Assembly: GCA_002189035.1 (NCBI GenBank)
Contig: CM007991.1
Location: 3,038,001-3,102,000, forward strand
Length of the DNA: 64,000 nt
Source of the DNA: Utricularia gibba
Lineage: Eukaryota; Streptophyta; Magnoliopsida; Lamiales; Lentibulariaceae
Reading direction: 5' to 3'
This document shows positions 1 through 64,000 of the stretch, one piece after another (within the stretch, counting starts at the first letter, position 1; every line of letters starts with the position of its first letter). The notes beneath the pieces were generated by a model, which searched no databases, was not told where the DNA came from, and was given only the letters and a program-made list of their open reading frames with translations. The translations under genes and the position numbers were made by a program.

Positions 1-1055
1 TGGGGCATCACAAAGAAAGCTTATAGAAAAAGGTAAGGGATGTTTTAAAAAAATGAATATTCCATTAAATAAAGGTGAATGCCATTAAATTTTTGACAGG
101 GGCTTAAGATGATTCTACCCGCAATAAGGCTTGTGGGCCAACAGATTTCTTTAGTTCCTTCATGTGAATTCATTATCTCATCTTCATGCTCTTTCTGCAG
201 CTGAATGGCCTTCCTTTGAGAACTGGAGTCTGTAACAAGACTTGAAAATTAAGCACCAACATTAACCTTTCTTGCGGCCAACCATATCTCGGCATTATTT
301 TCACTTACTGGGAATCACAGGAAAATCACCATTACAAATTCGGTTGCTGGATGCAGCGATCCCATTTTTAATAACCTGGAACATCGAATCCACCGCAGAG
401 AAAAGAAGAATTATTCATCAAGTTCTTATGTTTACTGAACCACCATGCATCAAAACCCCGAATATAATAAAAGATACAAGTCTACAGACCAACAATTCTG
501 CACCCAATTTCAAAAACAAAGCAAAACAAAACATACGGCCAATTATAAGCCGAATGACGGCACAAACCTCCCCAGAGCATGATTCAGGAATTGTCGTACA
601 CTTCTGATTTGGCCTCAAACAACTCCCCCGACGCTTTTTGCTACTGACATTGAAGTCGGCTTCACTGATCGCAATAGCCACTCTATCTTTATTGCAATTC
701 TGCGCTCCTTTGATGCAATTCCCCTGTTGAGGAAACAATGTAGACTGAACCAGCCGCCTCCTAACCTCCCTCCCTTCCATAACCGATATAAGACCTGAAT
801 TGCAGGTGGGCACCTTCAATTCTTCAGAAAATTGCAGGTGGATTGGGCAAAAAAGGAATACTGCTTCAACTGTAGTATTGGTTATACGATTCCATGCAGA
901 GTATTATCAAATCTATGATTTATACGAATCTGGAATTTTCAGCGCTAGAAGACGGACTCTCCCGCGCCATCTAAAAAATACACAGATTTCAATCCATTCT
1001 TTTGATTCCATTCTCCTCCCTCTCAAGCAAACAAAAAGTTCCGAGCCCAGAACGA
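1..1055. other. Left-edge non-coding stretch
   Basis: No gene could be supported here. Open frames on both strands (up to about 130 codons) lack recognisable domains and read like chance frames. The right part is probably promoter and 5' UTR of the GET1-like gene; the left part may include the UTR of a gene outside the window. Confidence 0.4.
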
Positions 1056-1083
1056 TTGGGCCATAGTTAAAAGTTGGCCCAAC
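1056..1083. promoter_or_regulatory. Pair of site II (TGGGCC-type) promoter motifs
   Basis: TTGGGCC at 1056 and its inverted form GGCCCAAC at 1076 lie about 190 bp before the GET1-like start codon. TGGGCY (site II) elements are known from promoters of plant housekeeping and growth-related genes, often bound by TCP factors. Assignment to this gene rests on position only. Confidence 0.4.
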
Positions 1084-1268
1084 TATAGAATGCTATTTTT
1101 TGAAGATGAGAAAAAGAAAAAAAAGAGCTATTTTCAGGGAGGGGGTCGGAATCTCTGCATTTCCATTTCGCAACCGTGCATCCGCGAGTTTTCACGGCGT
1201 CGTTGGCGATCTTCCACCGAACAGTAGTGTATTTATTAAAGATTAAAAGGAACCGACGCAATTAAGAG

Positions 1269-2784
1269 ATGGTGGTTGAATCGTTTGCGGAAAGCGGGAA
1301 ATCATTGGCGGCGCCGGCGATTTTCCTCCTCGTGTTGGTTTTCAATGTCGGCTACAAGTATATTGAATTATGCAAGAAGAAGGTAAGTCGTGATTAGTCA
1401 TCATTTTGGTTGTAAATTTTTTAGAATACAATCGAAGTAGAGAAATTGATGATATTCAGAAGTTATCATGTGGTGGTAAGTTTCTACGGTTTATACAGTT
1501 TTGTGAGGTGTGTGATGCAGAAAATGGCGATGAGTAATTCTGATATACAACTGCAAGCAGAAATTAAAGAGCTTCTGAGGGAGGCTAATTCCTTGTCACA
1601 GTGAGTCATGGAATTTCTTCAAAGCTCACTGCAGATTGTGAATAATTTCATTTAATTTAGTTGAAGATGATAATCTAAGTACTTACTTCGCGTGTCATCA
1701 TCTAATGGAGTACATGATCAGTAATCCGTTTTGAAACTAACGAGTTTGGAATTGGAAACTAGAATTCACGTGTGTTCCTGGGGCTAGAATGCTTTCATAC
1801 GAAGAGCACAATGGCTAGGATGATGATTTTCTTACTGTGATTGTTTATCCTTCACTTCAGACCTTCAACTTTTGCACAAGCTGCAAAATTGAGAAGACAG
1901 GCAGCAGCGAAGGAGAAGGAACTTGCCAAAAGTAAGGAGCTCTTTCATGCAGTGGTTTCTCTATGTCGTTACAGACTTAGTAGCATTTGGAAATTTGTGG
2001 AGGTGGTTTTTGTTCTTCTGGAATTGCTTTAGTTTTTCCGCCTACGTAGTATGCCGATATTCATCCAATGGGCTTCCATAAGTTCAAGATTATGTTTCAA
2101 AAACATGCTAACATGAAAACCTAGGCACAGTTCTTCTGATCCTGTAATATTTGAAGACTGAGTTAATATTTTTTTCTTCTTGATGTCATGCTGTATTTAC
2201 ATTTATTGGGCATGGCCTTGCAGATCAAGAATTGCATGGGAAGGACGTAGAATCTTCATTTGGTAGATACAGGACACTTATAATGAGATCACAGGTCAGT
2301 ATCAAAGAAGTACGCCGTGTTGCCAGCATCATCCTCTGAAATTCAATAAACAATATCTGAATGTTCTCTTTGCAGATCATTACCTACATCATCCTGATTC
2401 TATGGTTTTGGCATACCCCAGTGACCACAGTATCAAATGAACTAGTAAAACCTTTGGGTAATAAGCTCTCCCATTACTATTTGCATTCCTTTTCCCATCA
2501 CTGCTAATGCTCTCCATTCTTCTCATAACCTCTCCCGTTACTTTCCAACATATTTCCAGTAATCGCCACAACACTTTGATACTCCTTTTCTGTATCAGGT
2601 GGCTGGCTGTCCTGGAAGGCAGGATCATCTCATGTTGCTGTAATATGACATATGCTTTTAAATCACTTCTTATTTTGTTCCATGGCCCTGATGGCTCATG
2701 ATAATAATGCAGGTGGGGATCATACCTTGGCTGATACTCTCCACCAGGGTTAGCATCTTCATCTGCCGTAAGGTAGGGAGCTGA
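1269..2784 (+). CDS. GET1: GET1/WRB-like tail-anchored protein insertion receptor
   Basis: Seven exons (1269-1382, 1521-1600, 1861-1931, 2224-2294, 2376-2457, 2599-2639, 2713-2784) give 176 residues. The protein has an N-terminal membrane segment (FLLVLVFNVGYKYIEL), a basic coiled-coil stretch with PSTFAQAAKLRRQAAAKEKE, and two C-terminal membrane segments (IITYIILILWFW and VGIIPWLILSTRV). The layout and the PSTFAQAAKLRR block match plant GET1, the ER-membrane receptor that with its partner takes tail-anchored proteins from the GET3 ATPase and inserts them. The coiled coil is the GET3-binding region in the family. The exon 6 donor was placed at GCT/gtaata so that HVA joins VGIIPW as in homologues; reading through instead gives an early stop. 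Length is normal for the family. Confidence 0.88.
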
Positions 2785-4050
2785 TTCATCGATCAGCAGT
2801 TACTCGAATTCCCTGTTCAATGCTTAGCTTCTCTGTCCAACCAGGCCTTGGGTTAGCTCATCCAATGGACCTCCGGCTCGAGTCGCCAAATGCGGGATTT
2901 GGATCCGTCAGCTCATGCACTTGAACTCACCTTGATCATCAGTTTTGTAGTCCATACAGATCCCATCCCAAGCCTTCTTTTTCCCGCTCTCATCCCAGTT
3001 GCTGCTCTGTCCGTGACCAAAAGCGGAAGGTTACCTCATCCCACACATCTACCTGATAAGAAGCCTGCAAATGGGAAGTACACATCAACTGGTTGGGCCA
3101 AAAAATGATCCGATAATCCCAACTTGCAAATCGTAAAAGAGTCCGGAAAATTAGTCTTTTTAACGATTAATAAAAAATGGGTTAATTCGAATTTTGATAA
3201 TCGAAAATTAGAAAGATTTAATTGGGCAATCATAATTTATGTTATCTGTTTTTCTTGATACTTAATATTCTTATATTTATTATGACATGGGAATAAAAAT
3301 AATGATTAAAAATAATACTTATACTGTTAATGAATAGTGTGTGAATATGATATTACTTTTTTTAAATAGATTATTTTATACGATAAATGAATTCATATTT
3401 ATTTAATAAAAAATTTATTACAGAAAATTTTAAAAATACACATTATTTAATATTACGTAAATTGTATAGAATATTAATTTTCAAAACAAAAATGGTGCAT
3501 TTTGTTTTTTGTGTTTTGTTTTTTCCATTAGGTGAAAAGGTCGGCTAGGGATATGATATGGGCTCCGCATCCTTTTCTGACGTGTCACGTGGGGGTGCGC
3601 CACAGAACATGATCCTCCCCTCACTGCTTTTTCCGATGTGGTTTTTCAGCTTCTGCCTTTCTACATGGGAATAGGCATAGTGCAAGCCTTGAAATTTAGT
3701 TTCGGGTATTCCGCAATGGTTACGAACGATATAAAATATATAATTAAATAGATAGATTCTCGTAATCTTATATAAAAATTATAAGATTGAGTATCGAAAA
3801 AAGGATAATATAGTGGGGGTGGTGAGAGTGGAGGGAAGGGTCCTTAGTCATGTGAGAAGTGTTGGTGCCTGCCTGCGATGGGGACAAAAGAGAGCCGAAA
3901 GGTCTCAACCCCCGGTGGATTATCAGATGCGGGTGCACCTTCAAAATCGAGCATTATTACCAGGAAAAGGTAGAATGAAGCAACACAACAGGACAAGAGA
4001 GAGAGAACTGCACCCTCGTGGGGTGTAGGGTGCGCAGAGTAGCTATCTGG
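2785..4050. other. Intergenic: convergent 3' UTRs and AT-rich DNA
   Basis: Contains the probable 3' UTR of the GET1-like gene and, at its right end, that of the LAX3-like gene on the other strand. Positions 3230-3520 are strongly AT-rich. Open frames around 2890-3108 and 3813-4028 have no recognisable domain. Confidence 0.5.
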
Positions 4051-6051
4051 TCAAAGCTTGGGGCACTGGTAGCACTTGGTGAAGAGCCCGAAGGTGTGAA
4101 CCTGGTGGACGAAGTTGATCATGCTCGCCCACCCTCCCAGTCCGAACCCAACGATGAGAACCCACACCACTACGAACATGTTGATGGAGAACAACCCCGC
4201 CCATCCTCCCAGCAGCCTGGGAGCTCTCTCCACTGCGTTCTGTGGAAGAATGGTGGCTGGTGATGATGTTCTGTAGCGAGATTGCATGTGTTGTGTACGT
4301 ACCTCTCTTGCAGAAGGCGTGGCGAAGGTGGCCATGTGTGCTAGAGCGGGAATAATGTAGACAGTGAAGCTGACGAGGAGGGATCCCACGGTTGAGTTGA
4401 TTGGGCCGAAGAAGGGGAAGATGATCGCCAGGAACCATATAGGCATCACCACGGGGAGTCTGGCCAAGGCGCGCTTGAACAAGCTCTTCGTCCCATGCAC
4501 GCCGATCAGCTTCTCCCACACCATGTACAGAGGGGTGCAGGCGAATCCAAAAGTTATGAACTGGAGGCAAAACGAGGCATGTTAGAGTAAAGCGGAAGGC
4601 CTTTTAGCAAAAAGGGAACTGTTCTTGCTTGATGAATGAGCATGAGGATGACAGCAGCGTCCCGGAAGCCGGTTCTGGGTAGCAGGGCCAATGCATTGGA
4701 TCTGTTGAGGAGCATATCCCCGAAGGCCCAGTACACGGCACTGGCAGATGGGAGGGTGATGGTTAGCACGTACACCGTGGCCATCAAATAGATTAGCTTG
4801 AACTTCTGAGGTTTCCACATCGCATGCATTACTTCCCTGAATCCACAATCTTCAGTTACAATTTCATCATCAAGCTTGAAATTCAACGGGAGAGTTTGCA
4901 GAAGCTCACACTGTGACAGCATGCCCACCAAAGGTGTAAAGGATGTTGGTAGCCCCTGTGAAATAGAGGACAGCTTTCGTGGGTCCAGAGTGCTTCACCC
5001 CTTCAACCTTTTCAGTCAAACTGAAATGGATCAGTAACATCTAAAACGCCTTTTTGAGGACATTTCAAGAATGGCGAGGAGGAGGAGGACCTGGCCATGG
5101 ATGAGAGAAGCAATGGTGAGGTACCATGCTGTATAAGTTGTCATGGTCAGGCCTAAGAATGACCAGATCCTGTAGTTGTGGAATGAAGGAATAAACACAG
5201 TTGTAGCACAGCATGCCCCGAATATGTAGGTCCAAGTTCTCTTATCAAGATTATCATTTATGTAGTAGATGTTGCTGCCATGAGAAAGAGTTTTGAAGAA
5301 ACTGTCAAGTACGGTCTCTGAATCACATTGGAGGAGGAAGTAGGCAGTGGAAGGAAGAGAAAAGAAAAAGAGAAGAAATTTCCCTCATGAAGAAGGTTCA
5401 TGAAAAAAGTGCTACCTTGCACATGCAATGAGCTGAATCACTGATCCGAAGAGAAGAAAAGTGCAGTTGAAGAAGAGGCCTACGTTTCTCCAGTGCTTCC
5501 CCAGAAGCCCATCTAGAACTTCGAACCACTGTACCAACATAAAATTTCTCTCAACAACTGGATAAAGAAATTGGATGTTGTAGTGGCAAGGGATGAACAA
5601 GAACTACCTGAATGACATGATTTCTGAAATCAACCTTCTCTCTCTCCTTCCTGGTTCTGTACTCAATGTAAAGAACGCTGATAAGATAGGCAGTCCAGCT
5701 GCCCATCATCGCGTAGAACAGCTGAAAGACAATCCCAGAAACCAACCCAAGTTGAGAGAAAGAATAAGGAAGTGTGAGCAGCACTTGAGCAACCTGCAAT
5801 TCAGAAACAAGAACACATGGGAAGATAATGTGTTAAAAGTTATCCATCCATATATTCATGTAAGAAAACTATTTGCAGCTAACCTGATTAGAAGCACAGC
5901 TGAACCATGCATCATATACAGAGCCACCATGCCAAAGAATCTTTGACAGTTTGCTTTTGAGATTCCCAGATTTTCTGCCAGATGCTCCCTCGTTGCCTTC
6001 CATTTCCACATAGTTTCCCGCTACTATAGTCTCCACCCTTTCTGAAGCCAT
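4051..6051 (-). CDS. LAX3: AUX1/LAX-family auxin influx carrier, LAX3-like
   Basis: Eight exons (6051-5884, 5793-5608, 5528-5416, 5274-5091, 5007-4910, 4836-4629, 4560-4303, 4239-4051) encode 467 residues, the usual LAX length. These proton-coupled plasma-membrane permeases of the AAAP family import indole-3-acetic acid. Seen in the sequence are the family blocks WHGGSVYDAWFSCASNQ, YRTRKEREKV, WFEVLDGLLGKHWRNVG, TGATNILYTFGGHAVT, LPSASAVYWAFGD and FGLFTKCYQCP, with about eleven membrane segments. PRTGFRDAAVILMLIHQ and ENAVERAPRLLGGW resemble LAX3 more than AUX1 or LAX2. Two introns are unusual: one starts with GC (4628-4561), and the last (4302-4240) is 63 bp, in frame and stop-free. No frame damage is visible. 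Confidence 0.92.
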
Positions 6052-7320
6052 AGAGTATCGACTGCAAGGGAAAAAAACCGACTCTTATCTTAAAGTGCTT
6101 GCACATGTGCACATTATAAAGACCATTTCCACAAAAGAAAGACTGTGTCATGACCCGCCAGCCTATTTTTTCTCAACTTAAATTAACTCCATGTCCTTTT
6201 CGATAATTATTTATGGAGGAGGACAAACCACACGTCCAACCATGAACATGAGAAGATTTTCGATATAGGAATCCAGCTAACATTCAAAAACCTGATATTC
6301 AAAAACCTGATAATACAATGAGGTCAGTTGGCCAAGAATAGCCTACTTGGAATTTTGAAACAAAGAGCTAATGATATACTGGATCCTTAGAAGCATCCAA
6401 AATGTATACCCAATGAAGGTAACCAGAAGAAGGATAGAAGAGCAAAGCATGAACAGAAAATCAGATGGGCAACCCAACTTGGTTTCCACGTGTTGATTAA
6501 TAGCAGCATAACGTCATTTAAAACTAGAACAACTACATTATACTATTAGGAAAGCACTTCCACTTCACCTAGCCTCGTACTATGCATCTTTTCAAAAGCA
6601 CTTCCACCTCAATACTATAATGAATTTGCCAAAGTATGAATAATTAAAAACAAACAGAGTTTCCATGATACTGAAATCTAATCACATTCCATCGGTTGCA
6701 TAATAGAAGGCATAAAATTTTAATCTGTATAAACATGAACAGGGAGCGACAGCTTACAATCTGTGTTCGTTTGGAACAATAATCATCAACGAATAATATG
6801 GGATTAGTTACACCAAAGTGAGTAGACAGCTTCTGTATTGCAAAGTATGAGTAACTTTTTACTCATATTGCCCACGGAGCAAGACAGGCAACAAAAGAAA
6901 GGCGCGTGATCTCACACTAACACCAGAATCACGCCTCATTGCTAGAAAGCAGCAGACATGGAATTCAACATTTGACCAACTTAAAGCCAGTCCCAGGGCC
7001 AGCTAACACTTTCTTGAGATGGTGTTCAACGAGCAGGTGAATAAAGTTATGATTGAACCCCTGTGCAAGAGTGATTCAGGGATTCTTTTTGAACAATGCT
7101 CCCGAGGCTTTAACAAGAGTATTCCTTTCGACCAGAACAGCATGTTTCTAGAGTATAAAGATATAGCATCCAGTTAGATCAATCTAAACCAGTTCATTAT
7201 GTATACGATTCAATATGCCAACCATTAAACAACTTATAAGAAATACAAGACAGCCCATTCGAAATGCAGTGCAATACATTTGGTAGCGCAGGATATACAA
7301 ACAAAGGGCCCAACACCGGT
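6052..7320. other. Intergenic: LAX3-like promoter and 3' UTR of the next gene
   Basis: No coding frame with recognisable content. The left part is upstream of the LAX3-like start and should hold its promoter and 5' UTR; the right end is 3' UTR of the HMA-like gene. I saw no clear auxin-response palindrome. Confidence 0.45.
6282..6311. repeat. Two perfect 15-bp tandem units
   Basis: ATTCAAAAACCTGAT occurs twice back to back (6282-6296, 6297-6311) in the region upstream of the LAX3-like gene. It looks like a simple slippage duplication. Confidence 0.8.
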
Positions 7321-8042
7321 TCAGTAGAGTGGGGGAGGCTGGTAGTAGTTGTTGAACGGCAGATGACGAACGGGTGGATGGGGGTGAAGATGCCAAGCAG
7401 GTGGCGGCGGAGGCGGAGGCGGGGGATACAGATAATGAGGGAATGGGGGAGGAAAACCTGCAGTGGAAACGTACTCGGAGGGCTTCGGCTTTTCGCTTTC
7501 TGTTGGTGCTGGCATAATAAGATTGTTCGAGCATTGCCCATATTGAAACCATTGAAGCTCTAGTCTTCTCCAGTATCCCAGTCTATTCAAGAGAATTCTC
7601 GGGTTCGCTATTCCGGATATCTCCACTACCCCGTTTTTGTCCATCTTGAATCGGGCTCCTGTGATTGAATCAATCACTTTCAGAGCTCATTGCGCGTTTT
7701 CAAACAATAAAAAAACAGACACGCTCCTACCCTGAAATCTCTTCGCAACGGATTGCAGAGCGTTTTGCCATCCTACTACGCGAGGATTCACTTTGACAAC
7801 TACGGTCTTGATGTTGAAGAACACCCCACAACATCATCAGGAAACAAATATACAGCAAGCAGATAAAATGAATGATAACTAACCACGAAGGCTTGTTCTT
7901 CATGCACCCCAGGCGACCGGTCCAGGGGAAACGCCAGCGCTGAGCAAAGCTTGTCACACACAACTGTTAACCCGTTAAGGATCTTCCTACCTATTTTCAT
8001 CTTCTTGTAACGCATTTTTGGTGGCTGGAATGTGAAACCCAT
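7321..8042 (-). CDS. HMA-like fold protein with proline-rich tail (HIPP-related)
   Basis: Three exons (8042-7884, 7806-7731, 7658-7321) give 190 residues. The middle has the beta-alpha-beta-beta-alpha-beta pattern of heavy-metal-associated domains: TVVVKVNPR, a helix WQNALQSVAKRFQG, then ARFKMDKNGVVEISG and IANPRILLNRLG. The tail is proline-rich (FPPPFPHYLYPPP and more) and ends in QPPPLY. Plant HMA proteins with such tails bind metals or act as chaperones and protein adaptors. Here no CxxC metal-binding pair is visible, so metal binding is doubtful, and the tail lacks a CaaX isoprenylation box, so it is not a standard HIPP. The first exon (MGFTFQPPKMRYKKMK) is placed by frame continuity only and is the weakest part. 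Upstream, 8043 onward is shared with the PPR promoter. Confidence 0.5.
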
Positions 8043-8985
8043 CACTCACAAAACTTCCTTTGAACTAACTGAGGGGGGAGAAGAGCATATTAATAAATGA
8101 TGATCGGAATCTTTAACATGGAAATGATTCCGAGAGATTTTCCGTTTACAATCACAATTTTGAAGTTTAATGCGTGTATCCCGTACTGAACTGGAGAAAA
8201 ATTGGCATATCTTCCTCCCAAAGAAAAAGGAGATGATACCGTCCATCAATTGAGCTCGCAATCGCAGCGCAGGCACCGCCGGCGCCGGCGCCAGCATACC
8301 ATACTCCATGAGGCCCATGGTGGGCTTTCGTAGTCGAGGTGGTGTGGGCCTCAAGCCCAATTACATATTAAAGTATCTGGGCAAGTGCTACTTTACTTTA
8401 GGCTTGGAGTTATTATTTCCAGCCCAACTTGTGCTTCCAACGAAACACTGACGTCCGGCCCATGCAGGTTTGCAGCTCCCCTTCACTCGCCAACTATGGC
8501 GGAAACCCTAGACCCGATTGAGCCGGATTCCTCCTGCCTCGGCTCCTTTCTCGAGATGCCAACGTCATCACTGGCATGTTCAATCATTTCGCTGGTTCCG
8601 CAATCCAGATTTCTTGAGGTTGTTTTAGGAGTTGATAAAGAAATCAACTTTTGATATCGGTGGTAGGCGCGGAGCTTCTCGCTGGCGCACTGTTTTCTGT
8701 AGCAAACAAGATGCTGATGAACTACTCCTGTTGCCTAAGTAAATCCCAGCATCCAGCAATTCGATACGTGATCGCATTGTGTTGGCTAATCTATTTATCT
8801 AACTCCGTCATAGAACGGGTTTGCTCCCGTATGCGCCTCTCCTCTATCTCTATTCGCTTATCTTCGTATGAAATGCTTATGTGCATTAGGCCTCATTCTG
8901 GTCTGAGAACAGGCTCAAGGGACTAATCAATACCCATAAGCCTTCCTTTTCTTTGAAAGGTGGATTTGGGTCAAGGACTGGTTAA
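8043..8985. promoter_or_regulatory. Divergent intergenic region with site II motifs and a telo-box
   Basis: Lies between the starts of the HMA-like gene (-) and the PPR gene (+). TGGGCC at 8345 and GGCCCA at 8457 are site II elements, and AAACCCTA near 8505 is a telo-box, a common pair in promoters of plant nuclear genes for organelle and translation proteins. A short frame beginning MAETLDPIEPDSSC sits at about 8496; it has no known domain and may be an upstream ORF of the PPR transcript. Confidence 0.45.
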
Positions 8986-11220
8986 ATGAATTGTTCATCC
9001 ACTAGACTGCTATATTTTTTGAGATATCCCACGGCTGTTATATCTAGCTCTCAAGCCAAACAGTTACATGCTCATTTTATCAAAGCAAAAGGATCAAGAG
9101 CTTCATTTGATAATTTTGCTAGTGTCATTCTGTCGTTGTACGCCAAATTTAATCTTTTAACGGACTCCCTTTTACTATTTAATGCCTTACAGTCACCTCC
9201 CTCTTCCAAGGCCTGGAAATCCATGATCAGATGTTGTGCATCGACTGGAGACTTTGTGGAGTCCATGAGTTTTTTCAAGAGAATGGTGGCAGCTGGGAAG
9301 ATACCTGACAAGAATGTTTTCCCCTCATTGCTGAAAACTTCTGCACATCTAAAGCACTTGAGCCTAGGAGAGTCGGTGCATGGCTGTGCCATCAAGCTTG
9401 GGTTGGATTCTGACCTCTTTACTGGGAATTCATTGATGAGCATGTATGGGCGATTGGATTCATTGCGCGTTGCCAACATAACTGACGATGGCTCACAATT
9501 GAAGCTTTCACCAACTGGAAGTCAGTTGGTGCCTGTTGATAAGGAAGTCATCTTGCGTGGTACTTTGGGGAGACAGTTGGATTATATCCCTGAGATGAGA
9601 GCAATGTTTGGTAGTTCAGAGGATAGAACACCAACAGCAGCTTTTCCTGGGGATTCTGTAACCAAAGTTTTTGAATCCATGCCAGTTAGAGATGTTGTCT
9701 CGTGGAACACTGTAATTGCAGGATATGTGGAACGTCGCATGTACAGTGAAGCTTTGTCAAGTGTGAGGGGTATGGGAAAGGCGGGAATGAAGCCTGATTC
9801 TTATACTCTGTCTAGTATTCTTCCCATTATTGCTCTTTCCGCTGATGTCTTGAAAGGAAAAGAGGTTCATGGATACGCAGTTAGACATAAATATGACAAA
9901 GACGTATTCATTGGAAGTAGTTTGATTGACATGTACTCAAATTGTTCAAGGATCAATGATTCACATGCAGTCTTCCACCAATCCTCTCAAAAGGACAGCG
10001 TCTCTTGGAACGCAATGATAGCATCTTGTGTCCAGAATGGAAAGTTCTATGATGGATTAAAAGTGTTCAGGGATATGATATTGGCTAATGTCAAGCCTGT
10101 AGCAGTTTCATTTTCAAGTGTTCTTCCAGCTTGTGCACAGTTGAGCACAGTGTCTTTAGGTAAGCAGCTTCACGACTACATAATCCGGCATGGCTTTGAT
10201 GCCAATATGTTTGTTGCAAGCTCTCTAATTGATATGTATGCTAAGTGTGGTAACCTGAAGATTGCAAGATGGCTTTTCAACAGGATGGAGTATCGAGATA
10301 CAGTTTCATGGACAGCCATCGTAATGGCGTATGCATCACATGGTCATGGTCATGAAGCGATTTCCCTCTTCAATCAGATGCAGATGGAGGGAGTAAAACC
10401 CAATTCTGGCTCCTTTCTTGCTGTTTTAACAGCTTGCAGCTATGCTGGATTTGTGGACGAAGGTTGGAAGTATTTTCATGGTATGACTCGGGACTATGGT
10501 ATCTCTCCAGGCGTAGAACACGTTGCCTGCATCTCAGATCTTCTTGGACGAGCTGGGAAGTTAGAAGAAGCATATGAATTTATCACTGCATCCCCTATCC
10601 AAACGGGAGCCACTTGGTCTACCTTGTTGTCTGCATGCAGAGTCCACAAGAATGTTGAACTTGCTGAAAAGGTTTCCAAACAAATGCTCATGATTGACCC
10701 TGACTACGCGAGCGTGTACATCCTCTTAGCCAATGCTTATGTTGCCGTCGGCAGATGGAAGGATGCTGCAAAGTTGAGAAAGAGCATGAAAAAGAAAGGG
10801 GTGAAGAAGAGCTTAGCTTGCACCTGGATTGAAGTGAAAAGCAAGGTACATGTTTTCATATCTGGAGACGAAAGCCACCCGGAATATACAGCAATCAAAG
10901 AAACACTAGAAGATATCATGCAAAGGATCGAAGCCCAGGGGTACATCCCGGACACTGGTGCTGTCCTGCATGATGTCGATGAGGAGGAGAAGGGACAGTT
11001 GCTGTCTGCTCATAGTGAACGGATTGCTATTGCATTTGGGGTGATGAGTACCCCAGAAGGGACCACAATTCGAATGAGTAAGAATCTCAGGGTGTGTGTG
11101 GACTGCCACAGTGCCTCCAAGTACATGTCTAAGATATTAAAAAGGGAGATCATTGTTCGAGATCTCACCAGATATCACCATTTCAAGGATGGCAGTTGCT
11201 CCTGTGGAGACTACTGGTGA
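8986..11220 (+). CDS. PLS-class pentatricopeptide repeat protein with DYW deaminase domain
   Basis: A single exon of 744 residues. An array of PPR motifs (for example VSWNTVIAGYV, DVFIGSSLIDMYS, DTVSWTAIVMAYASHGHGHEA) is followed by E and E+ motifs and a C-terminal DYW domain. The deaminase residues are visible: HSE at about 676, CVDC at about 704-707, and the ending CSCGDYW. Such proteins act in mitochondria or plastids, bind RNA one base per repeat, and usually edit a specific C to U. It closely resembles Arabidopsis At3g23330. The N-terminus (MNCSSTRLLYFLRYPTAV) is plausible as a short targeting peptide, but the organelle cannot be told. A linker of about 70 residues rich in S, T and D interrupts the repeats at 165-230, as in the Arabidopsis protein. 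Its stop lies 257 bp from that of the convergent MPK6-like gene. Confidence 0.93.
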   Translation: MNCSSTRLLYFLRYPTAVISSSQAKQLHAHFIKAKGSRASFDNFASVILSLYAKFNLLTDSLLLFNALQSPPSSKAWKSMIRCCASTGDFVESMSFFKRMVAAGKIPDKNVFPSLLKTSAHLKHLSLGESVHGCAIKLGLDSDLFTGNSLMSMYGRLDSLRVANITDDGSQLKLSPTGSQLVPVDKEVILRGTLGRQLDYIPEMRAMFGSSEDRTPTAAFPGDSVTKVFESMPVRDVVSWNTVIAGYVERRMYSEALSSVRGMGKAGMKPDSYTLSSILPIIALSADVLKGKEVHGYAVRHKYDKDVFIGSSLIDMYSNCSRINDSHAVFHQSSQKDSVSWNAMIASCVQNGKFYDGLKVFRDMILANVKPVAVSFSSVLPACAQLSTVSLGKQLHDYIIRHGFDANMFVASSLIDMYAKCGNLKIARWLFNRMEYRDTVSWTAIVMAYASHGHGHEAISLFNQMQMEGVKPNSGSFLAVLTACSYAGFVDEGWKYFHGMTRDYGISPGVEHVACISDLLGRAGKLEEAYEFITASPIQTGATWSTLLSACRVHKNVELAEKVSKQMLMIDPDYASVYILLANAYVAVGRWKDAAKLRKSMKKKGVKKSLACTWIEVKSKVHVFISGDESHPEYTAIKETLEDIMQRIEAQGYIPDTGAVLHDVDEEEKGQLLSAHSERIAIAFGVMSTPEGTTIRMSKNLRVCVDCHSASKYMSKILKREIIVRDLTRYHHFKDGSCSCGDYW

Positions 11221-11477
11221 AGCCTGTAAAGCTACAGAGAGTTCTCCGTTTTAGGTTCAACTCAGTTCATCAAAACCCAGCCAAGGAGCAAGCTCAAACA
11301 ACAGTAGAGACGCCACACAGCTACCTAAGTCGCCTTTCTAGGCATCAAACCATCACTATAAGAAGCGTGATGGGACACGAGCTGAACATGGAACAAAGCC
11401 CATCTTCGGTTTTGGGATGATAGTACAGGGAACAAATATGTGCCACACTGCTATTACCAAACTGATGCACCTGTTCC
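11221..11477. other. Short convergent 3' region
   Basis: Only 257 bp separate the PPR stop (+) from the MPK6-like stop (-). The 3' UTRs must be short or overlap as antisense. No other feature is visible. Confidence 0.6.
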
Positions 11478-13422
<1,945 letters not shown>

Positions 13423-13856
13423 TTCTCCCGTATAGTATGGGGTCGAGCGATCGAAAATAAAGAACCTGAACCCAAGTTGCCCATTTTATATTAAGTGATC
13501 TGTATTTCACTGAAGCTGCTATCCCCCAAGTTGCCGGCATGAAACCAGTGACATTAGAAGATGAGTTACATTCAGATCCTGCAACATATAAAACAAGCTT
13601 CTCACTGAGGGCTTGTGCTCAGGAGGTTCCGTTCGTTTCTGTGTTCACCAATTTGTAAAGCTCTCACACTTGCCAATACCCATCATCACAATTCAACTAC
13701 AAGCTTTGTGAAAGGAATAAGAATGTGGTAAGGAAAACCGGGAAGAACGAATGACAATATAGACATGGCTGTGTATACAAACGAATGTGCTAATATCCTG
13801 CTCATTTTTTGGGCCTTCCTGTCTTCTGCTTCTTACCTTCCAGGATTCATTGCTCA
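13423..13856. other. Spacer between MEKK1-like stop and MPK6-like start
   Basis: This 434 bp must hold the MEKK1-like 3' UTR and the MPK6-like promoter and 5' UTR, both on the minus strand. No distinct motif was identified. Confidence 0.5.
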
Positions 13857-16406
13857 TCAGGCAACCGAAGGTTTCCTCCGGGCTGGGGAAAATGGGTAAG
13901 GGGAACATGATGATGGAGGCCGCTTCACGAACGGATGATTCAACAACTGAGAAGCAGTCGGGCGTCGACTGGGGTCGACTTGAAGGCACTGGAGAATGAA
14001 ATCCCGGGAATCACTCGAAAGAGAATCGGGGATCAGTGGCAGTTCTCCTCGCCCGATTCGGAACATTGCAGCCATCTGTGTCATATGAGGGAAGAAGAAT
14101 ACATGAAGAGGTAGCTATTCCAAGATAAAAGCTGCCCGTGTGATCGTGATAGCATGATGTTTAGGAGAAGGGGTTGCTTCCACTTACACACTCCATATTG
14201 CCGTATGGAAAGCGGCCGGTTAGCATTTCCAATACTGTGCATCCGAGACCCCAAATATCAGCTGCCAGGCCGTAGCCTTCGCACTTAACGACCTGCAGGA
14301 GTAAACAGCTTCGTCGTATCAAGTAACCAGATCAAAAGATGTGAGCTTGAGGGTAGAAGACAAGAGACACCACCTCAGGTGCCATCCAGTATGCAGTGCC
14401 CTTGCAAGACTTTACATCATTTGTCCTTGTTAGCTGCGGAACAGTCAACCCAAAAGAAAAATGTAAGCTTCACAAAGAAATCGTACAACGCTATACACAA
14501 AAAAATAAAGGAACTGAGAAACGGACCTTGGCAAGGCCAAAATCTGCAAGTTTTACTGAACCATCAGCGTGCACCAGTATATTTGCACACTTGATGTCCC
14601 TGCAAGTGAGGGATCACAGACTCCGTTAAATACAGCAAGTAAGCAAATTCTCAAGCTTTCTGGAGCACCAAGTAGGAGTGGACTCATTGGCATAGAAAAG
14701 AAAGAAACTAAGTGGGATGTATAATCACCTGTGCACGACATTTCTACAATGCAGATATTTCAGGCCATGCAGAATTTGACGCGTGTAGGTGCAAACTTGT
14801 GAATCTCGAAGAGTGTATCTTCGATAAAGGCTCAAAAGGGAGCCTTTAGTAACCAGCTCAAGAAAAATATAGAGATTTGATTCATCCTACAGAATAGGAA
14901 ACACAACACATTCAAAATTTGCAATGCTGACCACAGGAGGAAACAAACAGACATCGACTATGTGATTCATGGCGGTGGATGGTCATAGAAAAGGGGTTCC
15001 ATAAAACCATCTGAAATATATGAAACTAGTACCTTCTTTGTGCCATAATACTGGACAATGTTCTCGTGCTCAAAACGACTTAGAAGAGCAATTTCCTTGA
15101 CAGTTCACAAAGGAAAATAAACAGATAAGAAGAGGCAGATAGGGAAGGTGTGATTCCCAAAGGAATCATCTGAACAACTAGTTGAAAATGAAGTAAAAGA
15201 AATTTACCTGCTCAATTTGAAGAATTCGTTGCTTCCCTTCTTCACCATGGTCAAGAAGAGAAACTTCCTTCACGGCAAAAAAGAAACCATCACTGCATCA
15301 AGGCAAATGCAAATGTTCATTACATCAACCATGAAGCATGACTACATGCGTAATAGGTACAAAAGTAGCTGCCATCCTCAGTGTTCAGACTTACTCAGCG
15401 ATTCCTTCATAAACAGATCCAAATGATCCACGACCAAGCAGCTCACCCTTCTGCCACTCCGAAATAACTCGATTAGATCTTCCATCAGGTGAGAAATTCG
15501 GTGTTTGCTCGGTTGTTGTACTCGAAGAATCATCGTCAATGGAATTTGATGTAAAATATCCATGGCGCAAACCACTATCTTCGTTACCAAGGATCCTTTC
15601 CAGGCTACCCTCCTGTTCTCTGTCATCGATTTCTGTCACAACAGAATCCTCGTGGCCTTCTTCATTCACGCACATATAAAATCCCTTCTTGGATCTCAAA
15701 ACACTCGGGTACACTTTGCCAAGTGCTTGTAATGGAACTGGAGGTTCTAGAATTGGGGGTCGCACGCCATTAATGCCATTTCCTCGAAATTCATTGGATC
15801 TTTCAACAAGAAGACTCAAATTCTCTTCTTTTACACGAAATCTGCTATTATCAACATCTGTATATCTATCTGCATCTTCAAGATGAATATCCACATCATT
15901 ATTCCTATGGATATCAGAATTCTCATACCCCTCGTTAACATCAGAGGTGACGGACAGCTCGACAACTTCATCATCAAAAATATCATCTACTTCTCTACCC
16001 AGAGACTCTAGGGCACGAAGGAGCTTATCAGAAGAAGAAGATCGAACTTTCATATCTTCATACTCATCAGAGGCTATACACAAATCCTCTACCCAGAAAA
16101 ACCAAGTAATCTGCACAAATTCTCAACTTCACCATCCACACCATCTACACGAAAGCTTGCCTTTCCCCCACTCAACTCAAACCGGCTCAGCATATAATCT
16201 TCCGAGCAGAAGCTCGATCTCGACGAAGAAGCTGACGTGGGAACGGAGCACTCGTAATCGATGTTCTTCTTGGCGTTTCGCCGCTCGAGCCTTGGCTTCC
16301 TTTTTGAAGTTCGACTACTGGATTTAAAATCGGCGGATGAACCAGGATCCTCCTCATGCCCGCGGTGGTTTCCGCTATGTTGGAAGATTTTTGGTAGCCG
16401 ATTCAT
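13857..16406 (-). CDS. MEKK1: MEKK1-like MAP kinase kinase kinase (apparent 1-bp frame break)
   Basis: Eight exons (16406-15395, 15292-15208, 15095-15033, 14886-14729, 14599-14527, 14433-14374, 14292-14188, 14075-13857). The C-terminal kinase has [53 protein letters not shown], and the tail [10 protein letters not shown]. The N-terminal region has [20 protein letters not shown] and PPILEPPVP, the order seen in Arabidopsis MEKK1, which activates MKK1/2-MPK4 and feeds MPK3/6. Between LLGFSG and VEDLCIAS the frame shifts by one base at CCC 16092-16094. With one base restored the exons sum to 591 codons plus stop. Read literally, translation from the first ATG stops after about 105 residues; an in-frame ATG downstream ([10 protein letters not shown]) would leave the kinase intact. 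Homopolymer error is favoured over a pseudogene. Confidence 0.88.
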
Positions 16407-16723
16407 TGTTACGGAGAGCAGCGAGATTCTTAGCCACCCCTATCTCCACTCTGCTTCAAAGCTTGGCTTCTCAAAACGAGTTTTTTCAGCTGGGTTTGCT
16501 TCCTACCTGCAAAACCCCGTCCTCGAATGACTGACTTCCCATCTGGGTCAACTCATCATCACACCCCATTAAAAAGACTAATCAAACATGAGTCATAAAA
16601 CATAACCATTGAATAAAGACGATTAAAAGAGTGCCTTTTTTCGTCGTTTGCGTTAAAAAGGTGGCTTTTTAGATTCGTTTCATATTTCACGGTGCGAAAG
16701 CAACAGCCGATCGGAGGAGGAGA
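16407..16723. promoter_or_regulatory. Compact divergent promoter region
   Basis: About 317 bp separate the MEKK1-like start (-) from the adenylate kinase start (+), so both promoters and 5' UTRs share it. No clear core element was identified. Confidence 0.5.
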
Positions 16724-18470
16724 ATGGCTTTTTCTGGCTGCAGTTTTACAGCAGCCTCCTTCAACCAAAACCGGCCCGGAAGCTGCTTTCCTCCACATGA
16801 TTCCCTCACGGAATCAATATGCTTGTCCAGGCAGTCGAGTTTATCATCTCTGTCTTTTCGTGCTAATCGAAATTACTCGAGAACGCAGTTCAAGAAATCG
16901 TCACCTAATCATCTGGTAAAATGCGTTTAATTTCTTTGATTTTCCGAAAGAAAAATTCATTCCAAAGAGGCCTATGCTTTTGTCAATCGGCAGGTGGTTA
17001 TCTCCGCAAAAAAGCCTGAGCCTTTGAAAGTAATGATAGCAGGAGCCCCTGCTTCTGGTAAAGGAACTCAATGCGAGCTTATTACCAAGAAGGTAAACCT
17101 TTCCCCTGGTTGCCCACTTCATTTCAGTAGTCTTTGTTTTCCTGCTTCAACAGTTTTATTTTTGGTCGAAGGGATTTCCCTTGCAAACACCAATGTTTCA
17201 GATTCTTCATCCTTTATTTTTTTTCAAATACCTCGAAAAATCTTCCTTGCAGTATGATCTGGTTCACGTAGCCACAGGAGATCTTCTCAGAGCAGAAGTT
17301 GCCGCTGGAACAGGAAATGGGAAGTTAGCAAAAGAGTATATGGAAAAGGGGCAGCTTGTGCCGAATGAGATAGTTGTCATGGTACCTTAAATATCTTTAA
17401 TGACTGCCTCCCCTCTAGATGCTAGAATCATTTGGGCCAGCAACCATGAAATATGTGGAAGGATCCCATTTTAAAGCTGGGATTACATTTATTATCCCAT
17501 GAATAGGTCAAGACATATACTTGTAAATCTGATGAAATTAGTACTGCCTCGAGTTTTACCTCAAAGCCATCTCATTTATTCACATTTACCTCACGTCCCT
17601 CTTTTAGATGGTCAAGGATCGCTTGTCTCAGCTGGATGCTCGAGAAAAAGGCTGGCTTCTGGATGGATTTCCAAGGAGTGAATCCCAAGCTATTGCTCTC
17701 AAGAATTTTGGTTTTAATCCAGATATCTTCATTCTTCTCGATGTGAGTCTTTCTGTTGCTCTTGATGCACTATCTCCGATAATCTTCGACTGTTTCCTTG
17801 CACTACCCTGCCTTCTCTTGGACATAAGAACCTTCTTTTTTTTTTCACTTTTTAAAGTACTCTTCATGCTGAAATAATATTCTCAGACAAGTTTAAGTTC
17901 TTTGAAGTGTCTGAGTCTTGCTAGAGTAGTCATGCATAAAATTTAGTTTGTGTACAGGTTCCTGAGGAGATTCTTGTTGAGAGAGTTGTTGGCCGGAGAC
18001 TAGATCCTCTTACAGGGAAAATATACCATCTTACATACTCCCCTCCTGAAACCGAGGAAATTGCTGCAAGACTTACTCAGCGGTTTGATGACACTGAAGA
18101 TAAGGCATGCATGCCGCCCTTTCAAGCATGAACCATTGCAGAGGCCAAGTTTATTTAATGATGACAATGATTCATGAGTTCTTTGCTTTCAGGTTAAACT
18201 TCGCCTGCAAACTCATAACAACAACGTGAAGGCCGTGGTGTCGTTGTACGAAGATATAATGGTTGAAGTATGTCAAAGTCACCAGCTCCAGCTCCTTACC
18301 ATCTGATTTTATGAGTATAACTGCAGTTTACATGACTTCTATGATCTGTATATCTCCTGCAGGTGGATGGAACCCTCCCCAAACTGGAGGTTTTTTCGAA
18401 GATCGATGCAGTTCTATCGGCTTTACACGAAGAAAAGTCGCTTGCTTTACAATCGCAGCAGGCTGAATAA
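16724..18470 (+). CDS. AMK2: Plastid adenylate kinase, AMK2-like
   Basis: Seven exons (16724-16915, 16994-17092, 17253-17381, 17608-17742, 17958-18104, 18193-18267, 18363-18470) encode 294 residues. Adenylate kinase interconverts ATP plus AMP with two ADP. Seen: P-loop GAPASGKGTQ, ATGDLLRAEVAAGTG, the LVPNEIVVMMVKDRL block, DGFPRSESQA, LID segment GRRLDPLTGKIYHL and RLTQRFDDTEDKVKLRL. The N-terminal 60 residues are rich in S, R and N and poor in acidic residues, as in a chloroplast transit peptide, and the whole resembles Arabidopsis AMK2. The intron after exon 5 starts with GC instead of GT (AAG/gcatgc); no GT donor nearby keeps DKVKL in frame. The first ATG after the transcript start was used. 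Confidence 0.92.
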
Positions 18471-18925
18471 TGCACCCAACTGTGGATCTGGACAAGGGAA
18501 CAATGCTACATGTACTGCAATTCAAAGTTGGGAATGCATTGTCACTGTAAAGATTGATGTTGGATAGCAGTTGTAATGCGTTTAAGTACCAGAGTTCTGC
18601 TGTGGACGTTCTTGCAGTCTCTGCTGTTGTAAGAAGAGGGCCAAGTTTGAATGGGCCGACATATGGGCACTTGACAATTCATTGACAGGCCCAGGATTGG
18701 ATTTGCGGCCCAATAACAAGAGTTCAATTCACCCGAAGAATCACAACGCATAGCGCGAGTCACATTCCGCCACGTGTTCTTTGAGCCAGATGTTCGGCGT
18801 CCATTGGCCAGGTGCCTCGTTCTATTCTGTTCCGACTTGCAACAAATTCTTCGTCATCATTTCTAAACACACGGAAAAAAGGTTGAAAAGCCTTCATCGG
18901 CAACGGGATCGTTGCGCGCCAGAAA
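18471..18925. promoter_or_regulatory. HSP70-17-like promoter with three site II motifs and a G-box core
   Basis: Contains the adenylate kinase 3' UTR and the promoter of the next gene. ATGGGCC at 18651, GGCCCA at 18688 and GGCCCAAT at 18707 are site II type elements, and CCACGTGT at about 18770 has a CACGTG core. CCACG-containing boxes can mediate ER-stress induction by bZIP28/bZIP60, which would suit an ER chaperone, but the complete CCAAT-N9-CCACG element was not found. Confidence 0.4.
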
Positions 18926-21900
18926 ATGGAGAGTACTGCCGCGCTACGGTGCACATTGCTCTTCCTCTCCTTCTTTCTGTTGAATTCTATACAGTGCCAG
19001 TCGGTGGCGGTGGCGGTCATAGATCTTGGCTCCGAATGGATGAAAGTCGCCGTGGTCAACCCTAAACCTGGACAGGCGCCGATATCGATCGCGATCAATG
19101 AGATGTCGAAGCGCAAGACCCCGACGCTTATCAGTTTTCATTCTGGTATTCGATTGATCGGCGAGGAGTCACTGAACCTGCTCGCACGTTACCCCACTAA
19201 GGTTTACTCGCAACTTCCGGCCCTACTTTCGAAACCTTACGGTTACACACGCGATTTTTTCCAAAAGTTCTACTTAAGTTACGAGATCGCACCCGATGAA
19301 ACGCGGGATGTGGCAGTGTTCCAGGATATAAGCCTGGAAATTCGCAATCTCACGGCGGAGGAGATGGTGGGGATGATACTCAAGTATGCCGTTGGTCTGG
19401 CGGAGACTCATTCAAAAACAAATATTAGAGATGTGGTCATTACCGTGCCTCCATTCACTGGGGTGGCGGAGAGACGGGCAATGCTGACTGCAGCGAATTT
19501 GGCTGGATTGAATGTTTTATCTCTAGTTAATGAGCATAGCGGCGCTGCTTTGCAGTACAGCATTGACAAAGATTTCTCCAATGGATCTCGGAATGTAGTC
19601 TTTTACGACATGGGGGCGAGCAGTACTTATGCCGCATTGGTATATTTTTCTGCTTACAACGCCAAGGAAGGTGGGAAGAGTGTGTCCATTAACCAATTCC
19701 AGGTATTTCACTAACAAAGTGTATGATGGTACCTTGTTCTACTTCGGTTGCAATAAAGGATGGTTAATATACCTGGAAGTTGTTCTAGGTGAAGGATGTC
19801 AGGTGGGATGCAGAACTTGGAGGACAACACATGGAATTGAGGTTGGTTAACTATTTTGCCGAAGAGTTCAATAGGCAGCTTGGGAATGGGATCGATATCC
19901 GGGATTCTTCCAAGGCTATGGCAAAGCTGAAAAAGCAAGTTAAGCGCACAAAAGAAATCTTGAGTGCCAACATGGCAGCTCCGATTTCTGTAGAATCACT
20001 ATATGATGATCTTGACTTCAGGTTAGCAGATACACTTTTTTTCTTTCCCTTACTCATTGTGGTATCTTTAGGTTCAGGGCGTTAATCATTTATCATGGGT
20101 TGAATTGTTTTCATCTATCTTGGATGCATCCCATCTCTCCAGGAGCACTATCACCCGTGAAAAGTTCGAAGAGCTTTGTCAAGATATTTTTGAAAAGGCT
20201 CTTGTTCCTCTTAAAGAACTTCTCAAGAATTCTGGCTTGACTGTTGATGACTTGTATGCAGTTGAATTGATCGGTGGTGCCACTCGAGTCCCAAAGTTGC
20301 AGGTCTTTATTTTTCTCCTTTTGATTCTATTTGGAACATTTTTAATCATATTCAAATCATTGCTGTAGTCATATTAAATACTAGAATCACTGTGTTAAAT
20401 TTATACTTCTGTGAACTTCATTCAGATATTAATCTTCGTGTTCACTGAACTGCTAAAAATTTTCTCTCGTAAGTTGTTCTTTTAGTGATCTTCATTGTTG
20501 AGCTGCTTATTCACTGAACAATATACCTACGTTTTTAAAAATTTATACTTTTTGAACTTGATTTCCATAGAATTGGCTCCAGAAGAGTTAACCTTTTTTC
20601 GCATGCCATCCCCTTTTACAGGCTAAGATACAGGAATTCCTGGGTAGGAAGGAATTAGATAAACATCTGGATGCTGATGAAGCCACCGTCTTAGGCGCCT
20701 CAATACATGCTGCCAATTTGAGTGATGGAATCAGATTAAATCGTAAGCTAGGAATGATTGATGGCTCTTGCTATAGTTTTGTCTTTGAAGTGGATGGTGA
20801 TGGTCTTTCGAAGGATGAAAATACTCGGCAGCTGGTTGTGCCTAGAATGAAAAAGATTCCAAGCAAGGTAGATGACATCAGTGTCTTACAACGTGTTTAT
20901 GTTCTATCAATCTGATGAATGGGTGATTAAATTGTACTGCAGATGTTTCGATCAGTCACTCACAACAAGGACTTCGAAGTTTCACTGGCATATGAAGCAG
21001 AAATGCCCCTGGTTCCTCTAACGCCTTTGCGAAATATGAGATCATAGGTCTTAGTGATGCAAGTACAAAGTATGAATTTACGTGTACTACATTCCCTTCC
21101 TATCGTATATATTTGTCAAGCAGCATTGCTTAATTTTTTTAAGTTCCCAAATCCAGGTACTCATCACGGAATCTTTCATCGCCGATCAAGGCTAACTTAC
21201 ACTTCTCTCTCAGCAAAAGTGGTGTGTTTTCATTGGATAGAGCGGAGGCTGTCATTGAGATAACTGAATGGGTGGATGTTCCACGTAAGAATTTGACAGT
21301 AGACAACTCAACATCTGCTTCTCCAAATACCACAACTGGAGCTGGGAATGTTAATGAGAAAAATGACAGTCTAGAAGCAGGCAGTGAAATCAATAACACG
21401 ACAGGCCTTGGAGATCATGATACTACCACCACGACGCTTGATACTGAAAAGAAGCTGAAAAAACGGACTTTTAAGGTCCCCCTCAAGGTATTGGGGATTA
21501 ATTTGAAGATTGAACTTTAGGATTTTTAAATTCTGATAATATTTCGACTTCATTTCATAATGCCTTTTTAGGTCACTGAGAAGACAGCAGGGCCTGGAAT
21601 GCCCCTATCAAAAGAATCTCTTGCTGAGGGTATACTTAAAATATCTTTATTAGACAAAAAGGATGCAGAAAGGAGGAGAACAGCTGAGTTGAAAAATAAT
21701 TTGGAGGGGTACATATATTCTACGAAAGACAAAGTAAGATGGAGGATGATAACCCCCACCCACCCCCAGCAATCCTTTCTATGTATTCATAATTTTGTTT
21801 CTTCATCCTTTCAGCTTGAGTCTGGTGAGCTCAGTAAAGTATCGGTGGAAAAGGAACGCCAGTCTTTTATTGAAAAACTTAATGAGGTTTTTTTTTTTTT

Positions 21901-23414
21901 TTCATATGTAGCCAACTTCTCCAGTTTCTTACCCTGAATTTTTTAGCTTAATTTTTCTTCAAGTATCCAATCTTGAGTGTTGGTGTAATGTCATGGTTCA
22001 GGCGGAGGATTGGTTGTATACTGATGGTGAAGATGCTTCTGCAACCAAATTTGAGGAGAAACTGGATATGCTTAAGGCTGTTGGTGATCCTATATTCTTC
22101 AGGTTTGGCGAAATACTCTTATAAATTTAGGTTGATTAGAAAATGATTTACGGGAACTGTAGGTTTACATGCACTTATTTTATATAGATACAATGAGCTC
22201 ACTGCACGGCCAGCTGCATCCAAGCAGGCACAGAATTACTTATCATCGTTGCAACAGGTAAAATGTTCTCATTTCATGTGGATTATTCTTTTTTTTTTCA
22301 ACAATCTTTAGAGAGAGTACTTTTGTTTCCTTCATCAAACTATTGTGGATGCACATTGTTCTGAATATTTAGAGCTTGTAGATGAACAACATGCATATCT
22401 ACATTTAACCTCTTATTTTTTTCATCAAAATATTAGATTGTGCAAGGGTGGGAGAAAGATAAATCTTGGCTACCCAAAGAGAGGATCAATGAGGTAATAT
22501 AACTTAGTTCACCATATATGAGAATGAAGAGTTTTCATATCAGCTTAAAACATATTTTCGTATTAGGTCATTCAAGAAGCTGATAGCTTTAAAATATGGC
22601 TTGCTGAAAAGGAGGCTGAGCAAAAGAAGTAAGGTTTTTTGCATCCTGGTTTTGTTATTTGGATGATTTCCACAAGTTGGTATATGTTAGTGATGATCAA
22701 GGGATGTGGTTTCTAGACTGTAAATTATGTCAGAAGGTAAAAAGCTGGGACATTTTTAGTATGCTGAATCTAGAAAACCGTAGTTGGCAAAGGAAAAAGA
22801 AAAAAGACCGAATGAGTAGCATTCTGTGCCACAAATTCTTTCCTCGTCAAAAATAATGCAACCTGTGACCATTTATATTCACCTTTTTTTTTTTAACTCT
22901 AACAGGATTCCTAGTGAATTGAAACCAGCATTCACCTCGGATGAAGTTTATGAGAAGATTTTAAATATTCAGGACACGGTACTTGCACTTCTTTTTTACA
23001 AAATGTTATTGCACCTTTTTACTCGATGGCATATGTTGTCAAGTTGTAGTTCATCAGAGTCTTTCTTCACTCCTGAAACGAATCTTCTTCTCTGGTTTTG
23101 CTGCCCAAACCATTCAGTGATAACAATGTCTTTTACTGTTGTTTTTATCTACTTTTGTTTCATTTGTGTAGGTTGCGAGGGTTAACAAAATCCCAAAGCC
23201 TAAGCCAAAGGTTGAGAAACCCAAGGTTGGAACTGAGGGTGTAAGCGATAAAGAAAACACCACAGAGTCGGAAGGTGAGCCAAAGGCGGAGAAACCCAAG
23301 GTAGAAACTAAAGATGTAAGCGATAAAGAAGACGCCACTGAGTCTGCCTCTGGAGAATCGCCTTCATCTAAAGATGATACCGATCCCCAACCGGAGTTAC
23401 ACGATGAGCTGTGA
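18926..23414 (+). CDS. HSP70-17: ER-lumenal HSP70-17 / HYOU1-type chaperone (apparent 1-bp frame break)
   Basis: Fourteen exons (18926-19702, 19789-20021, 20143-20302, 20622-20867, 20943-21069, 21157-21487, 21572-21733, 21815-21886, 22002-22102, 22188-22257, 22437-22493, 22567-22628, 22906-22978, 23172-23414), about 904 residues. A signal peptide (residues 1 to about 25) precedes the ATPase domain with AVIDLGSEWMKVAVV, VVITVPPF and VELIGGATRVPKLQ. The C-terminus is HDEL, the ER retention signal. This matches HYOU1/Grp170-type HSP70s, large ER chaperones and nucleotide-exchange factors for BiP (Arabidopsis HSP70-17). In exon 5 the frame breaks at CCCC 21006-21009: MFRSVTHNKDFEVSLAYEAE is in one frame and NAFAKYEIIGLSDASTKY in the next. 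One extra C restores it and makes the exon sum divisible by three. Confidence 0.93.
23202..23345 (+). repeat. Imperfect 75-bp tandem repeat in the HSP70-17-like tail
   Basis: Two copies, starting at 23202 and 23277, encode KPKVEKPKVGTEGVSDKE... and EPKAEKPKVETKDVSDKE.... The repeat keeps frame (25 codons) and lies in the charged tail before HDEL, a region that varies in length in this family. Confidence 0.8.
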
Positions 23415-24028
23415 TGTCACTTGAGGCATGTTACAATACAGCTAATTTCTGCTCCAGCCAAGAAATGAGCGGGAGATTTAGGCAGCAGGGAGGCGGTATT
23501 ATACTTCAAAATCTGTCGTATGCGTTATTTTTGGAGATCACTTAGACTGGACAGAAATGAGCAAAGATTTATGAGGCTTTTCATTCGGATAGTCACATTT
23601 CTGTTGTCCCTCCAGCTTGCATGCCTTCGACTGACTCTTAACTCAAAGGAGTATATGTAAGTACACCAGACGTGCGGCTGTGGCAAGATTCGTTTTTGGT
23701 TAAATCTATTAGTTCATTTGGTCATTCATTACATTCTTCTTATGGAGTTAATTCATGAACTTCGAACGCCAGGGAAAAGGGTGTGCATCGTATAGCACTT
23801 GCAGAGATTTCTGGTTGAAAATGTGTGGCAATGTTTACCATTATAAATCACAGGTTGCCCCTGAAAGAGACTACACCACAGCTGTAACTGTACATTATGT
23901 TTGCACACTCAAGCATCAGGATGCATACAACTGAAGCTCCCCACATGAAGGAAAAAAAGCACAAGTGAAGAGCCATCAACCAGAGAGGCATGAAAGAAGC
24001 AGCACTTTCTGGTGCTTCCAAATTACAG
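23415..24028. other. Convergent 3' UTR region
   Basis: Between the HSP70-17-like stop (+) and the PAT1-like stop (-). Presumably both 3' UTRs; no other feature seen. Confidence 0.55.
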
Positions 24029-27000
24029 CTACCCACATTTTTCTCCTTCAGGCAAATCAATAGCAGTAGCAGGCAGAGAGCGGTGAACAAAAAATAGCAA
24101 CAGTTTCTTTTGCTTCTCATCAGCGTGAGGGATACTATCTTGGAGAAGCTCCACCGGCATCTCCCTGCTGATGGATCTTGCAGCAGCCTCTGAAGCAACT
24201 ATTTGTGGGTCTCGAGTAATCGATGATTGCATAATGCTATCATATTTTCTCACACAGTACTTTGTCAGAAAGTTGAAGAAGGCATCAAAGGAAGCCCGCC
24301 AAAGGACAGGATTTGGCTGGCTGTGGGTTCTGGCAGACAGAGGATTCTCTGTTACCTGCGCAGCTCTTACTAATACAGACTTCAGAACAACTGAGGCACC
24401 ATCTCCAGCAGGGCTACCTAGAGGGCGAAGAGGTGGTTGCTCAGTTGAACAAACCACTGCAGCCAGACAAGCACTTACCGCATTAAGATCCATTCCAGCA
24501 ACACATGCAGAAACTGCTCTGGAAAGCCCATGAATAGTATTAGCATCTTCAGGTTCTGATGGAAGGCTCCCGAACAGGAACCTTAAATGGCGAAATATAG
24601 CCATGCAAACAATCCGAGCAAGCTCACTACCAGGTAAAAGAAGATAAATAAACCTTGTAAGGAGTTTCCGTCCCTTGGAAATGGAAACTATTCTCAGAAA
24701 CACATTATCATACTCTGGAGAAAGCCCATTATTGTTACCAGTTTTGCCAAGGGGATCAGCCAGCTGAAGTGAAGCAGCTAATCCTTCTAAAAGAAGATGG
24801 CGTTTCCATCTAAGCTGGACTCCACCATCTGCAGGTTGTGTAAACTGTAAAAGACGATCAATGTCATCCACGTACAATAGCAGACAAAGACCATACTCTA
24901 TCAGGACCCTCACAGCAAACAATGGTTCCCGTTCCAAGGGCCTTTCAGTACTTTTCTGTTCAGAACTACTCTCCCCAAAAGAAACAGGAGTTTCAACTTC
25001 AAGAAGAGATTGAAGCTGACGTAGCAAAGAGTTGCCGATCCTCCCAAAACCATCAACCTGGAGATGTGCTTGAGATTCAGCACTCTTGCGGGAGCGTGAA
25101 GATTTTTCCTTTAAGTGGGAGGGACAGAATCGAAATTTTGACCTTGATTCAATGGACCTTTTTGCTAGACAAGCTTGGTGGTAGTAGTCATCTGCATAGG
25201 GATCATTTCCATGGGTTGCAGTCTGCTGAATCTTAAGAATGTTCTCTATCTCTTCCGAAGTCATGTACTTTGATCTGAATTCCGGAGAATCACTATCATT
25301 CCTGTGACAGCTAACATCAGAGAAATGATTGGTGAGCCTCAAGGAACTCTTGCCCTTCTGCGAAGACCTAGTTTTGGACTCTCTCCTAGTTGAAAATATA
25401 TCCTTGCAGCTGTGAGAATGTGAAGGCACAGTATTATATACTTGAGAAGACAAAGCAGGAAACTGGGATATAGACAACTGGGATGAATGGTGTAGTCTCT
25501 TCTGCTGTGTTGATACTACATGGGAAGGTAATAGCCAGTTTTGATGCTGACCACTTAGGATGGTGCCAGATGAAACTGAATTATCCCTATGAAGATGTGA
25601 AGGTTGGCCATTCCAGCGACTGTGCAGTTGACTGTTGCTGGAGAGTATAGGAGATGTAAGATAAGATGAGTTAATACTATTAGGAAGCATACGAGGCAAA
25701 CCATATGGATGCAGAAGTGGAGAATTATTCTGCTGAGTGAATGAAGAATGAGATCCACTGGAGTGAGGGAAAGTTTAAGTAGATGCGAACTGTTTAGAGA
25801 AATTTGATGAGATCCTGGTGGAGGGGAAGAAGGGTGAGATGTCGTTGGGCCTAATATAGGCTCACTAGAAAAGTCGTGCAGCTGTTGATGCTGCACTGGA
25901 TGCGATGAAGCTCTGCACAAAGGTTTTGATTCAGAAGGGTAAGGATCAGTGGAAAAGCATGGTAGCTCCTGATGTTCCAGATGAACAGGGTGCGAAGATG
26001 CTCTATACAATGGTTTAGACTCTGACAGAGATAACGAAGAGTAATGGAGCTGGGGCGACCATATCTTATTTTCTTCAGAGAGTTCAGAGTCAGAAAAATG
26101 ATGGTCAAACCAATCAGAAAAATCTGCTTCTCCCGTCCATTCGGTAGCAGAAGAACCTGAAGCAACTCTAGTACATCAGCAGTAGAAAGTAGTATCCCAA
26201 AAGCAGTTAACAGTCATACAGATAAATTATAAAAAAATTTTAAGCATGGATGACAAAAAACTCCAAGATGAACCAAAACAGTGTGCTCAAGTCTTACAAC
26301 TCACTTTCGCATGAGAAAGAACTAGATGCTCGCTGACCAATAATTCCAGGATGCCTAGGTTCAGAAACATGCTTTTTTATCTGCAAAATGCACAATATTT
26401 GAGGAAGATGGCGCGAGTGTAGGGACTATTTCACAAACTGATTAAGAATGAAATAAAAGCAAATTATGCTGCATCACCATAAGGAACCCCAGGAAGACAT
26501 GAAATGGTTTTTATGAAGATTTTCAGCAGATGAACGACCGATGCAGTTTTTGAGACAAATAATGGCAATAAAGTATACTAAAGCGAAGCACCTTAGCAAA
26601 AGTAGTTGTCATATCATCTACATCAGATAATGATCCCAATGCCATTCCCTGTAAGAACAAAATGAGTGTATATAAATGCTATAATTCCTCCTAAAAAAAT
26701 GAGTGATGGAATGTAACATTACTTTTATGAACACATAGAATATACAGATATTAACATGCACATATTCGTCAATTGACCTCGTATTTGTCAAGTAAATGAT
26801 ACTCGTTCAGTTCTTGATCCGCGCCACATTTTTCAGTACAGCCCGCTTTTTCATCTTCCAGGCTTCCAAATTTCTCATCATCAAGGATCTCCTTCCCAAA
26901 AAAGGCGTGATGTGACGCGTCAAACATCTCTCTATCTGAATACAGTATTAAAATGAACACAGCTTAACAGCTACAACAACTCCAAAAATGCAACACGCTT

Positions 27001-27179
27001 TTTATAATCAAATAAATTCACTAATTCAATGGAAAACGGTCAAAAACCCATATCCGTTCGAAACCCAAAGCACATTTTTTCCCTTTCCAACTGAAGCCGG
27101 CAAGGCTAAGCGAATAAGCAAGGAGAAAAGAGAGCTGCGAACCTGAAACTGAACTTCCGGAGAGTCTTCGGTACGTCAT
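24029..27179 (-). CDS. PAT1: PAT1-like mRNA decapping activator (apparent 1-bp frame break)
   Basis: Five exons (27179-27143, 26935-26778, 26648-26592, 26380-26305, 26165-24029) give about 821 residues. PAT1 bridges deadenylation and decapping: it binds the LSM1-7 ring and DCP2/DHH1-type factors in cytoplasmic P-bodies. The N-terminus has the plant PAT1 motif FDASHHAFFGKE; the middle is rich in Q, H, S and P (repeats of SKPLYRASSHPV); a helical segment has YMTSEEIENILKIQ; the C-terminal half (from about VRVLIEYGLCLLLYVDDIDR) is the alpha-helical PAT1 domain. The frame breaks at GGG 25767-25769, between LNSSHLLKLS and PHSSGSHSSFTQQ. One base restores a continuous protein and the exon sum then divides by three. 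The exon 5 acceptor (26166) was chosen for phase. Confidence 0.9.
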
Positions 27180-27609
27180 GATCACGAATTCTGGCTACAT
27201 CTCTTGCAATCCCACACAAAAACTTCCAAATTCTTCTTTTTTTCCCCTTTGGTGGTCGGTACTACCACACTGCACTCCTCGCCTTGGAACAGCGATTGGT
27301 GCGAATCCCGATATAAATTAGGGTTCAGGTGGGAGACCTAGCCAAGGTTCAGGGAACAAAGACGAGTAACCTGCGGCGGCTTCCTGTTTCTCCCCAACTC
27401 ACCCTCGCTAACCATCTTGTTTGCATTTGCTGCTTGATACAAATGCTCCAAACTTCCGAGAAAAAATCCCACCAAACATTTCTGATTTTTTTAATAACCG
27501 TAAATAATTTATATTTTCGTATAAACATTTTAATATTAATTTCCAATACACATTTTTAGTAATGCAATTACAATAAAACCCTTGGCAGCCATTGACTCCG
27601 AGCTTGTTC
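27180..27609. other. Spacer: PAT1-like promoter and WLM-PUB 3' UTR
   Basis: Both neighbours are on the minus strand. AT-rich in 27480-27570; no coding or clear regulatory signal. Confidence 0.5.
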
Positions 27610-30409
27610 TCATGCCATGTGCGTCTCAAGGGACGACTTCGCAAGCCATAGCAGGCCTGGGTCGTCTCTCTTCAGAATCAAGAAAGCATCAGCATTTCCC
27701 CCTTCATCAACGATGACGTCTTCAAGAAAGCCCACCAATGACAGAATCTTCACAGCCTCTGCAAACAAACAACAAAATCAGAAGCTCTGTTGAGGCAGCT
27801 CTGCAGTGGATGCTCCCGTGAACGCAAGGAAAATGGAGCCAGGAGGAAGAAAAGAAGCAAGGGGAGGAGAACAGGATTTATGGTTACATCCCAGTTACCT
27901 TTATAAGCAATGATGTTCCTCTGAATCGTGGGGTTACCCTGCAACCAGGAGAACATGTCAAATGGGGTCATTATGGAAGGCGAAGTTAAAGAGAGTTGCA
28001 TCGGGGGTACATACCTTTCTTAACCTTTTGTATTTCATGTCATTTGGGTTCTCGACCACATTCCTGCATGCAAAAGAAGGAAGGTCAAGGTCTTCCCAGA
28101 ACGGAGTACATGGACAACACCAATGATTGAACTGGTATGAGTCTGCAGGATAGGCATTACCGTATTATCTTGATTAAAGTCTGCAGGATCATTTGTGCTT
28201 CTGAAGGTATGAGTTCATCTTTCAGTGTCTGAATTGAGCTTTGAAGACGGCGACAGACTAATGAAACTGGATCTTGGATTATCTCGAGCTCCGGAGTGGA
28301 TTGAGCTGGCTCAAAAGGCTTGCTACTCAGCATCGCCTGAGAAGAATCGAGCTCCATCGCTTCCGCATGAAAACCAACAGTTCTGGATTCTGAAACTGAA
28401 GAATCCACCTGACACGATGGCTCCTGATTTTGATCAGGCTCCACCATGTTTTGGGGTTGTCCTCGAGTATTATGGCTTTCTAATTCCTGCACAGTAAGTA
28501 TAAATTTCATAACTTGGTACTTGCATTGAACTGAAATAAATTCCCAGCGATGAAGGTGAAAGTATCCTTATACATTTTCAGCTGCAATTGTGATCTTGTC
28601 ATCAGAAATGTCTCCTTGTAAACCCAAATAAGGCTCAACTGCCGTACATTCGTTCCCTTGATCGCCAAGGAGTTCAGGCTCGGCCAGATGTCCATAGCTG
28701 GATGTAGAAAGGCTTGGAACAGTATCGGGTACCTGCAAACCAACCCAATCAATTTGGCAATGTAACAAATCAGGTTCCGGCAAACAATGAACAATTAACA
28801 CCCATGAAAACTTTCACCAACCTCAGAAGATCTTAACTCCGGCAAAGATGTGTTTGCTAAACGTTGAAGAGCTGCACTTGCAGAGGCAGCACGGGCATCA
28901 GGAGGATTGGATATCTGTCCGCCCAGCTTTTGTGAGGGAATCACGGCACTAGTAATGTCCATCTCCTCTTCATGACTTTCAGCAAGGCTAAGCCTACTCA
29001 AAGTGTGGGATCTTGATTTGGTCCAATCAAGAGATGTGGCTTCTCTGTTAAGCTAAAACGTAGTGTTTGAAAGTCATGTCAGTACCACCAAAGGCATTCA
29101 CAAAATATATCACTCAAGAACACAAACAAATTTGGGCCTCGAAGAAGTAGAAAGAAGGCATCCATTTATACCTTTTTATCAAGAGCATAAAAATTCTGAT
29201 CATGTTCCGAATGCACCATGTGTGCCTAAATGAAACAATGCAGTCTTCAGTCGTTTGTAAGGATAAAGGGCAGTTTGAATCTTCATTAAGCTCTGGTAAA
29301 TTAATATAGTATTCACATACAAGCTCATGCAGAAGAGTCTTTTTGATGCTCTCATATTTTCTAAAGCCCTTCAAATCATCTGTCCGAAGCCTCAGTGATA
29401 TCTCTTCTCCATGATTCTACACATTTTTCCACCCAAAGAAAGGCTTGAGAGGGATACTCATAAATCAAACCAACTAAAGAACCATAATGAGTTTGAGCAG
29501 AAAACTCAAGGCTACAGTATGTCAAAAGAAAAAACAAACCATGCGCCGCCAATACCTTATTGAAGCCAAGGATGCACTTGGGACTCACGCCAACATAACC
29601 AACCGGTGCCATTTCAGTCAAGATTCCGACACGCCACCGATACTTTAAGAAACCCACCAAGCCATAGTTTTTAGAAGCTGATAGCGAGAAAATAGAAAAG
29701 GAGAATACAGCTGCATGCAGGGTACCTTATTCATAATGGCAACGATTCCTGGATCCGATGCAAGCTTGTGCAATAATTCCAGAGCCTTGGATGCAGGAGG
29801 ACTCAACTGACAACAGGAGCACGGATCCAAAATATGACAATCAATGATCCCAGACAAATAAGTCATGGAATGTGTAATTTTAGGTACACAAATTATGAAT
29901 ACTACCTCAATCCCGGGAAGACTAAGAGTCCGGAAGTCACAAAAAATGTAATTTCCAGTCGGAAGTTTAACTGGAGCACGTGACAGGTAAGAACTTCTCT
30001 GCTTCAATCTTATCTCTTCTTCCTCAAACCCAGCTATCCTGTTGTCTACATTTGCATTCCGTGTGACTTCTTCCAACTCCTCCTCAGGAACTCCCAGCAT
30101 TTTGATTGGTTTTTCCTGAAAAAACCTTCATTTAGCAATTAGGAGTACGTTTTTGAATGAAGAAACTTGGCTTGAAAGATGTGAGGAAGGAAATACCACC
30201 TTAAGAACCAACATCTCATCCACACTTAAGCTGGCATGCTCATCAGAGAATGGATATAGCAGTTTTGAACTTTTCTCCGTAGGCACGAGAAGCCTAATAG
30301 TCTCAGCCTTAGCATTCGTTAACTCTTGCAACTTTATGCCCAAATCTTTAAGAGTGGCACCAAAGTCCATCTCTATGAGAAAATTATGTCCCCGCCATGA
30401 AACCAACAT
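27610..30409 (-). CDS. Ubiquitin-like / WLM metalloprotease-like / PUB domain protein
   Basis: Twelve exons (30409-30200, 30115-29906, 29806-29726, 29642-29556, 29416-29321, 29225-29172, 29052-28822, 28732-28574, 28486-28161, 28063-28015, 27938-27899, 27758-27610) encode 563 residues. Order: ubiquitin-like N-terminus (MLVSWRGHNFLIEMDF to about 80), WLM (Wss1-like) domain with zinc-protease motif HELAHMVHSEHD at about 226-237, a disordered acidic middle, and a C-terminal PUB domain (NPTIQRNIIAYKEAVKILSL). Wss1/SPRTN-type proteins cut DNA-protein crosslinks, and PUB domains bind the tail of the p97/CDC48 ATPase, so a role in CDC48-linked proteolysis is inferred. It resembles Arabidopsis At5g35690. 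The start is the first ATG that keeps the ubiquitin-like domain; an upstream ATG near 30900 does not splice in frame and may be 5' UTR. Confidence 0.88.
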
Positions 30410-31283
30410 GCTGCCACAACCCTGCGCCCACTCCAAAAACGATCAAAACCATCGGTATCCGAAGCGTAATAAAACCAACCAAATGTTTATAATAAACAAA
30501 CTAAACGATCGAATCAATCCACAAAACATCCTGTTATAGCCAAATCAAATTCTCATAGACTATAAATGGTAAGGAATCAGCAGCCCATAGAACCATAAAA
30601 AAAGATCACTAATGCAAAAACACGTCCAAAGACTCGAATCAGAGAATTCAACTGTCGCCCCAACAATCCGCCAATAATAAAAGTAGTAAGAGAACCCATC
30701 AACGCGTAACCTCCGGAAACCCAAAAATTAAAGCCTGAACATGATCTAAACGTAAGAAAAAAAGAACACAGCCCACAAAAGAGAGAGATGACAAATATCG
30801 CCCACTAACCTGTAAACAAAATGCGCACAGGGCAAATCAACAAATAACAAGAAGAACAGCTTGCGATCAGCAGTGTTCTCTGATTCCTTTGACATATATA
30901 TAACAATTGAATTGGGAGGCCAGCCAAAGGAAGAAAAAAGGTTAGAAAAATAGGGGAAAAGACAAACAAACAAAGCAGCACGTCACTGGTGACGTCAGTA
31001 CATTCAGTCACAGCTCGAGGGTCCAGAAGATTCTGGAATTTCCATCAAATTAGGGCTTTTTATTATAGGTAAAAAATAATTATTTTTCCAAACTGAAATG
31101 TAAAGGTCTGTTTGGTGCAATTTTAACTTGGTTTTATATATTTTTTAAATAAAATAAATACCCGAAAGTGAAAAAAAATGAACAAAGAGGCCCCTCCCAA
31201 TAAAAACAAAACCACTGTCTTTAGAGAATGAAGCGTTGGCCAGGGCGGCTCAGCTCAATCCTCAACGTAACTAAGGTGTATAG
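30410..31283. other. Spacer: WLM-PUB 5' region and CCCH gene 3' UTR
   Basis: Probably holds a 5' UTR exon and intron of the WLM-PUB gene, since a good acceptor (gcgcag) lies just before its start codon. 31060-31170 is AT-rich. No extra coding gene supported. Confidence 0.45.
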
Positions 31284-32874
31284 TCATCCATTCTCCCAGC
31301 TCCGGTCAGTCAGAGTCGTTCTGGTTAGAAGCTGCAGAGGAATCGGGAAAGGAATCACTCCGGTCAGGGGACTTTCCCCCTTCGGAGGCTCATCGTCGCC
31401 GCTGCCTGTTGAAGCCTTGTTCAAGTCCGATGTGTCAGCAGCTTCAGGAGGTTCGGAGGAGGGGGTAGTGGAGGGTTCACGTCCCTGCCATGGATACAAT
31501 TTACAGCATTGCTTTAAGACATCGGGAGGGTGATCAACATGGGGGAGATGAAGGAGCTTACAGGCCCTGAGGAAAGACCAGGCGATGCAACAGGAACTGA
31601 AGATGGCTGCCGCATCCTCCCTACTGGGTGGTCATACCTGCAGTTTGATCCATATTTACAGGTCCCATGGGAGATGAAGTATCGACATTCTTGTTTGTCC
31701 GGTCGTTGAGGAAGATCATTTGAGGATATGTTTCCATCAGAAGCTTGCGCAGTAACGATGTGAGAAGCAGGGGAAGGCCAGAGATTTCCCTGTTGATCGA
31801 TCACGAGTTTGTATATTACTCAAGTATAATGATCAGACTGCAACTAATGAAAGAGCATTTTGATGGAGCATACCATATACAGGCCCCATTCTTGGGATGG
31901 ATAGATAAAGGCAGAGGGGTAACTGTGCCACTGATGAAGGGAAGTACAAGTTAAGGGTACAGGGAAGAGAATGGGAGCTGAAAGGGGCTGAGGGTGATGG
32001 AATTTGCAAGCATATCCATATCGACACACGCCCGTCTGCATATAAAAAGGACAGGGCTTTGCATCCTGAAAAGAAACCACCAGAAGTTGTTGCATATCAA
32101 ACACCATTTGGGATCAATTTAAGAAATGGGGTGGATAGACAAGCCAGACTGAAGCAAAGAACCTGACGCATTGGTAAGCCCAAAGTGTTCATCCATACAC
32201 CAGGCTGCTTGTCCTTGGGGTGATTAAATTTACAACCAGCTCCATATTTGCACGTACCAGTCTTCAAATAATACTTCAATACAACAGAAAACAATCAAGG
32301 GAGGAAGTTCAGGTTGTAAGCTTCGGAAGAAACCTGGACAGCATTAACCAAAGTTACAATAAATTACATCACAGTCTGGTTCTCCAGCTCTTTCTGGGAA
32401 CTCAAGAGTGTAGGCAATGCCATGATCCTGTAACCCATCAAGCAAACAAAAAGAAAAAACAATAAAAAAATACATCCTGCAAACTCTAAAAAGCGCAACA
32501 AATTGAGTTATCGCTGTTTACATATACTGTGCCAGATGGATGATTGAAACGACAATTCTTTCCATAAGCACAAGTTCCCGTTCTCAAAAAGTATCTGCAA
32601 TCGGATTCCCTGGGCGTCCCGGATACATACCCGACACATATGTAAATTGACTTCCGTCAACGGTGTCGTTGGTACTCGATCGTCCCATTGCTCCTGCAAA
32701 TTCCGTCGAGAAGTTAACTATGATCCATCGGAAAACAGAAGGAACAGACACGAAGACAAACAACGGGTCCCTCTGAAGAAAACACACGGCAACAAAAATT
32801 GCAAATCCCATTAAACAAAAGGGGAATGATAGTTCCTCACCCCCAACTCCTCCTGGAGTCTGACTATCATCCAT
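31284..32874 (-). CDS. ZFN-type CCCH zinc-finger protein with four fingers (apparent 1-bp frame break)
   Basis: Seven exons (32874-32841, 32693-32528, 32427-32368, 32273-32163, 32065-31874, 31789-31562, 31484-31284), about 330 residues. Four C-x8-C-x5-C-x3-H fingers are visible: [60 protein letters not shown] and [20 protein letters not shown]. Plant ZFN proteins bind RNA or single-stranded DNA and typically have five fingers; here the fourth of the usual five seems absent. The stretch [17 protein letters not shown] corresponds to the linker seen after finger three. Just before finger one the frame breaks at CCC 32608-32610 (MYPGRPG / ESDCRYF); one base restores the family sequence RPGxxDC and an exon sum divisible by three. 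The C-terminal exon is low complexity. Confidence 0.87.
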
Positions 32875-34109
32875 CGCCGTCCGTCCGTCCGTCCGATTCA
32901 CCGGTTTCGAAAAGGAAAGAAGAAAAAAGCAGCCAAACTGCTTCGGAAGCGACAGCGATGGTACGAGACGTCCTTCCGGAACACAGGGAAGAGACAGGGG
33001 CGAATGATCGTCAATCTACGTCGATTTCAACCGCGAAGAATACGTAGAAGAATCCCCACAACCGAGACTTTATACCCCTCCGGCTCCCCCGCGGTCCTTT
33101 CCTCTGATCTTCCAACAAGGTACGCTGAAGCAGCAGCGAAACTTCCCGTCCAAGGAAGGACACACCAATACCAGACTTCGAAATTCAGGAATATTTTTTT
33201 TCAATTCAATTCACTCCTGTTGCCTCACTTAATGCAAAAAAAAAAAAAAAAGTGTTTCTGTCCTCTTTTTTTCTTTTTTTAATTTTATTTTCCGCATTTT
33301 ACGTAAATTCCTACATATAATTGACACAATTAATCAAACAAGTAATTCGTATATTTTCCATATTTTATATCAACAAAATATTATATTCTTATTACACATT
33401 TTAATAATATAATTTTTTTAATATCATAAATTCAACTACATAATTAAATTGGGGAATAAATTCAATTCGTTTTTATTGATTACATATATTATAAAAAAAG
33501 ATTCAAAATTGAAAAATAGAAATGAGAAGAGAGAGAAAAAGAGAGGGACCATTTGGGCAGTACGAGGATCGGGGGGGGGGGGGGGGGGGGGGGGCGGGTA
33601 GGTGCACCAGACCGGACAAGGGCTGCTCCTACTCTATCTAGGCCTGGGCTGCTCCCCCATCCCTCAACATGAATCCAATCTTTTCTACAGATCAGCTTCA
33701 ATTCTGTTCTTCCTTTTTTGCCACCAACAGCCAGAGGGCTGGCTGTGGCTGATTCTATCTCAAGTTCACAAAGAGGAATCCCAACACTTCATGTATATGC
33801 TATTGGAGTATGTGGATTGTAAGAGATGAAGAGATTACAAGTGAAAGAAAGAGTCTTATCTATACACTCCATGCAGCATTAGTGTCTGTTATGTCTTCTG
33901 ACGTCTGGCATCAGAAACGTTGCTGCTGCGTTGCAATGCACTGGAACTTTACATCCTGCATGTTCATGTTCATGTTCATTCACGGGAGCCTCAGGAGGTG
34001 TTGATGAAGCACTGGCGCCTCCAGGCTGCAACAGAAGATGAAACCAGTCAGTCGCATTTGGGGTCACCTCTGTGCATGCACGCAGAGGCAGGGTGATGGT
34101 GTTTGGTTT
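32875..34109. other. Intergenic: CCCH promoter, AT-rich DNA, 3' UTR of next gene
   Basis: Includes TC-rich sequence and short A and T runs at 33190-33290, AT-rich DNA to 33500, a 24-base G run (listed separately), and the 3' UTR of the membrane-protein gene to the right. The apparent proline-rich frame across 33489-33701 is only the complement of the G run. Confidence 0.5.
33571..33594 (+). repeat. Poly(G) tract of 24 bases
   Basis: Twenty-four consecutive G, followed by C and GGG. Long G runs are rare in plant nuclear DNA and can fold as G-quadruplexes. Given the homopolymer problems elsewhere in this window, its true length is uncertain. Confidence 0.85.
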
Positions 34110-36604
34110 TTACTGCTGCCGGAGATTCGGTGCCCCAGGAGTTGTTTTTAAGCATCTGCGGTTGAGCTTCAACATGTGATTGTAGATGCTGGGAGAAGCA
34201 GAGAGTTGTATGGGGTGGTGTAAGAAGAGATACACAGAGACATGGGAAGCAGAGAGGGTAAGTGTGGAAGTACCTCAGGCGGTGTCTATTGCAGGCTGTG
34301 AAGAAATCTACCACGCCATTCAGAATACTTCGCAGAGCTCGAAATACCTGAGAAATGGGTGAGTCTTGTTGAAGGACTAGCCGCAGGGGAATCATGAGTT
34401 ATGAGTTGTGTACCTGGGAGAAAAGATCATTCCAAAGAGAACGCAAAACCGAAACCTCATACGATACAACAGCTGACTCAACTTCTCTAGTGAAATTGAA
34501 GAAGCTGCTCAAAAACTGCCACAGATCTCTGACCAGCCAATACATAAACGTGCAAAGGGATACCACGAGGTTGAAAATTTTCTGGACCAGACGAAATGGA
34601 GCATGCAGAATTTCTTTGAGAATCCAAAATATAGGGCAGAGAAAAGATGTTGCTGCAATGAGAAACATATTGAAAAGGTAAGTACCATCCACATTTGAGA
34701 ACCTGGATTCAAAACTATGGATTTGAAACCAACCTGCCAGTTTTCCCAAATTCCACACTAACACCAAAGTATACCAAAGTGGGAGCAGCAAGATCTCTAT
34801 AAGCTCTCCAACTATGGAAAAAGAAGACTCGATAACCATCCATGTTATTGAAAAGAAACTCCCTGATATTTGCCAAAAAAAATTCCAGACTGGAGAGAAG
34901 AATTCCAATAGCTCTATGACAGGTAGCACCATGGGCTTTCCAACATATAAAACAACAGACTGTACACTCCGGGTCACTGTAAGGAGACATTTAATGGCCT
35001 TCTGAGAGTTATGCAGAAACAACATAGTTCCTAAATACTTAATTCTTGATATCATTTCTATTGCTTCAATCCAGTCAAAGAAAGGCCCAAATAACCTGGA
35101 TGCAGTAGCCTTAAGAAGAGGAACATTTTTGTACAGATCATAAAATCCAATGAGAACAGTAGCAACTGATATAAGCACATAGAGAATTCTTGCAAGAGGG
35201 CACATCCATGGACGATAAACACGGGAAAATACAGGGTACGATTGAAGGAAAATAACCCAAGATGGAAGTCCAGCTTCAAGCAGGGTGAGTAATCTTAGAT
35301 CAGCCATGATTATGTCCCTAAGTTTAAATGGAAGATCATGATCATTAAACCGAAACAGTATCAAAATATCCTTGTATACAGTTGGCTCATTTGTTTCTTC
35401 ACTATCACTTGGATCATGGGCCTCATGGAACGTCCGCACAGTATCAGAATCCTCTTCTGTAGAAAATCCAGGTTCAACATATGAGCGAATTGACTTCATA
35501 ATTTTCCTTCTTTTGTTCGAACCACATGCAGGAGGATGACTTAGTTGTCTGTGACTCATCGTTTCCGAGGATGATGGATAGCTGCAGAAACTACTACTCA
35601 GTGAGTCAGGTGATGAATCTCTAGCATTTATCCCATTCATAACACTTTCTTGTCTTCCTGGGAAGCGTTCCTCAGCATCATAGAAAATCTCCCCTGTGAT
35701 AAACACTAAGTTGTTAATAATGACCGAGCTAAGGCTCCAACAGAAATTGAGATGGAGATGTAACACGGACAAGAAATGGACAAAGTAACCTACAAATATA
35801 TAATAAAGCTGAGACTGATTGAAGTACCAATGCAATCGTTCAAATGACGTCCCAAGAGAGTCTGTTCATCGGATGTTCCTGGGAACCATGACAACATTGA
35901 ACCCATAGCGTGTGCAATGCTGTCGAATTCCCACCTTCTCATGACCTTAGTTTCAATGGCAAGATAGGTATCGGTCTGTGGAGTGCATAGTGCCAACAGA
36001 AAGAAATAAAGTCAGGAGAAGGGATTCAAAAGTGCAAGGTTTAACTGATTTCCTTGACGGAAATCACCTGGAGCTCATTCAGATAATTCATGCCACGTAC
36101 ATGTCCCATGCAACCTCAAACACAATAAATCCAAACAACGTTCTGTGCAACTTGCTGTTCGCGATCAACGAATTTCTAAGCTCCTTTACAGGTAGCATTG
36201 CCCTCTTCCTGGATATTTTCATAGCATCAATTAAAGTGAACCACCTTTTAAAGTTGCTAAATTTGCTGAAGTTCGATGATGCAGAAGCCTGCGACTCTGC
36301 CAATTCAGCCATCATCATCTTTTTTGTCTTCCTCCCTCGTGTGTTCGCGAAGGGAGATGATCTGGACTGTACCATTTTTCAGATTTAGTGTTTCCGGATT
36401 ACCATGCTGTAGCCAGAAACTATAGAAAATCACATAACAGGGAGATGTTGTAACCTTCGTGACCATGAGCTGCCACAAATGTGTAGGCCGTGATGCAAGA
36501 TCTTCTAACCATGGCCGATTGTCCACCAAGAAATACACTTTTCCACTTTCAACCGCCGTAAATAGGTACAGATGTGAGAGATACGATTGCAAATCCTGTG
36601 CCAT
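34110..36604 (-). CDS. Plant-specific multi-pass membrane protein, unknown function (apparent 1-bp frame break)
   Basis: Six exons (36604-36455, 36366-36068, 35975-35828, 35693-34414, 34347-34274, 34188-34110), about 676 residues. I recognise it as a conserved plant protein without an assigned role. The N-terminal 170 residues are soluble-looking (MAQDLQSYLSHLYLFTAVES, WLEDLASRPTHLWQLMVTK), followed by a serine-rich stretch, RRKIMKSIRSYVEPGFS, and then the conserved core MADLRLLTLLEAGLPSWVIF with about six to eight hydrophobic segments (ILYVLISVATVLIGFYDL, LPLWYTLVLVWNL, NMFLIAATSFLCPIFWIL). The frame breaks at CCC 36105-36107 between FIVFEVAW and HVRGMNYLNELQ; one base restores it and makes the exon sum divisible by three. 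The final exon is read as SIYNHMLKLNRR... to fit the phase. Confidence 0.82.
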
Positions 36605-39332
36605 CCGATCAAGATAAATTCATTGCGTATCCAAATCACAATTAACGCACATCTCAAGAGATTAGATTCATAAAAGAAGGATTACCCAATCTGTAAGCTT
36701 GTTAAGGGGAAAAGGCAACGGTTATTTCGGCTTTCCGCCATTTGACTGACGAAAGAAACTTCCCGTCCAATTCTACGCCACCCAATTCCAAAAGCAATTC
36801 AAACCCTTAAGCACATCATCAAAAATATTGCAAAATTTCCAGCGTAAGATGGTGAGAAACCTGTCAACAGGTACCGACCAAAGGAAGAAAATTTACCTTG
36901 CAACCGAAGCTGATCAAAGGACTCCGACGACAATCCCGCACGAGAACAATCGTAACAACAACAAACACCACCGAACCTCATTAAAGAAAAGCTAAAAGCA
37001 GGACGAAAATCAGAACCCCACCAAGATTAATCCGAACCCGGGATCATCGCTCAGTTAAAAGCATCAGCGATACGTGCCGCTACACAAGAAAAAGCCATCC
37101 ACCATTCTAATGATGACGATCGGCTAAAAAAAATAGCCCCCGCCATTAATGCAGGGAAGGTCGTCGAATTTATTGCAGAGAAGAACAAATTGAGATCAGC
37201 AACAAGATAATCAATCTCCTCCAGGATAATGCCTTAGACAATCCAGAATCACACGCATCAACGACGAAGCAGAACCGAGGCGGTTATCGTCACCGGCAAA
37301 TCGAAAAAGGCCAGGCCTCCAAAGGCGCCACCGCTTTTGCTTGCGTGAGAGGAAGGGCATAATAGTAACTAAACCATATTGAAGCCAGCTATGCATTCGT
37401 CCAAGGAGAATAATTGGATGCCTACTAAAAAAGGATATTCCCACACCCGAGGCCAAGGATTTGTAACATTTGTTAGTTATCCTGCAATTTATTTTTAATA
37501 AATTAAAGTTGAATATTAAAATTCGTTATGGAAGTTAAAGTCGCCTGGCCATCACAAAACAGAATCGAAATTAATTTCATTTCCAATATATAAAATAAAA
37601 TATGCTTCCAAATAATTATAAATAATTATGCAGGGATTATTAAAATACATCAAAATATAAAATTAATACTATACCCAAAAAAAATTACAATTTTAAAATT
37701 CGATATTTTCATATCGGTAAAAATTCTATTGAAATTAAAACCTTTTGTAATTAAAATGCATTATTATACCTCGTAAATCATAATATTAAATATGAATTGT
37801 TAGATCATCAAAATCTTAGTGTATAAGAACGGGCATTTGACGTTAATTATTCCCAATATTTGTAGAAATTGCAACAATGATTCCTTATGTTTTAATGTTA
37901 TTCATACTGTTTTAAAACACAGTGGTAAAATTAACTATCGCTTTTCGATACTGTGGAAAAATTGATTCCTACTGCTTAAAATACTAAGATTTTAGTTAAT
38001 AGGTTTATAAGATTATATAAATATAAATATAAATATCGGATTATAAATTATAAGATTTTTAGTTAATAGGTTTAAATAAACTCGAGATTATATGGTTTTT
38101 TTAATTCCATCTACGTGAGGTTATTTAAAATTATATCACTTCTTTAGTTTACTTAAAAACCAATTAATTTTATTTATAATTCTAATAACTAAATATTACT
38201 TAAAAAATTAATCTCAATAGATCAAAACTTAAATAAACTAAATTCATTTTGTCCCATTTCCATCAACCAAACACTACCTTAGTATTCAAAAATTTGGCAT
38301 AAATAATATTAGTTATTTGAATAATTGATATTGTTAGACTTTAAATTATTTAAAAATTTGCTAAAATTAATTATGTAAGATATATCAAATTTTGAAAATT
38401 AATAATTTAGATATATGAAATTTTGGGAATTAATTTTGTCAATAAAAATCAATGACGTAATTTATAGTTAAAAAAATAAGAATTAATGTTATCAAAATAT
38501 TAAAATTTGATGCAATTTTCTCATATAAAAACAACTAATAATACATAATTAATATCATCCCAATCAAAAGTAAAAAAATAAAATATTAATTTCAAATAAG
38601 GGATTGGATCAAACCGTAATTATAATTTATTTATAATTGTCCCCAAAATTGACTGAATTTCCTAGACTTACTAAATTGGGCCTTCACATGGACCGGTGAA
38701 ATAAATATATCAGGTATGAATTTTTTAATGAAAATAATAATAAAAAACCCCCCACTTTCTAAATTCCGGAAGGGGGGATATAAAGTATGATAAATGCGAA
38801 ATCACACATCATAAATGTGAAAAAATATGTGGCTAAATCGGAAATAGACAAAGTTTGAGGGGTCGAAAAGATAATGGTGGCGGGGGAACGGGTGGGTGGA
38901 AATGTAAATAGGTGCAACAAAAGGGGCAGATAATTTGGAAAACTTTCTCAACGGACTTTTGGTGAATTCAAAAACCCCATATCGCATTTTTTGCAGGGAC
39001 GTATCTGAAAAGTGCGTCCGGTGCAGTGTTTTTCCTCCCTTTTCTTCTTTTCGAGAAGCGCTGGTGCGTGAACTCAAGTGCTGTGCTCTACGCCTATATA
39101 TATATGTGTGTGTATGTGTATTCTGTTTTCCATGTGTGCACTTCAGAGTTTTGGGAGGGGGCATCTTTGTTCTCTCGCGCTCGCCTTTTAGATATTCTCT
39201 GGGCTACTGTAATATGTTCCAACTTTTTTTTTCTCCTCTGTCAGTTGTCGCTGCTCCTGCCTCACTTTGTTCTTGATTCTTCTCCTTCTTTTAGCTCGCG
39301 GGTCTGTGTAATCTCGGGAGTTTAGTCAAAAA
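36605..39332. other. 2.7-kb AT-rich divergent intergenic region
   Basis: Lies between the membrane-protein gene (-) and the NAT gene (+). 37460-38800 is very AT-rich with no coding frame. 38930-39330 is CT-rich with a (TA)n(TG)n run at about 39095-39120 and probably forms the NAT promoter and 5' UTR. No transposon ends or target-site duplications were recognised. Confidence 0.5.
37986..38074. repeat. Short direct repeat in AT-rich spacer
   Basis: A 22-23 bp word containing TTTTAGTTAATAGGTTTA occurs at 37986-38007 and again at about 38052-38074, with one extra T in the second copy. Probably a local duplication. Confidence 0.65.
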
Positions 39333-42300
39333 ATGGCGGATATAGCTCATCCTCCCATGGATCAACTCCAGGACCTTGAGTACTGCATTGATTCTAACCC
39401 TCCATGGCGTATGTCCCATTAACTACTTTTTCGTTTTTTACTCATACATTGCTCAGTCAGTTTGCTCTGTGACTGATGGGTGTGACTTGTGTGCCTGTGT
39501 ATACTTTTTGTCGTCGCAATGTTTAAGGCATCAACTTCTGCATTTAATGAGTGGGGTGGGATGGGAATTGGGGGGTGGAGTTCTTTGCAATGAATTCAAA
39601 AGAAAATTCTGGATATTTTGTTGCTTCCAGGCTCCGACGTACCGTGTGTGGGGTGAAGCCTCATTTATTGGCCTGATAAAAGCTGCACAGTAATCAATTA
39701 AGAGCCGTGTTTATTGTTTTTACTAGCCGTTTTTAAGTCTGTCCGTGCGAAGCTCCACTGGCGTACTGGGCGGGTACGACACGTTGGGCTGATGGGGCTA
39801 CTAAACTTCAAAACCTTGACTTTGGTTCAGTAGGATGAACTATTTCTTACGTTTGATTTGGTGTTAATTTCATAGAACTGTTGATCTTTTTTTAACTTCC
39901 GGCCCTTCATACGAGATTCTAGAGCAAACTAGTTAGCTAGCCCCTGCTAAGCTGAATAATCGATGCTACGGTTGTACCGGGACCAGCTTTATTTCATGCT
40001 GTAGTTGCTGTTTATAAACGCATCATTGAATGGAGCTATCTGGTTGCCGGGAGATTAGCATTTTAATGGAACTTTATAATTTACTTCTTATATTTATTTC
40101 GTTTGCGTAACCTGATGAATGCTATTCGTACTAACTGAATTACCAGATTATGTTTTTTGATTGTAATTTTTCTCCTTTTTATTTCCACCTGCAGCTGAAA
40201 CCATTTTATTAGCGTTTCAGAATTACATTCTAGTACTTGGTACAAGTGTGATGATTCCAACGTTGCTTGTCCCCCAGATGGGTGGAAGTGATGTAAGCTG
40301 CTTATCTGGAATTGAATTAGAAGGATTTCCTTTACTGGCCTCTTCTATTGATGAAGCATTTGTGGGTTTCAGGGGGAGAAAGCTCGGGTTATTCAGACAT
40401 TGCTCTTTGTTGGTGGCATCAATACCCTTGTTCAAGCACTCTTTGGCACTAGGTTGCCAGCTGTTGTCGGAGGGTCTTTTGCTTATGTTGTTCCCATATC
40501 ATATATTATCAACGACTCGTCTTTACAACGGATCAACGATCCTCATGTAGTAAGAACCCCTGCACATTGTGATTTTCCTAGAAGTTTCTTTTGAAAAAGA
40601 TTGTCATTTTATCAGTTACCACTTTTCTGATCTCTTGCTCGGTTCCTTTGGTTGTAGAGATTTGTACAAACTATGAGAGCAATCCAAGGAGCTTTAATTA
40701 TAGCTTCAAGTATACAGATAATTCTTGGCTTTAGTCAAATATGGGGTCTGTTTTCACGGTACTGATTCTGTATGCAAACTGTGCAGACAAGTTCAAAGGT
40801 TGCATCTTTGAAACACTCACGTGACGTTCTTCACTCTTCACAGATTCTTCAGTCCTCTTGGAATGGCGCCTGTGGTCGGCTTAGTTGGGTTGGGTTTATT
40901 TCAGCGAGGATTTCCAGCAGTACGCCATAGTCGGCTTTGATTGCTCAACTATTTATTTACCTGATTGGGTGATAGCATAACGGTTTTTTATGTGTTTGCA
41001 GTTGGGGAATTGCATAGAAATTGGTTTGCCAATGCTTCTACTGGTCGTTGGATTGTCTCAAGTGAGCGGATACTTAGTAAATTAATCCTTGCAATTCTTG
41101 TTTTTTTTCTAGCATTCACAGTGATGTAGCTTTGCAATGGCAGTATTTGAAGCAAGTGAAACCTCTGAGAGACTTCCCCATCTTTGAAAGATTCCCCATA
41201 TTGATATCTGTGGCTATTGTTTGGTTATTCTCGGTGATCTTAACCGCTAGTGGAGCTTACCGTGGAAAACCGATGGCTACTCAGATGAGTTGCCGCACAG
41301 ACAGGGCCAATCTCATATCTACAGCTCCATGGTCTGTCTGTGACACCACCTTTCATCTCTCCCACTGATCATCTTGTTAAACGTATGACTCATGTCATGA
41401 AGGTTCATGTTCCCGTACCCACTGCAATGGGGACCTCCTACCTTTTCTGCTGGTCATTCCTTTGCCATGATATCGGCTGTTCTAGTCTCCATGGTGGAGG
41501 TATTGCTGTCTGCTTCCATTTATCATTGAAAAACATTGATTCCTAGTGATGAGATCTCAAGTTTTTGCTTCTTCCTGTGCAGTCCACTGGAGCATACAAG
41601 GCAGCCTCTCGTCTAGCAATTGCCACACCTCCTCCTGCATATGTACTCAGCCGTGGCATCGGCTGGCAGGTGTACTGTTTGATCCACATCAATATAGCTT
41701 GTGTATGCATGAAGTTTGCATGCTGCTGTCTGAGATGTTGTGGTTTGTGTTTGCAGGGGATTGGGATATTGCTAGATGGGCTTTTCGGAACCGTTACTGG
41801 TTCCACAGTGTCCGTGTAAGTGATGAAGAAAGACCAGACAAGACAGATTACGAAAAATGTGGGAAATCTACTAAACTGGGAAGCACCATCTTGTTATCTT
41901 GTGCAGGGAAAACGTGGGGCTTCTTGGACTAACCCGCGTAGGCAGCCGTAGAGTGGTGCAAATCTCCGCTGGTTTCATGATATTCTTCTCCATGCTTGGT
42001 TTGTATCACACTCCCTGTGCACCTCTACTGCCGCTTTCTCCTTCTCATGTCTGGCTCTGTGACAGGTAAATTTGGTGCTGTTTTTGCATCCATACCATTC
42101 CCGATATTTGCTGCACTCTACTGCGTCGTATTCGGCCTCGTCGGTACGTGCCATAGATACCAACTTCACCTCAACCAACACACACACACAACTATGCTCT
42201 GTTTCTAGACCATGTCACAGAGACGGAACTGCTGCAGGTTCAGTTGGCTTATCCTTCCTTCAGTTCACCAACATGAACTCCATGAGGAACCTCCTGATAA

Positions 42301-42703
42301 CCGGCCTCTCCCTCTTCCTCGGCATCTCCATTCCCCAGTTCTTCGACGAGTACTGGAGCCTCCCTCGTCGTGGGCTTGTTCACTCCAATGCAGGATGGGT
42401 AAGCACCAGCACCAGCACCAGCACCAGCCCCTTCCCTTTCAGTGTTTTCTAACTCACAGTCCCATTGTTCCTGTTGGATGATGGTTTCAGTTCAATGCCT
42501 TTCTGAACACGATCTTCATGTCGGCGCCGGTGGTGGGGCTGATCGTGGCGGTGGTGCTGGACAACACCCTGGAGGTGGACAAGTCGAACAAGGACAGGGG
42601 AATGGCGTGGTGGATCAAGTTCAGAACCTTCAGGGGAGACAACAGGAACGAGGAGTTCTACACGCTCCCCTTCAACCTCAACAGATTCTTCCCGCCCACT
42701 TAG
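39333..42703 (+). CDS. Nucleobase-ascorbate transporter (NAT/NCS2 family)
   Basis: Fourteen exons (39333-39408, 40195-40292, 40373-40546, 40658-40758, 40844-40919, 41002-41061, 41144-41331, 41403-41499, 41583-41669, 41757-41815, 41907-41998, 42066-42143, 42238-42398, 42491-42703) encode 519 residues, the usual plant NAT length. It begins MADIAHPPMDQLQDLEYCI. About twelve to fourteen membrane segments are evident. The NAT signature ENVGLLGLTR fits the pattern [QEP]-N-x-G-x4-T-[RKG], and QH-region equivalents (AFQNYILVLGTSVMIP) are present. Characterised members carry uric acid, xanthine or other nucleobases with protons; plant substrates vary and cannot be assigned. It ends NEEFYTLPFNLNRFFPPT, as in the NAT1-7 group. 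Exon 7-8 splicing (CCATG/gtctgt to aag/GTTCATG) was set to keep PWFMFPYPLQWG. Confidence 0.93.
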
Positions 42704-43239
42704 AGACACCATGCATCCACTCTTCCTTCATTCAGTCCACACCCTTCCTGGGACGCAACACACTGCTGCTGCTCATTTACAAGCAAGCATCTGAGACACT
42801 CGTCCCTCTCTGGTACCTTAACTGACGCCCTAGTACAAGCCTCTGTTGTGCTTTCTAGTGAGGATTTACAGTAAAGCCCCGCACCTTTTCATTATTGTCT
42901 CACAATAAGAATAGGGGTGATTTTGGCATTCCGCCATGTGTAGTTTTTTTTTTTAATTTTAAAATGATTTCAATATTATTTAAAATTATATATATGTTTT
43001 TTATAAATTCAAATAATGAACTCATCTATTAAATATATTATCATAAATAAATATTTTTTCATATTATTTAAATACAATAATTTTTATTTAAACTATATTT
43101 AATCAAGTATTTACCATGTTTTTTTTTACTTTTGCCGCGGCGCACCATCTGGCCGCTGCGGTACTTTTTTTTTTTTTTTTTTCATTTGCTTGATACCCTT
43201 CGCGCGTAACCTTCACTAAAGCGAATTTCAGTGTGGGAA
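42704..43239. other. NAT 3' UTR and ARM-repeat gene promoter
   Basis: Contains AT-rich DNA (42940-43130) and T runs. No coding frame or distinct element identified. Confidence 0.5.
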
Positions 43240-44952
43240 ATGTATTCCGCCGCCGAGCATGGGCCGTTGGTGGAGTCGCTGGGGGAGGTTCTTGAGGGGA
43301 TATCTTTGTCGTTGGACTTTCAGATACCGGCTGCGCTTTCTGCGAGTTGCTTTACTTCTCGATGGCAAATCATCCGCTCCAGGCTTCTGAGTCTCAAATC
43401 GCTTGTCGGAGAACTCTCCGATTCCGCTCACTGGTCGGAGAACTCTCTCCTTGTTCCGCTCCTTCCGGAAATTTTCTCTAATCTGCGTCGCATCGAGAAT
43501 CTCAATCGCCAGTGCTGCGACGCTTCCGCCGTCAGTTATGGCAAGCTTCTGATGCAGTCCGACCTCGATATTGCCGCCACTTGGCTGTCCAAGCATGTGA
43601 ATGAGTTGGAGCTCCTCCTGCGCTCAGGCCTGCTCCAGCAGTCCACCGCAATCGTCCTCTCTCACCCGGAGGCGAATGCCTCGAGGGAGGAAGTAGCTTT
43701 CTTTATCAAGGACCTGCTCGCGAGGCTCCAAATAGGAGGTCCGGCGTTTAAGCGAAAAGCAATGGACTCGCTAGTCGAGCTTCTGTTGAAGGATGAAAAA
43801 TCAGCCATTCTCGTTGCGAAAGATGGGAACTTGGGCTGTTTAATCTCGTTGCTCGATCTGACTTCCGACCTTTCCATTCGAGAACTAGCCGTAACCGTCG
43901 TGTCGCTGTTAGTCTCCGCCGGCGATTTGCCTCGTAAACGCCTGTTTGAGGAAGGAGCATTGGGCCCGTTACTGAGAATAATCGATTCTGGTTCAATGCG
44001 CATGAAGGAAAAAGCTGCAATGGCCTTGGAGTTCATCACCGCTGATGCTGATAACCATTGGGCACTCTCTGCTTATGGGGGAATTCCGGTTATCATTGAA
44101 CTGTGCAAAGCTGGTTCTCTTCTTGCACAATCATATGCTGCCGGTGTGATCAGAAATGTTTCTATCAGTGAAGACATTCGAATGGCTTTAGCTGAAGAAG
44201 GAGCTGATTCTGCTGTAATGCAGTTACTCGCTTCCAAGAATCCTTGCATACAGTGCAAAGCGGCCCATTGCCTGTCAATCATTGCTTCTGCCAGCGACCA
44301 TTTTCGTAGTGAATTGTTGCAGCCTAAGTGTTTGCAGCGGCTCCTCCTCACATTTCAGGAGTGCACTGAATCTGATGCACTGGAACCCATTCTGCATGCC
44401 ATTTATTCACTTTCCTCCTCAGATGTTGGCTATGAGATTCTTTCTAGATCCACCCTCTTCATTCTACGTCTTGCTGAGCTTGTGAAGCATGGCACTTTAG
44501 TTTTACAGCATCTATCTGCTTCTCTGCTGGCTAACTTGGCTATCAGCGATGAGAACAAGAGAGCTGTCAGTGGTTGTATGGGTGCTCTTGTGAAGCTAAT
44601 GGGATCTTCAAAGCCTGATGGCATGCAGGAAGCAGCCGCAAAGGCACTGGTGTCGTTGCTATCCGTAAGATGCAACAGGATGCAGTTGGTTAGAGATGAT
44701 AAGACCTTGATGAGGCTGGTGCAGATGCTGAACCCTGAGCATCAGTTGGTATCAAAGAAATTTCCAGTTACAGTCGTGGCGGCGATCTTGGCTGAAGGGA
44801 GCCATGGATGCCGGAGGAGGCTGCTCACAGCGGGTGCTTCGGAGTATCTACAGAGACTGACTGAACTGGATATCCCCGGAGCCAAAAAGGCTTTGCAGAG
44901 AGTTTCCTCTAACCGGCTTGCATCTATGTTGAACTGGAGGTGGAAGCAATAG
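43240..44952 (+). CDS. Armadillo-repeat protein (plant U-box-like ARM family without U-box)
   Basis: A single exon of 570 residues. The first ~140 residues form the helical N-terminal region seen in PUB-ARM proteins (LRRIENLNRQCCDASAVSYG, LLMQSDLDIAATWLSKHV). From about residue 170 there are about nine ARM repeats, for example NLGCLISLLDLTSDLSIREL, YGGIPVIIELCKAGSLLAQS and MGALVKLMGSSKPDGMQEAA. No U-box is visible, so ubiquitin ligase activity is unlikely; ARM proteins of this kind act as scaffolds. It resembles the Arabidopsis At5g50900 type. I set the start at the ATG for MYSAAEHGPLVESL. The function is not known from sequence. Confidence 0.85.
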   Translation: MYSAAEHGPLVESLGEVLEGISLSLDFQIPAALSASCFTSRWQIIRSRLLSLKSLVGELSDSAHWSENSLLVPLLPEIFSNLRRIENLNRQCCDASAVSYGKLLMQSDLDIAATWLSKHVNELELLLRSGLLQQSTAIVLSHPEANASREEVAFFIKDLLARLQIGGPAFKRKAMDSLVELLLKDEKSAILVAKDGNLGCLISLLDLTSDLSIRELAVTVVSLLVSAGDLPRKRLFEEGALGPLLRIIDSGSMRMKEKAAMALEFITADADNHWALSAYGGIPVIIELCKAGSLLAQSYAAGVIRNVSISEDIRMALAEEGADSAVMQLLASKNPCIQCKAAHCLSIIASASDHFRSELLQPKCLQRLLLTFQECTESDALEPILHAIYSLSSSDVGYEILSRSTLFILRLAELVKHGTLVLQHLSASLLANLAISDENKRAVSGCMGALVKLMGSSKPDGMQEAAAKALVSLLSVRCNRMQLVRDDKTLMRLVQMLNPEHQLVSKKFPVTVVAAILAEGSHGCRRRLLTAGASEYLQRLTELDIPGAKKALQRVSSNRLASMLNWRWKQ

Positions 44953-45748
44953 TCCCACGGGTAATCAATCCGCTTGAAGTACATATCTACTCTTTATGCT
45001 GTCATCAATTAGCTCAGAGTCACGTAATCTGCCTCGCAGAATGCAATGGATCACCAAACAGCTCAGTGCATCATACAATGAATCACCAAAAAGCAAAAAT
45101 GGATGCAGCTAGTTTTTCTCCGTGCCCATCCTCGATCACCCGACTGTGGGTTGTTGTTTGCCTTTTTGACTCAGTTGCTAACGAGTTGTTTTTGTATATG
45201 TCTCATCCGGCGGTTAGAAACCTCTGACTGGTAGCAATTGAATTATCTACAAGTTGGTCCATCAAACCACACAAACGGAAGAGTATTGAGGTCCGACGCG
45301 CTTCGCGGCGGGAGAAACCTGCCGCCATGGCTGCAATGGCCAGTACGCCCATCCCTGGCACCATTGATGACGTTTCATCACGGCCTCCAAATCGCAACCG
45401 CTACTGCGATCGCGCACGATTATAATCAGAAAAGGAGATTGAAAGAAAGATGAAACCGTCGGAAGGACGACGGAGGGGAAACCATTTGGCGAAGAAGAGG
45501 CGCCCGGTTGGGCCCGTTGCTGTTCTTCTCCCGACTGGAGCGGGCCGAGGATGGGAGTGACATGGGCCGAACCCAAGCCCAAAATCTAACAATCCCTAGA
45601 AAGAAAAGGGGGCCCAGACCCTTTATCCAATATTCACCAATCAATTCATACAGCCGGTTCTTTTTTTACACCATAATAATGAAGTTACAACGCCAGACGC
45701 ACTCTGAACTTGGAATCCGAAGGCAGGACATGGCCTTGGGAGCCAAGG
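44953..45748. other. Convergent region with unexpected promoter-like motifs
   Basis: Lies between two converging genes (ARM + and UFD1-like -). Besides 3' UTR sequence it holds a site II cluster (separate entry), followed on the minus strand by a CT-rich stretch and a short frame (about 45203-45397) with MVPGMGVLAIAAMAAGF. A small unannotated minus-strand gene is possible but unproven. Confidence 0.4.
45508..45590 (-). promoter_or_regulatory. Site II motif cluster inside a convergent region
   Basis: TTGGGCCC at 45508, CGGGCC at 45541, TGGGCC at 45563 and AAGCCCAA shortly after are grouped within 85 bp. Elsewhere in this window such motifs mark promoters. Here both flanking genes end, so the cluster may drive a short minus-strand transcript. 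Confidence 0.35.
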
Positions 45749-47838
45749 CTACTTTTTCTGATGAACAGCGACTTGGTGTATATGCATGTCCTTCAACATC
45801 ACCGAGCGCCCGCAGGAATCGCAGGGCGCAGTTCTCGACCCGCATAGGCTTTCATGTTCTGATAAGCCTCTGATTCGGTCCCGGGCATCTGCGGCAGAAC
45901 TCCCAGCTTGAACCATGTCTCCACAGAAACGGCACGTGACGAGTCGTAGTGGGCAGAGCGAAGATTGGTGCCGCACCTGGGAAGAAACAAGAACCACAAA
46001 CGCATTACTGATGGCCTGTTCGTTCATCAATACCTTGGAAGAATTAAGTTGTTCCTACCATTTCCTCCTTCTCAAGTGTGATCCCACAAGCGCAGTGTAG
46101 TGGCTCGTGGAACACTTTGATGTGTTTCTCAATCTCCCCGCTGTGAAGAGCCTTACCGCATTTTCCACAGTGGACATGGTTTTTAGCCTCTTCGATCCGA
46201 AGAACAATCCCACAATCAGCATGACTGCAGACAACGTTGTTTCTGATGCAATATGCCTCGTGTAGCGCAACTGCCCTGGAAGGTACAAAGCGCTTACAGT
46301 TTGAACACTGGACAGAATCATCAGAAGCAGATAATGATGACGACCCAGCAAGCTGGCCTGGTCTCTCTTTAGGTGCATCTTTGATGTCGATCGATAACTT
46401 GTATTTTGAGGTACCCTTGAAGCCAAATACAGCAACACTGTATGTTCCTGGCCCAAGGTTTTCATCCTCTGAACTAAGAACTAATGCCTTTGAACCCACA
46501 TCGTTTGAAGACCACATATGTTGGTGCACCGTTGGCAATAGAAGCGGATGCTTGGACACATACAGGTCAATATCTCCCTCCAATGACTGTGCCTCCAAAT
46601 TAATCACGAGTTTGGCTTCCTCCGAAGAAATTCGTCTCCAAGAATCATCACCTAAAGTGAACTTATAGTAACTGTAGCTCCCTTCATTAACCACCCCAAG
46701 CTCAGATTTTCCAAGCACCAGGGGTTTTAATACGTATTGCGCACCCTCTTCAACAGAGTCGGGACCTATGATATCCACTTCAATATCTGTTTCTAGTACA
46801 GATACGCCCGACGCAGGTTTTAAGTCTAAAACCCGCAAGTGATAGGTGAGTACACCATAGGAGATAGTTAAGATATCACCCTTTGAAAGAGTTGCATGCT
46901 GGCGAAGGGTGGTCTCCAGGACTGCCTTGTGATTGGGAATATCAGAAAAACCGATTTCGGCTGACTGGAGTTTTGCATAAGTTCCCTTTGGAAGCCAAAC
47001 ATACCGGACTTCTACCAACGTGGGATTTGAGTTCCCAGAACTTAGTAAGTTATTCCAACAGTGCGGAGGCAGTTCTACATTTCCTTCGGTTGCAGAAAAC
47101 TCAAGGACACCAGCATGTGTCAAACCATTTTCAGAACTCTTGGAATCTGAAGACGCCTCTTGGTGAATTAAGGATAACGAGAAATGCAAGGGTCCTTTAT
47201 CGAAAGCTTCTTTTTCAGACAGCTCCTTGAAGCATGAAGGGGGGAGTTTGATCTTATCCCCACTACCCTGATAGGGAACAGCTTCTAGAATACGAGAAAA
47301 GACAACCCCGTGACCAGCAGCAAAATTCTCTTCTTTAATCTGTTCGGCCTGGAAAACGTGCAATAGAACACATCATGAAGTTAAAACAACCCAACGACGT
47401 ATTTTTATGGTCTCATACATCTCAAAAAAACTTCTTTTATGCTGCTTATCTCTAAAGAAAAGAGACAGGAATCTGAAAAAAAAAAAAGGTAAATGGCGAT
47501 CGCGGTTGAAGGGCTTCAGAGAAAACGGAACAAATTCTCCTACAAAGCATCGCTGTTGAAAACAGATAGCATAACACAGATGGCGCGATGTCATATGCAT
47601 CGCCCCAAATCGCCACTCAGGATCACAAAAAAGTAGTAAGGAAATGAAAACGGACCTTGGCTTCGGCTTCGGCGGCCATAAGCCGGCGCACCCGCTGAGC
47701 TTCTTCGATAGCTTGGCGCTGGAGAAGGGCTTCTTGCCTGGCCTTCCTTTCTCTTTCCAGTTTGACTCTCGCCCTCTCTTTCCTCTCCCTCTGTTCCTTT
47801 TCCAGCTTCTCTCTCGCCCTACTCAGATCAAAATCCAT
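45749..47838 (-). CDS. UFD1-domain and TRAF-like zinc-finger protein (PRLI-interacting factor K-like)
   Basis: Three exons (47838-47656, 47348-46059, 45976-45749) encode 566 residues. Order: a charged coiled coil (MDFDLSRAREKLEKEQRERK), a UFD1 double-psi barrel-like region (IKLPPSCFKEL, VELPPHCWNNLL, GDILTISYG), a beta-rich middle, and C-terminal TRAF-type zinc fingers (CSNCKRFVPSRAVALHEAYC, CGKCGKALHSGEIEKHIKVF, CPLRLVTCRFCGDMV). UFD1 barrels bind ubiquitin and act with CDC48/p97 in substrate extraction. The whole architecture matches the Arabidopsis protein described as PRLI-interacting factor K. Its exact role is unproven. No frame damage; the long exon 2 runs open for 1290 bp. Confidence 0.9.
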
Positions 47839-48522
47839 TTCCGCAACCCGAAGCTATCGATCAATCCAATTCCCCGTATCTAATCAACCCCAATTCTGAT
47901 TTTCGTAGGCCAAACGTTCTCCAACGCGCTTTATGGATTCGTCATGTCACCGTGTTCATATACTCATCCATCAGCCGACGGAAATCAATTTCCGTCTGGC
48001 CCTAGAATTCCCCGACGCTTCCTTCTGTCTTCCAGAAAGATCTGGACCTTTCGAAATGTAGACGGTTCGGACACCTATTGGGCTCTTTCAAGCCCAATTG
48101 TCTTTCCTTATTCAGTCCCATTATGTACAAAAATTGGCGACCCACGTGTTTCATGGGCAATTAAGACATTTCACAGATATTCCCACTACCAACTGTCCAC
48201 CGGACGGAGAAGACGGGGAATCATCTGAAGATGAACCAGAGCTCAAGCCATCATAAACAAGAAGGTATAAGCCAAGGACTACTAGTTGCAGAAAAAACAT
48301 CAAATCTTGGGTGTTTTCTAGAATCTGAAATGTCTGATGAGAAGCTCGGGGTGCTGTTTATGAGGGTAGTAAGCACTATGAAGATCAGGATACACATGAA
48401 TTGATGGTTCGAAATGAGCTCTTCGATCTGCAAACGCAGAAATTGTTACTGATCTATGAGCCTGTGTTGGGTTTTTGTGCACCTTCTTCATCTGTACTCG
48501 AAAATTGAATATCTATCATGGC
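47839..48522. other. Spacer: UFD1-like promoter and cyclin 3' UTR
   Basis: Both neighbours are on the minus strand. Short frames here show no domain. Nothing else supported. Confidence 0.5.
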
Positions 48523-49212
48523 TTAGCTTCTGGGGTCGTCGTTGTGCTCTCCTTCCCCAAGCTTGAAATCGATGCCCGTCATTGATCTCTCTTGACAGAG
48601 CATTTCTTTCTCCAGGTGTTGGCAGTAGTTTTCGAAAACTCGGGAGCTCACATATACCTCGAAATCCAACAGAAACAGAAGCTCTAACTCCAGTCTGTTG
48701 ATCTCTGCGTTGCTCAATCCTCCCACTCGGGCGTAGAACGCATTATTGTAGTGCCTGAAAATGATGAATTCCCACAGCTCAAATATAGTTTTTCGTTTAA
48801 ACCAACAGCAGCCAGAGTAGGAGAAGCCGACTAACTCACACATCGTCTAGAATCTTGGAGGCGACCATGACACTGGTAACCAGTAATCTATGAACATTGA
48901 CCGATAGAACCAGAGAATCCGGATATTTATGCACCAATCGATCAATATACACGAATCCCACAATGAAACACGCGGGGCTGCAGCTCGTGTACTTGTAGAT
49001 CCTCTGAACATAATTCTCCAGACTGATCGCCGGCGCCCTGCTTCCATGAAACGCGATGAGGCTCCTGCCGGAGGCTGCTTCCCCAAACAGTCGTTTCTAG
49101 CGACAAGCTTCTCGAGCACACTGGAGAGGATCCAAAGTGCCCTTGGTGGGGGTGAAGGCTTTTCAGGGACCGGCTCCGGGCTGCAGTGCTCTTCGCTGCC
49201 GGTGGCGAGCAT
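48523..49212 (-). CDS. CYCU1-1: U-type (P-type) cyclin, CYCU1;1-like (apparent 1-bp frame break)
   Basis: Two exons (49212-48840, 48754-48523), about 201 residues. U/P-type cyclins are small plant cyclins related to yeast PHO80 that pair with CDKA and respond to phosphate, sugar or brassinosteroid status. Seen: ALWILSSVLEKLVARND, HGSRAPAISLENYVQRIYKY, CSPACFIVGFVYIDRLVHKY, NVHRLLVTSVMVASKILDD and YNNAFYARVGGLSNAEINRL. The frame breaks between LVARNDCLG and the AFHGSRAP block; the best site is CCCC 49081-49084 (one base missing). Restoring one base makes the exon sum divisible by three and gives the continuous cyclin box. A G-quadruplex-capable (GGGAT)n repeat lies about 70 bp upstream. Confidence 0.9.
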
Positions 49213-49733
49213 TTAGATTACTTTGGAGAAAAGTGAAGGAATGGCGGGGGGCATGGCTGGGCTCGCATTCTTATCCGTTTGGGATGGGATGGGATGGGAT
49301 ATCCACCAAAACATTGTTGGAAACATGTCACCCACAAACAACAGACGAAAAGGACAGCTCCAATCCCGCAAAGGCGGAATCTGTAGTCTCAAATGTTCAT
49401 CAATCATTAAGAAAGAGATGCGGTTGAGAAACCATTGAAAAGATGATGAGTTCAGAGAGACCCACGGCGTTGGCTTCCCGGGATCCAGCGAGTTTTTTGG
49501 TTTGTTCACGATGGATCTATCCAAGTTCTAAGACTTTTGGAGATGACTGTGGATCCAAAAACTGTATGCTAAGATGGAGGAATCGTTGGAGCTGCATCCC
49601 AAAATGAAGGTGCGAGAAATTTGAAGAAATGATGCACCATTTGTCAGATTAATATCAAATCAGTAATGAAGATCAATGGAAAATAAGAATGAATCATGGA
49701 GACAATCGACTAAGATGTGATCCACTTGGACCA
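49213..49733. other. Spacer: cyclin promoter and 3' UTR of proline-rich gene
   Basis: Apart from the (GGGAT)4 run no feature is visible. Confidence 0.5.
49281..49298 (+). repeat. (GGGAT)n pentanucleotide, G-quadruplex motif
   Basis: Four GGG runs separated by AT fit the G3+N1-7 quadruplex pattern. It lies in the cyclin promoter or 5' UTR, with the G strand on the strand opposite to the mRNA, so any structure would form in DNA. Confidence 0.7.
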
Positions 49734-50305
49734 CTAGAAGGAAATGCTAGCTGGGCCTGGAGTGACCGGGACTTCTCCGGTGGAAGGAGCAAATTGTGGC
49801 GGCAGCGCTGCAGGTGGTGGCGGAGAAAACAGTGTAGGGGGCAGCGGAGGGATAGTCAATTCAGGAGGCAGCTGAGGAGGTGTCGAATCAGGAAGACTTG
49901 GAGGAGGAGAGAACCATGTGGGAGGCGGCGGCAGCGGCTCAAGGGGAGGATCTGGGGCGGAAAACCAGTTACCGTGGTTGGCGGGGGTGGCGGCGGTGGC
50001 GGAGGAGGATATAAATCCGGCAAAATGGGGGCATTACTGTTGCTTGTCTGCGGAGGTGGTGAAGCCCTAGGATGACCGGAATTGATGGGACGAGACCCAG
50101 AAGAGGGAATACCGGTATTTGGGTTAGGGAGAGCCCTTGGCGTCTGCTCAGCGCAAGAACTCGAAGAGCATTGCGAGATTCTTCCGGCATTGTTGTCGCG
50201 GCGCTGATGTAGCGCGATCCCAAGCACGAGGCCGATGATGATGAGGAGTATTACCACGGCCACGAAGATCTTGGTCGCCTTCCCCACATAACACTTTAGT
50301 TCCAT
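49734..50305 (-). CDS. Single-pass membrane-anchored proline-rich protein (apparent 1-bp frame break)
   Basis: A single exon of about 190 residues. A short basic N-terminus (MELKCYVGKATK) is followed by one membrane segment (IFVAVVILLIIIGLVLGIAL) and then a long proline-rich region. I do not recognise a family. The first frame runs through a polyproline stretch into unlikely low-proline sequence and stops; the next frame continues proline-rich (PLEPLPPPPTWFSPPPSLPD ... STGEVPVTPGPASISF). The switch fits one missing base in GGGGG 49983-49987, giving an open frame to 49734. The topology suggests a type II or III anchored extracellular or cytosolic proline-rich domain, perhaps wall- or SH3/WW-interacting, but this is a guess. 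Confidence 0.55.
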
Positions 50306-50711
50306 GAATTTGCAGGTTCGGACTTCAGACTGCACCAAGATCGAGTCTTTTCGCTGTTAGCATTCCTTGCTTTGTGAACTGCGGCCTGGCCACCAGAGGG
50401 TGGGCTTGCTCTGTTTTGGTTGCTAGTCCGCACGTGACCCACATTCCTTGTTTTGGTCTGGGGACTTGACTACCCAAAACATGTTCTGTGTCTGGGAACT
50501 GCTCAGATCAGAATCATCGCGTCTGGGTAAAACACCTATCTGTAAATGCAGGATTTTTGGGACCCAAAACCCAGAACTTGTAGCCCATTTCACCAAAACT
50601 TCAACTTGCAACTAAACAAGATCAGAACTTCACTCTGAGAAGTAAGGAACTTCAATTTAGAAACTACAAATTTCAGAAATTGGCAACCCTGCGTATTACA
50701 TAGTTGCAGAA
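50306..50711. other. Spacer between two minus-strand genes
   Basis: Promoter and 5' UTR of the proline-rich gene and 3' UTR of the methyltransferase. No coding signal. Confidence 0.5.
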
Positions 50712-51401
50712 TTAGTAGTTCACTCTCATAACAATCCTCGTCCGATGCTCCCCAGCAAGATAAACATCTCGTGAATCAACAAATCGTGATTTGCTGAACA
50801 GCTTCGCTATTTTCATCACTCGATCCTTGTTGCACTGTTCAACAGACACCACACAATGCCCTCCAGTTTTAACCGTCCTCTCAATCTGATCCACATACCG
50901 CTTTGGGAACAAGGCTCTGTCCAAATACACACCAAAACCCAGATCGAAACTCCCGTCGAAAAAGGGCAAATTATGTGGATCAGCACGAGTCACAAGCGGC
51001 GGAGACTCCACAATCTCCACTGCAGTGACTTCTTCCACGCCCAACCCATTCAGCGCCTGCACGGCCTGCCCTGGTCCGGCGGAGACAATCAGTACGTGCG
51101 ACTGATTGGAAATGTAATCCCGAGCGTATAAATCCCGGAATAGATCAGTGTAAGAAGAAACAGCGTTAGCCCAGGCTTTGGTCGACCAGAGACGGTGATT
51201 GCGCTTCTCTATGGAGGCGTAGGGGCGATGGGTAAGGTCGCAGGTGGATTCAGGGAAATGTGTGTGCGAATTTATGTTGGGATCCGACGGATCGGAACAA
51301 GTTTGAGGGTTTTGGATCCAGAGGAGAAGAAGGGTGACCGTTGCGATCGTAATCGATGCGTATGAAATCTTGTTCAGCAGAACCTGGACGTGCTTCTCCA
51401 T
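50712..51401 (-). CDS. Membrane-anchored SAM-dependent methyltransferase-like protein
   Basis: A single exon of 229 residues. An N-terminal membrane anchor (ISYASITIATVTLLLLWI) precedes a class I methyltransferase fold: motif I HVLIVSAGPGQAVQALNGLG, acidic motif VTAVEIVESPPL, FDLGFGVYLDRALFPKRY and GGHCVVSVEQC. It resembles plant methyltransferase type 11 relatives of unknown substrate, shorter than enzymes such as quinone or phospholipid methyltransferases. A Golgi or ER location is possible from the anchor. The start was set at MEKHVQVLLNK just before the anchor; the frame is open further upstream but reads as lysine-rich intergenic sequence. Confidence 0.8.
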   Translation of the reverse strand: MEKHVQVLLNKISYASITIATVTLLLLWIQNPQTCSDPSDPNINSHTHFPESTCDLTHRPYASIEKRNHRLWSTKAWANAVSSYTDLFRDLYARDYISNQSHVLIVSAGPGQAVQALNGLGVEEVTAVEIVESPPLVTRADPHNLPFFDGSFDLGFGVYLDRALFPKRYVDQIERTVKTGGHCVVSVEQCNKDRVMKIAKLFSKSRFVDSRDVYLAGEHRTRIVMRVNY

Positions 51402-52024
51402 GTTCCCGAACCCAGATTGGTGCCTATACGACGCCGTTTTAACGGGCCTCAGGAAGCTTTGGAATATACATGTTATATATAGTGAATTGTTATTGAAAAA
51501 GTCGTAGCTTTCCTTTTGTTTGTTTGTTTTTTTTTTTTTTTTTGGGTTGGCATTCCTTTGTCGCTTCCGAAAACCATGCACCATTGGGACGAAGAAAGCT
51601 CATTGCACAATGTCGATCATCTGGGCCTGAAGCTTTCTCCTTCGGCCCCAGAGTTCCCTTCAGAAAAATCATCCATTCTCTGGGTATTCATGGAATCAAG
51701 CTCCATTGCAGGGAATTAAAATCAAGTTTTTGCTTTGGGAAATAGCATTTGCTTAATTCTTCTTTCCTTTTCTTTTTTTTACTTTGTCTGGGTTGAGGAG
51801 AAATATGGACTTTCAGGGTCATTATTCCCTTGTGCTGTGTTGAAGTTCAATCGTGATTCAGGCGCTCCGGAAAGTTTCCCCAGGAAGAGATATTGTGTAT
51901 GGGATTACGAATTTTCGGATAACAGATTGGAAAGAAAACTGGTTTAGGGTGATTAATTCGGGGGAGAAGAATTGCATTGTTTAATGATCATCACGAATTC
52001 ATTGTGATGATCATTTGAGAAGGA
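51402..52024. promoter_or_regulatory. Divergent promoter region, methyltransferase / formin
   Basis: About 620 bp between two divergent start codons, with a T run at 51525-51543. Presumably holds both promoters and 5' UTRs. No specific element identified. Confidence 0.45.
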
Positions 52025-55000
52025 ATGGACGCCAAATCTGTAGTCCTTTTTGTTATTTCAATCGCTAGTTTTGCAGCGATTAACTCAGAGGGGAACAGAA
52101 AGTTGGCAGATAGCTTTGTGGGCTCGGGAGCTATCAACAATTTTCATGGGATTAATGCAACTACAGTAAGAGAATCTGGCAGCTGCTGGCTACTTGATGT
52201 GATTTTCTGAGGAAATCCTTTGTGCAGCATACTGAGAAAACTTGTTTCTTCATTGCTTATTTCTGCTTTGTTCAGTACCTGACTTGATTAATTCCTGGAA
52301 TATGTTGTTCATCAAAAAATTATTTTTTAAAGTTTGACAGCAGTACTGTTGTATGATGATCACTGAAGAATGCTTATATTAGACACTGGAAAATGAAATT
52401 CTTGAACTTGGTTTTAAGTCTTAACTCTAAGCTCTTTCCTTACAGGTGGAAAGAGCTTGGAATTATTCGAAAAAAGAGGGCATTACAGAGGGTGTGAAGG
52501 ATTCCCGTTTCTCTCGAACTAAAATTAGCATTTCTCAGGGCATTGTGCATGTGGGAGGGAAGGAAAGCTTTTCGAAAAGCATGTATCCAGTGCTGGTTAT
52601 TCCTAGAAGGTATCTAAAAAGAAATGTACATGCTCCATCCCCAGGACCTGCATCACCACAGCCTTCAGCTGAAACACCTGGTATTCAAGTTCTTGCTCCA
52701 TCCCCTTATCTATCGCCAATATCTTCTCCATCCTGGCCCCCATCTTCCTCTCCCTCTCCCTCTGTCTCTCCAGGTCCATCACCTTCACCCCTTACCTCTC
52801 CTTCTCCTACTCCAGGTGTAGAATCTCCAAGTGAGGCTCCTGAACTGAATTCCACGGATTCGCCAGATAGTAATCCTGATATGCCACCAGCGAGGAGTGT
52901 TGCTTCTCCTCCTCCTCCTCCTCATCGTCGTCCTTCTCCTCCTCCTCGTCATCACCCTTCTCCCATTCCACATGTGGTAGTAAGTGAAAACAGGTTTGTT
53001 ACAGCTTCTGTGGTTGCAAGTGCTGTGGCAGGAGTTATTCTTTTAGCCCTGCTATTGATTATCTGTACAAAGAAAAGAACTTCTGAGCCAACAAATGGGC
53101 AGACAGATGGGAAACCGAACCCTCTTCTCTCGTTCAATAGCGGTGACTTTTATGAAGGTGTGTTGCAAGATAATGACTGCTGATGGTTTCGTGTATTTCT
53201 GTCACTCTTATGTTACTCTTTTTCTTCTCCAGACGAGGCTCCTGGGATGAGTAAAGATTTCAAAGCTTCTTCAGCTGCTGTGACTTCCCTGCGTTCTGCC
53301 AAACATTCTCATCTTGCCAACTCCCAGACATCAGGAGTTGATGGAAATGGGGAACAAATGGCTCCCATGATGCCTCGTTTAGAGGCAACTGCACCTCCAC
53401 CACCACCTGGTGCCCCACCTCCACCAAAACCACCTGCTCCAGCCCCTCCACCACTTCCTAAAGGTCGTCCTCCTCCTAATCCACTGAATCCTAAGAAGCC
53501 AACCCCTCCTGTACCACACCATCGGCAACCCTCAGCCGGAGAAGCCAGTATGGGTGATGATTCCGGAGTTCAAAAGGCCAAATTGAAGCCATTCTTCTGG
53601 GATAAGGTCCTTGCAAACCCTGATCACTCAATGGTCTGGCATGAGATAAAATCTGGGTCATTCCAGTAAGTGCTTACAGCGGCGTTTTAAGTTGTAAATG
53701 CTGTATATTTTCAACTTACATATGATGATGATGAGATTTTAAATTTTGCAGATTCAATGAGGAGATGATGGAAAGCCTTTTTGGATATGTCCCTGCAGAT
53801 AAGATGAAAAATGAGCACAAAAAAGATTCATCCTCTGCTGATTCTCCTGCACGGTTGTTACGGATAATTGATCCCAAGAAATCACAAAACCTCGCTATTC
53901 TCCTGAAAGCATTGAATGTGACCACTAAAGAAGTTTGTGATGCTCTAGAAGAAGGTTCGTTTACAATAGCTGTGGAATTTCTTGTGTGTCGTCTACATGA
54001 GTATGCTTATCATTCAAATTACTTTATTGGTTGACATAAATTTATCAGGTAATCAGCTGCCTGCTGAACTCATCCAAACCTTGCTGAAGATGGCACCAAC
54101 ACCAGATGAGGAACTAAAGCTTCGGTTGTATGATGGAGATGTTTCTCATCTTGGCTCTGCAGAGAGGTTCCTCAGGGTCCTGGTTAACATCCCTTACGCA
54201 TTTAAACGTCTCGAGGCGTTGTTGTTTGTGAGCACGTTCCAGGAGGAGTTTCCTTCCATTAAAGAATCGTTTTCAACTCTAGAGGTGGCTACACTTTCCA
54301 TTATCCATCTCTGTGGGCTTAGAATCCATGGAGATGATATTGTGTTTAACTTCTTTTTCAGGTAGCATGCAACGAGCTCAGAAACAGCAGACTGTTCCTC
54401 AAACTCTTGGAAGCCGTTCTGAAGACAGGAAACAGGATGAACGTTGGAACCTACCGTGGTGGTGCTCATGCATTCAAGCTCGACACACTGTTGAAATTAT
54501 CAGATGTTAAAGGAACAGATGGGAAAACCACCCTGCTCCATTTTGTTGTGAACGAAACCATTCGCTCTGAGGGAATAAGATCCCATCGGAGGTTGAAAGA
54601 GAGCCACAGCCCATCGAGCTTGATGACGGCAGAGCATGTTGGTGAAGAATCACCATCCCATTCTCATGAAGAATCAGATGAGTACCACCGTGAGTTGGGT
54701 CTTCAAGTAGTATCTGGGCTTAGCGATGAGCTTCGCAGCGTGAAAAAGGCTGCGATCATTGACAATGAGAACCTGAGTGAAACTATCTCCAAGCTGAGGC
54801 AGTCCTTGAACAAGACCAAAGAGTTCATCGAAAACGAGATGAAGAGCATTCAAGGAGAGAGCGATTTCCGAGACGGGGTTGCCAGCTTCATTGCTGACTG
54901 CGAATCAGATATGGAATGGCTGCGTGAGGAAGAGAGAAGGATAATGGAGGTTGTGAAAAGTACCGGAGATTACTTCCATGGCAAAGCTGGAAGAGAAGAA

Positions 55001-55234
55001 GGGTTGCATCTGTTTCCCATTGTTCGTGACTTCCTGTTAATGGTGGACAAAGCATGCCAAGATATGCAGAAGGCGCCTGCTTCAGCTCAAAGAAGAGAAG
55101 CAGCATCTCCTGCTGCTGCTGCTTTGCCATCCAAGCTCCCACCAGACATCAACAGACGTCTCTTCCCAGCAATGCTCCCACATGATGCCCAAGACATTGG
55201 ATTCAGTTCTGAAGACGATGATGATGATGATTAA
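52025..55234 (+). CDS. Class I formin (FH1/FH2 actin nucleator)
   Basis: Six exons (52025-52165, 52446-53157, 53233-53665, 53752-53954, 54049-54284, 54362-55234) encode 865 residues. Order: signal peptide (MDAKSVVLFVISIASFAAI), proline/serine-rich extracellular part (PSPSVSPGPSPSPLTSPSPT), one membrane segment (FVTASVVASAVAGVILLALL), FH1 polyproline (PPPPPGAPPPPKPPAPAPPP), and FH2 from KLKPFFWDKVLANPDHSMVW, including GNRMNVGTYRGGAHAFKLDT. The tail ends in an aspartate run. Class I formins nucleate and elongate actin at the plasma membrane and cell wall using profilin-actin. It belongs with FH5-like class I members by layout. All splice sites are canonical and the exon sum is in frame. Confidence 0.94.
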
Positions 55235-55795
55235 CTAATGTATTGTTGTAATGACGCTTCTTTCGGTGCCCGAAACGCGTCTTTCCATGGATGTGGGGCC
55301 CGCTTGTTTTGAGTCGATCAGATCTCCACGTCAGCATGCTAAATCCCGTTGCCACGTCAGTCTCTGCGCCGGCGAAAATATCTTTCGCAGCGAGCCAATG
55401 AGAAGGCGCGGCGACGGCTGACCACATGTTTGCGCCACGTGGCGATATCTCAGCCACTCTGCTACTACCCTATGTACGGCTCGCTCTGGTGACCACAAAC
55501 ATTAAAATAGCAGGAATTATATGGTTTCCTTCTTCCGAGAAATTGCGATTCCGGGTGTTGCAATCACATTTTTTTTGGGTAATTTTATATTAATAAGGAA
55601 CAGCTATGTGAGATTTTAATAATATTATTTAATTAGTGATTATCATCATCATTTATTATTCATGAATGACTATAAATCCGCCCTTGCGTTTTCTTACCTG
55701 GTTCCACGTATCTTCGTCGCATCCAAATCGTTTCTGGCGATCGTTGTGCTTCTCGTTGATTTCACGGCGGAAATCATCTGTAGGGACAATACAGA
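55235..55795. other. Formin 3' UTR and B-box gene promoter
   Basis: Left part is formin 3' UTR; the right part should be the B-box promoter, with a notable ACGT cluster (separate entry) and AT-rich DNA at 55570-55660. Confidence 0.5.
55326..55443. promoter_or_regulatory. ACGT-element cluster with a perfect palindromic G-box
   Basis: CCACGTCA occurs at 55326 and 55352, and GCCACGTGGC at 55434-55443 is a full palindromic G-box, all within 120 bp and about 350-470 bp before the B-box start codon. Such elements bind bZIP and bHLH factors such as HY5 and PIFs, which fits a light-signalling BBX28/29-like gene; occupancy is inferred only. Confidence 0.5.
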
Positions 55796-56396
55796 ATGGG
55801 AAGGTGCGAGCTCTGCAAAAGGAAGGCGTGGGTGCAGTGCGACGCGGATCTGGCTGCCTTGTGTTGGGACTGCGACGCTAGGGTTCATTCTGCGAATTTC
55901 CTCGTAGCGCGGCATACGAGGAACCTCCTCTGCAAACTGTGCGAGTCCGTGTTGCCGTGGTCGGCCGATGGAAGTAGACTGACTCCGATCGTATCGATAT
56001 GCGAGCATTGCGTCACTGGACGCAATAGAGATGCGACGGAGGCGGTGGAGCGTGGTGTTGTTGCGGAAGAGGAGGAGATTCCTGTGGTTCCGAGTTCTCC
56101 ACCTGATAGCTGTTCGAGTAGCAGCAGTAAAGACGAGCTAAGGGACGGAGAGGTTGAGGATTTACGGAAACGATGTAGCCGTGGTTCGAGCAGCCCTAAG
56201 CAGAAGAAGGACGACGACTTTTCAAAGGATTTGCACAAGCCGGAAAACGGTAGGTTCAGAATATTTCTTCATTTTCTTTTTCTTGCCATTGAAAATTGAA
56301 TTTACGACTTTCTTTGCAGGAGAGGATAGGATTTCAGTTGCAACCACCGCTTCCAAACGAGGAACGACGCCGTCCAATCGACTCCTCCTCCTGTGA
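55796..56396 (+). CDS. B-box zinc-finger protein, BBX28/29-like
   Basis: Two exons (55796-56249, 56320-56396) encode 176 residues. The N-terminal B-box has CELCKRKAWVQCDADLAALC, WDCDARVHSANFLVARHTR, followed by a partial second box (CKLCESVLPW ... SICEHC). The rest is acidic and serine-rich (PPDSCSSSSSKDELRDGEVE) with a basic patch, and there is no CCT domain. This layout matches BBX28/29 of Arabidopsis group V, transcriptional cofactors that work with HY5 in light signalling and flowering. The short second exon ends NRLLLL and is the least certain part, but its donor and acceptor are canonical. Confidence 0.87.
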
Positions 56397-56932
56397 GAGG
56401 AGACATAGGGTAGGGAATATTCCGGGTTCGCGTTAGCATATTCCTTTCCTGCACGGTTCAAAAAAGTGGTCACCCGAGATTAGATACATGCTAACAGATT
56501 GACTCCATTTTGGTTTTTGAACAAATCACCTGATTTGATTCTCGATCTGAATATGTTTTGTTATATTTGCATATGTCATGAATTATGGACAAGGCTTTCT
56601 TGGATGCTTATTTTGGCATTGAACTTCATGCCTAAAACGCCCCTTCCAAGGGCTCTTTGTTAGAGACATACAGCACCGAACTGACATGTGATGGCTCGTG
56701 GGGTAACCCTGAACCAAACCTGAGGTCAAGAATGCAAAGGAAGAACCAGCCTGTGGCTGAGGGAGGCTCCTACTTCCCTTCCACATGGTAAATACTTCAG
56801 TTGACAAGGAAGGATTTGGACCGGTAGGATTCAAAAAACATCATACCTGGGCCAATTCTATCCATCCCTCTCCTCCAGTTGTCCTTCTGCGTACCACTAT
56901 TTCAATGCCTGGCAGCCAGCCATTCCTGACTA
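56397..56932. other. Convergent 3' region
   Basis: Between the B-box stop (+) and the stop of the small minus-strand gene. Frames here have no recognisable content. Confidence 0.5.
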
Positions 56933-57557
56933 CTACAATACATGGCTGCTCTTAGTGTTTCTTCTTCCTTTCTGTGCATCCACTTTCAGCAGAACTCGAT
57001 ACTGGAATCTGTTCTTCTCCGCCAAAAGGGAAAACAAATCACCAATTTGCGACAGTGCTAACACGAGTTCATCGACACGCAAACAGTAGATGCATGGAGC
57101 TAAACAGAAAAAAAAAGGATTGCATGCATTTGTCTGGTATTTAAGCTGAAAATTCCAATCGTCAAAGGGATTCACCTCCAGCTCCTGAAGAAGAAGACCA
57201 TGGATACTCGTCTCCCTGAAGATTTGAAATAGCAAGAAGACGGCCTCGATATTCTGGATGTACACAAGTTGAGCATCCAAGAGTCCCTGAACACGACGAA
57301 CCAAGCCCTAAACCAGCAAATTAACACCCTTCGCTGCGTGAATTTGCCCTAGGAAATGGAAATCCTCTCGTTGTATCACTTCCTCCCCAAGCACTCACCG
57401 GTAATCTGTTGATCGCCGGCTCATCAGTGATAGAATGCCTGTGGAAAATCCCAGCGCGATAAAATGTGAGAATTGGAAGCGGATGAACTAGATCCAGAGT
57501 GTTTTCAACAGAGACGAACGCGGAGCCGTCTTCAGTTTGAGAATCGGAGACATTCAT
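56933..57557 (-). CDS. Small conserved-looking protein, not recognised
   Basis: Three exons (57557-57399, 57307-57176, 57057-56933), about 138 residues. I do not recognise the family. It starts MNVSDSQTEDGSAFVSVENT, continues as two hydrophobic helices (GLVRRVQGLLDAQLVYIQNI, EAVFLLFQIFRETSIHGLLL) and ends in a basic tail. The helices look amphipathic, as in small coiled-coil complex subunits. Exon 2 to 3 only joins in frame if one base is missing near the exon 2 donor (57176, where GAG/gtgaat would be GAGG/gtgaat), consistent with other G/C-run losses in the window; then the exon sum is divisible by three. GGCCCAAC at 57686 is a site II promoter element about 130 bp upstream. Confidence 0.5.
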
Positions 57558-58887
57558 GAAACACACCAAAGCTCAAATCCAATCACCCCTCTTCTCGTCG
57601 AGCAGCGGCGACAGCCCGCCGCTCCATTTGGGGGTTCACCTGATCCCCGAACTTACATGGGCTTCCTTAATGGGCTAGTGAGAATGGCCCAACACGAGCA
57701 CCAAGAGGTCGCCCCGTGTCTGGGCGTAGGTCAATGCAGTTTAAACCATGGGGATTGCGGAGACATATATACCGCTAGTGATTATGAATAAATTAGGAAT
57801 GATTTGGTTGTATTATTGGGGATTATTAGTTGTTAATTACCGAGTGGGAGAAGTCCGCGGTGCACCCTACAAAATCCACCGAATCTGGTTGTTCACGAGG
57901 GGCCGAGGAGGAAGGCGCTCATCTTTCGCATCCGATTTCAATGCCTTCGATACTTTTCCAACGACCGTTTACCTGTCGAGAGGCTACCAAAGTCTAAGTT
58001 TTTTCCCTCAGTTGGGATTCCTGGCGCTTGCCCTCTTGTCCGTATCGGCGGAGTTGGTCATTACCCTCCAGATCACAAAATCGATTTCTCCGTGCTGAAT
58101 GATCAGCCTGGCTTGCGAGGGGTGAGATCTCTTGATGCTCTGACGTTGACCTGTTTCTGCGTTTTTTTGTTTCCGAGTATGCTGTTTTGTGGGTTGATGC
58201 ACACGCTGGTTTTCGAGGATTAGGGTGTTGCTGTTTTGCCTTTATCTCTTCTTTTTGTTGCTTTTGGTTGTTGAGTTGCCTGATCTCGCGAATTGGGACA
58301 AGATCATCGGTTGATGCAACATAGTTGCTGGGAATTCTTCTTTAAAAGTTGGAAATTTTCATCGTGTTTGAAAAGGACTCCTTTTTTATTCCTTTTCATG
58401 AGCCTATGAGCTTTCTTATTTCTTACAGTATTTGACTTTCGCAAATGGCCAAAGTTCGATCTTTGATTATTAAAATGATTTTTAACCTTTGTCCCAGATA
58501 AAGGCTTCCGTCTCTATGCTGGATCTCTTTCAGCGACCTTGCTCTAAGCCGTAATCGGGATCGGATTCTTTTCTTTGCAGAACCTTTTATTTCAGTCTGG
58601 CAGATAGAGCAACTTATAAAGTTGCTCACACCTGGAGGCAGGTGTGGGGCTGTAACGCTATAGATCTATTCTTTTGTCAGTTCTTGAAATCGGGATCATC
58701 CTATATTTGGAGAGTTCAGCGGATTTCAGAAGGTTTCCCAGTAGACTATGGCTAAAATTTGCCTGACTTGAAAGTATGAGAGCAGCCAGATAGCTCTTAC
58801 TTTGTTTTTATTTTGCAGCAAATGCTTTTTGAAGAGAAAGCTATTATCTTCATTATCATTATCTAATTTGAATCATCTGAGAATTCC
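57558..58887. promoter_or_regulatory. Divergent intergenic region, site II motif, probable 5' UTR intron
   Basis: 1.3 kb between the small minus-strand gene and the LRR gene. GGCCCAAC at 57686 belongs to the minus-strand promoter. T-rich 58130-58880 before the LRR start resembles a long 5' UTR intron. No coding gene supported. Confidence 0.4.
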
Positions 58888-61208
58888 ATGAAGATGTTCA
58901 GATTTTCCTGCTTCCCAGCTCACATTCCTTCTCACAGACACAAGGTTAGTGGTCAATTCCTTACGTAATGTAATTCCCTCGCTAATCAGTATATCCTGAT
59001 TTTTTTTTCCTCAACCGTTCAGAAAACTGTTCAGATATCTGGGAAGGCATGAGGAAGGCACTGGAAGATTCATCACAAAACAAAATTATCAGTGAAGTCC
59101 CTGGATTAGAAGCAGAGAGTGTTTCATGTTTCAACAAGGAGGGAGTTACACCCAATAAGAGTCCTGAATCGATGACGAATTACCCTCCTCGGGAGCTGGA
59201 GTGCAACTCTGATGATTTGGATAGTGATTGTGATAGAATGGCACTAAGGAATGCAACAATTAGGAAGAGCATATCTCTGGGAAGTGTCCTCAACTGGGAA
59301 AAAGGATGTGTTGTAGCTGAGGATGAGCTTCAGCAAGGATTTTCTAATGATACACCAGCTGATCAAAGCGGGTTGCTGTTGCAGATGGTATTAATTTTCA
59401 TGCGCCAATAGTATCAGATAAATATCATGAGCAAGGGCCATCCGACTCTCTTCTTGTTGGTTCTGATTTTACAAAGAACATGTCGCTCTTCTCAATTGGA
59501 GGCTCACAACTGATAGAGAAAGAAGATGCTGATAAAGATGGTATAGGTTCATCCTTTGTAATCAATTGCTGCAGCCCAGAACCCCAGCCCCGAGCTGTGA
59601 TTACTAGATCCAGCTCTTTACCCAAGATGCATTCCCCGTGTCAGTCACCTGTCTTTTTTCTTCCCCACTCCAGATCTGCAGAAGATCTAAATGGTTCCGA
59701 TTCAAGGAAGACATCTATAAGACATGAATTTGGAAGGCAAATAGAGTTTGAAGAAAACGAACAGCTTCATGCTGATGATCCTGAGGAGAACTATAACTTC
59801 GTAGATTCTGCAAAACACTGGATAGTACCTGAGCATGATTTGACCAATACAGAGGTAGCCATCATGCAGGACTCCTGTTCTTTTCAACCATGGAATGAAT
59901 CACCAACAAGGGATTTCAAGTTAAAACGAATTGCAAAATGGGTGACCAACCTTCAACACACTGGACCACTTGATGAAACTGTGGAGCCTGCGCCATCTAG
60001 TGACCATCAGGAATTATCAAAGTTCGATACTTTGTTTGAAAAACCAGTTGCTGCAAAGCTTGATGTTGTTGTCACGCCTGGAGCTGAAGTAGCAAAACGT
60101 TACATATCTTCTCTCAACCCCTCTTCAACCACCGCGCAGCTCTCCAACCTTGGTTTGGTAGTGATACCCTTTTTAAGTGCTTTTGTCAGCCTCAAGGCAC
60201 TAAATTTGTCCGGAAATGCAATAGGTGTGCGGGTATCCTAAAGCAAGCATTTTTGTCTTTTTCTTATTACCTTTAGGCGTTCCTTCATCCATGAATATAT
60301 TCTGTGTATTTTCCCAGTGAGGATTGCGGCCGGGGCCCTTCCCCGAGGACTTCACATTCTGAATCTCTCGAAGAACAGTATCTCCACCATAGAAGGGCTT
60401 CGTGATCTCACACGGCTTCGTGTTCTGGACCTGAGCTATAACCGAATCCTAAGAATTGGACATGGTATGCATCCTCCTTTTCCCAGCACCTGTCTGTGCT
60501 GAGTTGTTTTGATCATATATCTAACTTGTCCTGTGTTTGGAAGGTCTGGCTGGGTGTTCCTCCCTCAAGGAGCTCTACCTAGCTGGTAATAAGATCAGTG
60601 AGGTTGAAGGGCTTCACCGCCTTTTGAAGCTGAATGTTCTGGATCTTCGTTTCAACAAAATCTCGACGACAAAAAGCCTCGATCAGCTGGCCGCCAACTA
60701 CAACTGTCTGCATGCAGTAAGCTTGGAGGGAAACCCTGCACAGAAAAACATAGGTGATGAGCAGTTGAAGAAGCACATGGTGTCCCTCCTCCCCAACCTC
60801 ACATACTACAACAGACAATCCGTCAAGGTCGGAACGATGAAGGACGGCACTGATCGATCCGCGAGGCTGGGAATCAGCTCCCACCAGATGGACCGCGGTT
60901 CCAGAGTGGAGGTTAAGAACATGCGAAAAGGAACTGCTGGCCGGAGAGTGGTGCCTGCAAAAGCAGGGGGGAGCAAGCAAGTGAGACCACATCCTACAGT
61001 GATGAGAACTCCGCAGCAGCGCCCCTCTCTGTTTTCAAGGCGGATTTCTCTGTTCCACGAAGCAGAAGCGAAGGAAACCTTGGAGCTCTTTGATCAAAAA
61101 CATGCAGTCTTGTATCAGTTCCTCTGTGGTTCGTATGTTCTGTTTTCACACAGCTTTTCTTTTTTTATTAGAGTCTTGGATATTTATATTAGAATTTTAT
61201 TTTTTTAA
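58888..61208 (+). CDS. SDS22-type leucine-rich repeat protein (two apparent 1-bp frame breaks)
   Basis: Four exons (58888-58944, 59023-60224, 60318-60464, 60544-61208), about 690 residues. It starts MKMFRFSCFPAHIPSHRHK, has a long disordered N-terminal half, then SDS22-like LRRs (LVVIPFLSAFVSLKALNLSG, GLHILNLSKNSISTIEGLRD, LRVLDLSYNRILRIGH, SLKELYLAGNKISEVEGLHR, LNVLDLRFNKIS) and a basic C-terminus. It resembles plant proteins labelled outer arm dynein light chain 1-like (At1g78230); plants lack axonemal dynein, so the name is only structural. Frames break at GGG 59041-59043 (before MRKALED) and at GGG 59370-59372 (DQSG / VAVADGINFHAP). Restoring one base at each makes the exon sum divisible by three. 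The last ~30 residues run into low-complexity sequence and may not be the true end. Confidence 0.8.
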
Positions 61209-61274
61209 AAGAAAAAAATTCCGGAAATTTTTGTATCGCCCCCTCCGCCCGAGTTTCCATGTTCTGTCTTCGAA

Positions 61275-62971
61275 ATGGAGGCGGGAATGATATCGGTGGA
61301 CAGATGGGGCTCCGGCAGCCAGGCCTACTTTCTGACGCATCTGCACGCGGATCATACTGTTGGCCTTTCTGCTGGCTGGAATCGAGGAGAGTTGTTTTGT
61401 TCCCGAATCACTGCAAAGCTTTTTCCCTGCAAATTCCCGGGTTTCGATCTCTCCCTCCTCCGTGTCGTTGAAATCGGGACCTGGTACGGGATTTCATTGA
61501 TATCACCTTCGTCCGGCTGCTCAACTACGGTGCGCTTCAAGGCTATTGATGCCCACCATTGCCCTGGTAAGCAAGTAATTTGTTGAACAGTGTTTTGGTC
61601 ATTCCTCCAGCTGTTTGATGTAACTCCTCAACAGTATTTTCATTTGTTTAGCTGTTGCTTTTGTGATTACACATGTTTATTCTACAGTTCCTGATGTCAT
61701 TCTGCGTTAAGACCCTGCTCTTCTTTGTCAGGTTCCGTTATGTACTTGTTTCGCGGTGAGTTTGGATGCATGCTGTTCACTGGGGACTTCCGCTGGGAAA
61801 CATTTGATGATGCGGCAAAAACTGGAAAGGCTTCGTTGCTTGATTCGCTCGGGGATGACAAACTCGATGTCTTGTACATAGATAATACTTACTGCAATCC
61901 CAGATACTCCTTCCCCTCCCGTGATGTGGCTGCCAAGCAAGTAAACTCTCTATTTACCGGGATATCTTTTTCATGCGGAGTTCCTTTCTCATTCTCTTTT
62001 CCTTGCTACATGAAGATGTTTGGACTAAACCATGATTTGATAACCCACTGCAGGTTGTTGATATCATTAGTTCTCATCCACAGCACGATGTGATTATTGC
62101 AATCGACTCATTGGGTAAAGAAGATCTGCTGCTCTACATATCCCAAACACTGAGCATCAAGGTACAGTTCACTTGATGACCCACATGGCTCTGTGATTGA
62201 GATAGGAGCGTTGGTTGGATTTTAAATTTAGATTTCATTATTTTATTCCCTTGCATCTTGCGTTTTTATATTGGTGCTGGATGTGATGTGAACTGTCCCT
62301 TTACAGATCTGCGTGTGGCCAGAAAGACTCCAAATCATGCATCTTCTGGGATTTTTTAAGAACTTCACTACGCAGACCTCTGTTACAAGAGTTCGAGCCG
62401 TTCCTCGTTATAGTTTCAGCATCGACACTCTTGAAGGACTGAACGCCCACCATCCAACCATTGGAATTATGCCATCAGGTCTTGCATTGGCAACAAAAGA
62501 AATGAATGAAAATGGAGTTGTTTTTGGCTCCTCTCCCTCTACATCTCGTCCAAACAAAAGAGCTACATCTGGTACCAAACATACTCCTATCCTCTCCAAG
62601 GAGCCTGATTCTGGTGGTGATCCTCCCATGAATGTCAGAAGATACCATGAACACATCTACGTAGTTCCATATTCAAATCACAGTTGCTTTTCAGAGATAC
62701 AAGAGTTCATTCAGCTTCTCCGGCCTATCAAGATCAGAGGGATAGTATCCTCTTCCTCATGCTACATAGATCCCAGTTACCACTTGGGACATTTGCTCCG
62801 GGGTACTCAAGACTCCCCCAACACCAACAAACAAAGACAGGAAACGGGTGTCCCGAGAAGTCAGCTCCAGTAGGAAGGAAAAGAAAGATACTTGATTTCT
62901 TGGGTGTTCGCGCAAGTCGAGTAAGCTTGCTCAGGAGATTGAGCCATGGTGCCAGACTCACAGGTACTTGA
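61275..62971 (+). CDS. SNM1/Apollo-like metallo-beta-lactamase nuclease (apparent 1-bp frame break)
   Basis: Four exons (61275-61566, 61732-61940, 62054-62161, 62307-62971), about 424 residues. The metallo-beta-lactamase motif HLHADH is at about 22-27, with DAHHCPGSVMYLFRG (motif 2), LFTGDFRW (motif 3) and YVVPYSNHSCFSEI (motif 4, beta-CASP). beta-CASP members such as Apollo/SNM1B are 5'-3' nucleases for crosslink repair and telomere ends; it matches Arabidopsis At1g27410. After SSSSCYIDPSYHLGHLLRGT the frame stops early, while the conserved end KRKILDFLGVRASRVSLLRR is one frame away. One missing base in CCCCC 62815-62819 (or GGGG 62800-62803) explains it; restoring it makes the exon sum divisible by three. 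Its ATG is only 66 bp after the LRR stop. Confidence 0.88.
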
Positions 62972-63856
62972 CATACTTCCGTCTTCTGGCATTAGCACAC
63001 ACAGCCCCTGCCCACGTGTACACCATCTAGACTACCACTGTTTTTTTAACTATTAAGACTTCAAAGCAACACACCAGAATGGGCAGTCCTATCCTACAAC
63101 CTTTAAATGTTGTCGTCACACCATCAAAGTCTGTGATAATGTTTCTCCATGCCCATCAATGATGAGATGGGGTAGGACAGCACATTCATATTAAAATTTA
63201 AGGCCACCATGCACATTCAGGTAAAAAGATTAATATGAAATTGATCCTTTTTTTCACCCACAAATATCATGACATGATTATTTTTCTAAATGGTCTTGTG
63301 TTTTCTTTTCCATGGTGTTTGTCTATATGTTGATATGTTGGGTCAACTTACAAAAATAACTGTGGGCAAAAATCGTTTATAGAATGGTCCATCCTTTTCT
63401 TTTTTTAATATGCCAATAATGATGTTTTGAATGTTCTGCATATGGTTTCTTTGACTATAAAGTTTGTTTCTATGGATGAAACACCAGTAATAGTTTGTTG
63501 CTATTTGGATGGTGATAATAAAATGCATGTCAGTAAAAAAAATTGTTCAATTTAGAATTATATTTTATTGAAATTTTTCAATTTTATGTTAGATTTATAT
63601 TTATAGCAACTTAAAATTAAATACAAATATTTAGATACAATATAAAAAGAGTAGGATGGTGGTTAACTGATTTGTGGGTGGGGGTATTTTTGTAAATTGC
63701 AACTACAGAGTGTGTATTTGTGTACCTACTGGTGATCTTCAATCCGAATCGGTGTAGGCAGTCAGTCTCGTCGTGGACCCTCCCCCACCCCCTGCACTTG
63801 CAGTGGTCGGTTTTCTCTTCATTCTTCTTCACTCCACTCCGGGATCTTCATTCACA
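62972..63856. other. AT-rich intergenic region before the BAHD gene
   Basis: Contains 3' UTR of the nuclease gene and the promoter of the next gene. No coding frame or clear element. Confidence 0.5.
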
Positions 63857-64000
63857 ATGGCGACGCTGCTGGAAGAGTTTCAGGTGGCGCCGCCGCCGGG
63901 CACCGCCGAAGAGGTACGCCTGCCCCTAACCTTGTTTGATCTGCCCTGGGTCCCTTTCACCCCATCCGGCGTCTTCTCTTCTACGAGATAAGCCCTTGTT
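63857..64000 (+). CDS. BAHD acyltransferase, 5' end only (cut by window edge; apparent 1-bp frame break)
   Basis: Only about the first 48 codons are present. It starts MATLLEEFQVAPPPGTAEEV and continues RLPLTLFDLPWVPF, then HPIRRLLFYE in the next frame. That matches the N-terminus of plant BAHD acyltransferases of the anthocyanin/flavonoid malonyl or coumaroyl type (LPLTFFDxxW ... RxFFY), which transfer acyl groups from acyl-CoA to phenolics. The frame switches at CCC 63952-63954 (or TTT 63955-63957), one base missing. Catalytic motifs HxxxD and DFGWG lie outside the window, so activity and substrate cannot be judged. Confidence 0.7.

Follow-up and report, generated by a model that had tools for sequence, protein, structure and literature searches.

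The window analysed here, a stretch of 64 kb (C3:3038001-3102000) from a 100.09-Mb flowering-plant assembly of 516 contigs, carries a set of flowering-plant genes, namely those for a MAPKKK, an HSP70-family chaperone, a CCCH zinc-finger protein, a P/U-type cyclin, an SNM1-type protein with a DRMBL domain and a BAHD acyltransferase. The reading frames of such genes are interrupted by single bases at eleven places, and this raises the question of whether the plant has lost these genes or whether the assembly has miswritten them. The initial annotation had reported the eleven interruptions as deletions of one base at runs of C or G, with 57175-57176 as a possible further one, and we found all eleven runs at the coordinates that it gave. 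Six-frame translation and a frame-interval test, which measures the stretch where the frames before and after a break are both open, bore out its reading of the direction: the downstream frame equals the upstream frame minus one in 11 of 11 cases, and no break is an insertion. The evidence set out below points very strongly to consensus errors of a long-read assembly in G/C runs, and the eleven broken genes are most likely intact in reality.

At five of the eleven sites a relative aligns straight through the break. The first is a coding-strand GGG in the MAPKKK (MEKK-like) gene on the minus strand (16092..16094), where an intact MAPKKK paralogue from the same genome (L093, on C2) is gap-free across the codon. 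The CCCC in the HSP70-family (HYOU1/HSP70-17-like) gene on the plus strand (21006..21009) is spanned by an alignment to a PDB HSP70, and the Pfam HSP70 pieces of this gene fall in two frames. In the cyclin gene (minus strand, coding-strand GGGG at 49081..49084), which has a Pfam Cyclin match, an alignment to the PHO80 cyclin spans the break. A GGG on the plus strand at 59370..59372 lies in an LRR protein gene, of which an intact same-genome paralogue on C255 reads in one open frame and is gapless at the codon. Finally, at the CCC near the N-terminus of the BAHD acyltransferase gene (plus strand, 63952..63954), which extends beyond the window, residues 1-43 of the malonyltransferase 2xr7 align across without a gap.

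The remaining six sites are supported by the both-open interval (25 to 220 nt) together with motifs. The tightest is a coding-strand GGG on the minus strand (36105..36107), the sole run of at least three within a 25-nt interval; a genome search found no paralogue of its gene. A second GGG in the LRR protein gene (plus strand, 59041..59043), close to the start of exon 2, is the single G/C run within a 64-nt interval. The coding-strand GGG at 32608..32610 (minus strand) stands directly ahead of the CCCH zinc finger, which begins just past the break, and here the PDB alignment stops short of crossing. The CCCCC at 62815..62819 (plus strand) lies past the DRMBL domain of the SNM1-type gene, in a 220-nt interval, and the PDB match is limited to the part upstream of the break. 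Placement is poorest at two minus-strand sites. One is the coding-strand CCC at 25767..25769 (uncertainty 217 nt), in a gene that has no Pfam match and is named PAT1-like from our reading of its sequence; the other, the weakest of all, is the coding-strand CCCCC at 49983..49987, where the 175-nt interval covers proline-rich low complexity in the gene for a proline-rich membrane-anchored protein. G/C runs make up 42% of the runs of at least three in the surveyed coding sequence, and the chance of all eleven breaks falling in G/C is about 7e-5. Picking a G/C run within a both-open interval involves some circularity; less of it enters the genome-wide survey described below, which is anchored on conserved codons. 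A codon-usage segmentation of the window had little power, labelling 13 kb beyond position 16000 as coding, and picked up the breaks at 16092 and 59370 only. We did not accept the further switches that it placed at 42456, 53989 and 54351; the last resembles an intron acceptor, and the first is a -1 switch on the minus strand beside a CCC run, without homology support.

Five unrelated families (KCS, GRAS, BAHD, UDPGT and HSP70) were searched through the genome for junctions at which one gene's match resumes in another frame without space for an intron. This yielded 31 non-intron junctions, 29 with a shift of -1 and two with a net loss of 2 nt (L056, which comprises two separate -1 losses, and L077), while none showed a gain of one nucleotide. 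Two further breaks (L014, L050) came from a frameshift-aware alignment. All 32 deletions that were placed at a conserved codon lie in G or C; some of these placements are our reading of family motifs, those in BAHD genes were made from 200-bp pieces, the C241 and C304 copies of HSP70 were counted as one, and L016 was omitted because its loss could lie in either a C or an A run. The breaks are scattered over many contigs regardless of gene function, and most of the broken genes show no further lesion (hardly any have stops) and no net gains. The exceptions L021, L078 and L082, which have other damage or incomplete matches, may be true pseudogenes. The rate of false breaks amounts to about 0.2 per kb of conserved coding sequence, or one every 4-5 kb, and this is a lower bound, breaks being visible only within family domains. 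In the same survey KCS (fatty acid elongase) genes were seen clustered in tandem at C413:4945840-4999061; part of them have stops or are incomplete, and the cluster is likely a mixture of working and decayed copies.

It is conceivable that part of the breaks are introns or exon boundaries that have been mis-read, and such mistakes do occur: KCS introns initially appeared as false shifts, and four genome-wide candidates with 61-94 extra nucleotides were taken as introns and excluded. However, the remaining junctions abut or overlap in the profile and leave no intron space, and the both-open intervals in the window are mostly 25-220 nt. The break at 59041 is close to an acceptor, yet by our own reading the sequence on either side of the run fits the family. 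We therefore consider it extremely improbable that mis-read gene structure accounts for part of the breaks.

The frequency of breaks in the placed sample rises steeply with run length. Among the G/C runs in 55.6 kb of coding sequence from GRAS and KCS genes, those of original length 3, 4, 5 and 6 were broken in 0.1, 1, 12.5 and 20% of cases, and both of the two runs of original length 7 were broken. Across the five families the corresponding values are about 0.2% (3), 2% (4), 6-8% (5), 14-18% (6) and 6 of 6 (7), where the denominators were scaled to a survey length that we estimated by hand at 130-166 kb. Some deletions sit in runs of only 2 or 3. No clear loss in an A/T run was found among the placed deletions, despite A/T runs of at least three outnumbering G/C runs (1469 versus 1059) in the GRAS and KCS coding sequence. 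Over 329 kb surveyed, G/C runs are scarce at length 7 (5 versus 54 of length 6), whereas A/T runs are not (194 versus 380). The CCC, GGGG and CCCC runs of U6 are intact in two full copies and in the 3' part of a third, which are too few to be informative; two U6-like copies (L064 at C98:252137 and L065 at C98:258923) stand about 6.8 kb apart in identical inverted 3.1-kb stretches, which represent a recent inverted duplication or an assembly palindrome. In the window about 8-13% of the coding G/C runs of 4 bases are broken, against about 2% genome-wide, though the coding length of the window is roughly known and the window was picked as odd-looking. Shallow read coverage in this region of C3 is a possible cause of the local excess. 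Thus, the single direction, the single context and the steep genome-wide rise with run length uphold the proposal of the initial annotation that under-calling of homopolymers is the simplest cause, and they widen it: the whole assembly is affected, the effect is G/C-specific in the large contigs, and the window is denser in breaks than the average.

These patterns also bear on the possibility that the deletions are real and that mutation of a kind which shortens G runs, such as oxidative damage, has turned the genes into pseudogenes. Run contraction is a genuine mutational mode. Oxidised guanine gives mainly G-to-T changes, which would leave stops, and a process driven by reactive oxygen species (ROS) would not leave everything but run length untouched. 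For Utricularia itself a ROS-based mutation hypothesis has been put forward, to judge from a title cited in PMC4358910. Nevertheless, pseudogenes should carry mixed lesions, and almost no premature stops, insertions or changes in A/T runs were seen; that all six of the runs originally 7 bases long are broken is a saturation unlike mutation. Moreover, this reading would require the joint loss of HSP70s, three DELLA-type genes, the cyclin, SNM1, the MAPKKK and others. In the DELLA-type GRAS genes L057 (C375:1927315-1928414), L058 (C142:1758954-1760056) and L059 (C2:1407335-1408407) the frame is broken each time within a few codons of one shared GGPP segment; the C runs concerned have 5, 6 and 4 bases, respectively. 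An independent triple loss at one spot is implausible, whereas a common run-prone stretch is not, and a naive annotation would call DELLA loss from these three loci. Taken together, we regard pseudogenisation as a very unlikely source of the breaks.

Loci that were assembled twice offer a further view of these runs. Loci of the large contigs are repeated on small contigs with a substitution difference of 0.2-0.4% (C316 versus C412; C241 versus C304), and the assembly therefore contains haplotigs. One GRAS locus, present on both C316 (38 kb) and C412, differs between them by one substitution and 10 indels over 4,128 bp, with C316 the shorter in 10 of 10; the following 6 kb show 11 substitutions and 4 indels. 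At one of the differences, CCC versus CCCC, the reading frames part, with 412 open codons in one copy and 615 in the copy that has CCCC; a second, CCCC versus CCCCC, lies outside that open frame, and several of the indels are in A/T context. As substitutions differ too, the two contigs are probably two haplotypes, and both of these run-length differences could be allelic. HSP70 is broken at the same point on both C241 and C304, as a real mutation would give, although a systematic error would be expected to give it equally. With 16 substitutions and only 2 indels over 4 kb, these are allelic copies and uninformative on the direction of error.

Another way to reconcile real deletions with working genes would be programmed frameshifting or correction at the RNA level, which would render the genomic losses harmless, and the conserved protein sequence does resume past each break. 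However, the sites have no slippery motif in common beyond the run itself, their contexts differ, and the remaining run lengths range from 2 to 6. The run-length difference between C316 and C412 outside the open frame speaks against such a scheme, and same-genome paralogues read in plain frames. We find recoding of this kind scarcely credible. A broader form, in which a real and ongoing contraction of G/C runs across the genome is tolerated with many genes kept functional through some correction, is likewise highly improbable. Losses in one direction, in G/C and across the genome, in otherwise intact housekeeping genes fit under-calling rather than independent pseudogenes or recoding.

We therefore return to consensus error as the preferred reading. 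If the long-read assembly writes some G or C runs one base short, the frame breaks would be errors of the consensus, the true DNA would have longer runs, and the breaks would be an artefact of a known kind and not a real feature of the genome. The assembly is very probably the one produced for Utricularia gibba from PacBio data with HGAP and Quiver; a review describes a PacBio assembly of this species made with HGAP at 88x, with a contig N50 of 3.4 Mb, and notes that HGAP polishes with Quiver (PMC5793159). The cause would accordingly lie in PacBio long-read data polished with Quiver and given too little short-read correction. The sizes of C1, C2, C505 and C507 (8,500,000, 6,192,500, 3,452,500 and 642,500, respectively) are exact multiples of 500, which may reflect a consensus that was processed in chunks. 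With errors of this kind many gene models in the assembly would be split or truncated. Gene breakage seen here is better taken as a warning than as biology, and claims of gene loss, of pseudogenes or of missing DELLA genes that are made from this assembly need checking against reads or transcripts.

Among known systems, unitary pseudogenes resemble these loci in having frame-breaking deletions within recognisable genes. They are unlike them in that here no stops or insertions lie alongside, one direction and one context prevail, and many constrained genes are hit together. Against consensus error stands the restriction to G/C runs: homopolymers of all four bases are over-represented in raw PacBio reads (PMC7671305), which gives no account of it, and A/T runs are the commoner context in the data of PMC12007338, whereas in the large contigs here a clear effect is confined to G/C runs. 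In other respects the likeness is close. Quiver is known to be weak at long homopolymers (PMC4853030), the errors that fragment genes in one long-read assembly are mainly false deletions, with runs of 4-5 as their most frequent site (PMC12007338), and the consensus errors of PacBio assemblies polished with Quiver are likewise gene-breaking indels of one base within homopolymers.
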